A stretch of 64,000 nt of DNA from Streptomyces sp. NBC_01723 (lineage in GTDB: Bacteria; Actinomycetota; Actinomycetes; Streptomycetales; Streptomycetaceae). The position numbers and the translations under genes are program-made. The DNA lies in NCBI RefSeq assembly GCF_036246005.1, contig NZ_CP109171.1, forward strand, positions 2,406,001 to 2,470,000, written 5' to 3'. Positions 1-64,000 of the stretch are shown piece after piece; the first letter of the stretch is position 1, and every line of letters starts with the position of its first letter. The notes below the pieces were generated by a model, which did no database searches, had not been told where the DNA came from, and saw only the letters and a program-made list of their open reading frames with translations.

Positions 1-714
1 GAGTGCCCAGACGAGGGCGAACATCGAGGCCGACAGCAGCGCGATGCCGAGGAGGTCGAAGGAGCGCGGCGCGTTCTCGGCCCGGTGGTCCAGCAGGATC
101 ATGACGCCGAGGACGACGGCGAGGATGCCCACCGGCACGTTGATGAAGAACACGGACTGCCAGTTGACGTGCTCGACCAGCACGCCGCCGAGGATCGGGC
201 CGCCCGCGGTGGAGGCGCCGATCACCATGCCCCAGATGCCGATGGCCATGTTGAGCTTCTCGGCCGGGAAGGTGGCCCGGAGCAGGCCGAGCGCGGCCGG
301 CATCAGCAGGGCGCCGAACAGGCCCTGGAAGACACGGAAGACGATGACCGCGGCGATGCTGCCGGACAGTCCGATCGCTCCGGAGGAGGCGGCGAAGCCC
401 GCCACGCCTATGAGGAAGGTCTGCCGGTGCCCGAATCGGTCACCGAGCTTGCCCGCGGTGATCAGGGCGACCGCGAGGGCGAGGAAGTAGGCGTTGGTGA
501 TCCACTGGACGTCGGCGAGGCTGGCGTCCAGGTCGTCCTGGATGGCCGGGTTGGCGATCGCCACGATGGTGCCGTCCAGGGCCACCATCATGACCCCGAC
601 CGCGACGGTGACGAGGGTGACCCACGGATGGCCGCGCAACCCCTTGGCGGGCGCGGAACCCGACGGGACGCCGTCCCCCGGTCCGGTCTTGTCGATGGTG
701 GTCTGACTAGTCAT
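1..714 (-). CDS. MFS multidrug exporter, DHA2/EmrB-QacA type (C-terminal part outside window)
   Basis: Proton-coupled efflux pump of the inner membrane; only the first 238 residues are in the window and the rest runs off the left edge. After a polar N-terminus the visible part has the 14-helix drug:H+ antiporter layout: a first helix ending in a VALDGTIV motif, then AGKLGDRFGHRQ (the loop 2-3 signature of MFS proteins), then FRVFQGLFGALLMPAALGLL and INVPVGI. The start is the ATG at 714. It has no Shine-Dalgarno sequence but lies 6 nt from a TAGCCT -10 box (726-721), itself 18 nt from TTGTCA (750-745), so the mRNA is probably leaderless. It is divergent from a TetR-type gene, the usual arrangement of a pump and its repressor. 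The substrate cannot be told. Confidence 0.9.
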   Translation of the reverse strand, partial: MTSQTTIDKTGPGDGVPSGSAPAKGLRGHPWVTLVTVAVGVMMVALDGTIVAIANPAIQDDLDASLADVQWITNAYFLALAVALITAGKLGDRFGHRQTFLIGVAGFAASSGAIGLSGSIAAVIVFRVFQGLFGALLMPAALGLLRATFPAEKLNMAIGIWGMVIGASTAGGPILGGVLVEHVNWQSVFFINVPVGILAVVLGVMILLDHRAENAPRSFDLLGIALLSASMFALVWAL

Positions 715-720
715 ACGGTG

Positions 721-781
721 AGGCTAATGACAGCCACTGACAGTTGACAAACCAATTCACGTGTCAGTAACTGACATGTCA
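721..781. promoter_or_regulatory. MFS promoter with a cluster of TGTCA/TGACA operator repeats
   Basis: The minus-strand promoter is TTGTCA (750-745), 18 nt, TAGCCT (726-721), 6 nt, ATG 714. TGACAG direct repeats lie in the spacer (728-733 and 738-743). Upstream are a perfect 15-nt palindrome TGTCAGTAACTGACA (762-776) and the overlapping palindrome TGACATGTCA (772-781). These are the likely binding sites of the divergent TetR-type repressor. Confidence 0.65.
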
Positions 782-840
782 TCTGCGTATAGCCTGAACT
801 GCGGAAACACACTGCGGCACCCTGGTGGAGGAGCGAACTT

Positions 841-1521
841 TTGGGCCTGCGCGAACTCAAGAAGCAGCGCACCCGGGACCTCCTGCTGCGCTCCGCCCTC
901 GAGCTGTTCACCGAGCGCGGGTACGAGGAGACGACCGTCGACGACATCGCCGACGCCGCCGACGTCTCGCAGCGCACCTTCTTCCGCTACTTCGCCTCCA
1001 AGGAGGACGCGGCGTTCTTCGTGTCGCGGCTCGCGGAGTCGCACTTCGTCGAGGCCGTGCGCGCGCGCCCGCCCGGGGAGGCGCCGCTGGACGCGCTGCG
1101 CCTCGCCCTGGTGGAGAGCTGGAGCACCATCGGCGAGGCCGTCGAGCGGCTGATCCCGATGGAGCTGCACCTGCGCTTCTACCGGGTGATCGAGTCGACG
1201 CCCGCGCTGCTCGCCGCGCATCTGCGGCGCGCGACGGAGCTGGAGGAGGAGATCGCGCGCCTCATCGCCGACCGCGAGGGCCTGGACGTGGAGGAGGATC
1301 CGCGCCCGCGGGTGGTCGTGGCCGTCTTCGGGGCGGTGATGCGGGTGACCGAACGGATCTGGTCGGCCCGGGACGACGCCGGTCTGGCGGCGCTGCGCGA
1401 CCTGACGGCCTCCTATCTGGACCACGTGGCACCGGCGCTCACCGGCGACTGGCGGGACCCCGGCGGCCGTCCGCTCGCCGAGCGTGCCGGACCAACCCCG
1501 CAGCGCAGCAGCGAAACGTGA
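841..1521 (+). CDS. TetR-family transcriptional repressor
   Basis: DNA-binding regulator of 226 aa. Residues about 10-57 form the TetR helix-turn-helix (ALELFTERGYEETTVDDIAD, then DVSQRTFFRYFASKED), and the remaining all-helical part would be the ligand-binding and dimer domain. The start is TTG at 841, chosen because GGAGGAG (827-833) sits 7 nt upstream and because homology begins directly after it. It is divergent from an MFS exporter across 126 nt that hold several TGTCA palindromes, so it most likely represses the pump and itself until an inducer binds. The inducer is unknown. Confidence 0.88.
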   Translation: MGLRELKKQRTRDLLLRSALELFTERGYEETTVDDIADAADVSQRTFFRYFASKEDAAFFVSRLAESHFVEAVRARPPGEAPLDALRLALVESWSTIGEAVERLIPMELHLRFYRVIESTPALLAAHLRRATELEEEIARLIADREGLDVEEDPRPRVVVAVFGAVMRVTERIWSARDDAGLAALRDLTASYLDHVAPALTGDWRDPGGRPLAERAGPTPQRSSET

Positions 1522-1575
1522 TCCGTGTCACTGGATTCACGCGAGACCGTCCCGTTCTCCTAGTGTGTCCTCCCA

Positions 1576-2793
1576 GTGACTTCCTTCGACACCTCCCCGC
1601 AGCTGAACGTCTGGCGCGCACTGCTCGCCCTGGCCGTGGTGTTCGTGATGCTGGCGACCACCGGCTGGACCGCTCTGCGCAACCAGCGGGGCCCCACGGC
1701 ACTCGAGGCGTCGGTCTCGGCCTGGGAGCACGGCCGGATCGGCGGACGCTCGCTGCCCGACGTGCACACGACACCCACGCGGCTGGCCCGCTTCTTCGCC
1801 TCACTCGGCGAATGGCAGCGCGAGAGCCTGGCCCGCCGCTATCCGCTGGCCGTCGGCAACATGAACGGCGCCCCCGTCCAGCTGCGCTACCTCGCCAACC
1901 GGACGGCGCTCGAGAAGGCGCGGTCGGTGGAGCGCGCGCGCATGCACGACAAACGCCTGTCCCTGTCCGGCCAGCGCGAGGCCGCGAAGCGCATGAACCA
2001 CTACGACTCGCTGCTCGCACCGGGCCGGCACATCCTCGCCTTCGACCCGGCGGGCGCGGGCAAGGTCGCCGAGGTGTTCGGGAACCTCGACCGCGCTGAA
2101 CGCGTGTCCGTGGTGGTGCCCGGTGTCGACACCGAACTGGTCACCTTCGAGCGCACCGCACGCAAGTACTCGGCACCCGTCGGCATGGCCGAGTCGCTGT
2201 ACGAAGCGGAGCGCACCGCGAGCCCCGACACGCGGACGGCCGTGATCGCGTGGGCCGACTACACCTCCCCCAGCGGCCTCGGCATGGAGGCGGCCACGGC
2301 GACCCGCGCCGAGCAGGGCGCCGCCCGGCTGAACGGGCTGCTGCGGGCGCTGCCCGGCCGGGCCCCGGTCTCGCTGTTCTGCCACAGCTACGGCTCGGTG
2401 GTGTGCGGCCTCGCCGCCGACACGCTGCCCCTCCGGGTGACCGACATAGCGGTGGCCGGCAGCCCCGGCATGCGTGCCGAGAACGCCTCCCACCTGCACA
2501 CCTCCGCCCGCGTATGGGCGATGCGGGACACCGACGACTGGATCCGGGACGTGCCCTACCTGGAGGTCGGCGGGCTCGGGCACGGCGCCGACCCGGTGTC
2601 CGCCGCCTTCGGGGCGCGGGTGCTGTCGGCGCGCGGCGCCCAGGGGCACAGCGGTTACTTCGTGCCGGGCACGGAGAGCCTGCGCAACTTCGCGGAGATC
2701 GGTGTTGGCGCATACCGCACGGTCGCCTGTGCGGGAGAAGGTGACACATGCCGGGCGGGTTTGTCCGTGGCGACGGCGGCCGGACGCGCGTAG
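1576..2793 (+). CDS. Alpha/beta hydrolase, DUF1023 family, with N-terminal membrane anchor
   Basis: Predicted serine hydrolase of 405 aa. A hydrophobic segment at about residues 14-30 suggests a signal anchor. The C-terminal half is the actinobacterial DUF1023 (alpha/beta hydrolase 8) fold: a VVVPGVDTEL strand, the nucleophile elbow FCHSYGSVV (a G-x-S-x-G variant with H-S-Y-G), and a late His in the GAQGHSGYF segment as likely triad member. The GTG start at 1576 has no Shine-Dalgarno sequence; a TAGTGT box at 1561-1566 could drive a nearly leaderless message. It follows the TetR gene by 54 nt with no evident functional link. The substrate is unknown. Confidence 0.8.
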   Translation: MTSFDTSPQLNVWRALLALAVVFVMLATTGWTALRNQRGPTALEASVSAWEHGRIGGRSLPDVHTTPTRLARFFASLGEWQRESLARRYPLAVGNMNGAPVQLRYLANRTALEKARSVERARMHDKRLSLSGQREAAKRMNHYDSLLAPGRHILAFDPAGAGKVAEVFGNLDRAERVSVVVPGVDTELVTFERTARKYSAPVGMAESLYEAERTASPDTRTAVIAWADYTSPSGLGMEAATATRAEQGAARLNGLLRALPGRAPVSLFCHSYGSVVCGLAADTLPLRVTDIAVAGSPGMRAENASHLHTSARVWAMRDTDDWIRDVPYLEVGGLGHGADPVSAAFGARVLSARGAQGHSGYFVPGTESLRNFAEIGVGAYRTVACAGEGDTCRAGLSVATAAGRA

Positions 2794-2859
2794 AGGCGCA
2801 GAAACTCCGGTTTGCACGGGGAGGGGACGGAGAGGCTCGTGCCGCATACGATGAGCCGC

Positions 2860-3723
2860 ATGGGTGACGTACTGGCCGGATTTCATGCCGCCTGGGAGTT
2901 CGAGTCCGACTCCGTGCTCATCCGTTACGAACGGGGGATTCGAACACCCAAGCTCTTTCAGGCCCTGGGGGAACGCCGGGTGCCCTTGGAGGCCATCGCC
3001 GGGGTGACGCTCACGCCGGGCCGGCGCGGCAGCGTGGTGCTGCGCGTCGAACCGCGCGAGGGCGCCGATCCGCTGATCGAGGCGGCGGCCGGACAGCTGA
3101 AGGAGAGCGGCGACCCGTACCGGCTAGTGCTGCCCGCCGAGCGGGAGACGCTGGCGGAGTACTACGCCGACGAGCTGCGCGGACTGCTGACCGGCTCCGG
3201 AGCGTCCGAACCGGCGGACCGGTACCTGGTGGCCGCGCCCGACGCGCCGCTGCACTTCAAGGCGTACGACGGGAAGGCGTCCTTCGACGGGAAGGCGGTG
3301 TCCTTCCGGTGGTCCTGGACCGGCGCGTCCTCGGCGAAGTGGAAGGCCGGCGACCAGAGCTTCCCGGTCGCCGACCTGGGCGGGGTGGAATGGCGGTCCC
3401 CCGAGGTGTTCGAGGGGTATCTGCGGCTGCTGCCGCGCGACGCCGCGGGGGCCGCTCCGCAGGCCGACCAGGACCCGGCGTCCGTCGTGTTCGGGCTCGG
3501 GTACGGGCCCGTGCACGAGTCGCTGCCGTTCGCCGCGGCGGTGTTGGCGGCGGTGCGGGAGAGGGGCGCCGGCGCCCCTGTTCCGGTTCCGGTGCCGGCG
3601 CCTCGGCGGGATCCCGCGGACATCGCCGAGCGGATCCGGCACCTCGGGGAGTTGCATCAGCAGGGGCTGGTGACGGACGAGGAGTTCTCCTCGAAGAAGG
3701 CGGAGTTGCTGGCGGAGCTTTAG
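2860..3723 (+). CDS. DUF4429 domain protein with C-terminal SHOCT motif
   Basis: Cytoplasmic protein of about 287 aa, conserved in Streptomyces and of unknown function. It contains two related beta-rich DUF4429 modules, one beginning near LAGFHAAWEFESD and the second near LHFKAYDGKASFDGKAVSF. A Pro/Val-rich linker (VPVPVPAP) precedes a SHOCT-type oligomerisation helix, IRHLGELHQQGLVTDEEFSSKK. The start is set at ATG 2860 because TACGAT (2847-2852) lies 7 nt upstream, the spacing of a leaderless message. In-frame starts at 2851 and 2839 are possible but poorly placed relative to GGAGAGG (2829-2835). SHOCT tails are common on proteins that oligomerise or associate with membranes; no more can be said. 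Confidence 0.78.
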   Translation: MGDVLAGFHAAWEFESDSVLIRYERGIRTPKLFQALGERRVPLEAIAGVTLTPGRRGSVVLRVEPREGADPLIEAAAGQLKESGDPYRLVLPAERETLAEYYADELRGLLTGSGASEPADRYLVAAPDAPLHFKAYDGKASFDGKAVSFRWSWTGASSAKWKAGDQSFPVADLGGVEWRSPEVFEGYLRLLPRDAAGAAPQADQDPASVVFGLGYGPVHESLPFAAAVLAAVRERGAGAPVPVPVPAPRRDPADIAERIRHLGELHQQGLVTDEEFSSKKAELLAEL

Positions 3724-3753
3724 GTTCGTCGCCGGGTGGGGGCCGTGGACGCC

Positions 3754-4770
3754 CTACTCGCGACCCGCCGACGTGAACGTCATGTCCGCGTAGCGGTCGC
3801 CCGACACCTTCTCCGCGATCGGCTCCAGGGACGACAGCTCGTCCTGGGTCAGGACGACCCTCGTCGCCGCCGCGTTCTCCTCCACCCGCGTCGGCTTCCG
3901 GGTGCCCGGGATCGGGATCACCGGCAGGCCGTGCACCTGGGCCCGCTGCTGGGCCCAGGCCAGGGCGATCTGGCCGAGGGTGGCGTCGTGGGCCTCGGCG
4001 ATGGTGCGGACCGGGTCGAGGAGGGCCGCGTTGGCCTCCGCGTTGTCGCCGGTGAAGCGGGGCTGCCGGCGGCGGAAGTCGTCGGCGGTGAGGTCATGGT
4101 CGGCGTTGGCGAAGGAGCCCGTGAGGAAGCCCCGGCCGAGCGGCGAGTACGGGACGAGGGCCACGCCCAGTTCGCGGGCGGCCGGGACCACGCCCGCCTC
4201 GATGTCGCGGCTGAACAGCGACCACTCCGACTGCACGGCGGCGATCGGATGCACCGCCTGTGCGGCCCGCAGCTCGTCGCCCGTCACCTCGCTGAGGCCC
4301 AGGTGCTTGACCTTGCCCTCGCGGACCAGGTCGGCCATGACGGCGACGGTCTCCTCGATCGGCACGTTCACGTCGCGCCGGTGCATGTAGTAGAGGTCGA
4401 TCACGTCGACGCCCAGACGGTCCAGGCTCGCCTCGACCGACCGGCGGACGTACGGCGGGTCGTTGCGGATGATCCGCTTCGTCGGGTCGTCCGGCGGGAT
4501 CGACAGGGCGAACTTGGTCGCGATCACGACCTCGTCGCGGTGCGCCGCGAAGAACGGCGCCAGGAAACGCTCGTTGTCGCCGGCACCGTACGCGTCGGCC
4601 GTGTCGTACAGCGTGACGCCCAGCTCCAGCGCCCGCTCCAGGGTGGCCCGCGACGCGTCGGCGTCCGACGGGCCGTATCCGAAGCTCATGCCCATGCAGC
4701 CGAGGCCCTGGACGCCCACCTCCGGGCCGTCGTCGCCGAGCCGCGTCGTGGGGATCCTGCTGTCCGTCAT
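3754..4770 (-). CDS. Aldo/keto reductase (AKR13/YakC-like)
   Basis: NADPH-dependent oxidoreductase of 338 aa that would reduce aldehydes or ketones in the cytoplasm. Catalytic tetrad residues are visible as D-x-A-x-x-Y (YDTADAYGAGDNE), K in VVIATKFA, and H in the IDLYYMHRRD strand. The IPGTRKPTRVEENAAA segment binds the nicotinamide cofactor phosphate. The ATG overlaps the stop of the upstream MerR gene by 4 nt (ATGA, 4770-4767), so the two are translationally coupled. The pair looks like a sensor-detoxification unit in which the MerR protein induces the reductase. Confidence 0.9.
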   Translation of the reverse strand: MTDSRIPTTRLGDDGPEVGVQGLGCMGMSFGYGPSDADASRATLERALELGVTLYDTADAYGAGDNERFLAPFFAAHRDEVVIATKFALSIPPDDPTKRIIRNDPPYVRRSVEASLDRLGVDVIDLYYMHRRDVNVPIEETVAVMADLVREGKVKHLGLSEVTGDELRAAQAVHPIAAVQSEWSLFSRDIEAGVVPAARELGVALVPYSPLGRGFLTGSFANADHDLTADDFRRRQPRFTGDNAEANAALLDPVRTIAEAHDATLGQIALAWAQQRAQVHGLPVIPIPGTRKPTRVEENAAATRVVLTQDELSSLEPIAEKVSGDRYADMTFTSAGRE

Positions 4771-5252
4771 CGGGTCCTCTCCCCTTCACGGGAACGTCCG
4801 GCGTCCCCGTAGAAGCTGATCTTCCGGTCGAGCACGGCGAGGGTGTCCTGGAGTTCGGTGATCCGCGTCAGTACGTCGCGGCGCGTCGACTCGAGGAGTT
4901 CCCGCCGGTCCAGGTAGGTGCTCTCGCCCTCGCGCACCAGCTCCGCGTACCTGACCATGTCGGCGACCGGCATGCCGGTCATGCGCAGCTTGCCGACGAA
5001 GTCGAGCCAGTCCAGGTCGCGGTTGCTGTAGCGGCGCTGGCCGGTGTGCGAGCGGTCGATGTGGGACATCAGACCGATCCGCTCGTACCAGCGCAGGGTG
5101 TGCGCCGTCAGCCCGGTGAAGGCGACGACCTCGCTGATGGTGTAGCGGTCCTCTCCGTCGGGGCGCGGGTGGCGCGGGGGCGGAGCGGAGCAGATGTCTG
5201 TTCTGGTGGCGTTCGGCGCGAGTGTCCCGGCCGTGTTCTGCATCACCGTCAT
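4767..5252 (-). CDS. MerR-family transcriptional activator
   Basis: Regulator of 161 aa. A disordered N-terminus of about 35 residues precedes a MerR winged helix (YTISEVVAFTGLTAHTLRWYERIGL, then RRYSNRDLDWLDFVGKLRMTGMP), followed by a coiled-coil dimer helix (ITELQDTLAVLDRKISFY). No effector-domain cysteines are present, so it is not a metal or SoxR type. The start is ATG 5252, 7 nt from the -10 TAGCGT of a classical MerR promoter and so probably leaderless; ATG 5243 is an alternative. It probably autoregulates and activates the coupled aldo/keto reductase. Confidence 0.87.
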   Translation of the reverse strand: MTVMQNTAGTLAPNATRTDICSAPPPRHPRPDGEDRYTISEVVAFTGLTAHTLRWYERIGLMSHIDRSHTGQRRYSNRDLDWLDFVGKLRMTGMPVADMVRYAELVREGESTYLDRRELLESTRRDVLTRITELQDTLAVLDRKISFYGDAGRSREGERTR

Positions 5253-5259
5253 GCACGCC

Positions 5260-5290
5260 ACGCTATGACCTTGGAGTGCACTCCAGGCAA
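5260..5290 (-). promoter_or_regulatory. MerR-type promoter with 19-bp spacer and GGAGTGCACTCC operator
   Basis: Minus strand: -35 TTGCCT (5290-5285), a 19-nt spacer, -10 TAGCGT (5265-5260), then 7 nt to ATG 5252. The spacer holds the perfect palindrome GGAGTGCACTCC (5273-5284). An over-long spacer filled by a dyad is the hallmark of promoters that MerR proteins activate by untwisting DNA. Confidence 0.8.
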
Positions 5291-5357
5291 GCGGCGCTTT
5301 CGGAAGGGGGGAGGAAAACCGCGGGACACGCGGCGGGCGGATCACTAGCGTGCGGGC

Positions 5358-5828
5358 ATGAGTCCCGTACGCCGTGCCGCCGCCGAGGACGCGGAGGAAG
5401 TGCTCCGTCTGCGCCAAGTGATGATCGACTCGATGCACTCCGCGTCGCCCACCGACTGGCAGGCCGGTTCCCTGCCCGCCCTGCGGTCCCGGCTGGCGGA
5501 CCCGGACGGGGAGTTCGCGGCGTTCGTCGTCGACCACCCGGACCGGCCCGGCGCGCTGGCGGCGCTGGTGGTGGGGACCCTGGAGTACCGGATCGGCGGG
5601 CCGGACCGGCCGCCCGGCGGACTGATCGGTTACGTGTTCAGCGTCGCGACCGACCCGGACGCCCGGCGCCGCGGCTACGCGCGCGCGTGCATGGACGAGC
5701 TGCTGGAGTGGTTCCGCGCGCGGGGCGCGGGCCACGTCATGCTCACCGCGTCCGAGGACGCCGAGCCGCTGTACGCGTCGATGGGCTTCACCCGGGACAC
5801 CACCCCCTCGATGAGGCTGTACCTCTGA
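5358..5828 (+). CDS. GNAT-family N-acetyltransferase
   Basis: Acetyl-CoA dependent acetyltransferase of 156 aa with a single GNAT fold. Motif A, the pyrophosphate-binding loop, is visible as VATDPDARRRGYARACMDEL (R-R-x-G-Y-A), and the C-terminal strand LYASMGFTRD is typical of the family. The start is ATG 5358, preceded by TAGCGT (5346-5351) with a 6-nt gap and no Shine-Dalgarno sequence, suggesting leaderless transcription. It is divergent from the MerR gene but at 105 nt probably has its own promoter. The acceptor substrate cannot be predicted. Confidence 0.85.
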   Translation: MSPVRRAAAEDAEEVLRLRQVMIDSMHSASPTDWQAGSLPALRSRLADPDGEFAAFVVDHPDRPGALAALVVGTLEYRIGGPDRPPGGLIGYVFSVATDPDARRRGYARACMDELLEWFRARGAGHVMLTASEDAEPLYASMGFTRDTTPSMRLYL

Positions 5829-5847
5829 GCCGCTTAGGCTCGGTGGC

Positions 5848-6663
5848 ATGTCCTTGAAGAGCCTCGCGTTGATCGAGAACTGGCCGGTCCCCACCGCCGC
5901 GGCGGGCGTCGTCCGGGCCGACGGCACGACCCTGGGCACCCACGGCCCGGTCGCGCACCGCTTCCCCCTCGCCTCGGTCACCAAGCCGCTCGCGGCCTAC
6001 GCGGCGCTGGTGGCGTACGAGGAGGGCGCGATCGAGCTGGACGAGGCCGCGGGCCCGGCCGGGTCGACCGTCCGGCACCTGCTCGCCCACACCTCGGGGC
6101 TGGCCTTCGACGAGCACCGGGTGACCGCCCCGCCCGGCGAGCGCCGGCTCTACTCCAACGCCGGCTTCGAGCAGCTCGGCGACCACATCGCGAAGGCGGC
6201 GGACATGCCGTTCGCCGAGTACGCGCGGCAGGCGGTCCTTGAGCCGCTGGGCATGACGTCCACGGCCCTGGACGGCTCCCCGGCGAAGGACGGCGTCTCC
6301 ACCGTCGAGGACCTGCTGCGCTTCGCCGCCGAGGTGCAGGCACCGCGGCTCCTCGACCCGCGCACGGTCGCCGAGGCGATGACGGTGCAGTACCCGGGCA
6401 CGAAGGGCGTGCTGCCGGGCTACGGCCACCAGAACCCCAACGACTGGGGCCTCGGCTTCGAGATCCGGGACGGGAAGTCCCCCCACTGGACGGGCGCCTC
6501 GTCCTCCCCACGCACCTTCGGCCACTTCGGCCAGTCGGGCACCTTCCTGTGGATCGACCCGGACGCCGGCCTCGCCTGCGTCGCCCTGGCCGACCGCGCC
6601 TTCGGCCCCTGGGCGGCCGAGGCGTGGCCGCCCTTCACGGACGCGGTGCTCGCCGAGGTCTAA
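5848..6663 (+). CDS. Serine hydrolase, beta-lactamase class C / PBP4* family
   Basis: Cytoplasmic-looking esterase or peptidase of 271 aa with the full serine beta-lactamase-fold triad of motifs: S43-x-x-K46 (ASVTK), the Tyr motif Y102-S-N (RRLYSNAGF), and a C-terminal H-F-G-Q-S-G in place of KTG. No signal peptide is seen, so a role in small-ester hydrolysis is more likely than cell-wall work. ATG 5848 lies 7 nt after TAGGCT (5835-5840), so the message is likely leaderless. Its stop overlaps the convergent pirin stop by 3-4 nt. It contrasts with the paralogous fold at 20.2-21.4 kb, which has lost these residues. Confidence 0.85.
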   Translation: MSLKSLALIENWPVPTAAAGVVRADGTTLGTHGPVAHRFPLASVTKPLAAYAALVAYEEGAIELDEAAGPAGSTVRHLLAHTSGLAFDEHRVTAPPGERRLYSNAGFEQLGDHIAKAADMPFAEYARQAVLEPLGMTSTALDGSPAKDGVSTVEDLLRFAAEVQAPRLLDPRTVAEAMTVQYPGTKGVLPGYGHQNPNDWGLGFEIRDGKSPHWTGASSSPRTFGHFGQSGTFLWIDPDAGLACVALADRAFGPWAAEAWPPFTDAVLAEV

Positions 6664-7313
6664 GCCATCTCCCACAGGAGCAGCTCGGCCGCCGTCACCG
6701 CCACCGCGTCCACCCCCTCGGCGTCCGTGATCCGCGCCGCGTCCCCCGGCCCCAGCTCCTGCCCGCCCAGCGTCACCTCGCCCCGCACCACGTGGACGTA
6801 CACGTACGCCCCGTCCGGCACCGCCGTCCGCTCCCCCGCCCCCAGGCGGCGTACATGGAGCATGGCGGCGGCCTCGGGGACCGCGTACGGGGTGGAGTCG
6901 GCGATGCCGCGGACGATCTCGTAGGCGGGGTCGCCGCCGGGGTCGCGGGGGGCCAGCCACATCTGGACGAAGGTCAGGGGGACCGCGGCGTCGTTGCGTT
7001 CGACGTGGCGGACGCCGCCCGCGGAGCTGAGGCGCTGCACGTCCCCGGCGCGGACGACCGTCTCGTGGCCCGCGGAGTCCCGGTGGGTCAGCTCGCCCTC
7101 GACCACCCACGTGACGATCTCCGTGTGACTGTGCGGGTGCTCGTCGAAGCCGGCGCCGGGCGCCAGGCGCTCCTCGTTGCAGGCGATCAGCGCGCCGAAG
7201 CGGAGGTTGCCGGGGTCGTAGTGGGGGCCGAAGGAGAAGGCGTGGCGGGAGGCGATGCCCGCCGCCTCGTCACCCCCGGGATAGCGCTCGTCGGCGCGCC
7301 GTACGTCCGTCAC
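6660..7313 (-). CDS. Pirin-family bicupin protein
   Basis: Cupin protein of about 217 aa. Cupin 1 carries the pirin metal ligands in FDEHPHSHTEIVTWVVEGE (H-x-H-x-H cluster) and the paired Glu/His further on (GVRHVERN). Pirins can act as quercetin 2,3-dioxygenases or as redox-linked regulators. The GTG at 7313 is chosen over the GTG at 7322 because TACCGT (7326-7321) sits exactly 7 nt upstream, the leaderless spacing seen elsewhere in the window. It is divergent from fasR across 58 nt and may share its control region. Confidence 0.85.
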   Translation of the reverse strand: MTDVRRADERYPGGDEAAGIASRHAFSFGPHYDPGNLRFGALIACNEERLAPGAGFDEHPHSHTEIVTWVVEGELTHRDSAGHETVVRAGDVQRLSSAGGVRHVERNDAAVPLTFVQMWLAPRDPGGDPAYEIVRGIADSTPYAVPEAAAMLHVRRLGAGERTAVPDGAYVYVHVVRGEVTLGGQELGPGDAARITDAEGVDAVAVTAAELLLWEMA

Positions 7314-7371
7314 GACGTCCACGGTAGACCCGGCGGCGCGTGCTCCCGTCCTGATAAGGCAGTCTTGTCCC

Positions 7372-8577
7372 GTGCCCGAACCCGAAACCAGCAAGCCCGA
7401 GCCCGCGGCGCACGCCGTCCATTCGCACACCGCGACGCTGAAGCGGCTGGAGCAGTCCGCCGGATCACTCGCCGCGCAGGCCATCGCGCGCATGGACGAG
7501 ACACTGCCGTGGTACCGGGCGATGCCACCGGAGAACCGTTCCTGGATCGGGCTGGTCGCCCAGGCCGGCATCGCCGCCTTCACCGAGTGGTTCCGACGGC
7601 CGGACGCGCCCCAGGCCATCTCCACCGACGTGTTCGGCACCGCGCCGCGCGAGCTGACCCGCGCGATCACACTGCGGCAGACCGTGGAGATGGTGCGGAC
7701 GACCATCGAGGTGATGGAGTCCGCCATCGACGAGGTCGCCGCGCCCGGCGACGAGTCGGTGCTGCGCGAGGCGCTGCTGGTCTACGCCCGGGAGATCGCC
7801 TTCGCGACCGCCCAGGTGTACGCGCAGGCCGCCGAGGCACGCGGTGCCTGGGACGCGCGTCTCGAGTCGCTGGTGGTCAACGCCGTGCTCAGCGGGGAGG
7901 CCGACGAGGGGGCGGTGTCCCGGGCCGCCGCCCTCGGCTGGAACTCGCCCGACCACGTCTGTGTCGTGCTCGGCACCGCGCCGGACGGCGACTCCGAGCT
8001 GACCGTCGAGGCCATCCGGCGCGCGGCCCGGCACGCCAAGCTCCAGGTGCTGACCGGGGTGCTCGGGGACCGGCTGGTGGTGATCGCCGGGGGCCGCGAC
8101 GACCCGCTGGCGGTGGCCAAGTCGCTGATCGGGCCGTTCGCCCAGGGGGCGGTCGTGGCCGGTCCCGTGGTGCCGGACCTGCTGGCCGCGACGCGGTCCG
8201 CGCAGGCCGCCGCCGCCGGGCTCAAGGCCTGCACCGCCTGGCAGGACGCCCCGCGCCCGGTGCTGGCGGACGATCTGCTGCCGGAGCGCGCGATCGCCTC
8301 CGACCCTGCGGCCCGTGAGCAGTTGGTGGAGGAGATCTACAGACCGCTGGAGGAGGCCGGGGCCGCGCTGCTGGAGACGCTCAGCGTCTATCTGGAGCAG
8401 GCGAGCAGCCTGGAGGGCGCTGCCCGGATGCTCTTCGTTCACCCGAACACCGTGCGCTACCGGCTCCGACGTGTGACTGACGTCACCGGATGGTCACCCT
8501 CTGATGTACGGTCTGCGTTCACACTGCGGATCGCGCTCATCCTGGGGCGTCTGGCCGATGGAGATCCGCAACTCTAA
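7372..8577 (+). CDS. fasR: FasR, PucR-type activator of the fatty-acid synthase operon
   Basis: Transcriptional regulator of 401 aa. Residues about 1-200 are mostly helical and probably sensory, a GGDEF-like middle part follows, and the C-terminus holds the PucR/CdaR helix-turn-helix (EQASSLEGAARMLFVHPNTVRYRLRRV split over residues about 343-370, with the VHPNTVRYRL core). It lies directly upstream of fabD-fabH-acpP-fabF. In S. coelicolor the equivalent gene encodes FasR, established as an activator of that operon, and position plus domain make the call secure. The GTG start at 7372 has no Shine-Dalgarno sequence; a weak CAGTCT box ends 6 nt before it. An inverted repeat just past its stop is a likely target. 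Confidence 0.92.
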   Translation: MPEPETSKPEPAAHAVHSHTATLKRLEQSAGSLAAQAIARMDETLPWYRAMPPENRSWIGLVAQAGIAAFTEWFRRPDAPQAISTDVFGTAPRELTRAITLRQTVEMVRTTIEVMESAIDEVAAPGDESVLREALLVYAREIAFATAQVYAQAAEARGAWDARLESLVVNAVLSGEADEGAVSRAAALGWNSPDHVCVVLGTAPDGDSELTVEAIRRAARHAKLQVLTGVLGDRLVVIAGGRDDPLAVAKSLIGPFAQGAVVAGPVVPDLLAATRSAQAAAAGLKACTAWQDAPRPVLADDLLPERAIASDPAAREQLVEEIYRPLEEAGAALLETLSVYLEQASSLEGAARMLFVHPNTVRYRLRRVTDVTGWSPSDVRSAFTLRIALILGRLADGDPQL

Positions 8578-8579
8578 GC

Positions 8580-8600
8580 TTTTGTGAGGGGTCCACAAAA
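8580..8600. promoter_or_regulatory. Inverted repeat upstream of fabD, candidate FasR operator
   Basis: TTTTGTG (8580-8586), a 7-nt loop, then CACAAAA (8594-8600) form a perfect 7-bp dyad 61 nt upstream of the fabD start. It is the only AT-rich dyad in the 83-nt fasR-fabD gap. FasR is known to bind the fabD promoter region, so this is the obvious candidate, though the exact site is inferred. A short terminator-like hairpin is less likely because no U-tract follows. Confidence 0.5.
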
Positions 8601-8660
8601 CCCCCCGCTGTTCTTCGTCCTTGTCCCCACGGGCGGTCCCGGCCGTCCTCAAGAGAGAGT

Positions 8661-9611
8661 GTGAGAGTGCTCGTACTCGTCGCTCCCGGCCAGGGCGCCC
8701 AGACGCCCGGCTTCCTGACTGACTGGCTCGCCCTCCCCGGCGCCGCCGACCGCGTCGCCGCGTGGTCCGACGCCATTGGACTCGATCTCGCCCACTACGG
8801 CACCAAGGCCGACGCGGACGAGATCCGGGACACGGCCGTCGCCCAGCCGCTGCTGGTCGCCGCCGGCCTGCTGTCCGCCGCGGCACTCGGTACGTATACA
8901 TCTGCCGCTGACGCGGCGGGCGCCCCCGGCGCCGTCGCGGGCCACAGTGTCGGCGAGATCACCGCCGCCGCCTTCGCGGGTGTGCTCGACGACACCGCCG
9001 CGCTGACCCTCGTACGCCGCCGGGGCCTGGCCATGGCCGAGGCCGCCGCGGTCACCGAGACCGGCATGTCGGCGCTGCTCGGCGGCGACCCGGAGGTGAG
9101 CGTCGCGCACCTGGAGAAGCTCGGCCTGACCCCGGCGAACGTGAACGGCGCCGGTCAGATCGTGGCGGCCGGCACCATGGAGCAGCTGGCCGCGCTGAAC
9201 GAGGACAAGCCCGAGGGTGTGCGCAAGGTCGTCCCGCTGAAGGTGGCCGGCGCCTTCCACACGCGCCACATGGCGCCCGCGGTGGACAAGCTCGCCGAGG
9301 CCGCGTCGGCGCTCACGCCGGCCGACCCGAAGGTGACCTACGTGTCCAACAAGGACGGGCAGGCCGTCGCCACCGGCGCCGAGGTGCTGGACCGCCTGGT
9401 CGGGCAGGTCGCCAACCCGGTCCGCTGGGACCTGTGCATGGAGACGTTCGGCAAGCTGGGCGTCACCGCGATCGTCGAGGTGTGCCCGGGCGGCACGCTG
9501 ACCGGTCTCGCCAAGCGCGCGCTGCCGGGCGTGAAGACGCTGGCCCTGAAGACCCCCGCCGACCTCGACGCGGCCCGCGAGCTCGTCGCCGAGCACGCCC
9601 AGCAGGCCTGA
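8661..9611 (+). CDS. fabD: FabD, malonyl-CoA:ACP transacylase
   Basis: Loads malonate from CoA onto acyl carrier protein to feed type II fatty-acid elongation; 316 aa. Motifs are the N-terminal APGQGAQTPGF oxyanion loop, the nucleophile elbow GHSVGE with Ser96, and the catalytic His200 in GAFHTRHM. GTG 8661 is used, with only a weak purine run (8651-8658) upstream. It is the first gene of the fab operon, 16 nt before fabH. In Streptomyces FabD can also serve polyketide synthases. Confidence 0.97.
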   Translation: MRVLVLVAPGQGAQTPGFLTDWLALPGAADRVAAWSDAIGLDLAHYGTKADADEIRDTAVAQPLLVAAGLLSAAALGTYTSAADAAGAPGAVAGHSVGEITAAAFAGVLDDTAALTLVRRRGLAMAEAAAVTETGMSALLGGDPEVSVAHLEKLGLTPANVNGAGQIVAAGTMEQLAALNEDKPEGVRKVVPLKVAGAFHTRHMAPAVDKLAEAASALTPADPKVTYVSNKDGQAVATGAEVLDRLVGQVANPVRWDLCMETFGKLGVTAIVEVCPGGTLTGLAKRALPGVKTLALKTPADLDAARELVAEHAQQA

Positions 9612-9627
9612 CAAGGAGCGCGACAGC

Positions 9628-10659
9628 ATGTCGAAGATCAAGCCCAGCAAGGGCGCCCCGTACGCGCGCATCCTCGGGGTCGGCGGCTACCGTCCGACCC
9701 GGGTGGTGCCGAACGAGGTGATCCTCGAGACGATCGACTCGTCCGACGAGTGGATCCGCTCGCGCTCCGGCATCGAGACGCGGCACTGGGCCTCCCCCGA
9801 GGAGACCGTCGCGGCGATGTCGATCGAGGCGTCCGGCAAGGCCATCGCGGCCGCCGGGATCTCCGCCGACCAGATCGGCGCCGTGGTCGTCTCGACCGTC
9901 TCGCACTTCAGCCAGACCCCGGCCGTCGCCACCGAGATCGCCGACCGGCTCGGCACGGACAAGGCCGCCGCCTTCGACATCTCGGCGGGCTGCGCGGGCT
10001 TCGGCTACGGACTGACCCTCGCCAAGGGCATGGTCGTCGAGGGTTCGGCGGAGTACGTCCTGGTCATCGGCGTGGAGCGGCTCTCCGACCTGACCGACCT
10101 GGAGGACCGGGCCACGGCCTTCCTGTTCGGCGACGGGGCCGGCGCGGTCGTGGTCGGCCCGTCGCAGGAGCCGGAGATCGGCCCGACGGTCTGGGGCTCG
10201 GAGGGCGACAAGTCCGAGACCATCAAGCAGACGATCCCGTGGGACCGCTTCCGGATCGGCGACGTCTCCGAGCTGCCCCTCGACTCCGAGGGCAACGTCA
10301 AGTTTCCTGCGATCACGCAGGAGGGCCAGGCGGTGTTCCGCTGGGCCGTGTTCGAGATGGCGAAGGTCGCGCAGCAGGCGCTGGACGCGGCCGGGATCAG
10401 CCCGGACGACCTCGACGTCTTCATCCCGCACCAGGCCAACGTGCGGATCATCGACTCGATGGTGAAGACACTGAAGCTGCCGGAGCACGTCACGGTCGCC
10501 CGTGACATCCGCACCACCGGCAACACCTCGGCCGCCTCGATCCCGCTCGCGATGGAGCGGCTCCTGGCGACCGGCGAGGCCAAGAGCGGCGACACCGCGC
10601 TCGTCATCGGCTTCGGGGCGGGTCTCGTGTACGCCGCCACGGTCGTTACCCTCCCCTAG
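9628..10659 (+). CDS. fabH: FabH, beta-ketoacyl-ACP synthase III
   Basis: Condenses a short acyl-CoA starter with malonyl-ACP to begin fatty-acid synthesis; 343 aa, the normal length. The Cys-His-Asn triad is complete: Cys122 in SAGCAGFGYG, His268 in IPHQANVRI and Asn299 in TTGNTSAAS. Streptomyces FabH accepts branched starters, which explains the iso/anteiso lipids of the group. AAGGAG (9613-9618) precedes ATG 9628. A 32-nt imperfect stem-loop follows the stop, before acpP. Confidence 0.97.
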   Translation: MSKIKPSKGAPYARILGVGGYRPTRVVPNEVILETIDSSDEWIRSRSGIETRHWASPEETVAAMSIEASGKAIAAAGISADQIGAVVVSTVSHFSQTPAVATEIADRLGTDKAAAFDISAGCAGFGYGLTLAKGMVVEGSAEYVLVIGVERLSDLTDLEDRATAFLFGDGAGAVVVGPSQEPEIGPTVWGSEGDKSETIKQTIPWDRFRIGDVSELPLDSEGNVKFPAITQEGQAVFRWAVFEMAKVAQQALDAAGISPDDLDVFIPHQANVRIIDSMVKTLKLPEHVTVARDIRTTGNTSAASIPLAMERLLATGEAKSGDTALVIGFGAGLVYAATVVTLP

Positions 10660-10662
10660 GCA

Positions 10663-10694
10663 CTCCGTGCCGGATCACGCGGTCCGGAACGGAG
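10663..10694 (+). other. Stem-loop between fabH and acpP
   Basis: CTCCGTGCCGGA (10663-10674) pairs with TCCGGAACGGAG (10683-10694) with one mismatch in 12 bp, around an 8-nt loop. It starts 4 nt after the fabH stop and lies 67 nt before acpP, with no U-tract. It could be a processing site or mRNA stabiliser that sets acpP apart from fabDH. Confidence 0.55.
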
Positions 10695-10761
10695 AGCAGC
10701 AACACTCGCCGCGACGCGGCGGGCCGCCACACCCTCTGGAAACCAAAGAAGGAGCGCCACC

Positions 10762-11010
10762 ATGGCCGCCACTCAGGAAGAGATCGTCGCCGGTCTCGCG
10801 GAGATCGTGAACGAGATCGCCGGCATCCCGGTTGAGGACGTCCAGCTGGACAAGTCCTTCACCGACGACCTGGACGTCGACTCGCTGTCCATGGTCGAGG
10901 TCGTCGTCGCCGCCGAAGAGCGCTTCGACGTCAAGATCCCGGACGAGGACGTCAAGAACCTCAAGACGGTCGGCGACGCGACCAAGTACATCCTCGACCA
11001 CCAGGCCTGA
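10762..11010 (+). CDS. acpP: AcpP, fatty-acid acyl carrier protein
   Basis: Small acidic carrier of 82 aa that holds growing acyl chains on a phosphopantetheine arm. The attachment serine is Ser41 in DDLDVDSLSMVE, the canonical D-S-L site, followed by acidic recognition helix II. AAGGAG lies 8 nt before ATG 10762. It is flanked by stem-loops on both sides, which suggests that its transcript level is set separately from its neighbours, since ACP is needed in large excess over the enzymes. Confidence 0.97.
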   Translation: MAATQEEIVAGLAEIVNEIAGIPVEDVQLDKSFTDDLDVDSLSMVEVVVAAEERFDVKIPDEDVKNLKTVGDATKYILDHQA

Positions 11011-11016
11011 CCCGCC

Positions 11017-11041
11017 GATACTCGGGCATGTCCCGAGTATC
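11017..11041 (+). terminator. Perfect 10-bp stem-loop between acpP and fabF
   Basis: GATACTCGGG (11017-11026), loop CATGT, CCCGAGTATC (11032-11041) starts 6 nt after the acpP stop. No U-run follows. It is a likely attenuator or 3'-end stabiliser that lets acpP mRNA exceed fabF mRNA. Confidence 0.65.
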
Positions 11042-11110
11042 CGGGCAGACTGCCCCGCCACCCGGCGGTGGCGCCGTACGAATCCGTATCCCGTTGGAGA
11101 AAGAATTCCC

Positions 11111-12403
11111 GTGAGCTCGACCAATCGCACCGTGGTCGTCACCGGTATCGGCGCAACCACACCGCTGGGTGGCGACGCAGCCTCGACCTGGGAGGGTCTG
11201 GTCGCCGGCAGGTCCGGCGTCAAGCCCCTGGAGCAGGAGTGGGCCGCCGACCAGGCGGTCCGTATCGCCGCGCCGGTCGCCGTGGAACCCTCCGAGGTCA
11301 TCCCGCGGCCGCAGGCCCGCCGTCTGGACCGTTCGGCGCAGTTCGCGCTGATCGCGGCCCAGGAGGCCTGGAAGGACGCCGGCTACACCGGCAAGGCCGG
11401 CGAGAGCGCGCCGGACGCCGAGAGCGGGGCCCATGTCGACCCCGACCGGCTCGGTGCGGTCATCGCCTCCGGCATCGGCGGCGTGACGACCCTGCTCGAC
11501 CAGTACGACGTGCTCAAGGAGAAGGGCGTCCGCCGCGTCTCCCCGCACACCGTCCCCATGCTGATGCCGAACGGCCCGTCGGCCAACGTGGGTCTGGCCG
11601 TGGGCGCCCGCGCGGGCGTGCACACGCCGGTCTCCGCCTGCGCGTCGGGCGCCGAGGCCATCGGCTACGCCATCGAGATGATCCGCACCGGCCGGGCGGA
11701 CGTCGTCGTCGCGGGCGGCACGGAGGCGGCGATCCACCCGCTGCCCATCGCCGCGTTCGGCAACATGATGGCGATGTCCAAGAACAACGACGACCCGCAG
11801 GGCGCCTCGCGCCCCTTCGACACGGGCCGCGACGGCTTCGTCCTCGGTGAGGGCGCCGGCGTCCTCGTCCTGGAGTCCGCCGAGCACGCCGCCGCGCGCG
11901 GTGCCCGCGTCTACGCGGAGGCCGTCGGGCAGGGCATCTCCGCCGACGCCCACGACATCGTGCAGCCGGAGCCCGAGGGCCGGGGCATCTCCAACGCCCT
12001 CCAGAACCTGCTGGACCGCACCGACCTGAACCCGGCGGAGATCGTGCACGTCAACGCGCACGCCACCTCGACGCCGGCCGGTGACATCGCCGAGCTGAAG
12101 GCGCTGCGCAAGGTCCTCGGCGACGACGTGGACCACATGGCGGTCTCCGGCACCAAGTCGATGACCGGTCACCTCCTCGGTGGCGCGGGCGGCGTGGAGT
12201 CCGTCGCGACGGTGCTCGCCCTGTACCACCGGGTCGCGCCGCCGACCATCAACGTCGAGAACCTCGACCCCGAGGCCGAGGCCAACGCGGACATCGTGCG
12301 CGGCGAGGCCCGCAAGCTGCCCGTCGAGGGCCGGATCGCCGCGCTGAACGACTCGTTCGGGTTCGGCGGGCACAACGTCGTCCTGGCGTTCCGTTCGGTC
12401 TGA
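11111..12403 (+). CDS. fabF: FabF, beta-ketoacyl-ACP synthase II
   Basis: Elongation condensing enzyme of type II fatty-acid synthesis; 430 aa. The Cys-His-His triad is visible as Cys177 (VSACASGAEA), His317 (NAHATSTPAGD) and His354 (KSMTGHLLGGAG). The start is GTG 11111 with GGAGA (11096-11100) at 10 nt; the open frame continues upstream through acpP but has no homology there. It is the last gene of the fab operon and a strong hairpin terminator follows 20 nt after the stop. Confidence 0.97.
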   Translation: MSSTNRTVVVTGIGATTPLGGDAASTWEGLVAGRSGVKPLEQEWAADQAVRIAAPVAVEPSEVIPRPQARRLDRSAQFALIAAQEAWKDAGYTGKAGESAPDAESGAHVDPDRLGAVIASGIGGVTTLLDQYDVLKEKGVRRVSPHTVPMLMPNGPSANVGLAVGARAGVHTPVSACASGAEAIGYAIEMIRTGRADVVVAGGTEAAIHPLPIAAFGNMMAMSKNNDDPQGASRPFDTGRDGFVLGEGAGVLVLESAEHAAARGARVYAEAVGQGISADAHDIVQPEPEGRGISNALQNLLDRTDLNPAEIVHVNAHATSTPAGDIAELKALRKVLGDDVDHMAVSGTKSMTGHLLGGAGGVESVATVLALYHRVAPPTINVENLDPEAEANADIVRGEARKLPVEGRIAALNDSFGFGGHNVVLAFRSV

Positions 12404-12423
12404 TCGGCGTCGCTGAGCGATCT

Positions 12424-12457
12424 GATGGCCCGAGCCCCGGTGGGGGTTCGGGCCATC
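12424..12457 (+). terminator. Terminator of the fab operon
   Basis: GATGGCCCGA (12424-12433) pairs perfectly with TCGGGCCATC (12448-12457), and the inner GCCCC/GGGGG bases extend the stem. The hairpin starts 20 nt past the fabF stop, the usual U-poor type of Streptomyces. Confidence 0.85.
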
Positions 12458-12501
12458 GCCGTTCGTGGTGCGGTGGTTTGCCCAGTGCGGCGGTGCGTCG
12501 T

Positions 12502-12540
12502 GGCTGGTCGCGCAGTTCCTCGCGCCCCTTGCGGGGCGCG
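12502..12540 (+). repeat. Streptomyces intergenic repeat, GGTCGCGCAGTTC type (copy 1)
   Basis: GGTCGCGCAGTTC (12507-12519) runs into CGCGCCCCTT and a GCGGGGCGCG return arm, so it can fold into a hairpin. A second copy lies at 31807-31840. I know this sequence as a frequent intergenic element of Streptomyces genomes; its function is not established. Confidence 0.7.
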
Positions 12541-12545
12541 TCTCT

Positions 12546-13040
12546 CTACACGACCTGGTGCAGCCAGCGGACCGGGGCGCCTTCGCCCGCGTGGCGGAAG
12601 GTCTCCAGTTCGTCGTCCCAGGGCTTGCCGAGGAGTCTCGCGATGTCGGACTCCAGGTCGGTCTCGCCGCGCTGGGAGCGGACCAGCGCGGCGCGCAGCC
12701 GGTCCTCGGGGATCAGGATGTCGCCGTGGATGCCGGTGACGGCGTGGAAGATGCCGAGGTCGGGGGTGCAGCTGTAGCGCTCGCCCTCGGCGCCCGCGGA
12801 CGGTTCCGCGGTGACCTCGAAGCGCAGCAGCTGCCAGCCGCGCAGCGCGGAGGCGAGCTTGGAGGCGGTGCCCGCCTGGCCCTGCCAGGAGAACTCGGAG
12901 CGCCAGGTGCCGGGCGCCGCGGGCTGCCGGATCCAGTCCAGGCCGACGCGCGTGCCGAGCACCCCGGCGACGGCCCACTCGACGTGCGGGCAGAGCGCGC
13001 GCGGCGCGGAGTGCACGTACAGGACTCCACGTGTCGTCAC
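12546..13040 (-). CDS. DUF3145 family protein
   Basis: Conserved actinobacterial protein of 164 aa and unknown function, beginning TTRGVLYVHSAPRALCPHVEW, which is diagnostic of the family. It has no membrane segment. The start is GTG 13040 with GGAGG 5 nt upstream (13050-13046); the frame stays open further upstream without homology. It is convergent with fabF and keeps this position next to the fab operon in other streptomycetes, but whether it acts on lipid metabolism is unknown. Confidence 0.88.
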   Translation of the reverse strand: MTTRGVLYVHSAPRALCPHVEWAVAGVLGTRVGLDWIRQPAAPGTWRSEFSWQGQAGTASKLASALRGWQLLRFEVTAEPSAGAEGERYSCTPDLGIFHAVTGIHGDILIPEDRLRAALVRSQRGETDLESDIARLLGKPWDDELETFRHAGEGAPVRWLHQVV

Positions 13041-13296
13041 CGGAACCTCCGGGCTGAGCGGGACATCTCGGAACGGGCGGACGGCCGTGACCGGGCGGGT
13101 CACGTTCAGGGCGAGGCTACCGTGCGACGGGGCATGGAGTGTGACGTACCGTCGGTCCCGGTGCCGACGAAGCCGCGCCATTCACCCGGCAGGACGCTTG
13201 TACGGGTGTGAGGCGTCGCATCACCGCCCCGGGAACCCCCGGCGGGGTGTCATGGGTTGAGGACACTGGAGGCACGAGGCGAGGGGTGGGACGCGT

Positions 13297-14220
13297 ATGG
13301 GCCAGGGGACGGACCAGGTGGAGGTACGGCCGGCGCGCCGCGGCCGGCGCCGGACGCGTGCCGCGCTCGCCGTCCTGACCGCCGCCGTGCTGGGCGTGGC
13401 GGGCTGCGACGCCGTGGGCGGTGACTCCCCCGCCCCGTCCGGCAGCGCGTCGAAGCGTCCGAAGCCCACCCCGGTCTGGGACCGCAGCCCGGACTCGGTC
13501 GCCGCGGTGGGCGACTCCATCACGCGCGGCTTCGACGCCTGCTCGGTGCTGTCGGACTGCCCCGACGTGTCCTGGGCGACCGGCTCCAGCGCCGAGGTCG
13601 ACAGTCTGGCCGTACGGCTGCTGGGGAAGGCGGAGGCGGCCGGGCGGAGCTGGAACTACGCGGTCACCGGGTCCCGGATGGCCGACCTGACCGGGCAGGT
13701 GACCCGGGCGGCGGCGCGCAAGCCCGAGCTGGTCGCGGTGATGGTGGGGGCCAACGACGCCTGCCGGGCGACGACCTCGGCGATGACCCCGGTGGCCGAC
13801 TTCCGGGACCAGTTCGAGGAGGCCATGGGCACCCTGCGCCGCGAGCTGCCGAAGGCGCAGGTGTACGTGGCGAGCATCCCGGACCTGAAGCGGCTGTGGT
13901 CCCAGGGGCGCACCAACCCGCTGGGCAAGCAGGTGTGGAAGCTGGGCCTGTGCCCGTCGATGCTGGCCGACGCGGACTCCCTCGACTCGGCGGCGACCCT
14001 GCGGCGGAACACCGTGCGGGACCGGGTGACGGACTACAACGAGGTGCTGCGGGAGGTCTGCGCGAAGGACCGGCGCTGCCGCACCGACAGCGGCGCGGTG
14101 CACGCGTACCACTTCGGCACGGACCAGCTGAGCCACTGGGACTGGTTCCACCCCAGCGTGGACGGCCAGGCCAGGCTGGCCGAGATCGCGTACCGGGCGG
14201 TCACCGCTGAGCGGCCCTGA
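13297..14220 (+). CDS. SGNH/GDSL-family hydrolase lipoprotein
   Basis: Exported esterase or lipase-like lipoprotein of 307 aa. An Arg-rich n-region (RRGRRRTR) precedes a hydrophobic stretch and the lipobox LGVAGC with lipidated Cys37. The SGNH blocks follow: Ser74 in VGDSITRG (block I), GANDAC (block III Asn) and DWFHPS (block V Asp-x-x-His). Ser/Pro-rich residues 44-60 form the linker from the membrane. ATG 13297 follows a GGGGTGGGA ribosome site. It lies 25 nt before galM on the same strand, though galM appears to have its own promoter. Confidence 0.88.
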   Translation: MGQGTDQVEVRPARRGRRRTRAALAVLTAAVLGVAGCDAVGGDSPAPSGSASKRPKPTPVWDRSPDSVAAVGDSITRGFDACSVLSDCPDVSWATGSSAEVDSLAVRLLGKAEAAGRSWNYAVTGSRMADLTGQVTRAAARKPELVAVMVGANDACRATTSAMTPVADFRDQFEEAMGTLRRELPKAQVYVASIPDLKRLWSQGRTNPLGKQVWKLGLCPSMLADADSLDSAATLRRNTVRDRVTDYNEVLREVCAKDRRCRTDSGAVHAYHFGTDQLSHWDWFHPSVDGQARLAEIAYRAVTAERP

Positions 14221-14245
14221 CCTGGGCGTGTCCTAGAGTTCGCAC

Positions 14246-15226
14246 ATGAACGAACTCTTCGGCACACTTTCCGACGGCACGCCGGTACACCGCTGGACCC
14301 TGGAGCGGGCCGGCGTACGGGTCCGGGTGCTGTCGTACGGCGGGATCGTCCAGTCGGTGGAGGTCCCGGACCGGGACGGGAACACCGCGGGCGTGGTGCT
14401 GGGGTTCGCGGACCTGGACGGCTATGTGCGCCATCCGGAGCCGTACTTCGGCGCGCTCGTCGGCCGGTACGCCAACCGGATCGCGGGCGGCCGTTTCCCG
14501 CTGGACGGGCGGTCTTACACACTGGCGCGGAACAACGGGCCGAACTCGCTGCACGGCGGTGAGCGGGGCTTCGACAAGCGGGTGTGGGACGTGGAGCCGG
14601 CCGGGGACGACGGGCACGGCATCCGGCTGAGCCTGGTCAGCCCGGACGGCGAGGAGGGCTACCCGGGCCGGGTGGCGATCTCGGTGACGTACACGCTGGA
14701 CGAGCCGGGGGCGCTGCGGATCGACTACGAGGCGGTCACCGACGCGCCGACGGTGCTGAATCCGACCAACCACAGCTACTTCAACCTCGGCGGCTCCGGG
14801 CACGCGGGCGGCCACGAGCTGTGGCTGGCGGCCTCCCGGATGACGCCGGTCGACGCGGGTCTGATCCCGGTGGGCGAACCGGCGGACGTGACGGGCACGC
14901 GGTTCGACTTCCGGCGGGCGCGCAAGGTCGGTTCGGGCTACGACCACAACTTCTGCCTGGACAAGGGTGTGACGGAGGCCGCCGAGGAGGTCGCGGAGCT
15001 GTACGACCCGGCGTCGGGGCGGGTGCTGACGGTGGCGACGACCGAGCCGGGTCTCCAGGTGTACACCGCCGACCAGCTGGGCGAGCCGCACGCGCCCGGT
15101 GACGGCATCGCCCTGGAGACGCAGCACTTCCCGGACTCCCCGAACCGGCCGGACTTCCCGGGCACGGTGCTGCGGCCGGGCAAGGTGTTCCGCTCGCGGA
15201 CGGTGTACGGGTTCTCGGCGCGGTAG
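14246..15226 (+). CDS. galM: Aldose 1-epimerase (mutarotase), cytoplasmic
   Basis: Interconverts alpha and beta anomers of hexoses; 326 aa with no signal peptide. Family motifs are GRYANRIAGGRF, NPTNHSYFNLGG with the catalytic His, and [12 protein letters not shown] with the catalytic Glu. ATG 14246 lies 6 nt after TAGAGT (14234-14239), so translation is probably leaderless even though another gene ends 26 nt upstream. A second, Tat-exported paralogue sits at 31.9-33.0 kb. Confidence 0.93.
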   Translation: MNELFGTLSDGTPVHRWTLERAGVRVRVLSYGGIVQSVEVPDRDGNTAGVVLGFADLDGYVRHPEPYFGALVGRYANRIAGGRFPLDGRSYTLARNNGPNSLHGGERGFDKRVWDVEPAGDDGHGIRLSLVSPDGEEGYPGRVAISVTYTLDEPGALRIDYEAVTDAPTVLNPTNHSYFNLGGSGHAGGHELWLAASRMTPVDAGLIPVGEPADVTGTRFDFRRARKVGSGYDHNFCLDKGVTEAAEEVAELYDPASGRVLTVATTEPGLQVYTADQLGEPHAPGDGIALETQHFPDSPNRPDFPGTVLRPGKVFRSRTVYGFSAR

Positions 15227-15246
15227 CGGGCCGAGTGGGTCCGGCG

Positions 15247-15282
15247 AGCCCCGGCCCGGCCGTCAGGTCCCGGGCCGGGGCT
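15247..15282. terminator. Bidirectional terminator between galM and the GH3 gene
   Basis: AGCCCCGGCCCGG (15247-15259) and CCGGGCCGGGGCT (15270-15282) form a perfect 13-bp stem with a 10-nt loop. It lies between two convergent stop codons. Confidence 0.85.
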
Positions 15283-15316
15283 GTTCGCGGGGGAAGGCCC
15301 TCGCGGGCGTCCCGGT

Positions 15317-17746
15317 TCAGACGGTAATCGCCGATGTGATCCGGCGGTCGGCGATCGAGCGTCCGATGCCGAGTTCGTACGAACCCTTCACAAACGCCCA
15401 CGAGCCGGTCGCCTCGTCCCAGACCTCGAAGGCGCGGCGCGGCAGGTCGACGCTGACCTCGGCCGGCTCGCCGGGCCCGGCCTCCGCCCGGGCGAATCCG
15501 GCGAGGACGCGTGCGGGGCGGGCGGGGTCGGGTTCGACGGGGGCGAGGTAGACCTGGACGACCTCGCGGCCGGGGCGGTCGCCGGTGTTGCGCAGGCGGA
15601 CCGTGACGGTGGTGCCGTCGACGTGGGCCGACTCGTAGGTCCACTCGGTGTAGCCGAGGCCGTGGCCGAAGGGGTACGCCGGGGTGCGGGCGGCCCGGTC
15701 CCAGGCGCGGTAGCCGATGAACAGGTCCTCCTCGTAGGGGAGTTCGCCGTCGGCCGGGGTGACCCGGGTGACCGGGGCGTCGGCGAGGTCGCCCCAGGTG
15801 GTGGGCAGCCGGCCGCCGGGCTCGTGGGCGCCGGTCAGGACGTCCGCGAGGGCCGCGCCGCCCTCCTGGCCGGGGAACCAGCCGAGCAGCACGGCGGCGA
15901 CGTCCTCGCGCCAGGGCAGTTCCACCGGGGAGCCGGAGTTGACGACGACGACCGTGTGCGGGTTGGCGGCGGCGACCGCGCGGACCAGGTCGTCCTGGCG
16001 GCCGGGGAGCCGCAGGTCGGTGCGGTCGAAGCCCTCGGACTCGACCCGCTCGGTGGTGGCGACGACGACCACGGCGGTCTCGGCGGTGGCCGCGGCGCGG
16101 GCCGCCTCGGCGATCAGCTCGTCCGGGTCCCGGCGGGGCCCGGCGTGCGCGAGGGCGAAGGTGACGACTTTCATCCGGTCGCCGTCGGGGAGGTCGACGA
16201 CGTACCGGAGGGACACCTCGACGGGTGTGCCCGCGGTGAGCCGGACCTCGGCGCGGGGTTCGGGGGCGCCGAAGAAGGACAGGAACGGGTCGTCCTTGGC
16301 GGGGCGCTGGACGTCGTCGTAGTACGTGGTGCCGTCGACGGTGAGGGTGAAGTGGCCCAGGCCCTTGATGCCGAAGGTGTGCGGGCCGGTCTCGTCCGGG
16401 GTGAAGGTGCCGGTCAGCTCGACGGTGTGCAGCCGGTCGTGGGTGACGCCCTCGGGGAGGTCGGACCCCATCCACTGAATGTGCCCGCTCGGGGCCGATC
16501 CGGTGCCGGTGACCTCGCCGTCTGCGTCCCGGCAGACGGCGCGCAGCGCGAAGCCCCGGCCCGCGGGGGCGAGTTCGGTGTTCGGGTCGGCGCCGACGGA
16601 GTAGCTCAGGCCCCCGTCGGGGAGGGCCGCGGTGAGGCCGTCGAGCGGGGAGACGACGTGGGCGGGGAAGACGGTCGCGGAGCCGCCGCCGAGGACGCGG
16701 GCGTCGCGGGCGGCGGCTCCGGACAGGGCGACGGTGCCGGGCCGCAGGGGCAGTGCGGGGCCCGTGCCGCCGACGGGCTCGTTGCGGACCAGGACGAACG
16801 AGCGGCGGGCGATCTCGCGGGCGAGGGCCCTGCCGTCGACGGCGGCGGGCGGGTCGGTGACGGCCGGTTCGGCGCCGTCGAGGGCCCCGACGCGGGCGGC
16901 GAGCCGCAGCACGTTGCGCACCGCCGCGTCGACCTCGGCCTCCGTCACCTCGCCGTCGCGCACCGCCCGCGCGAGCGCCGGCCCGTAGACGGTCCTCGGG
17001 CCCGGCATGGCCACGTCGAGGCCGCCCCTCAGGGCGCCGGTGGTGGAGCGGGCGGCCTGCCAGTCGGAGACGTTGAAGCCGTCGAAGCCCCACGCGCCGC
17101 GCAGCACCTCCTGGACCAGGTGGTGGTGCTCGGTCATCGTCAGGCCGTTGACCGAGTTGTAGGCGGTCATGACGCCCCAGGGGCGGGCGTCCGCGACGAT
17201 GGCCTCGAAGGGGGCCAGGTACAGCTCGTGCAGGGCGCGTTCGGAGACCAGGTTGTTCACGGTGAAGCGGTCGGTCTCGGCGTCGTTGGCGACGAAGTGC
17301 TTGACGGTGGTGCCGACGCCGCCGGACTGCACGCCGGTGACGTAGCCGGTGCCGATCCGCCCGGTCAGGTACGGGTCCTCGCTGTACGCCTCGAAGTGCC
17401 GGCCGCCGAGCGGTGAGCGGTGCAGGTTGACGGTGGGGGCGAGCAGCACGTGGACGCCCTTGCGGCGGGCCTCCTGGGCGAGGAGCACGCCGGCCCGGTG
17501 GGCGAGGCCGGGGTCCCAGGAGGCGGCGAGCGCGGTCGGCGAGGGCAGGGCGACGGACGGGTCGTCGGCGGTCCAGCGGACGCCGCGCACGCCGACCGGG
17601 CCGTCGGACATCACGAGGGATCTCAGGCCGATCTCGGGCAGTGCGGGCAGGCTCCACATGTCCTGCCCGGACAGGAGCCGGGTCTTCGCGTCCAGGCCGA
17701 GTGCGGCGAGCGCCGCCTCGACCACGCCCTCGCGGGCCGTGTCCAT
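15317..17746 (-). CDS. GH3 beta-glucosidase-type glycosidase with PA14 insert
   Basis: Glycoside hydrolase of 809 aa that removes non-reducing beta-linked sugars. The GH3 TIM barrel spans residues about 1-300, with KHFVANDAETDR substrate loops and nucleophile Asp228 in NVSDWQ. A PA14 domain (TGTFTPDETGPHTFGIKGLG, then LTVDGTTYYDD) is inserted in the alpha/beta sandwich, and an Fn3-like domain ends the protein. No signal peptide is present, so it acts inside the cell on imported oligosaccharides or on glycosylated metabolites (PA14-GH3 enzymes such as DesR do the latter). ATG 17746 follows AGAGGGAG; the frame is open further upstream without homology. Confidence 0.92.
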   Translation of the reverse strand: MDTAREGVVEAALAALGLDAKTRLLSGQDMWSLPALPEIGLRSLVMSDGPVGVRGVRWTADDPSVALPSPTALAASWDPGLAHRAGVLLAQEARRKGVHVLLAPTVNLHRSPLGGRHFEAYSEDPYLTGRIGTGYVTGVQSGGVGTTVKHFVANDAETDRFTVNNLVSERALHELYLAPFEAIVADARPWGVMTAYNSVNGLTMTEHHHLVQEVLRGAWGFDGFNVSDWQAARSTTGALRGGLDVAMPGPRTVYGPALARAVRDGEVTEAEVDAAVRNVLRLAARVGALDGAEPAVTDPPAAVDGRALAREIARRSFVLVRNEPVGGTGPALPLRPGTVALSGAAARDARVLGGGSATVFPAHVVSPLDGLTAALPDGGLSYSVGADPNTELAPAGRGFALRAVCRDADGEVTGTGSAPSGHIQWMGSDLPEGVTHDRLHTVELTGTFTPDETGPHTFGIKGLGHFTLTVDGTTYYDDVQRPAKDDPFLSFFGAPEPRAEVRLTAGTPVEVSLRYVVDLPDGDRMKVVTFALAHAGPRRDPDELIAEAARAAATAETAVVVVATTERVESEGFDRTDLRLPGRQDDLVRAVAAANPHTVVVVNSGSPVELPWREDVAAVLLGWFPGQEGGAALADVLTGAHEPGGRLPTTWGDLADAPVTRVTPADGELPYEEDLFIGYRAWDRAARTPAYPFGHGLGYTEWTYESAHVDGTTVTVRLRNTGDRPGREVVQVYLAPVEPDPARPARVLAGFARAEAGPGEPAEVSVDLPRRAFEVWDEATGSWAFVKGSYELGIGRSIADRRITSAITV

Positions 17747-17966
17747 GGCTCCCTCTGTGCGCCGTACGTCCCGATCGTCCTGTGCGTCCGCCACCGCGGA
17801 GACCTCCTCGTCGACTCCGTGAACGTCCGGATCCTTCCTCGCCGGGCCGCGTTCGAACCGGGACCGCACGCCGACGGCCACCGTGCCGTAGCGCGAGTCC
17901 CTCCCGTCACGCGATACTTCGGCCGTCCGCAGCGCACCCCACGGCGACGGAAGGACCTGGACTCCC

Positions 17967-19259
17967 TTGACTGCCCTACGTGTTCGGATCGGCGTACTCG
18001 GACTGGCCCTGGTGGCGGGGCTCGCGGCCCCGGGGGCGGCCATGGCGGCACCTCCGGGGGTCACCGCCGCCTCCCCCGCTCCCACGGTCGAGGAGCGGCG
18101 GCTCGACGGGGACGTGCCCCGGGAGATCCTGCGCGGCTCCGGATTCGACGCCGTGGCACCGGCGTTCGCGCGCGGGCTCGGGCGGGCGGACTCCTACCGC
18201 GAGGCCCGGCGCCTGGTCGAGCGGGAGGGCTCCGCGCTGTGGCGGCGGGCCGTGGACCGGGCGCAGGGGCGCGGCCCGTCGCACGGGGCCATCAGCCGCG
18301 ACGACGACCGGCCGCTGTACTGGGCGCGGCTCTCGATGACCCGTGAACTGCGTACCTGGGAGCCCCGGTTCGGGCTCGGTGAGCGGCAGCGGGACGCGCT
18401 GCTCGACGCGTTGGAGCGCACCTCGCGCGGGCAGTCCGACATCCGCCTGCCGCAGCGGCACGACGGCGACCGGGGCAAGGGCGCGAAGCGCGTCCTGCTC
18501 ACCGGCTTCGACCCCTTCACCCTGGACCGCGACATCCGCATCTCCAACCCGTCCGGCGCCGCCGCGCTCGCCCTGGACGGCACGGTGATCGACACCCCGG
18601 ACGGGCCCGCGCGAGTGGAGACGGCCGTGTTCCCGGTGCGCTGGCGGGACTTCGCGGAGGGGACCGTGGAACGGACGCTGCGGCCGTATCTGCCGGGGGT
18701 GGACCTGTTCACCACGGTGAGCCAGGGCCGGGTCGGGAAGTTCGACGTGGAGCGGACCAACGGGGCCTGGCGGGGCGGCTTCCCCGACAACGAGAACGTG
18801 TCCCGCACGGAGACGGTGCCCGTCGCCGACCCGGCCTCGCAGCCGCAGTGGACGACGACCACGCTGCCGTACGCGGCGATCACGGCGGCGGAGACCGGCC
18901 GCTTCCCGGTGTACGACAACACGAGCGTGACCGAGATCCCGGCGGGCTCCACCCAGGCCGTCGTACGGCCGGACGGTCCCACGCCGGGTTCCACGGCCCG
19001 GGAGGGCGGCGGCGGGAACTACCTGTCCAACGAGATCGCCTACCGGGCGACGCTGCTGCGGGACCGGCTCGGGCTGCGCGGCACGCTGCCGGGCGGGCAC
19101 GTCCATACGCCGGTGCTCCAGTTCGGGGCCGGTAACACCGATCCGGCGACGGGGACGGTCACCGATCCCGAGTTCGTACGCAACCGGCTGGACATCGTGG
19201 CGCAGGTACGGGCGATCGTGGCCGTGGCGGTCAGTGCGCCGGAGCCGGACCGGGGCTGA
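17967..19259 (+). CDS. Secreted pyroglutamyl-peptidase (C15)-like protein, Cys nucleophile replaced
   Basis: Exported protein of 430 aa with a Sec-type signal (residues 1-28, ending AAMAAP), a helical domain of about 140 residues, then a C15-like alpha/beta domain from KRVLLTGFDPFTLDRD. The family Glu is retained (DVERTN, Glu262) and so is the His (GHVHTP, His380). At the nucleophile position, where the family has Y-V-C-N, this protein has Y-L-S-N, so Cys becomes Ser354. It may be a serine variant or inactive. TTG 17967 is chosen for GGAAGGACC (17949-17957). It is divergent from the GH3 gene and its end overlaps the EI24 gene on the other strand by 29 nt. Confidence 0.75.
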   Translation: MTALRVRIGVLGLALVAGLAAPGAAMAAPPGVTAASPAPTVEERRLDGDVPREILRGSGFDAVAPAFARGLGRADSYREARRLVEREGSALWRRAVDRAQGRGPSHGAISRDDDRPLYWARLSMTRELRTWEPRFGLGERQRDALLDALERTSRGQSDIRLPQRHDGDRGKGAKRVLLTGFDPFTLDRDIRISNPSGAAALALDGTVIDTPDGPARVETAVFPVRWRDFAEGTVERTLRPYLPGVDLFTTVSQGRVGKFDVERTNGAWRGGFPDNENVSRTETVPVADPASQPQWTTTTLPYAAITAAETGRFPVYDNTSVTEIPAGSTQAVVRPDGPTPGSTAREGGGGNYLSNEIAYRATLLRDRLGLRGTLPGGHVHTPVLQFGAGNTDPATGTVTDPEFVRNRLDIVAQVRAIVAVAVSAPEPDRG

Positions 19260-20055
19260 CCGCCGGGTCGGCCGGGCCGCCGCCGGAGCGGTCGTCGCGG
19301 CCGTCGCGGATCTCCTCGCCCAGCAGTTCGCGGGCGAGGAGCGTGGCGCCGGCGACCGCGCCCGGCATCAGGAACACGGCGACGAAGGGCACCAGGAAGG
19401 ACACGGCCAGCGGGGTGCCGAAGCCCCAGACCAGCGTCTTGCGCGAGCGCAGCAGGGCGAGGCGTTCGCGCAGCTCGATCCCGCGACGCTGGAGGGCGAC
19501 GGAGGTCAGCTCCTCGGTGAGGAAGAAGCCGGTCACGAAGAGGCCGACCACCGGGACCACCGTCTGCCCGACGAACGGGATGAAGCCGAGGGCGAAGAGC
19601 AGCACGCCCCAGAGGGCGGCGCGGACGAGGATCCGCAGGCTGTCGCGGCCGGAGAGCCACACCTCGCGCCAGAGCGGCAGGTCGGACTCGGGGGCGGTGC
19701 CGTCCGGGGAGACGTCGCGGTCGACGCGCTCGGACAGGGCCTCGTAGAAGGGCTGCCCGATCAACAGGGTGACCGCGGTGAAGGTGAGGACGGCCAGCAG
19801 CAGGGCGAGGGCGAACAGGACGACGGTCAGGAAGCCGCGGAAGAGCCCGAGCCAGGGGCTCGACCAGTCGTCGGCGAAGGGGGTCGTCCAGGCGACGAAG
19901 TCCGTGCCCCACAGCGCGAGCGCGACCAGCGCGGCCGCGTACAGGACCAGTGTGATCAGGCCCGGGACGAGCCCGAAGCCGTAGCTCTTGCCGTGCCGGG
20001 CCACCCAGCGCTGGCCCTTCAGGAGATGGCCGAATCCCGCCCCAAGATCGCGCAT
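19231..20055 (-). CDS. EI24-domain (CysZ-like) integral membrane protein
   Basis: Membrane protein of 274 aa with about five or six hydrophobic helices (LVPGLITLVLYAAALVALAL, LTVVLFALALLLAVLTFTAV, GVLLFALGFIPFVGQTVVPV, SFLVPFVAVFLMPGAVAGA). The layout and the ETLIGQPFYE-like LLIGQPFYEALSERV segment are typical of EI24/CysZ proteins, the latter being sulfate channels in enterobacteria. The function in Streptomyces is not established. The C-terminus is polar and Gly/Pro-rich. ATG 20055 opens at MRDLGAGFGHLLKGQRW, the usual family start. Confidence 0.82.
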   Translation of the reverse strand: MRDLGAGFGHLLKGQRWVARHGKSYGFGLVPGLITLVLYAAALVALALWGTDFVAWTTPFADDWSSPWLGLFRGFLTVVLFALALLLAVLTFTAVTLLIGQPFYEALSERVDRDVSPDGTAPESDLPLWREVWLSGRDSLRILVRAALWGVLLFALGFIPFVGQTVVPVVGLFVTGFFLTEELTSVALQRRGIELRERLALLRSRKTLVWGFGTPLAVSFLVPFVAVFLMPGAVAGATLLARELLGEEIRDGRDDRSGGGPADPAVSPGPAPAH

Positions 20056-20205
20056 GGGCGGAACTCTACCGGTCGGCGCCGCCACCGCCGCGCCCCGATT
20101 GAGTCGAACCCGCTCGTCCCGCCGTACCGATCGGTGGAAGTCCGGTGGACGTACCGACCGGTGGCGGGCCGCGGGCGGGCCCGGCGAGTGGGTGAGGAGA
20201 AGCGG

Positions 20206-21354
20206 ATGACGCAGGAGATCCACGGCACCGTCGCCGACGGCTTCGAACGGGTGCGTGAGGAGTTCACGGCCGTCGTGACCGGAGAACCGGCGGACCACGA
20301 GAGCCAGTTGTGCGTGTACGTGCACGGGCGCCGGGTCGTCGACCTGTGGACCGGCGACGGAGCGGGGGCGGGTTCGCTGTACGGGGTGCACACCGCCACC
20401 CTGGGCGCCGCGCACCTGGTGGCCGCCCTGCTGGTCCAGGAGGGCACGCTGGAGCTGGACCGCAGGGTGACCTACTACTGGCCGGAGTTCGCGGCCGAGG
20501 GCAAGGGTTCACTGACCCTGCGGGACCTGCTGGCGCACCGGGCGGGGGTGATCGGCACGGACACCGGGTTCAGCACCGCCGAACTGGCCGACGACCGGGT
20601 GATCGCGGAGCGCCTCGCGGACCAGCGTCCGTACTGGCGGCCCGGCACGGCCTTCGGATCCCACGCGCTGGTGCTCGGGGCGCTCGCGGGCGAGGTGGTG
20701 CGCCGGGCCACGGGCCACACGCTGCAGGAGGTCTACGAGGACCGGGTCCGCGCCCCGCACCACCTGGACTTCCACCTGGGTCTGCCGGCGGGGCTCGACC
20801 ACCGCTTCCGCGCCGCGCGGCCGATGGTCCTCACGCCGGTGCAGCGGGCCGGGGCCGCGTGCCCGGACGGTCCGCGTTCCCTCGCGGCGATCGCGTTCAA
20901 CCGGAACGCGGCGCACCGCACCTGCCTGGAGACCCTGCCCAACGAGCCCGCGGTCCGTGCCGGGGGCCCCGCGTCCGTGGGCGGGGTGGCCTCGGCGCGC
21001 GGTCTCGCGGGGCTGTACGCGGCGGCGATCGGGGAGGTGGAGGGGAGGGCGCCGCTGCTGAAGCCGGACACGCTGGCGGAGTTCGGCCAGTTCCACTCGG
21101 TGGGCTACGACCTGGTGACCCGGACGCACGGGTCGTACGGCATCGGCTTCGAGGCGACGGCGGACCTCTGGCACCCGTTCCTGGGCGCCGGGACGATCGG
21201 GCACGGCGGTGCGGGCGGCAGCCAGGGCTTCGCGGACCCGTCGGGCGGCCTGGCCTACGGGTACACCCGGCGCCGTTCCGCCTGTCCGGGCGGGGCGGCG
21301 CCGGAGAACCAGCGGCTGGTGGCGGCGGTGCACGCGGCGGCGTCGGCCTGCTGA
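20206..21354 (+). CDS. Class C beta-lactamase-fold protein lacking the catalytic motifs
   Basis: Protein of 382 aa with the overall plan of EstB-type serine hydrolases but altered active-site motifs. The S-x-x-K helix start reads T63-A-T-L66 (YGVHTATLGAAHL), losing both Ser and Lys. The Tyr motif, usually G-Y-H-A, reads GSHAL with Ser152. Only the C-terminal GHGGAGGSQGFADP loop is kept. It is therefore probably a pseudoenzyme used for binding or scaffolding. No signal peptide is present. ATG 20206 follows GGTGAGGAG (20191-20199). It is divergent from the EI24 gene across 150 nt. Confidence 0.8.
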   Translation: MTQEIHGTVADGFERVREEFTAVVTGEPADHESQLCVYVHGRRVVDLWTGDGAGAGSLYGVHTATLGAAHLVAALLVQEGTLELDRRVTYYWPEFAAEGKGSLTLRDLLAHRAGVIGTDTGFSTAELADDRVIAERLADQRPYWRPGTAFGSHALVLGALAGEVVRRATGHTLQEVYEDRVRAPHHLDFHLGLPAGLDHRFRAARPMVLTPVQRAGAACPDGPRSLAAIAFNRNAAHRTCLETLPNEPAVRAGGPASVGGVASARGLAGLYAAAIGEVEGRAPLLKPDTLAEFGQFHSVGYDLVTRTHGSYGIGFEATADLWHPFLGAGTIGHGGAGGSQGFADPSGGLAYGYTRRRSACPGGAAPENQRLVAAVHAAASAC

Positions 21355-21393
21355 GCGCCGCTCCCGCCGCCGCGTACCCGGGGCCGTCCCCGG

Positions 21394-21813
21394 TCAGACG
21401 AGCGTCACGGTGATGTTGCCGCGCGTCGCCTTCGAGTAGGGGCACACCTGGTGGGCCTTCTCCACCAGGGACCGCGCGGTGGCGGCGTCCACCGCCGGGA
21501 TCTCGGCGGAGATCTCGACGATGATGCCGAACCCGTCGTCGTTCTTGCCGATGCCGACCTTGGCGGTGACGGTCGAACCGGAGATGTCGGCGCCCTCCTG
21601 GCGGGCGACGACGCCGAGCGCGCCCTGGAAGCAGGCGCTGTACCCGGCGGCGAACAGCTGCTCGGGGTTGGTGCCGGCGCCGTTGCCACCCATCTCCTTG
21701 GGCGGGTTCACGACCAGGTCGAGCTTGCCGTCATCGGTGGCCACCCGTCCGTCGCGGCCGTTCTCGGCGGTGGCGACGGCGGTGTAGAGGACCTCGGACT
21801 GCTGGATGGGCAT
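21394..21813 (-). CDS. ohr: Ohr, organic hydroperoxide resistance peroxidase
   Basis: Thiol peroxidase of the OsmC/Ohr family, 139 aa, reducing organic and fatty-acid hydroperoxides in the cytoplasm. Both redox cysteines are present: Cys61 in GYSACFQGAL and Cys124 in QVCPYSKATR, and the TRGN motif near the C-terminus marks the Ohr rather than the OsmC subgroup. It is monocistronic. The Streptomyces homologue is normally controlled by OhrR; no ohrR gene adjoins it here. Confidence 0.94.
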   Translation of the reverse strand: MPIQQSEVLYTAVATAENGRDGRVATDDGKLDLVVNPPKEMGGNGAGTNPEQLFAAGYSACFQGALGVVARQEGADISGSTVTAKVGIGKNDDGFGIIVEISAEIPAVDAATARSLVEKAHQVCPYSKATRGNITVTLV

Positions 21814-21905
21814 GCGGTGTCTTCCTCCTCGGTCCGCCGTGACTCGCGCCCACGACCACGACGGATTTCGGAATGACGCTACCGCATGCCGGAAGAGTCG
21901 TGAAG

Positions 21906-22928
21906 TCAGAGCTTGACGATCATCTTCCCGGTGTTGTCGCCGCGCAGGACGCCGAGGAACGCCTCCAGGTTGTTCTCGATGCCCTCGACGACCGTCTCGC
22001 GGTACTTCAGGGCGCCGGAGGCCACCCAGGGGCCGACCTCCTCGACGAACTTCGGCTGGAGGTCGTAGTGGTCGCCGACCAGGAAGCCCTCGATGCGGCC
22101 GCGGGTCTGGATCAGGCGGGCGAGGTTCTTCGGGCCGGGGGCGGGCTCGGTGTTGTTGTAGACGGAGATCGCGCCGCAGATGGCGATGCGGCCGTTCAGG
22201 TTGAGGGAGCCGATGGCCGCCTCCAGGTGGTCGCCGCCGACGTTGTCGAAGTAGACGTCGATGCCGTCGGGGGCGGCGGCGCGCAGCTGCTCGCCGACCG
22301 GGGCGTCCTTGTAGTTGAACGCCGCGTCGAAGCCGTACTCGTCGACGAGCAGCCGGACCTTCTCGTCCGAGCCGGCCGAGCCGATGACCCGGGCGGCGCC
22401 CTTGAGCTTCGCGAGCTGCCCCACCTGGCTGCCGACGGCACCGGCCGCGCCGGAGACGAAGACCGTGTCGCCCTCCTTGAAGGCGGCGGTGCGCAGCAGG
22501 CCGGCGTAGGCGGTGAGGCCGGTCATGCCGAGTACGCCGAGGTACGTCGACAGGGGCGCGGCGTCCGGGTCGACCTTGACGGCGCTCTTCGCGTTCACGG
22601 CGGCGTACTCCCGCCAGCCGAGGAAGTGCAGGACGTGGTCGCCGACGGCGAAGCCCTCGGCGTTGGAGGCGACGACCTCGCCGACCGCGCCGCCCTGCAT
22701 GGCCTTGCCCAGCTCGTAGGGGGCCGCGTAGGACTTGGCGGCGCTCATCCGGCCGCGCATGTAGGGGTCGACGGAGACGTACAGGTTGCGCACCAGGACC
22801 TGGCCCTCACCCGGGGTGGGGACGTCGGTCTCCACCAGCGCGAAGTCCTCGGGCTTGGGCCAGCCGACCGGGCGGGTGACCAGGTGCCATTCGCGGTTGA
22901 CGGCGGGGAGGGAGGGGGAGTCGGTCAT
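21906..22928 (-). CDS. Zinc-independent MDR oxidoreductase (NADP-dependent alkenal/one reductase type)
   Basis: NADPH-dependent reductase of 340 aa in the medium-chain family that lacks zinc. Features are the N-terminal P-x-x-x-V-L-V-R-N-L-Y-V-S-V-D-P-Y-M-R-G signature of leukotriene B4/alkenal dehydrogenases, the nucleotide loop SGAAGAVGSQVGQLAK, and YFDNVGGDHLEAA. It likely reduces reactive alpha,beta-unsaturated carbonyls. It is divergent from a MarR-type gene with a dyad between them, so it is probably derepressed by electrophiles or phenolics. Confidence 0.9.
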   Translation of the reverse strand: MTDSPSLPAVNREWHLVTRPVGWPKPEDFALVETDVPTPGEGQVLVRNLYVSVDPYMRGRMSAAKSYAAPYELGKAMQGGAVGEVVASNAEGFAVGDHVLHFLGWREYAAVNAKSAVKVDPDAAPLSTYLGVLGMTGLTAYAGLLRTAAFKEGDTVFVSGAAGAVGSQVGQLAKLKGAARVIGSAGSDEKVRLLVDEYGFDAAFNYKDAPVGEQLRAAAPDGIDVYFDNVGGDHLEAAIGSLNLNGRIAICGAISVYNNTEPAPGPKNLARLIQTRGRIEGFLVGDHYDLQPKFVEEVGPWVASGALKYRETVVEGIENNLEAFLGVLRGDNTGKMIVKL

Positions 22929-22951
22929 GGGGGCGCCTTTCGTCGTTGGCC

Positions 22952-22994
22952 GAAATGCTTCAGGCTATGAAACAACCATGCGGCTGAACATTTC
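22952..22994. promoter_or_regulatory. Dyad between MDR and MarR genes, candidate MarR operator
   Basis: GAAATGCTTCAG (22952-22963) and CTGAACATTTC (22984-22994) form an inverted repeat with one base missing in one arm, spaced by 20 nt. It lies in the 98-nt divergent gap and covers the region expected for both promoters. Confidence 0.5.
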
Positions 22995-23026
22995 ACCTTG
23001 TCAAACAAATGGGTACCCTGGATCGC

Positions 23027-23467
23027 ATGGCCACACCACGCGACACCACGCGCCGACCCGACGCACTCACCCTCGAAGTCGTCGAGCTGATCGGAGAGGT
23101 CGTGGCCCGCTTCCACGCCGACTACGAGGAGGCGGCCGCCGAGCGTGCGCTGACCGGGGCGCAGGCCAAGCTGCTCAGCCTGCTGTCACTGGAGCCGCTG
23201 CCGATGCGGAAGCTGGCGCAGAAACTGAAGTGCGAGCCGTCGAACGTCACCGGGATCGTGGACCGGCTGGAGGCGCGGGGCCTGGTCGAGCGGCGCCCCG
23301 ACCCCGCCGACCGGCGCGTGAAGGTCGCGGCGGCGACGGAGGAGGGCCGACGGGTGGCACGGGGGCTGCGGGACTCCCTGCGGTTCGCGCGGGAGCCGCT
23401 GGCGGGGCTGTCGGAGGGGGAGCGGGTGGCACTGCGGGACGCGTTGCGGAGGATGCTCCAGGACTGA
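23027..23467 (+). CDS. MarR-family transcriptional regulator
   Basis: Winged-helix repressor of 146 aa. The core is LTGAQAKLLSLL, the recognition region MRKLAQKLKCEPSNVTGIVDRLEARGL, and the wing VERRPDPADRRVKVAA. ATG 23027 is preferred over ATG 23009 because TACCCT (23014-23019) lies 7 nt upstream, in line with other leaderless starts here. It probably represses the divergent oxidoreductase and itself. One Cys in the recognition region (LKCEP) could sense electrophiles, but this is speculative. Confidence 0.87.
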   Translation: MATPRDTTRRPDALTLEVVELIGEVVARFHADYEEAAAERALTGAQAKLLSLLSLEPLPMRKLAQKLKCEPSNVTGIVDRLEARGLVERRPDPADRRVKVAAATEEGRRVARGLRDSLRFAREPLAGLSEGERVALRDALRRMLQD

Positions 23468-23501
23468 ACCGGCGCCGCCGCATGCCCGCTCGGGAGGGGG
23501 C

Positions 23502-24212
23502 CTACGTGCACCACCACAGGAAGCGGTCGCACGTCTCCGTGGGGGTCGGGGTCGGCTCGTCCGGTGGTGTGGGGGTGGTGGTCGCGGATGGGTCGTCGGG
23601 CTGGGGGGACGACGGGGCCGGGTCCTGGTCGCGGGTCGGGGTGCCGGCCTGGGCCGGGGGGCGGGACGCGGTGGGGGTGCCGGATTCCGGGGGTGTGCCG
23701 GAGGCGTCCGCGTCGGGGGACTTCGACGGGGACGCCGATGCCGAGGTGGAGGCGTCGGGGGACGGGGTGCCCGAGGCGGTGGCCCGGTCCGAGATCGCGT
23801 CGGCCGGGAGTGCCGAGCCCTCCCCCGCCTCCTTGGTCGCCTCGCCGTCCGGTGACTCTCCCCCGGCGGCGGCCGGGCGGGGTGGTGAGTGCGGGGCGTC
23901 CGTGCCGAGTTCGGCGAGGCTCAGTCCGCCGGCCGCCAGGACGAAGCCCGCGGTGACGAACAGGGTCCGGCGGCGACGCCGGCGGTGCGCGGCGGCCTTG
24001 CGGTCGCGGCGGCTGGAGCGGGCGCCGGGCGAGGCGTCGTCCGGGGCCTCGTCGGCCGCGTCCGCGTCATCGGTGGGCCGGGGCGGCGAGGGGAGCGCCC
24101 CGGTCGCCGTCAGGGGCGGCTCGGCGGCGCGGAGTTGTTCGACGGGCGTACCGCACCCGGGGCAGGCGAGGGCGCCGTTGAGGTGCCGTCGGCACGGGTG
24201 GCAGTAGTCCAT
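23502..24212 (-). CDS. SCO2400-family protein: zinc ribbon, single TM helix, Pro/Ser-rich tail
   Basis: Streptomyces protein of 236 aa with no known function. The N-terminus MDYCHPCRRHLNGALACPGCG holds two C-x-x-C pairs forming a zinc ribbon, a basic stretch (RRDRKAAAHRRRRRR) precedes one TM helix (LFVTAGFVLAAGGLSLAEL), and a 120-residue low-complexity tail rich in Ser, Pro, Thr and Asp ends in CDRFLWWCT. The ribbon would be cytoplasmic and the tail outside, with two cysteines near the end that could form a disulfide. The family name follows the S. coelicolor homologue. Confidence 0.8.
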   Translation of the reverse strand: MDYCHPCRRHLNGALACPGCGTPVEQLRAAEPPLTATGALPSPPRPTDDADAADEAPDDASPGARSSRRDRKAAAHRRRRRRTLFVTAGFVLAAGGLSLAELGTDAPHSPPRPAAAGGESPDGEATKEAGEGSALPADAISDRATASGTPSPDASTSASASPSKSPDADASGTPPESGTPTASRPPAQAGTPTRDQDPAPSSPQPDDPSATTTPTPPDEPTPTPTETCDRFLWWCT

Positions 24213-24339
24213 GACGCGGGAAGGTTAAGTTCCGGGGCGGCCGTGTTCCTAGAGGCGGCTGTGAAGGTTGTGTGGGGAATGGTCCGGACCTCGCCGCCGG
24301 ACCTGTCGAAACTGCCGAAACCGTTATGTGTGCGACCCA

Positions 24340-24407
24340 TTGACACTCCGACCCCCCCGTCCTTACTGTCACGCCAGCATTTCGAACGAGTGACGAAATA
24401 TCGAACA
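24340..24407 (+). promoter_or_regulatory. Promoter and operator A of the sugar-catabolism genes
   Basis: TTGACA (24340-24345), 18 nt, TACTGT (24364-24369) make a good promoter. The operator CGAAC-N6-CGAAATATCGAACA (24383-24407) begins 13 nt downstream of the -10 box, covering the transcription start, where a bound protein would repress. The same 25-bp element recurs at 26708 and 62639. Confidence 0.7.
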
Positions 24408-24425
24408 GAGCGAGGGGCAGCCGCC

Positions 24426-25592
24426 GTGCGCATCACCGGAATCAGCACACACGTGGTCGGGACGCCGTGGCGGAACCTGACCTACGTCCAGGTGCACACC
24501 GACGAAGGCGTCACCGGCGTCGGCGAGACCCGGATGCTGGGGCACACCGACGCACTCGTCGGCTACCTGCGGGAGGCCGAGGCCAACCACATCCTCGGCT
24601 CCGACCCGTTCGCCGTCGAGGACTTGGTGCGCCGCATGAAGTACGGCGACTACGGTCGCGCCGGCGAGATCGTGATGTCCGGCATCGCCGTCGTCGAGAT
24701 GGCCTGCTGGGACATCAAGGGCAAGGCTCTCGGGGTCCCCGTCTGGCAGTTGCTGGGCGGCAAGGTGACCGACAAGGTCAAGGCGTACGCCAACGGGTGG
24801 TACACGACCGAGCGGACGCCGGAGGCGTACCACAAGGCCGCGCAGGGGGTCATGGAGCGCGGGTACCGGGCGCTGAAGATCGACCCGTTCGGCACCGGGC
24901 ACTTCGAACTGGACCAGCAGCAGACGAACTACGCCGTGTCGCTGATCGAGGCCGTGCGGGACGCCATCGGACCCGACGCCGAGCTGATGCTGGAGATGCA
25001 CGGCCGGTTCTCGCCCTCCACCGCCGTCCGGCTCGCCCGCGAACTCGCGCCGTTCAAGCCGGCCTGGCTGGAGGAGCCGGTCCCGCCGGAGAACCTCAAG
25101 GCGCTGCGGAAGGTCGCCGAGAAGGTGGACATCCCCGTCGCCACCGGTGAGCGCATCCACGACCGGATCGAGTTCCGCGAGCTGTTCGAGGACCAGTCGG
25201 TGGACGTCATCCAGCCCGACGTCGGCCACATCGGCGGCATCTGGGAGACCCGGAAGCTGGCCGCCACCGCCGAGACGCACTACACGCTCGTCGCCCCGCA
25301 CAACGTCGGCGGCTCCGTCCTCACCGCCGCCTCCCTCCAGGTCGGCTTCACCTCACCGAACTTCAAGATCCTGGAGCACTTCAACGACTTCGCGGACGCG
25401 GAGATCAAGAAGGTGGTGAAGGGCGCCCCGCAGGTGGACCCGGAGGACGGGTGCTTCCACCTGTCCGACGCGCCCGGCCTCGGCGTCGAGCTGGACACCG
25501 ACGCGGCGGCCGAGTTCCCCCAGCAGCAGGCCCGGTTCGACCTGTGGGCCGAGGGCTGGGAGCAGCGCAAGCCCAAGGGGACGCAGGGATGA
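24426..25592 (+). CDS. Sugar-acid dehydratase, mandelate racemase/enolase superfamily
   Basis: Mg-dependent dehydratase of 388 aa that would turn an aldonate into a 2-keto-3-deoxy acid. A capping domain (ITGISTHVV to YGDYGRAGE) precedes a TIM barrel with the basic motif ALKIDPF, metal ligands in LEMHGRF, WLEEPVPPEN and ATGERIHDR, and the His in APHNVGGSV, the pattern of galactonate/arabinonate dehydratases. GTG 24426 follows GAGGGG; the frame is open far upstream without homology. The stop overlaps the next start (ATGA), so it is coupled to the dehydrogenase. The exact sugar is not certain. Confidence 0.85.
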   Translation: MRITGISTHVVGTPWRNLTYVQVHTDEGVTGVGETRMLGHTDALVGYLREAEANHILGSDPFAVEDLVRRMKYGDYGRAGEIVMSGIAVVEMACWDIKGKALGVPVWQLLGGKVTDKVKAYANGWYTTERTPEAYHKAAQGVMERGYRALKIDPFGTGHFELDQQQTNYAVSLIEAVRDAIGPDAELMLEMHGRFSPSTAVRLARELAPFKPAWLEEPVPPENLKALRKVAEKVDIPVATGERIHDRIEFRELFEDQSVDVIQPDVGHIGGIWETRKLAATAETHYTLVAPHNVGGSVLTAASLQVGFTSPNFKILEHFNDFADAEIKKVVKGAPQVDPEDGCFHLSDAPGLGVELDTDAAAEFPQQQARFDLWAEGWEQRKPKGTQG

Positions 25593-26599
25593 GCGGCGCG
25601 GTGGCGGTCGTCGTCGAGGCGCCGGGAGCGCACCGGCTGGTGCCGCACGAGCCCGCCGAACCCGGCCCCGGCGAGGCGCTGGTGCGAGTGCACGCCGTCG
25701 GGATCTGCGGCAGCGACCGCGAGGTCTACCAGGGCAACCGGCCCGAGGGGTACGTGCGTTACCCGCTCATCCCCGGCCACGAGTGGTCCGGGACCGTGGA
25801 GCGGACCGGCGCCGGGGTGCCCGCGTCGCTGGCCGGCCGGAAGGTGGTGGGCGAGGGGTTCCGCAACTGCCAGGTGTGCGACCGCTGTCACGCGGGCGAG
25901 ACGACGCTGTGCACGGCGGGGTACGAGGAGACGGGGTTCACCCGGCCGGGCGCGATGGCGCCCACGCTGACCCTGCCCGCGCGGCTGCTGCACGTACTGC
26001 CCGACGACGCCGACCTCACCGCCGCCGCGCTGCTGGAGCCCGCGGCCTGCGTCGCCGCCGCCGCGCTGAAGGCCGGCGCCCGGCCCGGCGAGCGGGTCGC
26101 CGTCGTCGGCACCGGCACGCTCGGCATGTTCGCCGTGCAGTTCCTGCGCGCCGCCTCCCCCGCCGAGCTGCTGGTCGTCGGCACGCGCGGCGACCGGGAG
26201 GCACTGTCACGGCGGTTCGGCGCGAGCGACTTCCGCACCAGGGACCGCCCGCTCCCGGACGACTTCGACCTCGTGATCGAGACCGCCGGGTCGGCGGACG
26301 CCGCCCGCACGGCCGCCGCGCTGCTGCGCAGGGGCGGGCGGCTGGTGCTGACCGGCATCCCGGCGCCGGGCGCCGACGGCCTCGACCCGACCGACCTGGT
26401 GGTGCGGCAACTGGAGGTGCAGACGGTCTTCGGCGCGCCGCCGGACGCCTGGGCGCACACGGTGCGGGTCTTCGCGGCCGGCCTGCTCGATCCGCTGCCG
26501 CTGGTGACACACGAACTGCCGCTCGACGGGTTCCCGGAGGCCATCGAGCTGGTGGGGTCCGGTGATCCGAAGGTCGGCAAGGTGCTGCTGAGGCCATGA
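25589..26599 (+). CDS. Zinc-containing alcohol/sugar dehydrogenase (MDR family)
   Basis: NAD(P)-dependent dehydrogenase of 336 aa with catalytic zinc ligands in VGICGSDREVYQG (Cys), GHEWSGTVE (His-Glu) and ALLEPAACV (Glu). A reduced structural-zinc loop (NCQVCDRCHAGETTLC, four Cys) follows, and the nucleotide loop is VVGTGTLGMFAVQF. It resembles sorbitol/galactitol-type enzymes. ATG 25589 overlaps the dehydratase stop by 4 nt. Together the pair could carry out a sugar oxidation followed by dehydration; the lactone step is not encoded next to them. Confidence 0.9.
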   Translation: MSGAVAVVVEAPGAHRLVPHEPAEPGPGEALVRVHAVGICGSDREVYQGNRPEGYVRYPLIPGHEWSGTVERTGAGVPASLAGRKVVGEGFRNCQVCDRCHAGETTLCTAGYEETGFTRPGAMAPTLTLPARLLHVLPDDADLTAAALLEPAACVAAAALKAGARPGERVAVVGTGTLGMFAVQFLRAASPAELLVVGTRGDREALSRRFGASDFRTRDRPLPDDFDLVIETAGSADAARTAAALLRRGGRLVLTGIPAPGADGLDPTDLVVRQLEVQTVFGAPPDAWAHTVRVFAAGLLDPLPLVTHELPLDGFPEAIELVGSGDPKVGKVLLRP

Positions 26600-26707
26600 C
26601 CGCGTCCCCCGGCTCCGGCTCCTGAGCCGTACGCCGGTGCGGGGGCGACCTGACGGCCTCCGTACCGGCGTACACCCACCGGACCGCCCCGCTCGCGCCC
26701 TGAGCCG

Positions 26708-26732
26708 CGAACTTCGTCCGACATATCGAACA
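26708..26732 (+). promoter_or_regulatory. Operator B, upstream of the TIM-barrel-like gene
   Basis: CGAAC-N6-CGACATATCGAACA, 13 nt before the GTG at 26746 and in the same orientation and spacing as operator A. No convincing -35/-10 pair is seen at the matching distance, so the promoter here is weak or different. Confidence 0.6.
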
Positions 26733-26745
26733 CTAAGGACAGCTT

Positions 26746-27717
26746 GTGACCGACGCTTCCGCCCCGGCCTCCGTACGCAGGCCAGGTGAGCCGGCGCTCA
26801 CCGCTCTCGGGCTGGCCGCGCCCGCCTCCGATCCCGCCGACGCCTCGCCGCACTCCTTCCCGGACGGTGGCCGCTGGCGCACCGAGATCCCTTCCTGCGA
26901 GGGGCCGGAGGCGCTGGCGGTGGTGCTGAAGGAGTCCTCGCGGCTGGACGTGCCGATCCACCGGATCAGCCAGGGCAGCGGTGTGTGGATGCTGACCGAC
27001 GCCGAGATCACGGAGATGGTCGAGGCCACCGCCGAACGCGACATCGAGCTCTGCCTGTTCACCGGCCCGCGCGGCACCTGGGACATCGGCGGCTCCACCC
27101 GCACCGACTCGGGCGGGGCGGGACTCAGGGCGCGCGGCCACGACGCGGTCGCCGGCTGCGTCGAGGACGCCGTCCGGGCCACGGACCTGGGCGTGAAGTG
27201 CCTGCTGGTCGCCGACGAGGGCGTGCTGTGGACGCTGCACCGGGCGCGGGCGGCCGGTCTCGTGCCCGCCGACACCACGCTCAAGCTCTCCGCGCTCGTC
27301 GGCCCGGTCAACCCGGCCTCGTACGCGGTCTACGAGCGGCTCGGCGCCGACTCCATCAACGTGCCCAGCGATCTGACGCCGGATCATCTGTCCGAAATAC
27401 GGCGGGTTTCGGCCGCGCCGATGGACCTGTACATCGAGGCCCCCGACGACCTGGGCGGCTATGTGCGCATGTACGAGATCGCCGAGCTGATCCGGCGCGG
27501 CGCCCCGCTGTATCTGAAGTTCGGCCTCGCCAAGGCGCCCGGAATCTACCCGTACGGCCACCACCTGCGCGAACTGACGCTGGCCACCGCCAAGGAGCGG
27601 GTGCGGCGCGGGCGCCTCGCCCTCGACCTGCTCGCCCGGCACGGGGCGGACGGGGCGATGGCGCCGCTCGGCTCGCGGCTGCCCGGCCCGCTCAACCGGT
27701 TCGAGATCTCGTCATAA
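26746..27717 (+). CDS. TIM-barrel-like protein of unknown function in the sugar locus
   Basis: Cytoplasmic protein of 323 aa that I do not firmly recognise. Its alternating strands and helices ([92 protein letters not shown]) suggest a TIM barrel, distantly like U32 peptidase-type or aldolase-type barrels. Position between catabolic enzymes and a sugar importer, plus its own copy of the regulon operator, argues for a step in the same pathway, perhaps on the keto-deoxy acid or its phosphate. The GTG 26746 start follows AAGGAC. Confidence 0.65.
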
Positions 27718-27815
27718 CGTTCCGGAAACTCCCTTCTCAAAAGAAGACACAGCCGCGCACAATCCCACACACCTGCTCTCGGACCGAGCCCTGACCCACA
27801 TCGAGGATGATGACC

Positions 27816-28925
27816 ATGCGCAACCGCAGAGCCGCACTCGCCGCCATAGCCTCCGCCGCCTCCCTCGCCCTGACACTGACCGCCTGCGGCCAGAACAGCG
27901 AGGGTGGCAGCGAGGAGGACAAGGGCGGCGCCGACGGCGCCACCGTAGGCATCGCGATGCCGACCAAGTCCTCCGAGCGCTGGATCACCGACGGCGCCAA
28001 CGTCGAGAAGGAACTGAAGGCCAAGGGGTTCGAGACCAAGCTCGTCTTCGGCGAGGACGACCCGGACCAGCAGGTCTCGCAGCTCGAGAACATGATCACG
28101 CAGGGCGTGGACGCGCTGATCGTGGCCGCGATCGACAACAAGTCCCTGGGCAACGTCATGCAGCAGGCCAAGGACGCCGACATCCCCGTCATCTCCTACG
28201 ACCGGCTGATCCTCGGCACGGAGAACGTCGACTACTACGCCTCGTTCGACAACGAGAAGGTCGGCGAACTGCAGGGCGGTTACATCGTCGACAAGCTCGG
28301 TCTGAAGGAGGGCAAGAAGGGCCCCTTCAACATCGAGCTGTTCGCCGGCTCCAACGACGACAACAACACCAGGTACTTCTTCCAGGGCGCGATGAACGCC
28401 CTGAAGCCCTACATGGAGAAGGGCCAGTTGGTCGTACGGTCCAAGCAGACCGACCTCAACCAGGTCACCACCCTGCGCTGGGACGGCGGCACCGCGCAGA
28501 AGCGCATGGACGACCTGCTCACCTCCAGCTACCGCAGCGCCCGGGTCGACGCGGTGCTCTCGCCGTACGACGGCATCTCCATCGGCATCCTGTCCGCCCT
28601 GAAGTCGGACGGCTACGGCTCCGGCAGCAAGCCCATGCCCGTCGTCACCGGCCAGGACGCCGAGATCGCCTCGGTGAAGTCGATCAAGTCGGGCCAGCAG
28701 ACCCAGACCGTCTTCAAGGACCTGCGCGAGCTGGCCAAGGTCGCCTCGAACATGGTCGAAGCGGTACTGAACGACAAGAAGCCCGAGGTCAACGACACCA
28801 AGTCCTACGACAACGGATCCAAGGTCGTCCCCGCCTACCTGCTCGAGCCGGTCAGCGTCGACAAGACCAACTACGAGAAGGTCCTCGTCGACGGCGGCTA
28901 CTACAGCGCGGACGACCTCAAGTAA
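27816..28925 (+). CDS. Sugar ABC importer, substrate-binding lipoprotein (ChvE-type)
   Basis: Extracytoplasmic sugar-binding lipoprotein of about 369 aa. The signal peptide ends in a lipobox near LTLTACGQ, with Cys27 lipidated. The mature part is the periplasmic-binding type 1 fold ([59 protein letters not shown]), closest to ChvE, which binds arabinose, galactose, xylose and related sugars. ATG 27816 is chosen because GAGG lies 10 nt upstream; ATGs at 27807 and 27810 are too close. It is the first gene of a binding protein-ATPase-permease set. Confidence 0.92.
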
Positions 28926-28957
28926 CCGGGCTCCCTCAAGGATTGGAAGGCACGACC

Positions 28958-30513
<1,556 letters not shown>

Positions 30514-30517
<4 letters not shown>

Positions 30518-31758
30518 GCACGGACGTGACCGCCAAGACCCCGGCCCCCGCGCCGCCCGGCAAGGGCGGATCAGCCGCCGGCGACGGCCTGTTGCGGCTG
30601 ATGCTCGACGGCATGCGCCGCAACATGCGGCAGTACGGCATGCTGATGGCGCTCGGCCTGATCGTGGCGCTGTTCGCCGTGTGGTCCGACGGCGACCTGC
30701 TGCTGCCGCGCAACGTGTCCAACCTGGTGCTGCAGAACAGCTACATCCTGATCCTCGCGATCGGCATGATGCTCGTCATCATCGCGGGCCACATCGACCT
30801 GTCGGTCGGCTCGCTGACGGCGTTCATCGGCGCGATGGCCGCCGTGCTCATGGTCGACAACGATCTGCCGTGGCCGCTCGCGGTGGTGCTCTGTCTCGCC
30901 ATCGGCGCGGCGGCGGGGGCGACGCAAGGGTTCTTCATCGCCTATCTCGGCATACCGTCCTTCATCGTGACCCTCGCGGGCATGCTGCTCTTCCGCGGTC
31001 TGACGGAGATCTTCCTGAAGGGCCAGACGCTCGGCCCGTTCCCGAAGGACCTCCAGAAGATCGCCAACGGGTTCCTGCCCGAGGTCGGTCCGAACACCAA
31101 CTACCACAACCTGACGCTGCTCCTGGGCTTCACCCTGATCGCCTTCGTCATCTACCAGGAGGTCCGCGACCGCCGGCGGCAGCAGGAGTTCTCCCTCGAC
31201 GTGCCGCCGGCCAAGCTGTTCCTGCTCAAGGTGGTCGCGCTGGTCGCCGCCGTCCTCGTCGTCACGCTGCTGCTCGCCAGCTACAAGGGCGCGCCGGTGG
31301 TGCTCCTCATCCTGGGCGTGCTGGTCGTCGGCTTCGGCTACCTGATGCGCAACGCGATCCTCGGCCGCCACATCTACGCCATCGGCGGCAACCTGCCCGC
31401 CGCCAAGCTCTCCGGCGTGAAGGACAAGAAGGTCACCTTCCTGGTCTTCCTGAACATGGGCATGCTCGCGGCGCTGGCCGGTCTGGTCTTCGCCGCCCGT
31501 TTCAACGCGGCCTCCCCCAAGGCCGGCCTCAACTTCGAACTGGAGGCCATCGCCGCCTCGTTCATCGGCGGTGCGTCGATGAGCGGCGGCGTCGGCACGG
31601 TCCTCGGCGCGATCATCGGCGGTCTCGTCCTGGGCGTGCTGAACAACGGCATGAACCTCGTCGGGATCGGCACCGACTGGCAGCAGGTCATCAAGGGCGC
31701 GGTGCTGCTGGCCGCGGTCGGGTTCGACGTGTGGAACAAGCGGCGGGTCGGTTCTTAG
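30514..31758 (+). CDS. Sugar ABC importer, permease subunit
   Basis: Integral membrane permease of 414 aa (BPD_transp_2 family) with about ten helices. The family motif [18 protein letters not shown] lies near residue 90, and the ATPase-coupling loop is [20 protein letters not shown], typical of MmsB/XylH proteins. A single permease gene implies a homodimer. ATG 30514 overlaps the ATPase stop (ATGA), fixing the stoichiometry by translational coupling. A short CGGTCC/GGACCG hairpin follows the stop. Confidence 0.95.
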
Positions 31759-31806
31759 AGAGGCGGTCCATTCGGACCGTACGGAGACCGCGGTCCGGTG
31801 GTGACC

Positions 31807-31840
31807 GGTCGCGCAGTTCGCCGCGCCCCTGAAGGAGCGC
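31807..31840 (+). repeat. Streptomyces intergenic repeat, GGTCGCGCAGTTC type (copy 2)
   Basis: GGTCGCGCAGTTC (31807-31819) followed by GCCGCGCCCCTGAAGGAGCGC. It shares its 5' half with the copy at 12502 but its return arm has diverged. It lies between the permease and the exported mutarotase. Confidence 0.65.
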
Positions 31841-31869
31841 TTCCATCAACCCACTCGAGGAGTTGCCAT

Positions 31870-33018
31870 ATGGAACTGAACAGGCGCACGGTCATCGCCG
31901 GCGCGGCCGCAGCCGGTCTCACCGCCGCCACCCTCGGCGGCACCGCACACGCCACGGGAGGCTCGAAGCCGGTGAAGGAACTCTTCGGCAGGCTCGCCGA
32001 CGGGACGAAGGTGTACCGCTGGTCGCTGGAGAACGGCGGCACCCGGATGAAGGTGCTCTCCTACGGCGGGGCCGTCCAGTCGCTGGAGATCCCCGACCGC
32101 CGGGGCCGCCACGCGAACGTCTCCCTGGGCTTCGACAACCTCGACGACTACGTGGCTTCCAGCCCCTACTTCGGCGCCCTGATCGGCCGTTACGGCAACC
32201 GCATCGGCAAGGGCCGCTTCACCCTGGACGGCGAGGAGTACCAACTCTCCGTCAACGACGGCGAGCACAGCCTGCACGGCGGCGCGCGAGGCTTCGACAA
32301 GCGGGTGTGGGACGTCGAGCCGTTCACCGAGGGCCCCGACGTCGGCCTGGTGCTGCACTACACCGGCGTCGACGGCGAGATGGGCTACCCGGGCACGCTC
32401 CGGGCACGGGTGACGTACACGCTCACCCGGCGCGGGGACTGGCGCGTCGACTACGCGGCCACCACCGACCGGGCCACCGTCGTCAACCTCACCAGCCACG
32501 TCTACTGGAACCTGGCCGGTGAGGGCAGCGGCACGGTCGAGGACCACGAGCTGTCGATCGCCGCCTCCCGCTACACGCCCACCGACGCGGGCCTGATCCC
32601 GACCGGTGAACTGGCGCGGGTGTCCGGGACGCCCTTCGACTTCCGCCGGGGCAAGCCCGTGGGCCGGGACATCCGGGACAACCATCCGCAGCTGGTCACC
32701 GCCAAGGGCTTCGACCACAACTGGGTGCTGGACAAGGGCGTCACCGACCGCCCCGAGCACGTCGCCACCCTGCGCGACCCCGCCTCGGGCCGCACCCTGC
32801 GCATCGCCACCGACCAGCCCGGCCTCCAGTTCTACTCGGGCAACTTCCTGGACGGCACCCTGACCGGGACGGGCGGCGCGCTCTACCGCCAGGGCGACGC
32901 CCTGTGCCTGGAGACGCAGCACTTCCCGGACTCGCCGAACCAGCCGTCGTTCCCGTCGACGGTGCTGCGGCCCGGACAGACGTACCGGACCTCGACGGTG
33001 CACTCGTTCGGCGCGTGA
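31870..33018 (+). CDS. Tat-exported aldose 1-epimerase
   Basis: Mutarotase of 382 aa carrying a twin-arginine signal ([20 protein letters not shown], residues 4-23), so it folds in the cytoplasm and works outside. Catalytic motifs match galM at 14.2 kb: [24 protein letters not shown] with His, and [12 protein letters not shown] with Glu. ATG 31870 follows GAGGAG. Placed after the ABC importer, it would speed anomer exchange of released sugars before uptake. It is about 60 residues longer than the cytoplasmic paralogue, mostly from the signal and a C-terminal insert ([15 protein letters not shown]). Confidence 0.92.
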
Positions 33019-33068
33019 GGGCACACTTTCTTCACACGCGTTGAACGACGCCCCTCCCGCCTCCGTAT

Positions 33069-33110
33069 GTAAGGGCGGCCCGCATCTCCCCGCGCGGGCC
33101 GCCCACTTAC
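33069..33110 (+). terminator. Strong hairpin abutting the Shine-Dalgarno of the next gene
   Basis: GTAAGGGCGGCCCGC (33069-33083) pairs with GCGGGCCGCCCACTTAC (33094-33110), with a 2-nt bulge. GGAGGT begins at 33111, the very next base. It is either the terminator of the mutarotase transcript or a translational control hairpin of the aminotransferase. Confidence 0.75.
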
Positions 33111-33120
33111 GGAGGTCCCC

Positions 33121-34746
33121 TTGTCCGGCAACGTCACCTCGCTGTTCCGCAGCACCGCGGCGCACAGCCCGTCGATGGCTGCGCTGACGCGGGAGGGCGG
33201 GGACGAGGCGGGCGCCGGCCCGGTGGACTTCTGCATACCGTGCAATCCGTACTTCCCCACCCCGGCGATGTTCGACGAGATGGCCGTCCGGCTGCGGGAC
33301 ATCATCACGTACTACCCGAGCAGCGCCGACACCATCACCGCCGAACTGTGCAGCCTGCTCCAGCTTCCGCCGCAGTGCGTGGCGATGGGCAACGGCTCCA
33401 CGGAGCTGATCACCTGGATCGACCACCTGCTGGTGCGGGAGTCCCTCGCCGTCCCCGTCCCCACCTTCGGCCGCTGGACCGACCAGCCCATGGAGACCGG
33501 CAAGCGGGTCGACATGTTCCCGCTCCAGGAGGCCGGCGGCTTCGCCCTCGACCTCGCCCGGTACGCCGAGTTCATCCGGGCCCGCGGCACCCGGGTCGCC
33601 GTCGTCTGCAACCCCAACAACCCCGACGGCGGCTATCTGCACAAGCAGGCGCTGGTGCAGTTCATGGACGCGATGGCGGACCGGGACCTGGTCGTCGTCG
33701 ACGAGTCGTTCCTGGAGTTCGCCGACGCGGAGGCGGAACCCAGTGTGGTCCAGGAGGCGATGCTGCGCCCCAACGTCGTCGTGCTGCGCAGCCTCGGCAA
33801 GAACTTCGGCCTGCACGGCATCCGCTTCGGCTACCTGGTCGCCAACCCGGCGCTCGCGGGCCGGGTGCGCGCCATGCTCCCCAAGTGGAACCTCAACTCC
33901 TTCGCGGAGCACGTGGTGTTCATGCTCCGCGACCACGGCGCCGAGTACGCGCAGAGCCTGCACCAGGTCCGCCGCGACCGGCTGGAGATGGCCGGCCAGC
34001 TGTCCGCGCTGCCCGGACTGACCGTCTACCCCTCCCAGGGCAACTTCCTCTTCGTGCGCCTCCCGGTGGGCGCGGAGGGCACCGTCGTCCGGGACCGCAT
34101 GCTCACCGAGCACCGGGTCCTGGTCCGTGAGTGCGGCAACAAGATCGGTTCGTCCAGCCGCTTCCTGCGGCTCGTGGTGCGCCCCCAGGTGGACGTACGT
34201 CGCCTGGTGTCCGGCCTGGAACAGGTGCTCTACGGGTCCAGGAGGGGAGCCGCCGTGCCCGAGCCGGCCACAGGGACCGGCTACAGCTCGGGCACGGCGG
34301 CGGTGGACCGCCTGATGACCCAGACCAACGGGGCCGGCATGCGGGCGATCGCCGCCCAGGCCGCCGGTGCCGGTGTCCCGGGGATCGCCGCCGCTCCGGC
34401 CGCCGGCACCGGCATGCCGCTCCCCGCCGCGGTGGCCCCTCAGGTGCCGCCCCCGGCGCCGGTCCCCCAGCCGGCGCCGTACCCCGGGCCGGTGCCGGTC
34501 CCCCAGCCGGCACCGGTCCCCCAGCCCATGCCCGCACCGGCCCCGGCGCCCGCGCCCATGCCGATGCCCGCGCCCGCCCCGGCGGCGGCCGCGGCCGCGG
34601 CACCCTACCCGCCCGTGGGTCCCACCCCGCCCGGCGTCCCCGCCCACGGTGGCCTCACGGCCGCCCAGGTCAGGGGCACCAACGGACTGGAGTCGGTCCC
34701 GGCGACGGGCTGGCCGAACGCCGCCGGGATGGGCCGGGCGGGCTGA
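33121..34746 (+). CDS. PLP-dependent aminotransferase (HisC-like) with long Pro/Ala-rich tail
   Basis: Fold type I aminotransferase, residues about 35-380, resembling histidinol-phosphate aminotransferase. The PLP Lys227 is in SLGKNFGLHG, the substrate loop is NPNNPDGGYL, and the C-terminal Arg is in SRFLRLVVRP. Residues about 385-541 form a low-complexity tail of Pro, Ala, Val and Gln repeats (PAPVPQPAP type) with no counterpart in metabolic HisC. TTG 33121 is 5 nt after GGAGGT, directly behind a hairpin. The stop is 20 nt from the convergent lytic transglycosylase. The substrate and the purpose of the tail are unknown. Confidence 0.85.
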   Translation: MSGNVTSLFRSTAAHSPSMAALTREGGDEAGAGPVDFCIPCNPYFPTPAMFDEMAVRLRDIITYYPSSADTITAELCSLLQLPPQCVAMGNGSTELITWIDHLLVRESLAVPVPTFGRWTDQPMETGKRVDMFPLQEAGGFALDLARYAEFIRARGTRVAVVCNPNNPDGGYLHKQALVQFMDAMADRDLVVVDESFLEFADAEAEPSVVQEAMLRPNVVVLRSLGKNFGLHGIRFGYLVANPALAGRVRAMLPKWNLNSFAEHVVFMLRDHGAEYAQSLHQVRRDRLEMAGQLSALPGLTVYPSQGNFLFVRLPVGAEGTVVRDRMLTEHRVLVRECGNKIGSSSRFLRLVVRPQVDVRRLVSGLEQVLYGSRRGAAVPEPATGTGYSSGTAAVDRLMTQTNGAGMRAIAAQAAGAGVPGIAAAPAAGTGMPLPAAVAPQVPPPAPVPQPAPYPGPVPVPQPAPVPQPMPAPAPAPAPMPMPAPAPAAAAAAAPYPPVGPTPPGVPAHGGLTAAQVRGTNGLESVPATGWPNAAGMGRAG

Positions 34747-34766
34747 GCGCCGGGCAGCGTCGGCCG

Positions 34767-36035
34767 CTACCCCTCCGTCGAAGTGGCCGAGGTGGGCGAG
34801 GCGGTGGACGGGGCCGGGCAGGGTGAGCCGGTCGGGGTGGCCGTGGGGTCGGGCGACGGACTACCCGGTTCCGGTGAGCAGTCGTCCGTCGCGGTCGGCG
34901 AAGGGCTCGGGTCGGTCGGGTCCGGCGACGGTGACGGGTTCCCGGTGGGGCTCTCGGTGGGTGTCCCCGTGGGCGGCGTGGAGGGCCCCTGGCTCGTCGG
35001 GGGCCTCGTCGGGGTGGAGGGGCGGCCCGACGGTGCGGGCCGGGAGGGGGAGGGCTCGGCGCCGCCCGGGGTCGTGGTCGGGTCCGGGCCGACGACGATG
35101 CCGTCGTCCTCGCCGCCGCCCTCGCCGTCCCCGCCGTCCCCGCCGTCCAGGGGGGCGGTCGCCGGGGTGTCGCCGCCCGCACCGGGACTCCTGGGGACGA
35201 CGCCCTCGCCGTCGGGCACGGTGTGGACGCCCCGGCTGTAGAACTCCAGCCAGTACCTGACCAGTTGAAGGTAGGAGCGGGAGTTGTTGTAGCTGAGGAC
35301 CGCCCGGTCCAGGTCCGCCGCCCGGCCCAGGTCCCGGTCGCCCGCACACAGGTAGTGTCCGGCCGCCAGGGCCGCGTCGAAGACGTTGTTCGGGTCGGCG
35401 CGGCCGTCATCGTTGCCGTCCGCACCCCAACGGGCCCAGGTGGAGGGCAGGAACTGCATCGGGCCCACCGCCCGGTCGTAGACCGTGTCGCCGTCGTGGG
35501 CGCCCCCGTCCGTGTCCCGGATCAGGGCGAAGCCCCGGCCGTTCAGCGGCGGCCCGGTGATGCGGCTCAGCGTCGTGCCCTTCCGGTCGACCGCGCCGCC
35601 GCGCGCCTGGCCGGACTCGACCTTGCCGATCGCCGCGAGCAGTTCCCAGGGCAGCCGGCAGCCGGGGTCCGTCCTGCCGACGGAGGACCCGGCGGCGCGG
35701 TAGGCGCGCAGCACGGTGGCGGGGATGCCGGACTGGGCGCGGATCGCCCGCCCGAGCACCGGTGGGAGCGGGGTGCCGTGACGCGTCGTCAGGGGCGGGA
35801 GTTCGGTGTGGTAGGAGCCGTCGCCGGGTGGCGCGAGGGCGGCGAACGGGCCGCCCGGCGGCGAGAGGCTCAGGTCGTCGGCGGCCGGTCCGGCGTGGGT
35901 GTCCTTCGCATCCCCGGTGAGTCCTGGGGCCTGGGAGGCGGTGAGGGCCGCCATGGCCGCCACGGCGAGGGCGGTGGTGCGCAGTCTCCTGCGGCTCCGG
36001 CCGGCGTACCGGTGCCGGGCACGGCGTACGGACAT
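34767..36035 (-). CDS. Exported lytic murein transglycosylase (MltB-like), last gene of the mce operon
   Basis: Peptidoglycan lyase of 422 aa. A basic n-region (RRARHRYAGRSRRRLR) and hydrophobic core form a signal peptide or anchor. The transglycosylase domain has catalytic Glu in LAAIGKVESGQARGG and the family motifs VGPMQFLPSTWARWG, DPNNVFDAALAAGHYLC and YNNSRSYLQLV. The final 130 residues are Pro/Ser/Thr-rich, suited to spanning the wall. ATG 36035 follows AGGAG at 9 nt. It lies 49 nt after the last Mce-associated gene on the same strand, so it may open a path in the wall for the Mce complex. Confidence 0.87.
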   Translation of the reverse strand: MSVRRARHRYAGRSRRRLRTTALAVAAMAALTASQAPGLTGDAKDTHAGPAADDLSLSPPGGPFAALAPPGDGSYHTELPPLTTRHGTPLPPVLGRAIRAQSGIPATVLRAYRAAGSSVGRTDPGCRLPWELLAAIGKVESGQARGGAVDRKGTTLSRITGPPLNGRGFALIRDTDGGAHDGDTVYDRAVGPMQFLPSTWARWGADGNDDGRADPNNVFDAALAAGHYLCAGDRDLGRAADLDRAVLSYNNSRSYLQLVRYWLEFYSRGVHTVPDGEGVVPRSPGAGGDTPATAPLDGGDGGDGEGGGEDDGIVVGPDPTTTPGGAEPSPSRPAPSGRPSTPTRPPTSQGPSTPPTGTPTESPTGNPSPSPDPTDPSPSPTATDDCSPEPGSPSPDPTATPTGSPCPAPSTASPTSATSTEG

Positions 36036-36084
36036 GGTCGTCACTCCTGTCGGATCCGTCGGAGACGTTGTGGGAGGGCGGGCC

Positions 36085-36831
36085 TCAGCGGCCGAAGGTG
36101 TCGAGGGCGGAGACCAGCCAGCGTCCGTCGCGGTGCACGACGTCGACGGCGAGCATGGCCGCCGCGTACACGCCCTGGTCCTCGGCGGCGTCCTTCCCCT
36201 GGCCGGCCTTCTCGCCCGCCTTGGTGCCGGTGGTGGCGACACTGCTCTGGTCGGCGTAGACGAGGACCCGGGCCCGGTCGCCGTCGATCCGTTCGACCGC
36301 GCTCTCGGTGACCGTCGTGGTGATCACCGCCTTCTGCCGGTCGGCCCGTTCGCGGACGTCGGCGAGCAGCTCCCGGTGCTGGGCGAGGGCCTTGCCCGTC
36401 AGAAGGTCCCGGGCCGCCTTGTCGAGGGCGCCGGGGTCGGCGTGGTCGTAGGAGAAGAGCCGGTCGACGGCCTTGGTCGTCTGTCCCTTGATCTCGCTGG
36501 TGCGGGCGAGGTCGGTCAGCGCGGTGTTGCCGCGCGCGGGCTCGTCCCGGAGCGCCCCGGCCTCCGCGTGCGCCCAGCCCGCGAAGACGCCGAGGAGCAC
36601 CGTCAGCGCGCAGAGCAGCACCAGGCCCAGTGGCCGGCGCCGTCCGGCCGGGGTGGGCTTCGCCCGCTCGGCCTCGGCGGCGGCCGGCCTCGGCTTCGGC
36701 TTCCGCGCGGAGGGCGGCGGCGCTTCGGCGGCCTCCGGGGACGTCAGGACGGCCGTGCCACCGGAGGTGGGCCGGGTCTCGCGGGCCTGGCGGCGCCGCT
36801 GGCGGTTGATGTGGTGACGGGTCGTCGACAT
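36085..36831 (-). CDS. Mce-associated membrane protein 4
   Basis: Protein of 248 aa with a charged, disordered cytoplasmic N-terminus (about 70 residues, Arg/Pro/Lys-rich), one TM helix (LGLVLLCALTVLLGVFAGWAHA) and a SnoaL/NTF2-like external domain. The domain has the Mam family pattern: RLFSYDHADPGALDKAARDLLTG, then VITTTVTESAVERIDGDRARVLVYAD. Mce-associated proteins are thought to stabilise the Mce complex. It ends 49 nt before the lytic transglycosylase and lies 48 nt after the previous Mam gene. Confidence 0.82.
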   Translation of the reverse strand: MSTTRHHINRQRRRQARETRPTSGGTAVLTSPEAAEAPPPSARKPKPRPAAAEAERAKPTPAGRRRPLGLVLLCALTVLLGVFAGWAHAEAGALRDEPARGNTALTDLARTSEIKGQTTKAVDRLFSYDHADPGALDKAARDLLTGKALAQHRELLADVRERADRQKAVITTTVTESAVERIDGDRARVLVYADQSSVATTGTKAGEKAGQGKDAAEDQGVYAAAMLAVDVVHRDGRWLVSALDTFGR

Positions 36832-36879
36832 GTGCGGTGTCCTCCTCGCTGCGGCCGGCTTCTGCGGGTACGGGACCGG

Positions 36880-37428
36880 TCAGCCGGCCGGCGCGCCGCC
36901 CACGGGTGCCTGGCCCAGGGCGCTCAGCTTCCACCGGCCGTCGGTCCGGGTGAGTTCGCCGAGCATGCGGCTGTCCTTGTCGGACTTCGATCCGTCGGAC
37001 GCCTTGACGGTGACGCGCAGGGCGACCAGCACACGCGCACGGCCGGCGCGGTCGTCGAGTTCGGTGACGGCGCCCGAGAGCACCCTGGCCGTGCTGACCG
37101 TCTTCGCCTCCTTCACCTGGTCGGCGAACTCCGCCCGGCCGGAGGCCAGTTGTTCGTGCAGCTCGCCGGTGGTCGACGACTCCCAGAGGTCCAGGCCCCG
37201 CTGCAGCTCGCGGTGGTCGAGCGTGTTGAGGTTCTGCACGGCCTGCTCCCCGGCGCTGAGCGCCGCGTCCCGCTGCTCGGCGTAGGCGGCCTGCTCGTCG
37301 TGGGCCGCCCCGTACCAGTCCTGGCCCGCCCACGCCGCGAAGCCGCCCGCGACGAGGGTGAGCGCGAGGGCCAGGGCCGGCAGCGGCCGGAGGCGGAGTG
37401 CGGTGCGGACGCGGGCCGCGCGTTTCAT
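36880..37428 (-). CDS. Mce-associated membrane protein 3
   Basis: Protein of 182 aa with a short basic N-terminus, one TM helix (ALALALTLVAGGFAAWAG) and an external NTF2-like domain (QRDAALSAGEQAVQNLNTLDH, then TARVLSGAVTELDDRAGRARVLVALRV). The pattern N-terminal anchor, AA-x-A-G, NL-N-T-LD matches Mam 1 in this operon, so the two are probably recent duplicates of one lineage and Mam 2 and 4 of another. ATG 37428 follows GGGAG; an upstream in-frame ATG is less well placed. Confidence 0.82.
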   Translation of the reverse strand: MKRAARVRTALRLRPLPALALALTLVAGGFAAWAGQDWYGAAHDEQAAYAEQRDAALSAGEQAVQNLNTLDHRELQRGLDLWESSTTGELHEQLASGRAEFADQVKEAKTVSTARVLSGAVTELDDRAGRARVLVALRVTVKASDGSKSDKDSRMLGELTRTDGRWKLSALGQAPVGGAPAG

Positions 37429-37451
37429 GGGTACTCCCGTCTGCCGCATGT

Positions 37452-38132
37452 TCAGCGGGCCTTGAGGTCGACGATCCGCCAGCGGTCGTCCTGGAGCCGT
37501 GCCGTGACCGTGAGTTGGGCCGCGGCGGTGGTGGTCGCGTCCTTGGCCTCGTCCTCGGCGTTGTTTTTGGTGTCGTCCTTGGCGCTTCCGCGTCGGGAGG
37601 TCTGGTCGAGGAAGACCAGCAGGCGGGCCTCGTCGCCGTCGAGTTCGATCACTCCGGTGCGGACGGCCCGGGTGCTCAGGGTGACGCGCTGTTCGGTGAG
37701 GTCGTCGCGGACCCGGGCGAAGAGGGTTTCGTACTGGCGGGCGGCGCGGCCGTCGAGCACGGTGCGTGCGGAGCGCTCGGCGGCCGCGGTGCCGTCCGGT
37801 GTGTAGGAGAAGATCCGGGCGAGGGCGTTGCCCACGTCGCCGGCGACGCGGGAGGTGGCCTCGGTGTCGGTGAGCGCGTGGTTGCGGGCGGGCGCGGCCG
37901 ACCTCACCTGGTGGGCCGCGTAGAAGAAGCCGCAGCCGCCGAGGACGAGGACGGCGGCTGCCGCGGTCGGCACGGCCCGCCGCAGGCGCCCGCCCGGCGG
38001 CCGCCCGGCGGGGACGTCGCCGCGCGCGTCCGCGGGGTCGGTGCCGGTGGCGCGTTCCGCCTCCGGGGCCGGGCCGGTGTCCGTGCCGGGCTCCGGTGCA
38101 CCGCCCCTGCCCAGCAGCCACGTCGGCGTCAT
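37452..38132 (-). CDS. Mce-associated membrane protein 2
   Basis: Protein of 226 aa: Pro/Gly-rich cytoplasmic N-terminus (about 50 residues), TM helix (AVPTAAAAVLVLGGCGFFYAAH) and an external NTF2-like domain (GNALARIFSYTPDGTAAAERSART, then VRTGVIELDGDEARLLVFLD). A Lys/Asp/Asn-rich loop (KDDTKNNAEDEAKD) is inserted before the last strand, similar to the TKAGEKAGQGKDAAED loop of Mam 4. ATG 38132 overlaps the Mam 1 stop (ATGA). Confidence 0.82.
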   Translation of the reverse strand: MTPTWLLGRGGAPEPGTDTGPAPEAERATGTDPADARGDVPAGRPPGGRLRRAVPTAAAAVLVLGGCGFFYAAHQVRSAAPARNHALTDTEATSRVAGDVGNALARIFSYTPDGTAAAERSARTVLDGRAARQYETLFARVRDDLTEQRVTLSTRAVRTGVIELDGDEARLLVFLDQTSRRGSAKDDTKNNAEDEAKDATTTAAAQLTVTARLQDDRWRIVDLKAR

Positions 38133-38644
38133 CGCTCCTCGCCCTCCTTCTCCCCCTCGACCGGTACGGCGCTCAGCGCTCGCACCTTCCACTCCCCCTC
38201 GCCGGTGCGGGCCAGGACCGCCTCCAGGCGCTTGCGGTCGGTGGCCGGCCTCTTCGTCGTGGCGGGCGTGACCTCGACGCGGACCGTGGCGATGAGCTTG
38301 GCCGTGCCGGACCGGGTGTCGAGCGCGGTGACGGCGGCCTCGGTGACCGTGGCGCGCGCCGAGGAGCCCGCGGCGGGCTCGGTGTCGCCGAGTTCCTCGC
38401 GCAGCGGCCCGGTGGAGACGGCGCGCCAGTCCCGGATGCTGCGCTCCGCCCGCTGCCGGGTGGAGGCGTCGAGCGTGGTGAGTACGGCGATGCCCTCGCG
38501 GCCGTCGGCGAGCGCCTCGTCCCGCTCCCTGCCGTACGCGAGCGAGTCGTCGGTGCGCGCCTGGGCGTACGTCCAGGCACCGGTGGCGCAGACGCCGAGG
38601 GCCAGGGCGAGCGCCGCTCCGGTGAGGATCCGCGCCCGCCTCAC
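38129..38644 (-). CDS. Mce-associated membrane protein 1
   Basis: Protein of 171 aa: short N-terminus RRAR, TM helix (ILTGAALALALGVCATGAWTY) and an external NTF2-like domain (REGIAVLTTLDASTRQRAERSIRDWRAV split near residue 50, then VTALDTRSGTAKLIATVRVEV). GTG 38644 overlaps the stop of the sixth mce gene (GTGA), so it is coupled to the Mce proteins directly. Confidence 0.82.
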   Translation of the reverse strand: MRRARILTGAALALALGVCATGAWTYAQARTDDSLAYGRERDEALADGREGIAVLTTLDASTRQRAERSIRDWRAVSTGPLREELGDTEPAAGSSARATVTEAAVTALDTRSGTAKLIATVRVEVTPATTKRPATDRKRLEAVLARTGEGEWKVRALSAVPVEGEKEGEER

Positions 38645-39921
38645 CGCGCACCGCCGGTGGCCGGGGTGAGGAGCGCGGACAGGTCGGACGGTGCCTCGCC
38701 GCTCTGTCCGGGGAGCGCGAGGGCGCCGGGGAGTGCCTCGCCGCCGCCGCTGCCCTTGGTGCCGGCGCCGCCCGAGGGCAGGGAGCCGGGCCGGGCGGGT
38801 TCGGGTACCGCGCCGCCCTTCGGGGCGTTCCCCGAGCCGCGCACGTTGGACCCGCCGGAGGCCGGGGCGGTGCAGGCCGCGTCGGTGTTGAGGGCGGGCG
38901 CGGTGCCGAGGTCGAGGCCGTTGCGGTAGCGCGTGCCGCCGTATCCGTCGGTGCAGGGCAGGGGGGTGAAGAAGGTGACGGCCATGCCGAGGTTCAGCTT
39001 CCCTCCGTCGACGGCGGTGGCACCGGCGGAGACGGCCGCCGGGTACTTCACGAGGAGTTCCTCGATGCCGCGCTGCCGGGTGACGGCGACCTCGGAGGTG
39101 GTGAGGAGGTTGGCGAGGACGACGCCCAGGCTCGGGTCGAGGTCCCGCAGTAGGCCGCTGACCTGGGTGGCGGCTTCGGGGGTGACCGCGAGGAGGCGGC
39201 GCAGGTCGGCGTCCGAGCCCTTGAGGGCGGCGGCCAGTTCCTCGGCTCCGACGGCGAAGCCGCGGATGGCCTCGGACTCCTCGGCCTGGGTGCGCAGGAC
39301 GGTCTCGCCGTCGTTGATGAGCAGCGTGGTGGACGGCAGGGCCCGGTCGGCGGCCTCCACGAAGTCGCTGCCGCTGTCGAGCAGCACCTGGAGGTCGTCG
39401 CCGTGCCCCTCGAATGCCTTGCCGAACTCGTCGACGACCGTGCGCAGATCCTCCAGCGGGACGGAGCCCACGAGGTCGTCGACGCTGGTGAGGACGTCGG
39501 TGACGGGTGCGGGCACCTGGGTGTCGGCCTGTTCGACGCGGGCGCCGTCGGCCAGGTAGGGGGAGCCGTCGCTCTCGGGCCGCAGGTCGATGTACTGCTC
39601 GCCCACGGCGGAGAGCCCGGCGACCACGGCCTTGGTGTCGGCGGGGATGCGGGGCGCGGACTTCTTGATGCGCAGTTCGGCGACGACGCCCTCGGCGGTG
39701 AGGTCGATCGGGCCGACGCGGCCCACCGAGACGCCCCGGTAGGTGACGTCGGAGTGGGTGAACAGCCCGCCGGTGCGCGGTAGTTGTACGTCGACGGTGT
39801 AGTAGTCGGCGACGCCCACGTACCGGCCGAGGTCGGCGTAGCGGATGCCGAGGTAGGAGAGGGCGAGGACGGCGACGAGCAGGAAGGCGAGGTTCTTCAG
39901 CCGTACGGCGAGGGTGATCAC
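38641..39921 (-). CDS. Mce family protein, sixth in the operon (MceF position)
   Basis: Substrate-channel subunit of 426 aa. A short basic cytoplasmic tail and TM helix (LAFLLVAVLALSYLGIRYAD) anchor it. The MCE/MlaD domain follows (YYTVDVQLPRTGGLFTHSDVTYRGVSVGRV), then a long helical domain to residue about 350, and a Gly/Pro/Ser-rich tail of about 70 residues. Six such proteins stack into a tube that carries hydrophobic molecules to the permease. GTG 39921 overlaps the previous stop (GTGA). Confidence 0.93.
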   Translation of the reverse strand: MITLAVRLKNLAFLLVAVLALSYLGIRYADLGRYVGVADYYTVDVQLPRTGGLFTHSDVTYRGVSVGRVGPIDLTAEGVVAELRIKKSAPRIPADTKAVVAGLSAVGEQYIDLRPESDGSPYLADGARVEQADTQVPAPVTDVLTSVDDLVGSVPLEDLRTVVDEFGKAFEGHGDDLQVLLDSGSDFVEAADRALPSTTLLINDGETVLRTQAEESEAIRGFAVGAEELAAALKGSDADLRRLLAVTPEAATQVSGLLRDLDPSLGVVLANLLTTSEVAVTRQRGIEELLVKYPAAVSAGATAVDGGKLNLGMAVTFFTPLPCTDGYGGTRYRNGLDLGTAPALNTDAACTAPASGGSNVRGSGNAPKGGAVPEPARPGSLPSGGAGTKGSGGGEALPGALALPGQSGEAPSDLSALLTPATGGAR

Positions 39922-41078
39922 CCGCGCTCACCTCCGGGCTCGGTCACGGAGGGCAGCGGCAGGGGTGCGGCGGACCGCTGCTCCGCCGGTGCGGAGGACC
40001 GCTTCTTCGCCGGTGTGCCCTCGGGCACGATCGGCGGGATCACCTCGGTGCCGGGCACGGCGACCATGCTCAGGTACGTGTTGAGGTAGTCGCCCTTCAC
40101 ACCGCGCAGCACCTCGTCGGTGAACGGGTAGGTCAGCAGCACCTGGAGCGAGTCGGGCAGGTCCGTGCCCGCGTCGGCGAGCGCCTTCAGTGTCGGCGCG
40201 ACGGCCTTGAGGTCGGCGATCATGTCGTCCTTGCTCGCGTTGATCGTGGAGACGGCGACGCCGGAGAGCGTGTCGAGGGAGCGCAGCATGGTCAGCAGGG
40301 AGCCGCGCTGTTTCTCCAGCGTCTTCAGGCCGGGCGAGAGGCCGGTGAGGACGGTGCCGACGTCCTCCTTGCGGGTGGCGAGGGTGGAGGAGAGCCGGTT
40401 GACGGCGTCGAGGGCGTCGGTGATGTCGCCCCGGTGGTCGTCGAGGTCGCCGACCAGGGTGTTGACCCGCTTGAGCATGGAGCGGACCTCGGGTTCGCGG
40501 CCGCCGAGCGCCGCTCCCAGTTCCCGGGTGATGGTCTTGAGCTGGCTGACGCCGCCGCCGTTGAGCAGCAGGGACAGCGCGCCGAACACCTCTTCGACCT
40601 CGGTGTTGCGCCCGGTGCGGGCCAGCGGGATGACGCTTCCGTCCTCGAGGGGGCCGGCGCCGGTGTCCTCGGCGGGTGCGACGAGCTGGACGTACTTCTC
40701 TCCCAGCAGGCTGGACTGTTCGAGCCGCGCGGTGGTGTCGGCGGGCAGCCGCACCTCGCCGTTGATCTCCATGGTGACGCGGGCCGACCAGTCGTCCTCG
40801 CCGAGTTCGATGCCGGTGACCCGGCCGACGGCCACGTCGTTGACGCGCACCGCGGAGTGCGGGACCAGGCTGAGCACGTCCTGGAGTTCCGCGGTGACGG
40901 TGCGGGGGTGGTCGCCGAGGTCGGCGCCGCCGGGCAGCGGCAGGTCGTCGAGGCCGCCGAAGCCGCGGGGCACGACGGTGATCCCGCCGACGGCCAGGAC
41001 GAAGCCGAGACCGAGGGCGATCAGTCCGCCCGCGGTCAGTCCGGCGGCCCGGCCGGCGGTGAGGGTGCCGCGCTTCAT
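39918..41078 (-). CDS. Mce family protein, fifth in the operon (MceE position)
   Basis: Mce protein of 386 aa with TM helix (LTAGGLIALGLGFVLAVGG), MCE domain (VTAELQDVLSLVPHSAVRVNDVAVGRV) and long helical region (ALDAVNRLSSTLATRKEDVG), ending in a Lys/Ser/Pro-rich tail. In mycobacterial operons the fifth Mce protein is a lipoprotein; here no lipobox Cys is present, so it is anchored by its helix only. ATG 41078 overlaps the previous stop (ATGA). Confidence 0.93.
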   Translation of the reverse strand: MKRGTLTAGRAAGLTAGGLIALGLGFVLAVGGITVVPRGFGGLDDLPLPGGADLGDHPRTVTAELQDVLSLVPHSAVRVNDVAVGRVTGIELGEDDWSARVTMEINGEVRLPADTTARLEQSSLLGEKYVQLVAPAEDTGAGPLEDGSVIPLARTGRNTEVEEVFGALSLLLNGGGVSQLKTITRELGAALGGREPEVRSMLKRVNTLVGDLDDHRGDITDALDAVNRLSSTLATRKEDVGTVLTGLSPGLKTLEKQRGSLLTMLRSLDTLSGVAVSTINASKDDMIADLKAVAPTLKALADAGTDLPDSLQVLLTYPFTDEVLRGVKGDYLNTYLSMVAVPGTEVIPPIVPEGTPAKKRSSAPAEQRSAAPLPLPSVTEPGGERG

Positions 41079-42100
41079 CGGCCGTCTCCCTTCGTCCCGT
41101 CGGTGGCGCCCGTCACGGGAAGCGGCAGCAGGGGGCCGCCGATGCTGATCTCGTTGAGGTTGGCGCGGCCGTCGAGGGTGCGGGTGTCGGGGTTGTAGGC
41201 GTTCACGACGTTGCCCGCAGCCAGTGGTGCCACGTCCAGCGCCTCGGCCAGCGAGGCCCGTTGCTCGACCAGGGTCCGGGTGATGGGGACGAGCCGGTCG
41301 ACGTTCTTCTTCAGCTCGCCCCGGTTGTCCTCGATGAAGGTCTTGACCTGGCCGAGGGCCTTGCCGAGTTCCTCCAGCGCGCCGGTGAGGTCGTCCTTGT
41401 TGTCGGCGAAGAAGCCGACGACCTCGTCCAGGCGTTCCTGGGCGGTGCGCACGTCGGTGTCCTTGTCCTTCAGCATGGTGGTGAAGGTCTGGAGGCTGCT
41501 GAGCGTCTTGAACAGGTCGCCGCTGCTGCCGTCGAGGGTCTTGGCCGCCTTGCCGAACTCCTCGACGCCGGTGCCGATGGCCTCGCCGTTGCCGTCGAGG
41601 TTGGCGGCGCCGGTGCGCAGCAGTTCGGACAGGGCGCCCTCGGAGTTGGCGCCGTCCGGGCCGAGGGCGTCGCCGAGTTCGGTGATGGAGTCGTAGATCT
41701 GGTCGATCTCGACGGGGACGTGGTTGCGGGAGGCGGGCAGGACGGCGCCGTCGGCGAGGGCGGGGCCCCTGGCGTAGGCGGGGGTGAGCTGGACGTAGCG
41801 GTCGGAGACGACGCTCGGTGCGACGACGACGGCCCGCGCGCCCTCGGGGACCCGCACCCCCTCGTCCAGGCGGAGGCCGACGCGGACCGTGGTGCCCTGC
41901 GGCCGCACCGACTCCACCTCGCCGACCCGGACGCCGAGGACGCGCAGGTCGGATCCGGCGTAGACGCCGATGGCGCGGTCGAAGTAGGCGGTGAGGCGGG
42001 TGCCGTCCGCTTCGAGGGCGCGGGCGGTGACCAGTCCGGCGGCCGCGAGCACCACGAGGGCGAGCAGACCGGTGACGATCTTCCGGCGTCGGTTCATCAC
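41075..42100 (-). CDS. Mce family protein, fourth in the operon (MceD position)
   Basis: Mce protein of 341 aa with TM helix (IVTGLLALVVLAAAGLVTARAL), MCE domain (LTAYFDRAIGVYAGSDLRVLGVRVGEV) and a coiled helical domain (FKTLSSLQTFTTMLKDKDTDV, LTGALEELGKALGQVKTFIED). It ends shortly after the helical region, without a long tail. GTG 42100 overlaps the previous stop (GTGA); the next codon is ATG 42097, a possible alternative start. Confidence 0.93.
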   Translation of the reverse strand: MMNRRRKIVTGLLALVVLAAAGLVTARALEADGTRLTAYFDRAIGVYAGSDLRVLGVRVGEVESVRPQGTTVRVGLRLDEGVRVPEGARAVVVAPSVVSDRYVQLTPAYARGPALADGAVLPASRNHVPVEIDQIYDSITELGDALGPDGANSEGALSELLRTGAANLDGNGEAIGTGVEEFGKAAKTLDGSSGDLFKTLSSLQTFTTMLKDKDTDVRTAQERLDEVVGFFADNKDDLTGALEELGKALGQVKTFIEDNRGELKKNVDRLVPITRTLVEQRASLAEALDVAPLAAGNVVNAYNPDTRTLDGRANLNEISIGGPLLPLPVTGATDGTKGDGR

Positions 42101-43137
42101 TCACCGCTCCCCTGGGCCGCGGCCGGCTGTTTCGGCGGCAGGCATCCGGTCTCGGGCTGGGAGGTCTCGGGCAGGTAGGCGCGGGGCACGACGCCGCACA
42201 GGTAGCTGTCGAACCAGCGGCCGTTGCCGAGGGTGTTGCCGACCAGGCGGTAGTACGGGCCGACCAGTGCGAGGGTCTTGCCGAGCTGGGTGTTGTTCTT
42301 CTCCAGGACACCGGTGACGCGGCCGAGCGCCTTGAGGGTCGGGCCGAGCTGCTTCTCGTTGTCCTTGACGAGGCCGCCGAGTTCGATGCCGAGGTCCTGG
42401 CTGCCCTTGAGCAGGGCGCTGATGGCGGCGCGGCGGTCCCGCAGTTCGCCGAGGAGTGAGCCGCCGTCCTCGATGAGGGTCTCGAAGCTGGACTTCTTGT
42501 TCTCCAGGGTGTTGGTGAACTTGGCGCTGCCCTTGAGGAGTTCGGACAGTTCCGAGTCGCGCTTGGAGACGGAGCGGGACAGGTCGGACAGGCCGGTGGC
42601 GGCCTTGCGGACGTGGGGCGGGGAGTCGGCGAAGGTGGCGGAGATAGTCTCGAAGCTCTCCGCGAGCTTCTGGGTGTCGATGTCGTCGACGGTGCCGCTG
42701 AGGTCCTGGAACGCCTGGGTGACGTCGTACGGGGAGGTGGTGCGGGTCAGCGGGATGCGCCTGCCGGGGTCCTGGCGGGCGGCGCCGAGCGGGTCGAGCG
42801 CCAGGTACTTGTCGCCGAGGACGGTCTTGATGGCGATGGCGGCCGTGGTCCGGTCGCCGAGCCAGGCGTCCTCGACCTCGAAGGTGACCTTCACCTTGGG
42901 CCCGTCGAGGGCGACGCCGGTGACCTTGCCGACCTTGACGCCGGCGATGCGCACCTCGTCGCCCTCGTCCAGGCCCGCGGCCTCGGAGAAGTCGGCGCTG
43001 TAGGAGGTGGAGCCGCCGAGCGGCAGCCGGTCCACGTTGTAGACGAGGATGGCGATCACGGCGAGGACGAGCAGTCCGACGAGGCCGACGCCGACGGGGT
43101 CGCGTTCCTTGACGGGCTTGAGGTGCGGGCGCCTCAT
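42097..43137 (-). CDS. Mce family protein, third in the operon (MceC position)
   Basis: Mce protein of 346 aa with TM helix (PVGVGLVGLLVLAVIAILVY), MCE domain (YSADFSEAAGLDEGDEVRIAGVKVGKV) and helical domain, ending in the conserved Mce motif GRWFDSYLCGVVPRAYLPE with a pair of cysteines (SYLC, and C in ETGCLPP) likely to form a disulfide outside. ATG 43137 overlaps the previous stop (ATGA). Confidence 0.94.
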   Translation of the reverse strand: MRRPHLKPVKERDPVGVGLVGLLVLAVIAILVYNVDRLPLGGSTSYSADFSEAAGLDEGDEVRIAGVKVGKVTGVALDGPKVKVTFEVEDAWLGDRTTAAIAIKTVLGDKYLALDPLGAARQDPGRRIPLTRTTSPYDVTQAFQDLSGTVDDIDTQKLAESFETISATFADSPPHVRKAATGLSDLSRSVSKRDSELSELLKGSAKFTNTLENKKSSFETLIEDGGSLLGELRDRRAAISALLKGSQDLGIELGGLVKDNEKQLGPTLKALGRVTGVLEKNNTQLGKTLALVGPYYRLVGNTLGNGRWFDSYLCGVVPRAYLPETSQPETGCLPPKQPAAAQGSGE

Positions 43138-44198
43138 CCGCGGCACCTCGATTCGGTGATCGCGATACCGGTAGGCGGTTCGGAGCCGTCGGAGGTGGTC
43201 ACTCCGCTCACGCGGGCCTCGCAGAGGTAGAGGTTGAACCACGATCCGTAGGAGGACAGGCGCGTCAGGGCGGTCATCTTGGCGGGGGTCCGTTCGAGGA
43301 AGTCCTCGATCTGCGGGGTGTGCTCGCCGAGGTTGGCCGAGAGCCGGCCCAGTTCGCGGATGTCCTTCTTGAGGGGCTCCCGGCCGTCCTCGAAGAGGCC
43401 GGCGGTGACCGTGGTGAGTTCGCCCATGGCCGTGACGGCCTTGCCCAGGGGTTTGCGGTCCTCGTTGAAGCCGGTGACGAGTTGCTGGAGGGTGACGACG
43501 AGGTCGTCGAAGCTGTCCTCGCGGTCGTTGAGGGTGTCCAGGACGGTGGTGAGGTTCTGGACGACCTGGCCGATCACCTTGTCCTTGGCGGCGACGGTCG
43601 TCCCGAGGGAGCCGATGTGGCGGATCAGGCTGTCGACGGTGGCTCCCTCGCCCTGGAGCACCTGCACGATCGACCCGGCGAGTTCGTTGACGTCCTTCGG
43701 GGAGAGCCCCTCGAAGAGCGGCTTGAAGCCGTTGAAGAGCAGGGTCAGGTCGAGCGCGGGCGTGGTGCGGTCGAGCGGGACCGTGCCGCCCTCCGGGAGG
43801 GTGCCGGTGAGGTCGCCGCTGCCGCGGCCGAGGGCGACGTAGCGCTGGCCGACCATGTTGAGGTACTTCACGGCGGCGGTGGTCGACCGGGGCAGCGTGC
43901 GGTCCTCGCTGACGGTGAAGGTGACCTGCGCGGTGCGCCGGTGCACGACGCGTACGTCGGTCACCTCGCCGACCGGCACGCCGGAGATGCGCACGCTGTC
44001 GCCGTCCATGAGCCCGGTGACGTCGGTGAACAGGGCCTTGTAGGTCCGGGCGCCGGAGTCGGAGCCGGCACCGCCGCCGGCGACGCCGAGGCCGAGCACG
44101 GTCGTGGCGAGGGCGGTGACCACCACGAAGACGAGGGACTTGAGCAGCGGCCCGGTCAGCGGGCGGCGCCGGGTGTGCGCGCTGTCGGCACCGGTCAT
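43134..44198 (-). CDS. Mce family protein, second in the operon (MceB position)
   Basis: Mce protein of 354 aa with TM helix (LLKSLVFVVVTALATTVLGLG), MCE domain (YKALFTDVTGLMDGDSVRISGVPVGEV) and helical domain, ending in YGSWFNLYLCEARV with a second Cys near the end (ESRCRG). Like the third protein it keeps the Y-L-C ending typical of MceB/C. ATG 44198 overlaps the previous stop (ATGA). Confidence 0.94.
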   Translation of the reverse strand: MTGADSAHTRRRPLTGPLLKSLVFVVVTALATTVLGLGVAGGGAGSDSGARTYKALFTDVTGLMDGDSVRISGVPVGEVTDVRVVHRRTAQVTFTVSEDRTLPRSTTAAVKYLNMVGQRYVALGRGSGDLTGTLPEGGTVPLDRTTPALDLTLLFNGFKPLFEGLSPKDVNELAGSIVQVLQGEGATVDSLIRHIGSLGTTVAAKDKVIGQVVQNLTTVLDTLNDREDSFDDLVVTLQQLVTGFNEDRKPLGKAVTAMGELTTVTAGLFEDGREPLKKDIRELGRLSANLGEHTPQIEDFLERTPAKMTALTRLSSYGSWFNLYLCEARVSGVTTSDGSEPPTGIAITESRCRG

Positions 44199-45451
44199 CG
44201 GAGCGTCACCTCCGTACCGCGGTAGACGGGGCCGACGAGCAGGCTGCTCCAGTCGGGCAGGTCTTCGGGGCTCTCGCCGGCGGCGGGGGCGAGGAGTTCG
44301 TTGACGAGGTCGTTCTCGGACGGGGAGTTGGCGGGCCCGAGGTCCTGGTCCGCCGCGGTGGACGCGGTCCGCGCGGTGGGCCGGGGCAGTGCGCCGGCGT
44401 ACGGCACGGAGGGGCAGCGGGGGCCGCCGCCGGAGTCGTACACCGGGGTGTCGCGGCCGGGGCGGTAGGCGCCGCGCGAGGGGACGGTGGTGACGTCGAC
44501 GTGGATGCCGGGCCGGTCGGTGCCCTTGCCGAGCGCCTTGTCCATGGCCGGGACGAACTCGGCGAGGGTGCGCAGGGTGCAGGGGAACGCCGAGGAGTAC
44601 TCGGCGAGCAGTTCCAGGGTCGGCCTGCTCGTGGCGCTCAGCCGGATGATGTTGTCCTGGTTCTTGCGCAGGAAGGCGGTCACGTCCTCGGAGGTCCGGG
44701 TGGTGGCGCCGAGGGTGGCGGCGAGTTCGGCCTCCTGCTCGGCGAGGGTGCCGCTGGTGGTGGTGAAGTCGGTGAGCGCCGTGATGATGTCGGGCGCGGC
44801 GTCCGCGTAGACGTGGCTGACCTTCACGAGTTCCTTGAGGTCGCGGTTGAGGGCGGGCAGGTTGGGGTTGAACTCCTCCAGGTGCTCGTCCAGCAGGCTC
44901 AGCGTCTCGCCGAGCCGCTCGCCGCGCCCTTCCAGTGCCTGGGAGACGGCCGACAGGGTGGCGGCGAGCTTCTGCGGCTGGACGGCGGTGAGCATCGGCA
45001 GGACGTCGTCGAGCACCTGCTGGAGTTCGATGGCGTTGGCGGAGCGGTCCTGGGGGACGACGGCTCCGGCGGCCAGCGGCTCGGCCGAGGGGTTCGCGGG
45101 CGGTACGAGGGCCACGAACCGCTCGCCGAACAGGGTGGTCGGCAGCATCTGCGCGCGCACGTCGGCCGGTACGTGGTCCAGGGAGCCGGGTTTCATGGCG
45201 AGGGTGAGCCGGGCCCCGGCACCGTCGGCGTCGATGTCGCGGACCTCGCCGACGACGACGCCGCGCAGTTTCACCTCGGCGCCCGGGTGCATCTGGTTGC
45301 CGGCGCTGCCGGTCTCCACGACCACCGGATCGGACTCGGTGAACTCCTTGTCGTAGACGGCGACGGCCAGCCAGATCAGCAGGGCGGGCACCAGCAGGAA
45401 CACCACCCCGGCGAACCGGTGGCCCAGCGTCTTTCCCCGCGGTCCGCTCAT
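44195..45451 (-). CDS. Mce family protein, first in the operon (MceA position)
   Basis: Mce protein of 418 aa with TM helix (FAGVVFLLVPALLIWLAVAVY), MCE domain (DPVVVETGSAGNQMHPGAEVKLRGVVVGEV), helical domain with repeated Leu heptads (LAATLSAVSQALEGRGERLGE), and a C-terminal region with a YDSGGGPRCPSVPYAG segment. It is the first of six consecutive Mce proteins after the two permeases. ATG 45451 lies 1 nt after the YrbEB stop. Confidence 0.94.
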   Translation of the reverse strand: MSGPRGKTLGHRFAGVVFLLVPALLIWLAVAVYDKEFTESDPVVVETGSAGNQMHPGAEVKLRGVVVGEVRDIDADGAGARLTLAMKPGSLDHVPADVRAQMLPTTLFGERFVALVPPANPSAEPLAAGAVVPQDRSANAIELQQVLDDVLPMLTAVQPQKLAATLSAVSQALEGRGERLGETLSLLDEHLEEFNPNLPALNRDLKELVKVSHVYADAAPDIITALTDFTTTSGTLAEQEAELAATLGATTRTSEDVTAFLRKNQDNIIRLSATSRPTLELLAEYSSAFPCTLRTLAEFVPAMDKALGKGTDRPGIHVDVTTVPSRGAYRPGRDTPVYDSGGGPRCPSVPYAGALPRPTARTASTAADQDLGPANSPSENDLVNELLAPAAGESPEDLPDWSSLLVGPVYRGTEVTLR

Positions 45452-45452
45452 C

Positions 45453-46259
45453 TCACCCCGCCACCTTCACGGTCGTGGTCGCGCCCCACAGGGCCAGCGA
45501 CAGGAAGAAGTCGGTGACGCTGATCAGCACGATGGCGTTGCGCACGGACCGGCCGACGGCGACGCCGACGCCGGCGGGACCGCCCGAGGCGCGGTAGCCG
45601 TAGTAGCAGTGGGCGACGATCACCATCACGCTGAAGATCAGCACCTTCAGTACGGAGAGCAGCACGTCCGTCGGGGAGAGGAAGAGGTTGAAGTAGTGGT
45701 CGTACGTCCCGCGCGACTGCCCGTTGAACAGGACGGTCACGTAGCGGGAGGCGAGGTAGGAGGAGAGCAGCCCGATCGCGTAGAGCGGGACGATGGCGAC
45801 CACGCCGGCGATGATGCGGGTGGTGACCAGGTAGGGCATGGAGCGGATGCCCATGCCCTCCAGGGCGTCGACCTCCTCGTTGATGCGCATGGCGCCGAGC
45901 TGGGCGGTGAAGCCCGCCCCGACGGTCGCGGAGAGGGCGAGTCCGGCGACGAGGGGCGCGATCTCGCGGGTGTTGAAGTAGGCGGAGACGAATCCGGTGA
46001 ACGCGGCGGTGCCGATCTGGTCGAGGGCCGCGTAGCCCTGGAGTCCGACGACGGTCCCGGTGAAGAGCGTCATCGCGATCATCACGCCGATGGTGCCGCC
46101 GATGACGCCGAGGCCGCCGGAGCCGAAGGCCACCTCGGCGAGGAGGCGCTGCACCTCCTTGAGGTAGCGGCGCAGGGTCCGCGGTATCCACAGCAGGGCC
46201 CGTACGTAGAACAGCAGTTGGTCGCCGGACCGGTCGAGCCAGACGAGCGGGGAGGCCAT
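45453..46259 (-). CDS. YrbE/MlaE permease B of the Mce transporter
   Basis: Integral membrane permease of 268 aa with five or six helices. The MlaE family hallmark is the EEVDALEGMGI(R)SMPYLV loop, which contacts the ATPase (the E-E-x-x-A-L-x-x-x-G signature). GLGVIGGTIGVMIAMTLFTG and IIAGVVAIVPLYAIGLLSSY are membrane segments. It forms the pore with YrbEA under the Mce tube. It lies 3 nt after the YrbEA stop. Confidence 0.95.
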   Translation of the reverse strand: MASPLVWLDRSGDQLLFYVRALLWIPRTLRRYLKEVQRLLAEVAFGSGGLGVIGGTIGVMIAMTLFTGTVVGLQGYAALDQIGTAAFTGFVSAYFNTREIAPLVAGLALSATVGAGFTAQLGAMRINEEVDALEGMGIRSMPYLVTTRIIAGVVAIVPLYAIGLLSSYLASRYVTVLFNGQSRGTYDHYFNLFLSPTDVLLSVLKVLIFSVMVIVAHCYYGYRASGGPAGVGVAVGRSVRNAIVLISVTDFFLSLALWGATTTVKVAG

Positions 46260-46262
46260 CGG

Positions 46263-47027
46263 TCAGCCTCCCTTCGGCGGGACGATCTGGAGGTAGACGG
46301 CCGTCATCACCATGTTGACGAAGAAGAGCAGGAGGAAGGTGATGACGACGGACTGGTTGACGGCGTCGCCGACGCCCTTGGGGCCGCCGCGCGGGTTGAG
46401 GCCGCGGTAGGCGGCGACGATGCCCGCGATGAACCCGAAGACCAGCGCCTTGAGTTCGCTGACGTACAGGTCGGGCAGCTGGGCGAGGGCGGAGAAGCTG
46501 GAGAGGTAGGCGCCGGGGGTGCCGCCCTGCATGACGACGTTGAAGAAGTAGCCGCCGAGGATGCCGACGACGGAGACCAGGCCGTTGAGCAGGACCGCCA
46601 CGCCCATGGCGGCCAGGACCCGGGGCACCACGAGTCGCTGCACCGGCGAGACGCCCATGACCTCCATGGCGTCGAGTTCCTCGCGGATCTTGCGGGAGCC
46701 GAGGTCGGCGCAGATGGCCGAGCCGCCGGCGCCGGCGATCAGCAGGGCCACGATGAGCGGGCTCGCCTGCTGGACGACGGCGAGGACGCTGGCGCCCCCG
46801 GTGAACGACTGGGCTCCCAGCTGCTCGGTGAGCGAGCCGACCTGGAGGGCGATGACGGCGCCGAAGGGGATCGACACGAGGGCGGCGGGCAGGATGGTCA
46901 CACTCGCGACGAACCAGAACTGCTCGACGAACTCGCGGAACTGGAAGGGCCGTCGGAAGACGGCCCGGACGACCTCGGCGGCGAGCGCGAAGAGCCGGCC
47001 GGTCTGCCGCAGCGCGCCGGTGATCAC
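46263..47027 (-). CDS. YrbE/MlaE permease A of the Mce transporter
   Basis: Integral membrane permease of 254 aa. The signature loop is REELDAMEVMGVSPVQRLVVPR, and membrane segments include SVTILPAALVSIPFGAVIALQ and VVITFLLLFFVNMVMTAVYL. GTG 47027 overlaps the ATPase stop (GTGA) and starts the conserved N-terminus ITGALRQTGRLFALAAEVV; the frame is open upstream inside the ATPase gene but without homology. Confidence 0.95.
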   Translation of the reverse strand: MITGALRQTGRLFALAAEVVRAVFRRPFQFREFVEQFWFVASVTILPAALVSIPFGAVIALQVGSLTEQLGAQSFTGGASVLAVVQQASPLIVALLIAGAGGSAICADLGSRKIREELDAMEVMGVSPVQRLVVPRVLAAMGVAVLLNGLVSVVGILGGYFFNVVMQGGTPGAYLSSFSALAQLPDLYVSELKALVFGFIAGIVAAYRGLNPRGGPKGVGDAVNQSVVITFLLLFFVNMVMTAVYLQIVPPKGG

Positions 47028-48034
47028 GCGCCGCTCCCGGCGGCGGGCATCGGCAGGGTGGCCGCCTCGGAGTCCTTCGCGTAGGTCTCCCGGATGGCGG
47101 ACCGCGCGGCGGGCGGCAGCGTGTCGATCATGCCCATGACACGCTGACGTCGTCGGGCGACGGCCTTGCGCGGCGGCAGGCCGGGCGACGGTTCGAGCTG
47201 CGGGACGATCACCCGGGGCGCGGCGGGGACGCCGGAGGCGGCACCCGCCTCGGCGGCGAGCGTGGCCGCGTCCTTCTCCTCGGACATCCCGATGGGGCCC
47301 TCGCGCCGGCCGCCGAGGAACTGGGACACGACCGGCTCGTCGCTGGTGAGCAGCACCTCGCGCGGGCCGAAGGTGACCAGCTCGCGCAGGAAGAGCATCC
47401 CCATGTTGTCGGGGACGGTGGCGGCGATGTCGAGGTTGTGGGTGACGATCAGCATCGTCGCGTCGAGCTGCGCGTTCAGGTCGATCAGCAGTTGGGAGAC
47501 GTAGGCGGTGCGGACCGGGTCGAGCCCGGAGTCCGGTTCGTCGCACAGGATGATCTGCGGGTCGAGGACGAGCGCGCGGGCCAGTCCGGCGCGCTTGCGC
47601 ATGCCTCCGCTGATCTCCCCGGGAAGCTTTCCCTCCGCGCCCAGCAGCCCGACGACCTCGATCCGCTCCATGACGATGCGACGGATCTCGGACTCCTTCT
47701 TGCGGGTGTGTTCGCGCAGCGGGAAGGCGATGTTGTCGAAAAGGGACATGGACCCGAAGAGGGCACCGTCCTGGAACATGAGACCGAAGAGTTTCCGGGT
47801 CTCGTAGACGTCTCTTTCCGGACTGTTCACCATGTCCACTCCGTTGATGAGGACACGGCCCTTCTCGGGTTTGAGCAGTCCTATGAGCGACTTCAGGAAA
47901 ACGGTCTTACCAGTTCCGGACGGGCCCAGCATCACACTGACCTCGCCGGCCGGAAGAGTGAGTGATACGTCCCGCCAGATGCTCTGCTTACCGAAGGACT
48001 TGGTCAGACCCTCGACCACTACTTCGATTCCCAT
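47024..48034 (-). CDS. Mce transporter ATPase (MceG/Mkl/MlaF type)
   Basis: ABC ATPase of 336 aa that powers the Mce lipid importer. Walker A is GPSGTGKTV, the signature ISGGMRKRAGLARAL, Walker B IILCDEPDSGLD and the switch His is in IVTHNLD; the M-R-K-R signature is specific to the Mce/Mla class. A C-terminal extension of about 90 residues (from GPIGMSEEKD) is typical of actinobacterial MceG. In mycobacteria this gene is unlinked, but here it opens the operon. ATG 48034 follows GGAGGTGAT, one of the strongest ribosome sites in the window; an upstream TTG is unlikely. Confidence 0.95.
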   Translation of the reverse strand: MGIEVVVEGLTKSFGKQSIWRDVSLTLPAGEVSVMLGPSGTGKTVFLKSLIGLLKPEKGRVLINGVDMVNSPERDVYETRKLFGLMFQDGALFGSMSLFDNIAFPLREHTRKKESEIRRIVMERIEVVGLLGAEGKLPGEISGGMRKRAGLARALVLDPQIILCDEPDSGLDPVRTAYVSQLLIDLNAQLDATMLIVTHNLDIAATVPDNMGMLFLRELVTFGPREVLLTSDEPVVSQFLGGRREGPIGMSEEKDAATLAAEAGAASGVPAAPRVIVPQLEPSPGLPPRKAVARRRQRVMGMIDTLPPAARSAIRETYAKDSEAATLPMPAAGSGA

Positions 48035-48076
48035 ATCACCTCCAGCGGACGTCAATCGGATACGCGCTGCGGGCGC

Positions 48077-48106
48077 ACGTTAATTCGGCGCGGAGCGCAC
48101 TGACAA
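48077..48106 (-). promoter_or_regulatory. Candidate promoter of the mce operon
   Basis: Minus strand: TTGTCA (48106-48101), 18-nt spacer, TAACGT (48082-48077). Transcription would start near 48070, giving a leader of about 36 nt before ATG 48034. The divergent secreted-protein gene has a promoter with the same -10 and spacing. Confidence 0.6.
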
Positions 48107-48142
48107 CGGGTCGGCACCGGATCTCCGGCCGCCCTGGCGAAC

Positions 48143-48193
48143 TTGTCACCGCGCAGACAACACGGCGGCCCCGCACTTGTCTCCGGGGAGACA
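48143..48193. promoter_or_regulatory. Two TTGTC-N8-GACA palindromes upstream of the mce promoter
   Basis: Dyad 1 is TTGTC-N8-GACAA (48143-48160). Dyad 2 is TTGTC-N8-GACA (48177-48193) with a fully symmetric core TGTCTCCGGGGAGACA. Both begin within ACTTGTC (48141 and 48175), are 34 nt apart, and a third ACTTGTC lies at 48447-48453. They are probable operators for a dimeric regulator of the operon. Confidence 0.6.
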
Positions 48194-48340
48194 GGGCAGG
48201 GTCGCGCGGTTCCGGGGGGTGTGGCCCCGCGGGACCCTGCCGACGGGCACCCGGACCCGATGGAGGGAGGGCCGAAAAGTGTCCGTCATGGCTCCGGCCG
48301 ACGGGGGCCACCGACCTGGAACCGAGCACCACACCGGCAC

Positions 48341-48356
48341 GTTACGGCCGAGTAAC
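48341..48356. promoter_or_regulatory. GTTAC-N6-GTAAC palindrome in the mce/secreted-protein gap
   Basis: A single 16-nt dyad near the middle of the 653-nt non-coding stretch 48035-48687. Apart from the elements listed here I see no gene or RNA in that stretch. Confidence 0.4.
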
Positions 48357-48462
48357 CTCGGCGGGCAACACCGGAATCGGAGTTTTCCGGGATGCCGACT
48401 TCGGCCATCCGGAACCTGTCAGGCAGGACACAAAAACCGCTCGGAAACTTGTCGGCCGGTGA

Positions 48463-49329
<867 letters not shown>

Positions 49330-49350
49330 GCCACCGCCGCCCCTCACGTC

Positions 49351-49376
49351 CGCCCGGCCGGCACCCCGGCCGGGCG
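49351..49376 (+). terminator. Hairpin terminator after the first secreted-protein gene
   Basis: CGCCCGGCCGG (49351-49361), loop CACC, CCGGCCGGGCG (49366-49376): a perfect 11-bp stem 22 nt past the stop. It may lower expression of the two downstream genes relative to the first. Confidence 0.75.
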
Positions 49377-49454
49377 TTCGCGGGCCCGAGCCATCCGCCC
49401 CTGCGCGACCATGCCCGACCGCCCACGCTGCCCGAGCCATCCGAGCGGAGTCGC

Positions 49455-51098
49455 ATGAAAGCCCAACGAGCAGCCGTACCCCGGCCGCCCCGGGTCCGTG
49501 CCCGGACCACGTCGATCGCCGCGTTCGTCGTGCTCGCCGCCCTGATCCCGACCACGGCCTCCGCCTCGGGCACCCAGGAGATCGAGGTCGAACTCCCCTA
49601 CGTCTGCACCCTCCCGTCGGGGCAACTGCCCACGACGGTACGGATATCGGCGGAGTTCCCGGAACGGGCCGACGCGGGCGAGACCTTCTCGCCGTCCGGC
49701 GTCACCACCACCGTCGAACTCCCGGCGGAGGCCGTCGCGGACCTCACCGGGCGCGGCGCGGCCCAGGTGCGGGCGGCGACCCGGCTGGCGGTGGGCGTCG
49801 CCCAGAACGAGGCGACGGCGAAGGCGACCTGGCGAGGCGGCGCCGAGCCCGTCGCGCTGCCCGGGTCGGGGCCGTTGACGCTGGTCTCGAAGGGCGACGT
49901 CCCCTCGGTGGCCGGCCGGGGCGACGGAGACCTGACGTTCACGGCGGGCACCCTCGCCGTCGACCTGGCCCTCGACGCGGCGGACCCGGCCGCCACGGAC
50001 CCGGCCGACCCACGGCACGCTGCCACCGGCCCCGACGCCGGCTCCGACTCCGGCTCCGACTCGCTCACCGTCGGCTGCACCCTCGCCGAGGACGCGCCCG
50101 ACCAGGGGCTGCTGGCCACCGTGCGGGTCGGTGCGGACGGTTCTCCGAGCCCGAGCGGTTCACCGTCCGGTCCGGACGGGGCCTCCCGCACCCCGGACCG
50201 GGAGGCGCAGGGGCACGGACAGGAGGAGCGGCAGGGAGACCGGTCGCCCGAGGTGCTGGAGACGCCGCCCGGCGCCGCCCCGGACCGCGACGACGTGCCG
50301 CCGTGCCGCTACGACGAGCAGCACCCGCCCACGGACGTGTCGCTCAACGCCTACGTCACCGGCTACGCCAACGTGAACAAGATGAAGGGCGCCGCCTACC
50401 TCCCGCCGTCCTGCCTGCTGATCGAGCAGGGGATCCCCGTGGACGGCCCGCCCGACCCGGAACACATCATCTTCGACACGGTGTCGTGGGCGAACTTCCA
50501 CTACCAGGGGCGCAAGGAGACACCGCCGTTCCCGAGCACCTTCCTGTCCTTCGACTTCGCGCCGGTCAGGGCCACGATGGTGCTGGAGCAGACCGGGCCC
50601 ATCCGGATCGACTCGCGGATCAAATTGCGCCTGTCCGACTTCACCACGGTCACGGACACCTACGTCCGGGCGCCGCTGGTCGTGCACGTGACCGATCTGG
50701 AGGTCAACGGGACGCCCCTGGACGTCGGCCCCGACTGCCGGACCGAGACGTCCCTCACCTCCGCCGACCCGGATCCGGCCAATCATCCCGGTGACCACCT
50801 GGTGCTCTACGGCCGCGGCGAGCAGATCCTCGGCCAGGAGGCCACCGGCTACCTGCTGCTGAGCGGCGGCACGCTGTCCGGCGAGACGAGCATCCCGGCC
50901 TTCACCGGCTGCGGCACGGCGGACGGCGAGGATCTCGACCGTCTGCTCACCGCCTCCGTCTCCGGCCCCGGCAACCACATCAAGCAGGTCCAGGGCCAGA
51001 CGTGCGCGATCGCCGCCCCCGTCTTCCCGACCCCCGAGACCCCTGGCCAGTGCACGGAAGACCTCCAGCCCTACGAGATCCCCGTCGCCGAGCGCTGA
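49455..51098 (+). CDS. Large secreted protein with DUF6801-like N-terminal domain (second of three)
   Basis: Exported protein of 547 aa. The signal peptide (residues about 17-38, ending TTASASG) leads into a beta domain (EIEVELPYVCTLPSGQLPTT, then TVRISAEFPERADAGE) that I tentatively place in DUF6801. Then comes an Asp/Gly/Ser/Pro-rich linker (residues about 190-280) and a second domain from residue 285 with six or more cysteines (PPCRYDE, PSCLLIE, PDCRTET, TGCGTAD, QTCAIA, GQCTEDL). No lipobox or sortase signal is present. ATG 49455 follows GCGGAG. It is the largest member of the trio next to the mce operon. Confidence 0.75.
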   Translation: MKAQRAAVPRPPRVRARTTSIAAFVVLAALIPTTASASGTQEIEVELPYVCTLPSGQLPTTVRISAEFPERADAGETFSPSGVTTTVELPAEAVADLTGRGAAQVRAATRLAVGVAQNEATAKATWRGGAEPVALPGSGPLTLVSKGDVPSVAGRGDGDLTFTAGTLAVDLALDAADPAATDPADPRHAATGPDAGSDSGSDSLTVGCTLAEDAPDQGLLATVRVGADGSPSPSGSPSGPDGASRTPDREAQGHGQEERQGDRSPEVLETPPGAAPDRDDVPPCRYDEQHPPTDVSLNAYVTGYANVNKMKGAAYLPPSCLLIEQGIPVDGPPDPEHIIFDTVSWANFHYQGRKETPPFPSTFLSFDFAPVRATMVLEQTGPIRIDSRIKLRLSDFTTVTDTYVRAPLVVHVTDLEVNGTPLDVGPDCRTETSLTSADPDPANHPGDHLVLYGRGEQILGQEATGYLLLSGGTLSGETSIPAFTGCGTADGEDLDRLLTASVSGPGNHIKQVQGQTCAIAAPVFPTPETPGQCTEDLQPYEIPVAER

Positions 51099-51145
51099 GC
51101 CCTCCCGTCCCTGCCACCTCCCCACTTCCAAGGAAGGCCACCACC

Positions 51146-52087
51146 ATGCGTCCGACCTCCGCCCGCACCCGACTCGCCACCGTCTCCGCGCTGACCGCCT
51201 TCGGCGCCTTCGCCTCCCTGGGCACGGCGACGGCCGCCGACCCCTCGCTGAACGGCGAGTGGGCCCCCTTCACCCGCTGCCCCGTCGACGCCCCGGCGAT
51301 GCTGGCCGCCGACGGCGTCGAGAAGACCCCGCAGTGTGTGGTGTCCACCTCCGCCAGCGGCTCCATCAAACTGGGCAACACCACGGTGGTCACGGGCCGG
51401 ACCAACCTGCAGATCGGCGTCGTGCAGAACGCGGACGGCACCAGCGCGGTCGTCGCCCCGGCCTCCGGCGCGCTCGTCGCCGAGCCCGCCTCCGTGCCCG
51501 GCGGACTGCTCGGCCTGATGTGCCCGAGCGACATATTCGTGATCACGGGCATCTGCCAGTCCCTGGAGAACTCCAGCCTCAACAAGATCACCGCGACCAT
51601 GGAGTCCGTCGGCTCGCCCTACGCGTTCGACCAGACCGCGGGTGTCCTCACCGACATGCCGATCGTCGCCCTGCCGGTCCGCATCCACCTGGAGAACCCG
51701 CTGCTCGGCGACAAGTGCTACATCGGGTCCGCCGCCAAACCGATCGTCCTGCGGCCGGAGAACCGCAACTTCCCGGACTTCGGGATGTCCTTCTTCCAGG
51801 GTGACGGCACTCCGGACGAGGCCGGCGAGATGAGCCGGATCAACCTCACCGGCGCCACCCAGAACGACAGCACCTTCGCGGTGCCCGGCGCCACCGGCTG
51901 CGGCCTGAACGTCGGCCTGATCAACGCGGCGGTCAACGCGAAGACCGGACTGCCCTCCGCCGCCGGGAACAACAGCCTGACCCTCGCCAACACCCAGACC
52001 CACCTCACCGGTCTCAACGCGCCCGGAACCGTCGTCCCCGACGCCGGCCGGGTACTGGCCGAGAACTGGCACTCCGCCGTCAAGTAA
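51146..52087 (+). CDS. Secreted cysteine-rich protein of unknown function (third of three)
   Basis: Exported protein of 313 aa with a Sec signal (residues 1-30, ending GTATAADP). The mature protein is beta-rich, with cysteines in TRCPVD, PQCVVS, LMCPSD, GICQSL, DKCYIG and TGCGLN, six or more and likely disulfide-bonded. ATG 51146 follows AAGGAAGG; it lies 47 nt after the second secreted gene, so they are probably cotranscribed. No enzyme motif is seen. Homologues as I recall them are actinobacterial proteins without function, often near mce loci. Confidence 0.78.
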   Translation: MRPTSARTRLATVSALTAFGAFASLGTATAADPSLNGEWAPFTRCPVDAPAMLAADGVEKTPQCVVSTSASGSIKLGNTTVVTGRTNLQIGVVQNADGTSAVVAPASGALVAEPASVPGGLLGLMCPSDIFVITGICQSLENSSLNKITATMESVGSPYAFDQTAGVLTDMPIVALPVRIHLENPLLGDKCYIGSAAKPIVLRPENRNFPDFGMSFFQGDGTPDEAGEMSRINLTGATQNDSTFAVPGATGCGLNVGLINAAVNAKTGLPSAAGNNSLTLANTQTHLTGLNAPGTVVPDAGRVLAENWHSAVK

Positions 52088-52270
52088 CGGCCACGGGCCC
52101 ACACAACAGTGGCACGATTACTCCCCAAGAGATGTACATCACATCGAAGTTGATTTACCGTCGGCTAGCCAAGCCGGTGAACGCCTGGTGGACCGGCCAG
52201 GTTCCACCCCACGCGAAACGGAGCCCGGCCGGCCATCCCACCGGACATGTCGCAGAGCAAGGGAATACTC

Positions 52271-53482
52271 ATGCCCTCCATCGCGCGTCCTTCGGTGCTC
52301 GGTGAACCGCTCGACCCCCTGCCCAAGAAGTTCGCGGCCTTCATGCGGCCGCTGCTCCCGGGGCTGCTGAACGAGATACGCATCGAGGTCACCCGCAGCT
52401 ACCCGGTGTACGGCAGGCTGCTCAACGGCCCGGACGGGGACGCGATCCGGCAGGGGGTCGAGCAGGCGCTGACCGCCTTCGTGGACCGGATCGACAACCC
52501 CGGCAGCAGCTCGGAGGTGCGGAACGAACTGCTGCGCAGGTTCGGCAGGGTGGAGGCCTACGAGGGCCGCGACCTGGAGGTCCTGCAGGGCGCCTACCGG
52601 CTCGGCGCCCGCATCGCACTGCGCCGGGCCAAGACCCTGGGACGGCAGTACAGCCTCTCCCCCGCGCTGATCCTGGCCTTCGCCGACGCCCTCTTCGCCT
52701 ACGTCGAGGAGTTGGAGGCGATCACCCGCGAGGGGTACGCGGAGGTGCGGGAGCGGGCGGCCTCGGAGGAGTCCGCGTTACGAAGACAATTACTCCACTT
52801 CCTGCTGACCGCCTCGCCGCTGCCCCGGACGACCATCTCGGAGCTGTGCAAGGCCGCCGCCTGGGAGCTGCCCCGGTCGTGCTTCCTCGTCGCCCTGCAC
52901 CATCCGGCGCCGGAACACCTCCAGACGGCACTCGACCGGGACGTCCTCACCGACCTGGACATTCCGCAGCCGCACCTGCTCGTTCCCGGGGACCTCACCC
53001 CCGCCCGCCTCGACATGCTCCGTACGGCGCTGGCCGGCACCCGCGCCGCGCTCGGCCTGACCGTACCGGTCGCGCAGGCCGCCGACTCCGTCCGCTGGGC
53101 CCGCCGTGTGCTGCAACTCGTCGACGACGATGTCATCCCCGACGTTCCGCTGATCCGCTGCGAGGATCACCTGACCACGCTGTGGCTGCTGTCCGACGCC
53201 GCCCTCGTCGACCGGATCGCGGCGCGTGAACTGGCCCCGCTCGACGAGCTGCCCGCCAGACGGCGCGACCGGCTCGTCGAGACCCTCCGCGTCCACGTCT
53301 CCACCCGGGCGCCGGCCGAGCAGGTCGGCGAGGTGCTGGGCGTGCACGCCCAGACCGTCCGCTACCGCCTGCGGACACTGGACGCCTACCTCGGCGACCG
53401 GCTCGCCGACCCCGACCACCGGTTCGCCATCGAGGTCGCCCTCCGCTCGCTGCACCTGCGCGGTCACGACGGCACGGACTGA
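52271..53482 (+). CDS. PucR-type transcriptional regulator
   Basis: Regulator of 403 aa. The N-terminal helical part (MRPLLPGLLNEIRIEVTRSY) probably senses a ligand. The middle is GGDEF-like and the C-terminus holds the PucR helix-turn-helix, VGEVLGVHAQTVRYRLRTLD. ATG 52271 is taken because AAGGGA lies 7 nt upstream; ATG 52247 has no ribosome site. It follows the three secreted-protein genes on the same strand, separated by 183 nt, and is the best candidate in the window for control of them and of the mce operon. It is paralogous to FasR in layout. Confidence 0.85.
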   Translation: MPSIARPSVLGEPLDPLPKKFAAFMRPLLPGLLNEIRIEVTRSYPVYGRLLNGPDGDAIRQGVEQALTAFVDRIDNPGSSSEVRNELLRRFGRVEAYEGRDLEVLQGAYRLGARIALRRAKTLGRQYSLSPALILAFADALFAYVEELEAITREGYAEVRERAASEESALRRQLLHFLLTASPLPRTTISELCKAAAWELPRSCFLVALHHPAPEHLQTALDRDVLTDLDIPQPHLLVPGDLTPARLDMLRTALAGTRAALGLTVPVAQAADSVRWARRVLQLVDDDVIPDVPLIRCEDHLTTLWLLSDAALVDRIAARELAPLDELPARRRDRLVETLRVHVSTRAPAEQVGEVLGVHAQTVRYRLRTLDAYLGDRLADPDHRFAIEVALRSLHLRGHDGTD

Positions 53483-53621
53483 TCACGCGTCAGGCGAACA
53501 CCGGGTGTCGCAGATGACCTGCGGGTGAATTCGAACGGCGGACTCACCCAATCCGCGGGCCCCTTCCCCTCTCCGCCGCCACCATGGCCTCCCATGTCAC
53601 CGTCCTGAGGGGGAGGCGGAC

Positions 53622-55178
53622 GTGAGTCTGTCGTGGGAGTCCGTGGCCGCCGTCCTGGGTCTGACGGTGCCCGTCGTGGCCGCCCTGTGGGAGTTCGTGC
53701 TGGCGGGCCGCAAAAGGCTCGGCTACCGCGTCCAGTTGGACACCACCATCCGGGACTCGGCCGCCTCGGGGCCGGAGACGACGGTGCTCCAGCGCATGCA
53801 GTGGGACGGGACGAACCTGCGCGACCCCTCGGTCGTCCTGCTGCGGATCGAGAACGCCGGCTGGAGCCCCGTGGTCGCCGGTGACTACGTCGCGCCCGCC
53901 AGCGACCCCGTGGGCATCAGCATCGCCTTCCCCGGCCGCCGGGTGGTCGGCATGACGGTGACGGAGCGCAGTCCCCAGGTGCCGCCCACCTTCTTCGTCC
54001 CGGGGGCCGAGGGGTTCGAGACCACGGGCAGGGTCATCAAGCTGCCCAAGGTGATACTGAACCGCAGGGCGCACTACAAGGTCCTGGCGGTTCTGGACCG
54101 TGAAGACGGCTTCACCGAGCCCGAGTTCCCCGAACCGGAGGTCACCGCGGGGGTCGTCGGCGGGGTGCGCGGCGGGAACATCAAGAAGACCGCGTACTAC
54201 CCGTTCGCCTCCCGGCAGGTCCGCTGGCTGCTCGCCTCGCTCATCCTGGTGAGCGCCACCCAGTCCGCGCTCACCTTCGCCGGGGACGACGACACGGCCG
54301 CGCCGCTGGACTGCGCCGCGGGGACGCTGCACCTGTCGGGTTCCACGGCCTTCGCACCGGTGCTGCGGGAGGCCGCGGAGCAGTACGAGCGGACCTGCCC
54401 GGACGCCCGTATCCCGCTGACCGCCAACTCCTTCAAGGGCAGTGTGGACGGTCTCGACACCCTCGCCGCCGCGGGCGCCGACGCCGGACTCACCGACGGC
54501 CGGGGCCTGGGGAACAGGCTGTCGTTCAGCGACGGGCCGAAGTCCGACGGCCGTCCGCAGTTGCTCCCCCGACCCGTCGCCCTGTCGCTGTTCACGCTGG
54601 TCGTGCACGAGGACGCCGGGGTCCGGGACCTCTCCCTGAAGCAGGTCCGGGACATCTACGCCGGGCGCGTCACCGACTGGAGCCAGGTCGGGGGCGACGA
54701 CGTACCCGTCCGCCTGGTCAGCCGGAACCCCGGCTCGGGCACCCGGACCACGCTCGAACAGCAGGTCCTCGGCGGCCGGGCCCTCCCGGCGGTCACCACG
54801 GCCGACTGCGCGGGGCTGGCCCCGGACCGGCCGGGCCGCTGCGAGGTGGGCGGCACCGCGACCCTGCTCGACACGGTGGCCTCCACGCCGGGCGCCCTCG
54901 GCCACAGCGAGGTCGGCGCCGCCTCGGCGCGCGACGACGTCCGGCAGGTCCGCATCGACGGCTACCCGGCCACCCTGGAGGGCGCCGACGAGGGGGCGTA
55001 CCCGTACTGGCAGACGGAGATCGCCTACACCTACGGCGAACCGCCGGCCGACTCGATCGCCGCGGGCTTCCTGCGCTACCTCGCCGACGAGGTCGGCAAG
55101 GACGTCATCCGCTCCAAGGGCCACCGCCCCTGCTCCGAACTGGACAAGCCCCTGCTCTGCCGCCCGGCCGGGGGGTGA
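53622..55178 (+). CDS. Membrane protein with C-terminal phosphate-binding (PstS-like) domain
   Basis: Protein of 518 aa with an unusual order: TM helix at residues about 5-27, a beta-rich region of about 170 residues (VVLLRIENAGWSPVVAGDYV), a second TM helix at about 198-216 (RWLLASLILVSATQSALTFA), then a PstS/PBP-like domain (LHLSGSTAFAPVLREAAEQY, VRDIYAGRVTDWSQVGG, VRLVSRNPGSGTRTTLE). The binding domain retains the S-x-T and S-R-N-x-G-S-G-T ligand loops but is tethered instead of free. No transporter genes adjoin it. It may sense rather than transport. GTG 53622 follows GGGAGG. Confidence 0.8.
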   Translation: MSLSWESVAAVLGLTVPVVAALWEFVLAGRKRLGYRVQLDTTIRDSAASGPETTVLQRMQWDGTNLRDPSVVLLRIENAGWSPVVAGDYVAPASDPVGISIAFPGRRVVGMTVTERSPQVPPTFFVPGAEGFETTGRVIKLPKVILNRRAHYKVLAVLDREDGFTEPEFPEPEVTAGVVGGVRGGNIKKTAYYPFASRQVRWLLASLILVSATQSALTFAGDDDTAAPLDCAAGTLHLSGSTAFAPVLREAAEQYERTCPDARIPLTANSFKGSVDGLDTLAAAGADAGLTDGRGLGNRLSFSDGPKSDGRPQLLPRPVALSLFTLVVHEDAGVRDLSLKQVRDIYAGRVTDWSQVGGDDVPVRLVSRNPGSGTRTTLEQQVLGGRALPAVTTADCAGLAPDRPGRCEVGGTATLLDTVASTPGALGHSEVGAASARDDVRQVRIDGYPATLEGADEGAYPYWQTEIAYTYGEPPADSIAAGFLRYLADEVGKDVIRSKGHRPCSELDKPLLCRPAGG

Positions 55179-55235
55179 GGCGGGGATGGCACAGTGGAGA
55201 GTCCCCGTCCCGGCTCAAGGGAGACTGATCCGTCG

Positions 55236-55904
55236 ATGCGACTGCTGCTCATACGGCACGGCCAGACCCCGTCCAACCTCAAGCACCTGCTGGACACGGC
55301 CGCACCCGGTCCCGCGCTGACCCCGCTGGGGCAGGAGCAGGCGGACGCGCTCCCGGAGGCGCTGGCGGCGGAGCGGATCGACGCCCTCTACGCGTCGACG
55401 CTGCTGCGCACCCGGCTCACCGCGGCGCCGCTGGCGGCCCGGACGGGGCTGGAGATCCTGGTGCGGGACGGCATCCGGGAGCTGTCCGCCGGCGATCTGG
55501 AGATGCGGGGCGACCGGGAGGCCGTCGAGACGTACCTGACCACCGCGCTCGCCTGGTCGGCGGGGGACACCGCGCGGCGCGTGCCGGGCGGGGAGGACGG
55601 CGTGGAGGCGCTGGCGCGTTTCGACGCCGTGGTCGAGGAGGCCGCGGCCACCGGGGCCGGGACCGTGGCCATGGTCAGTCACGGCGCCGTGATCCGTACG
55701 TGGGCGGCGGCCCGGGCGGAGAACATCGACGCCGGCTTCGCCGCCGCCCACGGGCTGGGGAACACCGGTGTCGTCGTCCTGTCCGGCGCCCCGGGCGCGG
55801 GGTGGCGCGTGCTGCACTGGGAGGGCCGGCCCGTCGGCCCCGAGGACGGCGGCCCGCGCGAGGGCGGTCCCGCCGGGGAGAGCGTCGAGGACGCCGCCGG
55901 CTGA
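55236..55904 (+). CDS. Histidine phosphatase family protein (phosphoglycerate mutase-like)
   Basis: Phosphatase of 222 aa with the phospho-His signature LIRHGQTPSN at residues 5-14, Arg in ASTLLRTRLTA, Glu in RELSAGDLE and the second His in MVSHGAVIR, a complete active site. The C-terminal 40 residues are Gly/Glu/Pro-rich. ATG 55236 is chosen because homology starts there and GGGAG precedes it. It lies 57 nt after the binding-protein gene. Substrates of this family are very diverse, so none is proposed. Confidence 0.88.
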   Translation: MRLLLIRHGQTPSNLKHLLDTAAPGPALTPLGQEQADALPEALAAERIDALYASTLLRTRLTAAPLAARTGLEILVRDGIRELSAGDLEMRGDREAVETYLTTALAWSAGDTARRVPGGEDGVEALARFDAVVEEAAATGAGTVAMVSHGAVIRTWAAARAENIDAGFAAAHGLGNTGVVVLSGAPGAGWRVLHWEGRPVGPEDGGPREGGPAGESVEDAAG

Positions 55905-55934
55905 CCGCCGGGGCCCCCGCGGGCCGGCCGCCGG

Positions 55935-56588
55935 TCAGGACTCCGGGCACTCCTTCCACGCCAGGTGGTACACGGTGCTGATGTCGCCGTCCGTCGAGTC
56001 CATCGTCATGAAGCTCACCTTGGCGGGGTCGGACGTGCCCGTGCTCACCCGCAGCTCCGTGTTGATGTTGAAGTTGCGCTGCACCCCGCAGGGCGCCCAG
56101 ACCAGCTGGGCCCAGTCGGTGGTGTCGGTGGCCTGCCAGTTGTCGTTGAGCGGGCCGCCGAAGGGGTGGGTGCGGAACTCCGTGTTCGGGGAGCCCTGGA
56201 AGTAGTACGAGGCCCGCTGGGTGCCCTTGGCGCCGGGCTGGAGGGCGGCGAAGCCGCGGTAGTCCGCGCTGGCGACGGCGTAGGTGAAGCCCTGCGGGAC
56301 GTGGACGAGCAGGTTGAGCTGGCAGTTCTTGCGGAAGTCGGTGGGTGCGGAGTCGCCGCCCGCCCTGGCGAGGTAGTCGCTGTAGGTGACGGTGAACGCG
56401 GTGTTGTCCTCGGAGACGGCGACGGCCGCCGTGCCCTGCGGACAGCCGGAGCCGTTCACCGTGGCGACCTTGATGACGATCTTGTCCGGCGGCGGGTCCT
56501 CGAACCCGCCGGAGGGCTGGTGCTGCGCGGGCAGCGCGGAGGTGAGCAGTGCGGCGATGGTGCCGCTCAGGAGCAGGCCCGTGGCCAT
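55935..56588 (-). CDS. Secreted DUF4360 protein
   Basis: Exported protein of 217 aa with a Sec signal (GLLLSGTIAALLTSALPAQ) and a DUF4360 domain (PPPDKIVIKVATVNGSGCPQ, then AFTVTYSDYLA). It has four cysteines (SGCPQ, KNCQLN, APCGVQ, KECPES) that probably pair. The family is widespread in Streptomyces and fungi, and its function is unknown. ATG 56588 follows GGGAGA. It is convergent with the phosphatase gene. Confidence 0.86.
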   Translation of the reverse strand: MATGLLLSGTIAALLTSALPAQHQPSGGFEDPPPDKIVIKVATVNGSGCPQGTAAVAVSEDNTAFTVTYSDYLARAGGDSAPTDFRKNCQLNLLVHVPQGFTYAVASADYRGFAALQPGAKGTQRASYYFQGSPNTEFRTHPFGGPLNDNWQATDTTDWAQLVWAPCGVQRNFNINTELRVSTGTSDPAKVSFMTMDSTDGDISTVYHLAWKECPES

Positions 56589-56726
56589 GGGTCTCCCATC
56601 CCGGTCAGTGGGGGGTGGATGTCGTTGAATGCGTCCGCCATCTACACGTGTTCTGCACATGACATTCACGCAACGTCCGCATCGTAGGGACGCCCGCCGG
56701 GTGCGGACAGATGCCTCCCCGGCCAT

Positions 56727-57221
56727 TCACACCGGCCGGTTCCCACCCCGTGCGCCTGTGACCCAGGGGTTCTCCCAGGCGGCCGGTTCCGCCGCCAGCG
56801 CCCGGACCGGGTCCGGCAGCGCGTCCGCCGCGAGGTCGGCGACGGTCACGCCCTCCAGGATCCGGCGCACATTGGCGCGCAGCGCCACCCACAGCGGCAG
56901 CAGGGGTCCCGCCGTGCCCGTGTACACCAGCCCCGTCGGCCGCTCCCCGCGCACGGAGACGATCGGGCCGTCCACCGCCCGGATCACGTCCGCCACCGTG
57001 ATGGCCGACGCCTCGCGCGCCAGCCGGTACCCGCCGCCCCCGCCGCGCCGGCTCTCGACGATGCCGCCACGCCGGAGATCGCCGAGGATCCCCTCCAGAA
57101 ATTTGTGCGGAATGTCCTGGACGGTGGCCACGTCCTCCGCCTTGACCGGCCGGTCGTCCTGCTGGACGGCCAGTTCCAGTACCGCCCGCACCGCGTAGTC
57201 CGCACGCGCCGAGATCCTCAT
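56727..57221 (-). CDS. Rrf2-family transcriptional regulator without cysteines
   Basis: Winged-helix regulator of 164 aa beginning MRISARADYAVRAVLELA, followed by the Rrf2 core (VATVQDIPHKFLEGILGDLRR, wing GGGGGYRLAREASAITVADV). The protein contains no cysteine at all, so it cannot hold the Fe-S cluster of NsrR/IscR/RsrR and would sense something else, as CymR/YwnA types do. ATG 57221 lies 7 nt after CACAAT, suggesting a leaderless message. It is divergent from the GH35-like gene across 94 nt. Confidence 0.85.
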   Translation of the reverse strand: MRISARADYAVRAVLELAVQQDDRPVKAEDVATVQDIPHKFLEGILGDLRRGGIVESRRGGGGGYRLAREASAITVADVIRAVDGPIVSVRGERPTGLVYTGTAGPLLPLWVALRANVRRILEGVTVADLAADALPDPVRALAAEPAAWENPWVTGARGGNRPV

Positions 57222-57315
57222 ACCGACCATTGTGCGGTCCGCTGGAAGAATGGCCGGGCACGGACGGTCCCGCTCACGCGGCAGCACCGGAAGCACGGCA
57301 ACAGGAGAGGCTCCC

Positions 57316-60069
57316 TTGGAGCTCAGCAGTCTCAGCAGACGAGCGTTCAGCGCCCTCGCGGGCACCACCGTCCTCGGGCTCGCGCTCGGCGGCAGCGTGA
57401 GCGGCGCGGCGCCGGCCGGTCCCCCCGGCCCCGTGCCCACCGGTCCGCCGCCCGGGCCGCCCGGCGCCGACGGGCTGCGCCACCGGGTCGCCCTGGACCG
57501 GTACTCCCTGCTGGTGGACGGCAGACGGCTGGCGCTGTGGTCCGGTGAGCTGCACCCCTTCCGGCTGCCCAGCCCGTCCCTGTGGCGGGACGTGCTCCAG
57601 AAGATGCGGGCGTACGGCCACAACGCGGTCAGCGTCCGCCTCGCCTGGAACCAGCACTCCCCCGCCCCGGGCGCGTACGACTTCACCGGCGTCCGCGACC
57701 TCGACCTGTTCCTGCGGACGGCCGCGGAGAGCAGTCTGTACGTCGTGGTCCACCCCGGCCCGTACATCGGCGCCGACGTGGACGCGGGCGGCCTGCCCGG
57801 CTGGCTGGCGGCCACCGGGGCCGTGCCCAGGAGCACGGACCCCGCGTACCTGCGCCACGCCGACGAGTGGCTGAGCCGGGTCAACGCGGTCGTCGCCCGG
57901 CACCAGTTCACCCGGGGCACCGGCACCGTCCTGCTCTACCGGGCCGACGCCCCCGACCGCGCCGACCTGACCCACCTGCACGAGCGGATCCGCGCCGACG
58001 GCATCGACGTACCCCTGCTGCACGCAGGCACCACCCTCGCCTGGGACGAGGCGGAGCGGACCCGGGACGCCGCCGAGGCGCGGCGGGTGCACCTCGACGG
58101 CCTGGCGCGCGGGACCACGCTGCACAACGTCCACATGGCGTACGGCGGCACCTCGTGGGGCTGGCTGCCCGCGCCGTCGGCGCCCGCCCCCACCTACGAC
58201 CCGGCCGCCGCCATCGACGAGGCACGCCGGCCCACCGCCGAACTCGCCCCGCTCCACCAGCTCGGGCACCTGCTGCGCCACGTCCCCGACTTCACCCGGC
58301 TCGACGAGGCGGCGGAGGTCCGGGCCGCGGACGCCCGCGTCCAGGTGCGGCACCTGGCCAACCCGGACACCGGCGCCCACGCCTACGTGCTGCGCAACAA
58401 CTCCGCCGCCGCCGTCACCTCCACCGTCCCGATGGACGGGACCGACGTCGAGGTCACCGTCCCCGCCCGCGACGCCAAGCTGCTCGCCACCGGCCTCCAC
58501 CTGGGCGCGGGACGGAAACTGGCGTACGCCACCGTGCAGCCCATGCTGTCCCTGAGCGTGGGGCGGGTGGACATCGCCGCGTTCGTGGGGCGGGCCGGGG
58601 AGATGGCGCACCTGGTCCTCGACTGCCCGCAGGAGCCCTGGCCGACCCGCCTGGACGAGGAGGCCGCCTGGGCGTTCGACCACGGGAAACTGCACGTGAC
58701 CGTACCTCTCAAGGAGGACCGGCTGACCCGGGTGCGGGTACGCGGCGCCGATTCCGACCGCACCCTGCTGCTGCTCCTCGCCGACGACGCCGCCTCACTG
58801 CGGCTGTGGCCGTACGAGACGCCGTCGGGCCGGGTCCTGGTCCGCGGCCCGGAGCTGCTGCGCGAGGCCGTGCTGGACGGGGACACGATCCGGCTGACCG
58901 GTGACACCGTCGGCGAGCGCGAGCTGGAGGTGTGGGCGCCGCGCGGCATCGGCCGGCTCACCTGGAACGGCACGGCGGTGCAGGCGTCCTTCGGCCGCGC
59001 CCAGAGCCTGATGACGGTGTGGCCGCTGCCCGGCGTGCCCGAGGTGGCGCTGCCCGAACTCGACGGCTGGCGGCGGCGGACCGAGAACCCCGAGTCCGCG
59101 CCGGAGTACGGCGACTCGGGGTGGACGGTCGCCGACCGGCGGACCTCGCACAGCACCACCCCGGTGCCCGGCGGACAGCCCGTGCTCTTCGCCGACGACT
59201 ACGGCTACCACTACGGCGACGTCTGGTACCGCGCCCGTCTCACCGGGGCCGCCGGTCTGGAGTCGGTGTCCCTGTCCTACGCCACCGGCGCGCGCGGCCT
59301 GCTGATGGCGTGGCTGGACGGCGAACCGCTGGGCGTCCACCGTCCGGACGACGGGGAGGACGGGCCGGACACCTGGACCGGCACGGCGGAACTGGGCGTG
59401 CCGGCGGGTCTGCGCGGGACCCGGCGGGAGCGCGCCGACGGCGGCGACTCGGCCGTCCTGTCCGTCCTGGTCCGGCGCACCCAGCACGGCCAGGACGACC
59501 CGCGGGCGGCCCGCGGACTGACGTCGGCCGCCTTCGAGGGGGCCTCGCCGGAGGTGCGCTGGCGGATCCGGGGGGCGGTCACGCCCGACCCCGTGCGCGG
59601 GCCGCTCAACCACGGCGGGCTGTACGGGGAACGGCACGGCTGGCATCTGCCGGGGTACGACGACGGCGACTGGGAGAAGGCGTCCCCGGCGGACCTCCCG
59701 CGCGAGGACCGGCGCCAGGGCGTGACCTGGTACCGGACCACGTTCCGGCTGGACGTGCCGCCGGAGGTGGACGCCTCGGTCGGCCTCGTCCTCGACGACG
59801 CCCCGGACGGCGACCACCGCGTCCAGGTCTTCCTGAACGGCTGGAACATGGGCGAGTACGCGGCCGGCCGCACCGGCGCGGCACACACCTTCGTCCTGCC
59901 GAACGGCATCCTGCGCACCCGGGCCGCCGCCAACACCCTGGCCCTGGCGGTGCTGGCCGACGGCGAGTCGGCACCGGGGCCCGGGACGGTACGGCTGGAG
60001 CTGCTGGGCAGCGCGGCCGGAGGGGTACCGGTGAAGCCGGTCGCCTCCCCCGGCCGGCGCCGCGACTGA
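57316..60069 (+). CDS. Tat-exported GH35 beta-galactosidase-like protein lacking catalytic glutamates
   Basis: Exported protein of 917 aa. Tat signal SLSRRAFSALAGTTVLGLAL (residues 4-23), then a Pro/Gly linker, a GH35-like barrel (YSLLVDGRRLALWSGELHPF, VSVRLAWNQHSPAPGAYDF, VHPGPYIGADVDAGGLPGWL, YGGTSWGWLP) and C-terminal beta-sandwich domains. Where the family has the acid/base Q-x-E-N-E-Y after TVLLY, this protein has RADAPD (about residue 207), and the stretch with the nucleophile E-F-Q-G-G before the YGGTSWG motif is missing. TTG 57316 follows GGAGAGG. It is probably a carbohydrate-binding or inactive relic; the reading frame is intact over 2.7 kb. Confidence 0.82.
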   Translation: MELSSLSRRAFSALAGTTVLGLALGGSVSGAAPAGPPGPVPTGPPPGPPGADGLRHRVALDRYSLLVDGRRLALWSGELHPFRLPSPSLWRDVLQKMRAYGHNAVSVRLAWNQHSPAPGAYDFTGVRDLDLFLRTAAESSLYVVVHPGPYIGADVDAGGLPGWLAATGAVPRSTDPAYLRHADEWLSRVNAVVARHQFTRGTGTVLLYRADAPDRADLTHLHERIRADGIDVPLLHAGTTLAWDEAERTRDAAEARRVHLDGLARGTTLHNVHMAYGGTSWGWLPAPSAPAPTYDPAAAIDEARRPTAELAPLHQLGHLLRHVPDFTRLDEAAEVRAADARVQVRHLANPDTGAHAYVLRNNSAAAVTSTVPMDGTDVEVTVPARDAKLLATGLHLGAGRKLAYATVQPMLSLSVGRVDIAAFVGRAGEMAHLVLDCPQEPWPTRLDEEAAWAFDHGKLHVTVPLKEDRLTRVRVRGADSDRTLLLLLADDAASLRLWPYETPSGRVLVRGPELLREAVLDGDTIRLTGDTVGERELEVWAPRGIGRLTWNGTAVQASFGRAQSLMTVWPLPGVPEVALPELDGWRRRTENPESAPEYGDSGWTVADRRTSHSTTPVPGGQPVLFADDYGYHYGDVWYRARLTGAAGLESVSLSYATGARGLLMAWLDGEPLGVHRPDDGEDGPDTWTGTAELGVPAGLRGTRRERADGGDSAVLSVLVRRTQHGQDDPRAARGLTSAAFEGASPEVRWRIRGAVTPDPVRGPLNHGGLYGERHGWHLPGYDDGDWEKASPADLPREDRRQGVTWYRTTFRLDVPPEVDASVGLVLDDAPDGDHRVQVFLNGWNMGEYAAGRTGAAHTFVLPNGILRTRAAANTLALAVLADGESAPGPGTVRLELLGSAAGGVPVKPVASPGRRRD

Positions 60070-60081
60070 CCGGGCCGGGGC

Positions 60082-61587
60082 TCAGCGCAGCCGGATCACG
60101 TTCCAGGACAGCGGCTCCAGTACGGCGGTCAGGGTGCCGTCGCGCAGCGCGGTGCCGTCCACCCGGTGCGGGACGACCCGTTCGGGGTCGGCGAGCGTGT
60201 TGTGGGCGTCCGGGTCGGCGTCCGCGAGGGCGCTGTGCTCGACGACGTCCGTCAGCTCCAGGGCGCCGAGGGCGACGTCCAGCGGCAGCGGCTCGGTGCG
60301 GGAGCGGTTGACGGCGAAGACGGTGACCGAGCCGTCCTCGGCGCGCACGGCCGTCGCGTGCAGCAGGTCGGCCTCGCCGTACTTCGCCGTCCCGTACGTC
60401 GGTGAGTCCACCCGCACGTCGAGGACCTCGCCGCGGCCGTACCGCGAGGCCTGCGCGAACGGGAAGAACGTGGTCTGGCGCCAGGCCGGGCCGCCCGGCT
60501 CGGTCATGATCGGGGCGATGACGTTGACGAGCTGGGCGAGGCAGGCGACGGCGACGCGGTCGGCGTGCCGGAGCAGGGCGATGAGGAGCGAGCCGAAGAC
60601 GACCGCGTCCATGACGCTGTAGTTGTCCTCCAGCAGGCGGGGCGCCTCGGGCCAGTCGAGGGCGCTCACCTCGGCCTGCGACTTCGACATGTACCAGACG
60701 TTCCACTCGTCGAAGGAGAGGTTGATCCGCTTCTTCGACTTGAGCCGGGCGCCGACGTGGTCGCAGGTGGCGACGACGTTCTCGATGAACGACTCCATGT
60801 CCACGGCGGAGGCGAGGAAGGAGTCGACGTCACCGTCGAGCGGCTCGTAGTAGGCGTGCAGGGAGATGTGGTCGACGAGGTCGTACGTCTCCTCGAGGAC
60901 CGTCGCCTCCCACGCGGCGAAGGTCTCCATGGACTGGCCGGACGAACCGCAGGCGACGAGTTCGACGTCCGGGTCGATCTGGCGCATGGCCCGCGCGGTC
61001 TCGGCGGCGAGCCGCCCGTACTCCTCCGCGGTCTTGTGGCCGGTCTGCCAGGGGCCGTCCATCTCGTTGCCGAGGCACCAGAGCCTGATGCCGAAGGGGT
61101 CCTTGTCTCCGTGCTCGGCCCGCAGGTCCGACAGCGTGGTGCCGGCGGGGTGGTTGGCGTACTCCTGGAGTTCCAGCGCCTCGGCCACGCCCCGGGTGCC
61201 GAGGTTGACCGCCATCATGGGCTCGGCCTGCGGGCCGACCTTCCTGAGGAAGGCGATGTACTCGGACAGGCCGAAGCGGTTGGTCTCCGTGGAGCGCCAG
61301 GCCAGGTCGAGGCGGCGGGGGCGGTCCTCGGCCGGACCGACCGAGTCCTCCCACTTGTAGCCGGAGACGAAGTTGCCGCCGGGGTAGCGGACGGCGGTGA
61401 CGCCGAGTTCCCGGACGAGGTCCAGTACGTCCCGGCGCAGCCCGTCGTCGTCCGCGGCGGGGTGTCCGGGTTCGAAGATGCCGGTGTACACGCAGCGGCC
61501 GAGGTGCTCGACGAAGGAGCCGAAGAGGCGGGGGTCTACGTCTCCGATGGTGAAGGCCGGGTCCAGGGTGAAGCGGGCGGTGCGCAT
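60082..61587 (-). CDS. GH51 alpha-L-arabinofuranosidase (intracellular, AbfA-type)
   Basis: Releases arabinose from arabino-oligosaccharides; 501 aa, the usual length, no signal peptide. The acid/base is Glu175 in CLGNEMDGPW and the nucleophile Glu294 in FDEWNVWYM; GGNFVSGYKWEDSVGP is the family substrate loop. ATG 61587 follows AAGGGAAAAG. The open frame continues to 62880, but homology starts here. The likely promoter and operator lie at 62639-62706, more than 1 kb upstream, beyond a TnpB remnant. The gene is convergent with the GH35-like gene, 12 nt away. Confidence 0.95.
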   Translation of the reverse strand: MRTARFTLDPAFTIGDVDPRLFGSFVEHLGRCVYTGIFEPGHPAADDDGLRRDVLDLVRELGVTAVRYPGGNFVSGYKWEDSVGPAEDRPRRLDLAWRSTETNRFGLSEYIAFLRKVGPQAEPMMAVNLGTRGVAEALELQEYANHPAGTTLSDLRAEHGDKDPFGIRLWCLGNEMDGPWQTGHKTAEEYGRLAAETARAMRQIDPDVELVACGSSGQSMETFAAWEATVLEETYDLVDHISLHAYYEPLDGDVDSFLASAVDMESFIENVVATCDHVGARLKSKKRINLSFDEWNVWYMSKSQAEVSALDWPEAPRLLEDNYSVMDAVVFGSLLIALLRHADRVAVACLAQLVNVIAPIMTEPGGPAWRQTTFFPFAQASRYGRGEVLDVRVDSPTYGTAKYGEADLLHATAVRAEDGSVTVFAVNRSRTEPLPLDVALGALELTDVVEHSALADADPDAHNTLADPERVVPHRVDGTALRDGTLTAVLEPLSWNVIRLR

Positions 61588-61842
61588 CTTTTCCCTTCGG
61601 GGGTTGTGAACTGCCGGTCCATGACCGCGTATGCAGGTGCTCTGGCGTGAATGAGTGAGTACGGCGGCGGGTCGGAGGGCTCGGCGTCCGGGTGCGAACG
61701 GGAGTCTGTCCGTCGAATGTGTGACCTCTGGTGAGTGGTCGTCGTTGGATGGGGCGTGCGGGTCTTCACGGCTGATCGGTGTGTGTGGGTGGGTGGTCTG
61801 CGGAAGCCTTCGGCGCCGTTCGTGGTGCCCGGGCCGTCGGGG

Positions 61843-62532
61843 GTGGCGGTCCGTACCCGGCTCAGGCAGCTCGGCGCTGCCGACGTGGAGGTGCTGCGGC
61901 GGGTGGGCGCGATCTGTGCCCACGCGTACATCCAGTCGCTGGAGGCGGGGGCACGGACCCTGCGTCACCGGTTGTCGCCGCCCGTCGGCCAGAAGGGCGC
62001 GAAGCACGCTCCGGGTGGGTATCGCAGTCGGCGGGAGTGGCATGCCGGGGCCCGCCGACCGCACGTCCTGGAGGACCGGCCGGCACGGGAGCGCGCCGAC
62101 TGGGCGGCCGGGACCGTGCACGTCGTGCGGGGCGGCGAGCGCCTGGCCCGCGCGCGGCACCGCTTGCCCGCCGCCGGGCTCAGCGAGGCCGGGTGGCGTG
62201 AACGGTGGGAAGCCGCACGCTGGTTTGTGCAGGCGGACGGGGAGTCCGGGAAACGATTCGGGAACGAGACCATCCGCATCACCCCGGACGGCGAGGTCAG
62301 CATCAGGCTCCCCGCCCCACTCCAGGAGTTGGCCGATGCGCCGCACGGCCGGTACGTCCTGACCGGCAGGGTGACGTTCGCGCACCGCGGGCAGGAGTGG
62401 GCCGACCGCGCAGCGGCGAACCGGGCCGTCGCCTACCGCATCCACCACGACCCGGCCCGTGGCCGCTGGTACGTGACCGCGTCCTGGCAAAAGCCCGTCA
62501 CCCGCACGATCCCCCTGAACGCGGGGCTGGCG
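61843..62532 (+). pseudogene. TnpB (IS605/IS607-type OrfB) remnant, N-terminal part only
   Basis: Translation of this stretch shows the conserved N-terminal half of Streptomyces TnpB proteins: VRTRLRQLG, SLEAGARTLRHRLSPPVG, APGGYRSRREWH, ADGESGKRFGNETIRITPDG, APHGRYVLTG, FAHRGQEWADRA and AYRIHHDPARGRWYVTASWQ. About 40-50 residues are missing after VGAICAHAY, and similarity stops at LNAGLA, so the whole RuvC nuclease domain and the zinc finger are gone. No inverted repeats or TnpA are seen. The stretch 61588-61842 upstream and 62533-62638 downstream holds no other recognisable gene. It is antisense to the leader of the GH51 gene. Confidence 0.8.
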
Positions 62533-62638
62533 CTGCCCGCGACCGTGAGGCCGCCCGCCGCGGCGAGGAAGTGCCTGCGATCCAGGCCAGGTCGTCCCAT
62601 GCCCTGCCCTATCTGTTCGACATCTGCCCGACATTGAT

Positions 62639-62706
62639 TGTTCGAGATTTCGAATGACGCTCGTAACTTCGAACGGGACCGTAGGTGTGCAGCGCTTGCG
62701 CGTCAA
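62639..62706 (-). promoter_or_regulatory. Promoter and operator C, directed toward the GH51 gene
   Basis: Minus strand: TTGACG (62706-62701), 17 nt, TACGGT (62683-62678), 14 nt, then the operator CGAGC-N6-CGAAATCTCGAACA (62663-62639). The layout copies operator A almost exactly. The start codon in this direction is at 61587, with the TnpB remnant in between. Confidence 0.7.
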
Positions 62707-62857
62707 TGGTTCGAGCAGGAACTCGGGCCGGCCCTCCGGAATCCGACCCTCCGGAATCTGGCACTCCGGACAACGGAACTCGCCTGACGCGGACACGTCC
62801 GGCCGCGTAGGCTCGTACGGCCTTGGATGCGGCTGCGAGCGAGAGCGGAGGGACGCG

Positions 62858-64000
62858 ATGGAGTCCGCGGGCGCGGCCACGGGTCCGGCCTCGTTCCTCA
62901 GCGCCTTCTACACGTCCTACTGGTGGATCCCCGCCGCGGTCCTGGCCACCGCCCTGGCGATCAAACTGCCGACGATCATCCGGCTCTGGAGGGACCCGCT
63001 GCTGCGCGCGGTCGGCGGCCTGCTGCTGCTGGCCTGCGCGGTGTTCGTGTTCGTCGCCCCCTCGACCATCGTCTGGGTCAACCGCGTCACCGGCGTGCCG
63101 AACATCTCGGCGCCCTGGGTGTACTCGCTGCTCACCGCGTTCTGCGGCGCCTGCCTGGTGCTGATCATCGCCTGGCGCGACGGACTCTCCGAAAGCTCGG
63201 CCCCGACCCGCCGGGCCACCCGCTGGGTCGTCTCCGTCTACGGCGGGGTGATCGTCGCGCTCTGGGTGCTGTTCGCCCTCGCCGACGTGCCCGTGGAGCG
63301 CACCCGGGACCTGGACACCTACTACGCCAACACGCCCTTCATGCGCGAGGAGATCCTGCTCTACCTCCTCGCGCACACCACCGCCGTCCTCATCACCTCA
63401 CGGCTGATCTGGAACTGGATCCGCACCGGCGGATTCGACGCCTGGCTGCGCCGGGGGCTGCGGTTCCTGGGCGTCGGCTACGCGCTCAACCTGGCCTTCG
63501 ACGCCGCCAAGCTCACCGCCGTCGTGGCCCGCTGGACCGGCAACGACCTGGACTGGCTCAGTCTGGACGTGGCCCCGGCCCTGGCCTGTCTGTCCGCGGT
63601 GTCGATCGCGGTCGGCTTCATCCTGCCGCACGCCGGCCAGTACCTGCGCGAGCGGCGGCGGATCCGGCTGGCCCACCGCGAACTGCGGCCGCTGTACCGG
63701 CTGATGCGCTCCGTGCACGGCTCCGGGGTGCCGTTCGTCCTGCGGGCCAGCCCCGAACTGCGCCTGACCCGCCGCGAGACCTTCATCCGCGACGTCCTGC
63801 TCCCGCTGGCCCGCCGCACCGACGAACAACTGGGCGCGCGCTCGTACCGCGCCGCCCTCGGTCTCGGGTTCGCCCCGGAGCGGGCGAAGGGGCTCGCCGC
63901 GGCCGTGGTGGTCCTCGACGCGGTCGACGCCCGTCCCGGCACGGACGGCGGTGGAGGCGGCGAGGACAGCGGTGGCGAGCCCGACACCACGGACCTCCTG
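62858..64000 (+). CDS. Seven-helix membrane protein, MAB_1171c-type putative transporter (3' end outside window)
   Basis: The first 381 codons are visible and the gene continues past the right edge. Residues about 10-240 contain seven hydrophobic helices (SYWWIPAAVLATALAIKLP, LLRAVGGLLLLACAVFVFV, YSLLTAFCGACLVLIIA, WVVSVYGGVIVALWVLFALA, ILLYLLAHTTAVLITS, FLGVGYALNLAFDAAKL, ALACLSAVSIAVGFILP), followed by a cytoplasmic helical region (LRERRRIRLAHRELRPLYRLM). This matches the proteins annotated as MAB_1171c family putative transporters (DUF6545 tail), whose function is not established. ATG 62858 follows CGGAGGGA. Confidence 0.8.
   Translation, partial: MESAGAATGPASFLSAFYTSYWWIPAAVLATALAIKLPTIIRLWRDPLLRAVGGLLLLACAVFVFVAPSTIVWVNRVTGVPNISAPWVYSLLTAFCGACLVLIIAWRDGLSESSAPTRRATRWVVSVYGGVIVALWVLFALADVPVERTRDLDTYYANTPFMREEILLYLLAHTTAVLITSRLIWNWIRTGGFDAWLRRGLRFLGVGYALNLAFDAAKLTAVVARWTGNDLDWLSLDVAPALACLSAVSIAVGFILPHAGQYLRERRRIRLAHRELRPLYRLMRSVHGSGVPFVLRASPELRLTRRETFIRDVLLPLARRTDEQLGARSYRAALGLGFAPERAKGLAAAVVVLDAVDARPGTDGGGGGEDSGGEPDTTDLL

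Follow-up and report, generated by a model that had tools for sequence, protein, structure and literature searches.

We report a 25 bp element in the genome of Streptomyces sp. NBC_01723 which, with a probability that we put at roughly 0.78, is an IclR-family operator that joins, together with its repressor, four units of L-arabinose uptake and use by an oxidative route. This reading is built on the computed sites, their conservation, their co-occurrence with the iclR gene, their promoter-proximal position and the gene content of the units.

Copies of the element

The DNA analysed (the window) is a stretch of 64,000 nt (GCF_036246005.1, contig NZ_CP109171.1, positions 2,406,001-2,470,000, forward strand), which was scanned with the pattern CGARC-N6-CGAMATMTCGAACA (25 bp). 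A preliminary description of this DNA had reported an identical element at three positions, and the scan confirmed this with 0 mismatches at S1, S2 and S3 (Table 1). At ≤3 mismatches the window holds four matches, as against 0.06 expected, and none of 100 shuffles reached four, so that the number is far from chance. The same tolerance gave 12 matches in the whole genome (8.85 Mb) versus 4 for a reversed control pattern, and at ≤2 mismatches exactly four sites were found, namely S1-S3 and a fourth copy, S4, which lies 6.3 kb past the right end of the window. A scan of the genome with the half-site YCGAMATMTCGAACA (≤2 mismatches) was too noisy (94 matches versus 51 for the reversed control), and we claim no fifth member of the regulon from it.

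Table 1 Features of the four units (window coordinates; entries beginning with G000:C1 are positions in the strain's own genome)
Feature	Position	Strand	Basis or remark
Promoter of dehydratase operon	TTGACA 24340-24345, 18 nt, TACTGT 24364-24369	+	Sequence
Operator S1	24383..24407	+	13 nt after -10 box, 18 nt before dehydratase start codon
MR_MLE enolase-superfamily sugar-acid dehydratase	24426..25592	+	Profile searches, scanned from codon 2
Zinc-dependent alcohol dehydrogenase family	25589..26599	+	Pfam ADH_N and ADH_zinc_N over cut-off
Operator S2	26708..26732	+	13 nt before TIM-barrel gene start codon
TIM-barrel protein	26746..27717	+	No Pfam or NCBIfam cut-off passed; sub-threshold U32-peptidase likeness
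ChvE-GguA-GguB monosaccharide ABC transporter	27807-28925, about 28958-30517, 30514-31758	+	NCBIfam equivalogs NF040907, NF040905, NF040906 over cut-off
Aldose 1-epimerase, GalM type	31798..33018	+	Profile searches
GH51 alpha-L-arabinofuranosidase ArfA	60082..61587	-	NF051901, 737 bits, cut-off 625
Sugar-binding-protein gene remnant, first 30 codons	62511..62600	-	tblastn, 80% identity over residues 1-30
Operator S3	62639..62663	-	Pattern scan; in relatives before binding-protein gene or directly before GH51
Promoter at S3	62678..62706: TTGACG 62701-62706, 17 nt, TACGGT 62678-62683	-	Sequence
iclR gene	G000:C1:2475468-2476241	-	5.5-6.2 kb outside window; own operator copy S4
Operator S4	G000:C1:2476263-2476287	-	21 nt before IclR-family regulator gene

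An IclR-family protein as the probable regulator

Judged from sequence, the element most likely serves as the binding site of an IclR-family repressor that is encoded a short way past the edge of the window. The protein encoded behind S4 carries both domains of the family well over cut-off (IclR_C, PF01614, 164 bits, cut-off 24; HTH_IclR, PF09339, 49 bits, cut-off 22), and the gene after it, also in the S4 unit, codes for an SMP-30-type (SMP-30/SGL) lactonase. The preliminary description had placed the regulator elsewhere than beside the three sites and had proposed a whole-genome scan for a regulator gene with its own site; one such gene was indeed found, iclR at S4. Its guess of a LacI, GntR or ROK protein was wrong, and none of these is needed once an iclR gene with its own site has been found. 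No site at ≤3 mismatches accompanies a GntR-type gene recognized by eye beyond iclR (71017-71724 in the numbering of the window) or the MarR gene at 23009-23467, a further candidate and the regulator gene closest to S1; the counterpart of the latter in a relative (locus L046, by eye) is likewise without a site.

Conservation across genomes

Conservation was assessed in a sample of 61 Streptomyces genomes, with counts taken by species without correction for relatedness. The IclR orthologue is present in 42 of these and the dehydratase in 39, all of which are also IclR-positive, and a same-strand site at ≤2 mismatches lies just upstream of every one of the 39 dehydratase genes. A site occurs anywhere in 41 of the 42 IclR-positive genomes versus 4 of the 19 IclR-negative ones (Fisher, 8e-10), and in nine genomes the IclR and dehydratase genes stand side by side in divergent orientation, with the operator between them and a gap of 165-430 nt. 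Conservation reaches 1.68 (S1) and 1.42 (S4) bits per position at the sites versus 0.24 and 0.25 in the sequence after them; the sequence upstream is fairly conserved (1.08 and 0.79 bits respectively), as expected because the promoters lie there. Placement at random positions and a lack of conservation had been named beforehand as grounds for refutation, and this comparison did not refute the regulon: the motif is kept upstream of the orthologous genes in other species.

In a second set, of named genomes, 127 exact sites were found in 118 stretches; four were too near a stretch end and were left out, and 116 of the 123 assessable sites precede regulon genes or araB. The element is short and has three copies in the window, as a chance or dispersed repeat without a regulatory role might, but given this placement, the conservation of the sites and the small number of matches expected in the window, we consider such a repeat extremely improbable.

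The picture is less regular in other respects. In three genomes IclR is present but the dehydratase absent, which counts against our explanation. The site before iclR is weaker, with a same-strand match at ≤2 mismatches for 7 of 42 IclR genes (15 of 42 in either orientation), and 30 IclR loci showed 2 mismatches in six, 3 in seven, 4 in seven and 5 or more in ten. Two of eight Streptomyces TIM-barrel loci had 4 or more mismatches.

The motif might also be bound by a different regulator, such as a second IclR paralogue, with iclR and S4 as only a co-regulated passenger. Related genomes contain several additional sites at a distance from the known units, IclR operators (for example that of GylR) resemble one another, and in Ruicaihuangia a 47% identical IclR adjoins an exact site that precedes different genes. 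However, among the 61 genomes the dehydratase is never found without this IclR orthologue (39 of 39), and site and IclR co-occur, in nine cases with the divergent iclR/dehydratase arrangement, which makes another regulator very unlikely.

Promoters and mode of control

At S1 and S3 a -10 box, TACTGT and TACGGT, ends 13 and 14 nt before the operator respectively, in agreement with the spacing given earlier for two of the three sites, and a -35-like hexamer stands 18 nt (TTGACA, S1) or 17 nt (TTGACG, S3) further up. A strict sigma-70 consensus scan called neither of these promoters, since their -10 boxes match TATAAT in three of six places. Among 30 dehydratase loci (those fetched from the 39 matches, own genome included), TTGACA and a TANNNT box are both present in 30 of 30, 29 loci have a gap of 13 nt from box to operator and one has 14 nt, and the -35/-10 spacer measures 18 nt in 27 loci and 17 nt in three. 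TACGGT was found again, by eye, at many S3-type sites of relatives. No promoter was recognized before S2 by the strict scan, and this counts against our explanation.

A -10 box is directly followed by the operator at three of the four sites (S1, S3 and S4), so that repression is likely, and the repressor-like position claimed previously holds. Activators do occur in the IclR family, PobR and PcaU being reported as such (titles in the reference list of PMC8222616), and the text of the same paper describes an extra direct half site at PcaU, PobR and HmgR sites. Nevertheless, a protein bound at S1, S3 or S4 would hinder the polymerase, and we regard activation by the IclR protein as quite unlikely.

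Relation to known IclR-family systems

The 25-mer lies within a longer site of the IclR type. Subgroup iv of the group 1 IclR-family operators, as described in the text of Suvorova and Gelfand 2021 (PMC8222616), has the consensus NGTYCRAW4TYGRACN (NGT-12-ACN), with the same two half sites, TCGAAC-type arms and an 18 bp core. S1, S2, S3 and S4 differ from this consensus at 3, 1, 2 and 4 positions, and 30, 0, 6 and 194 of 5000 shuffles respectively were as good; S2 is thus the best of the four sites, and S4 alone is weak. The same text reports that sugar and sugar-acid genes are frequent in subgroup iv regulons and that tandem sites 18-22 nt apart occur in 94 of 181 groups; at S3 and S4 we noted, by eye, a further GTTCG...CGAGC / CGACC pair, centred about 19 nt upstream, which resembles such tandem sites. 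On sequence grounds, then, it is well supported that the control system is a new instance of a known IclR operator type. The text of the paper names neither this regulon nor its regulator, and an earlier prediction of the regulon in its supplementary regulog tables is possible.

The IclR-family glycerol repressor of Streptomyces, GylR (PMC9732521), controls the glycerol operon, and its target genes differ from those of the present regulon. The best match of the IclR protein among solved structures is KdgR (chain 1ysp), a sugar-acid regulator of the same family, but it is not KdgR itself, scoring 162.8 bits against a cut-off of 275 for the KdgR equivalog model NF011671, and the KdgR motif given in Table 1 of PMC8222616 differs from ours. 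A literature search, with most subscription journals and supplements outside its scope, returned no IclR regulator of arabinose in Streptomyces and no arabinose regulator for the genus. In other bacteria AraR and AraC control the genes for arabinose uptake and breakdown, but these belong to other protein families, whereas the regulator here is of the IclR family.

Genes at the sites and the sugar concerned

The gene content at the sites supports the earlier proposal of one operator for a sugar regulon. That each site points to a sugar gene holds for S1 (dehydratase) and S2 (TIM-barrel gene) but not in full for S3, as GH51 is about 1 kb away, beyond a stretch that begins with the 30-codon scar of a sugar-binding-protein gene. 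The rest of that gene and the two permeases present in a relative (G059) gave no match here by tblastn, and at 8 of 17 S3-type sites in relatives the operator is followed first by a transporter gene and not by GH51. A TnpB transposase fragment suspected by eye at 61600-62510 (plus strand) was dropped, as Pfam and NCBIfam gave nothing at E up to 1.

Elsewhere, exact sites precede araB-araA-araD in Streptomyces stelliscabiei and Streptomyces sp. MBT65 and aldose epimerases in four loci; together with GH51 at S3, these indicate that the sugar of the regulon is most likely L-arabinose. The isomerase-type (araBAD) arabinose pathway was not found in the strain itself, with no match to L-arabinose isomerase (araA, PF02610) in its genome by a search that gave matches in 5 of 14 control genomes. 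As the isomerase is missing whereas dehydrogenase, lactonase and dehydratase are present, an oxidative route is suggested; the families under the one operator fit the oxidative (non-phosphorylative) pathway, with substrates assigned by inference, and from context the zinc dehydrogenase is the proposed L-arabinose 1-dehydrogenase. araBAD occurs in three IclR-positive genomes of the sample: in one, araB is preceded by a site (3 mismatches), and the remaining two carry a more distant araBAD that lacks one. Mutual exclusion of araA and IclR was considered and set aside, the difference being not significant (araA in 3 of 42 IclR-positive versus 4 of 19 IclR-negative genomes; Fisher, 0.19).

L-Arabinose and D-galactose share their configuration at C2-C4, so that enzymes could take both, and the same operator and IclR repressor might instead serve D-galactose, or galactose and arabinose together, with the dehydratase acting as D-galactonate dehydratase and the epimerase as galactose mutarotase. 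The closest NCBIfam model of the dehydratase, which also counts against the arabinose reading, is galactonate dehydratase NF010624, although at 296.4 bits it falls just under the equivalog cut-off of 311; the epimerase scores over the cut-off for the galactose-1-epimerase subfamily (295, cut-off 240) but not for the equivalog (326, cut-off 398); a GH35 beta-galactosidase-like gene adjoins GH51; and ChvE-type transporters carry several sugars, a further point against arabinose. However, GH51 is the glycosidase at the operator while the GH35 gene has no site at ≤3 mismatches, and the araBAD genes behind exact sites in two other species are specific to L-arabinose. We therefore consider a galactose regulon unlikely and retain L-arabinose as the sugar concerned.

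Published proteomics of Streptomyces sp. SirexAA-E (PMC12772271) report SACTE_1896 (dehydrogenase), 1899 (monosaccharide ABC ATPase), the permease 1900 and the arabinofuranosidase 1901 as raised on xylose versus glucose, and by annotation and order, as given there, these look like the present cluster, a point in favour of our explanation. The rise was seen on xylose, with no arabinose culture reported in the parts of the paper available to us, and counts against the arabinose reading.

The TIM-barrel protein

For the last step of the pathway, by a keto-deoxy acid aldolase or dehydratase, the units offer a single candidate, the TIM-barrel protein, which belongs to no Pfam or NCBIfam family. Its AlphaFold2 model (mean pLDDT 81) gave only general TIM-barrel matches in a structure search, in which CutC, RuBisCO-like proteins, class II aldolases and a U32 protein scored similarly, and no function therefore follows from the fold. 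Of its invariant charged residues, many (e.g. R45, E47, R73, E101, D157, K180, D227 and K258) map to the strands of the predicted barrel or to positions adjoining them. The gene shares the operator in Streptomyces, and outside this genus a dehydratase gene 57-60% identical to that of the window directly follows it in 11 of 22 distant loci, although all 11 pairings fall within one family (f18) and may thus reflect one inheritance. Our tentative suggestion, somewhat less probable than even, is that the protein represents a new family of enzymes and would split or dehydrate 2-keto-3-deoxy-L-arabinonate, as the final step of the oxidative L-arabinose route.

Proposed mechanism and implications

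From these data we infer binding, repression, effector and the substrates of enzymes and transporters as follows. Without inducer, the repressor would sit just downstream of the -10 boxes and block four units: dehydratase and zinc dehydrogenase (S1); TIM-barrel protein, ChvE-GguAB and epimerase (S2); sugar-binding protein, permeases and GH51, the uptake genes being lost in the strain itself (S3); and the regulator's own gene with the SMP-30-type lactonase (S4). L-Arabinose or a pathway intermediate would bind the C-terminal IclR domain, and the repressor would release the DNA. Arabinosides would then be imported and cut by GH51, with the anomers balanced by the epimerase, and the sugar would be oxidized to the lactone, which would be opened to the aldonate and dehydrated to the 2-keto-3-deoxy acid; further conversion of this acid may be the task of the TIM-barrel protein.

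L-Arabinose is a main sugar of plant debris, on which Streptomyces live. The present analysis puts forward a probable regulator with its sites and gene set for about two thirds of the sampled species (42 and 39 of 61), provides Streptomyces genetics with a candidate element for induction by arabinose, and would assign an uncharacterized enzyme family to a defined pathway.

The operator and a candidate regulator

A 25-bp element beginning CGARC, proposed in the preliminary description as an operator shared by three sugar loci, was found by a pattern search of the window at exactly the three positions then reported (S1–S3). At ≤3 mismatches the window contains four matches against 0.06 expected; the fourth, with 3 mismatches, looks like a chance occurrence. 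At ≤2 mismatches the pattern is present four times in the organism's own genome, at these three sites and at S4. On the same strand, 21 nt separate the downstream end of S4 from the gene start of a protein with 257 residues. This protein has IclR_C and HTH_IclR domains and KdgR (1ysp) as its top match among solved structures, and its scores against the KdgR, BhcR and PcaR/PcaU models were all below the cut-offs. An SMP-30/gluconolactonase-type gene lies directly 3′ of iclR. The cognate regulator had been predicted to be encoded elsewhere, and the candidate is this iclR gene, whose own site is 6.3 kb beyond the window; it was not spotted earlier because it lies outside the window.

Coordinates of features (window numbering unless a genome or stretch is named)
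Feature	Position	Strand	Remark
S1	24383-24407	+	before dehydratase
S2	26708-26732	+	before TIM-barrel gene
S3	62639-62663	-	upstream of GH51 gene
S4	G000:C1:2476263-2476287	-	own genome, 6.3 kb past window, ≤2 mismatches
Fourth window match	10349-10373	-	
Membrane-type protein	23502-24212		rich in proline and threonine, divergent from dehydratase
RNA hairpin	26629-26673		between zinc dehydrogenase and TIM-barrel genes, just 5′ of S2
Gene run	38641-46259	-	resembles mce-type import operon (by eye)
GH35 β-galactosidase-like gene	57232-60069		convergent with GH51, without site
GH51 start	61587	-	
DNA of ~0.9 kb	61600-62510		
Binding-protein remnant	62600-62511	-	first 30 codons, 80% identity
Exact motif, Ruicaihuangia caeni	L184 5923-5947		

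Conservation across genomes

Among 61 Streptomyces genomes, the pattern (≤2 mismatches) gave 143 matches in 45 genomes and its reversed control gave 2. Orthologues of IclR (E ≤1e-70) and of the dehydratase (E ≤1e-150) occur in 42 and 39 of these genomes respectively; all 39 dehydratase-bearing genomes have the IclR orthologue, three have IclR without the dehydratase, and the two genes are divergent neighbours in nine. A same-strand site lies 20–86 nt before codon 2 in 39/39 dehydratase genes, and sites are present in 41/42 IclR-positive versus 4/19 IclR-negative genomes (Fisher 8e-10). Related species are taken as independent in all these counts. The operator is real and conserved; most likely it is the target of a repressor of the IclR family that would govern how Streptomyces uses L-arabinose.

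An order-wide scan (≤1 mismatch) matched 69 of 104 Streptomyces genomes and none of 15 outside the genus. An exact-site scan of a named genome collection yielded at least 118 stretches with at least 127 sites, and at least 12 of these stretches carry names other than Streptomyces; the motif is therefore not restricted to this genus. Among the matches listed, two Prauserella and one Actinomadura have the dehydratase or TIM-barrel gene behind an exact site, and exact sites also occur in two Actinoallomurus, two Actinoplanes relatives, Ruicaihuangia and a Paracoccus.

Promoter context and operator class

The 30 dehydratase loci fetched from the 39 matches show TTGACA, then a TANNNT box, then the operator, at nearly fixed spacing, with 1.68 bits/position in the site, 1.08 in the preceding 60 nt and 0.24 in the following 45 nt. 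At the iclR loci the corresponding values are 1.42, 0.79 and 0.25 (26/30 loci, four with >5 mismatches being dropped); TTGCC lies ≤60 nt upstream of the site in 26/30, and by eye a TAGCCT-like box precedes it in most. No promoter was recognized upstream of S2 in a promoter scan. This site lies 13 nt 5′ of the TIM-barrel start codon, where it may serve as a roadblock or control a promoter that escaped recognition. The hairpin near S2 has an uninterrupted 18-bp stem (81 nt folded, -50.1 kcal/mol, z -5.0, 0/200 shuffles) and no T run; its right arm is seen again, by eye, in several relatives, and it is possibly a transcript boundary.

In their right part the sites match the consensus published for subgroup iv of the IclR-family operators, with 3 mismatches at S1, 1 at S2, 2 at S3 and 4 at S4. 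Upstream of S3 and S4, GTTCGAAGTTACGAGC and GTTCGCGATTACGACC form, by eye, a second imperfect inverted pair centred ~19 nt away, in agreement with the 18–22 nt spacing of tandem IclR-family sites described in PMC8222616. In the 25-mer first described, CGARC appears by eye to be the inner arm of this second pair.

The third site

Twenty regions of relatives held 17 sites not at dehydratase, TIM-barrel or iclR genes; by eye, the first gene behind them encodes a sugar-binding protein in eight, GH51 directly in six and is unassigned in three. One relative (G059) has the order binding protein, two permeases, GH51. S3 had been described as pointing to GH51, which does lie downstream, with the binding-protein remnant coming first; the rest of the G059 binding protein and both permeases have no match in the window. 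Where relatives keep these genes, the window has ~0.9 kb of unassigned DNA with a 300-codon plus-strand frame that matches no Pfam or NCBIfam family. A gene similar, by eye, to the GH35-like gene of the window adjoins GH51 in L055.

The sugar and the pathway

Among the exact-site matches listed, at least 84 sites precede a dehydratase, 20 a TIM-barrel gene, five a binding protein, four an aldose epimerase, two araB, one ChvE and seven something else, at least four being too near a stretch end. In L176, araB, araA and araD exceed NCBIfam cut-offs, AraD by a subfamily model only. Three of the seven 'other' sites are in Paracoccus, Paractinoplanes and Actinoplanes; the four that were read by eye precede a ChvE-like gene, a GH43-like gene, a GH54-like arabinofuranosidase gene (Actinoallomurus) and a Ruicaihuangia operon that looks, by eye, like aromatic breakdown. 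An IclR relative was found in all 11 genomes searched (nine with unusual and two with ordinary sites), with 76–91% identity in seven of the nine, 64% in Actinoallomurus and ~47–48% in Ruicaihuangia, where the motif lies between that iclR gene and the operon. Near-identical sites may be used by related IclR proteins for other pathways.

In the 61-genome sample araA occurs in seven genomes; a site precedes araB in one of the three that are IclR-positive (3 mismatches, 28 nt) and in none of the four that are IclR-negative (five copies). The site-bearing araBAD is close to that of L176 (AraB 89% identity), and the copies without a site are all distant from it (65–67%). L-Arabinose isomerase has no match in the window's own genome. 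Together, the operator units supply a transport system, an epimerase, a zinc dehydrogenase, a lactonase and a dehydratase, plausibly an oxidative route for L-arabinose in which we infer every substrate.

The TIM-barrel protein has no family over cut-off and a predicted barrel fold (mean pLDDT 81). Of 296 genomes sampled from the phylum, 31 carry it, eight of them Streptomyces. Loci were obtained for 22 of the 23 others; in 11, all from one family, a dehydratase with 57–60% identity to the window's lies directly 3′.

In Streptomyces sp. SirexAA-E, SACTE_1896, 1899, 1900 and 1901 are up 1.8 to 2.7 fold on xylose versus glucose, according to PMC12772271. By annotations and order, these four resemble the window cluster. 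SCO2400 and SCO2404 of S. coelicolor are putative counterparts of the membrane-type protein and ChvE genes. Both are listed as GlnR-regulated in PMC10704036. GlnR regulation of SCO2400, as the putative counterpart, hints at nitrogen control of the region. As far as literature searches show, the proposed IclR-controlled L-arabinose regulon is new within a known class of control system.
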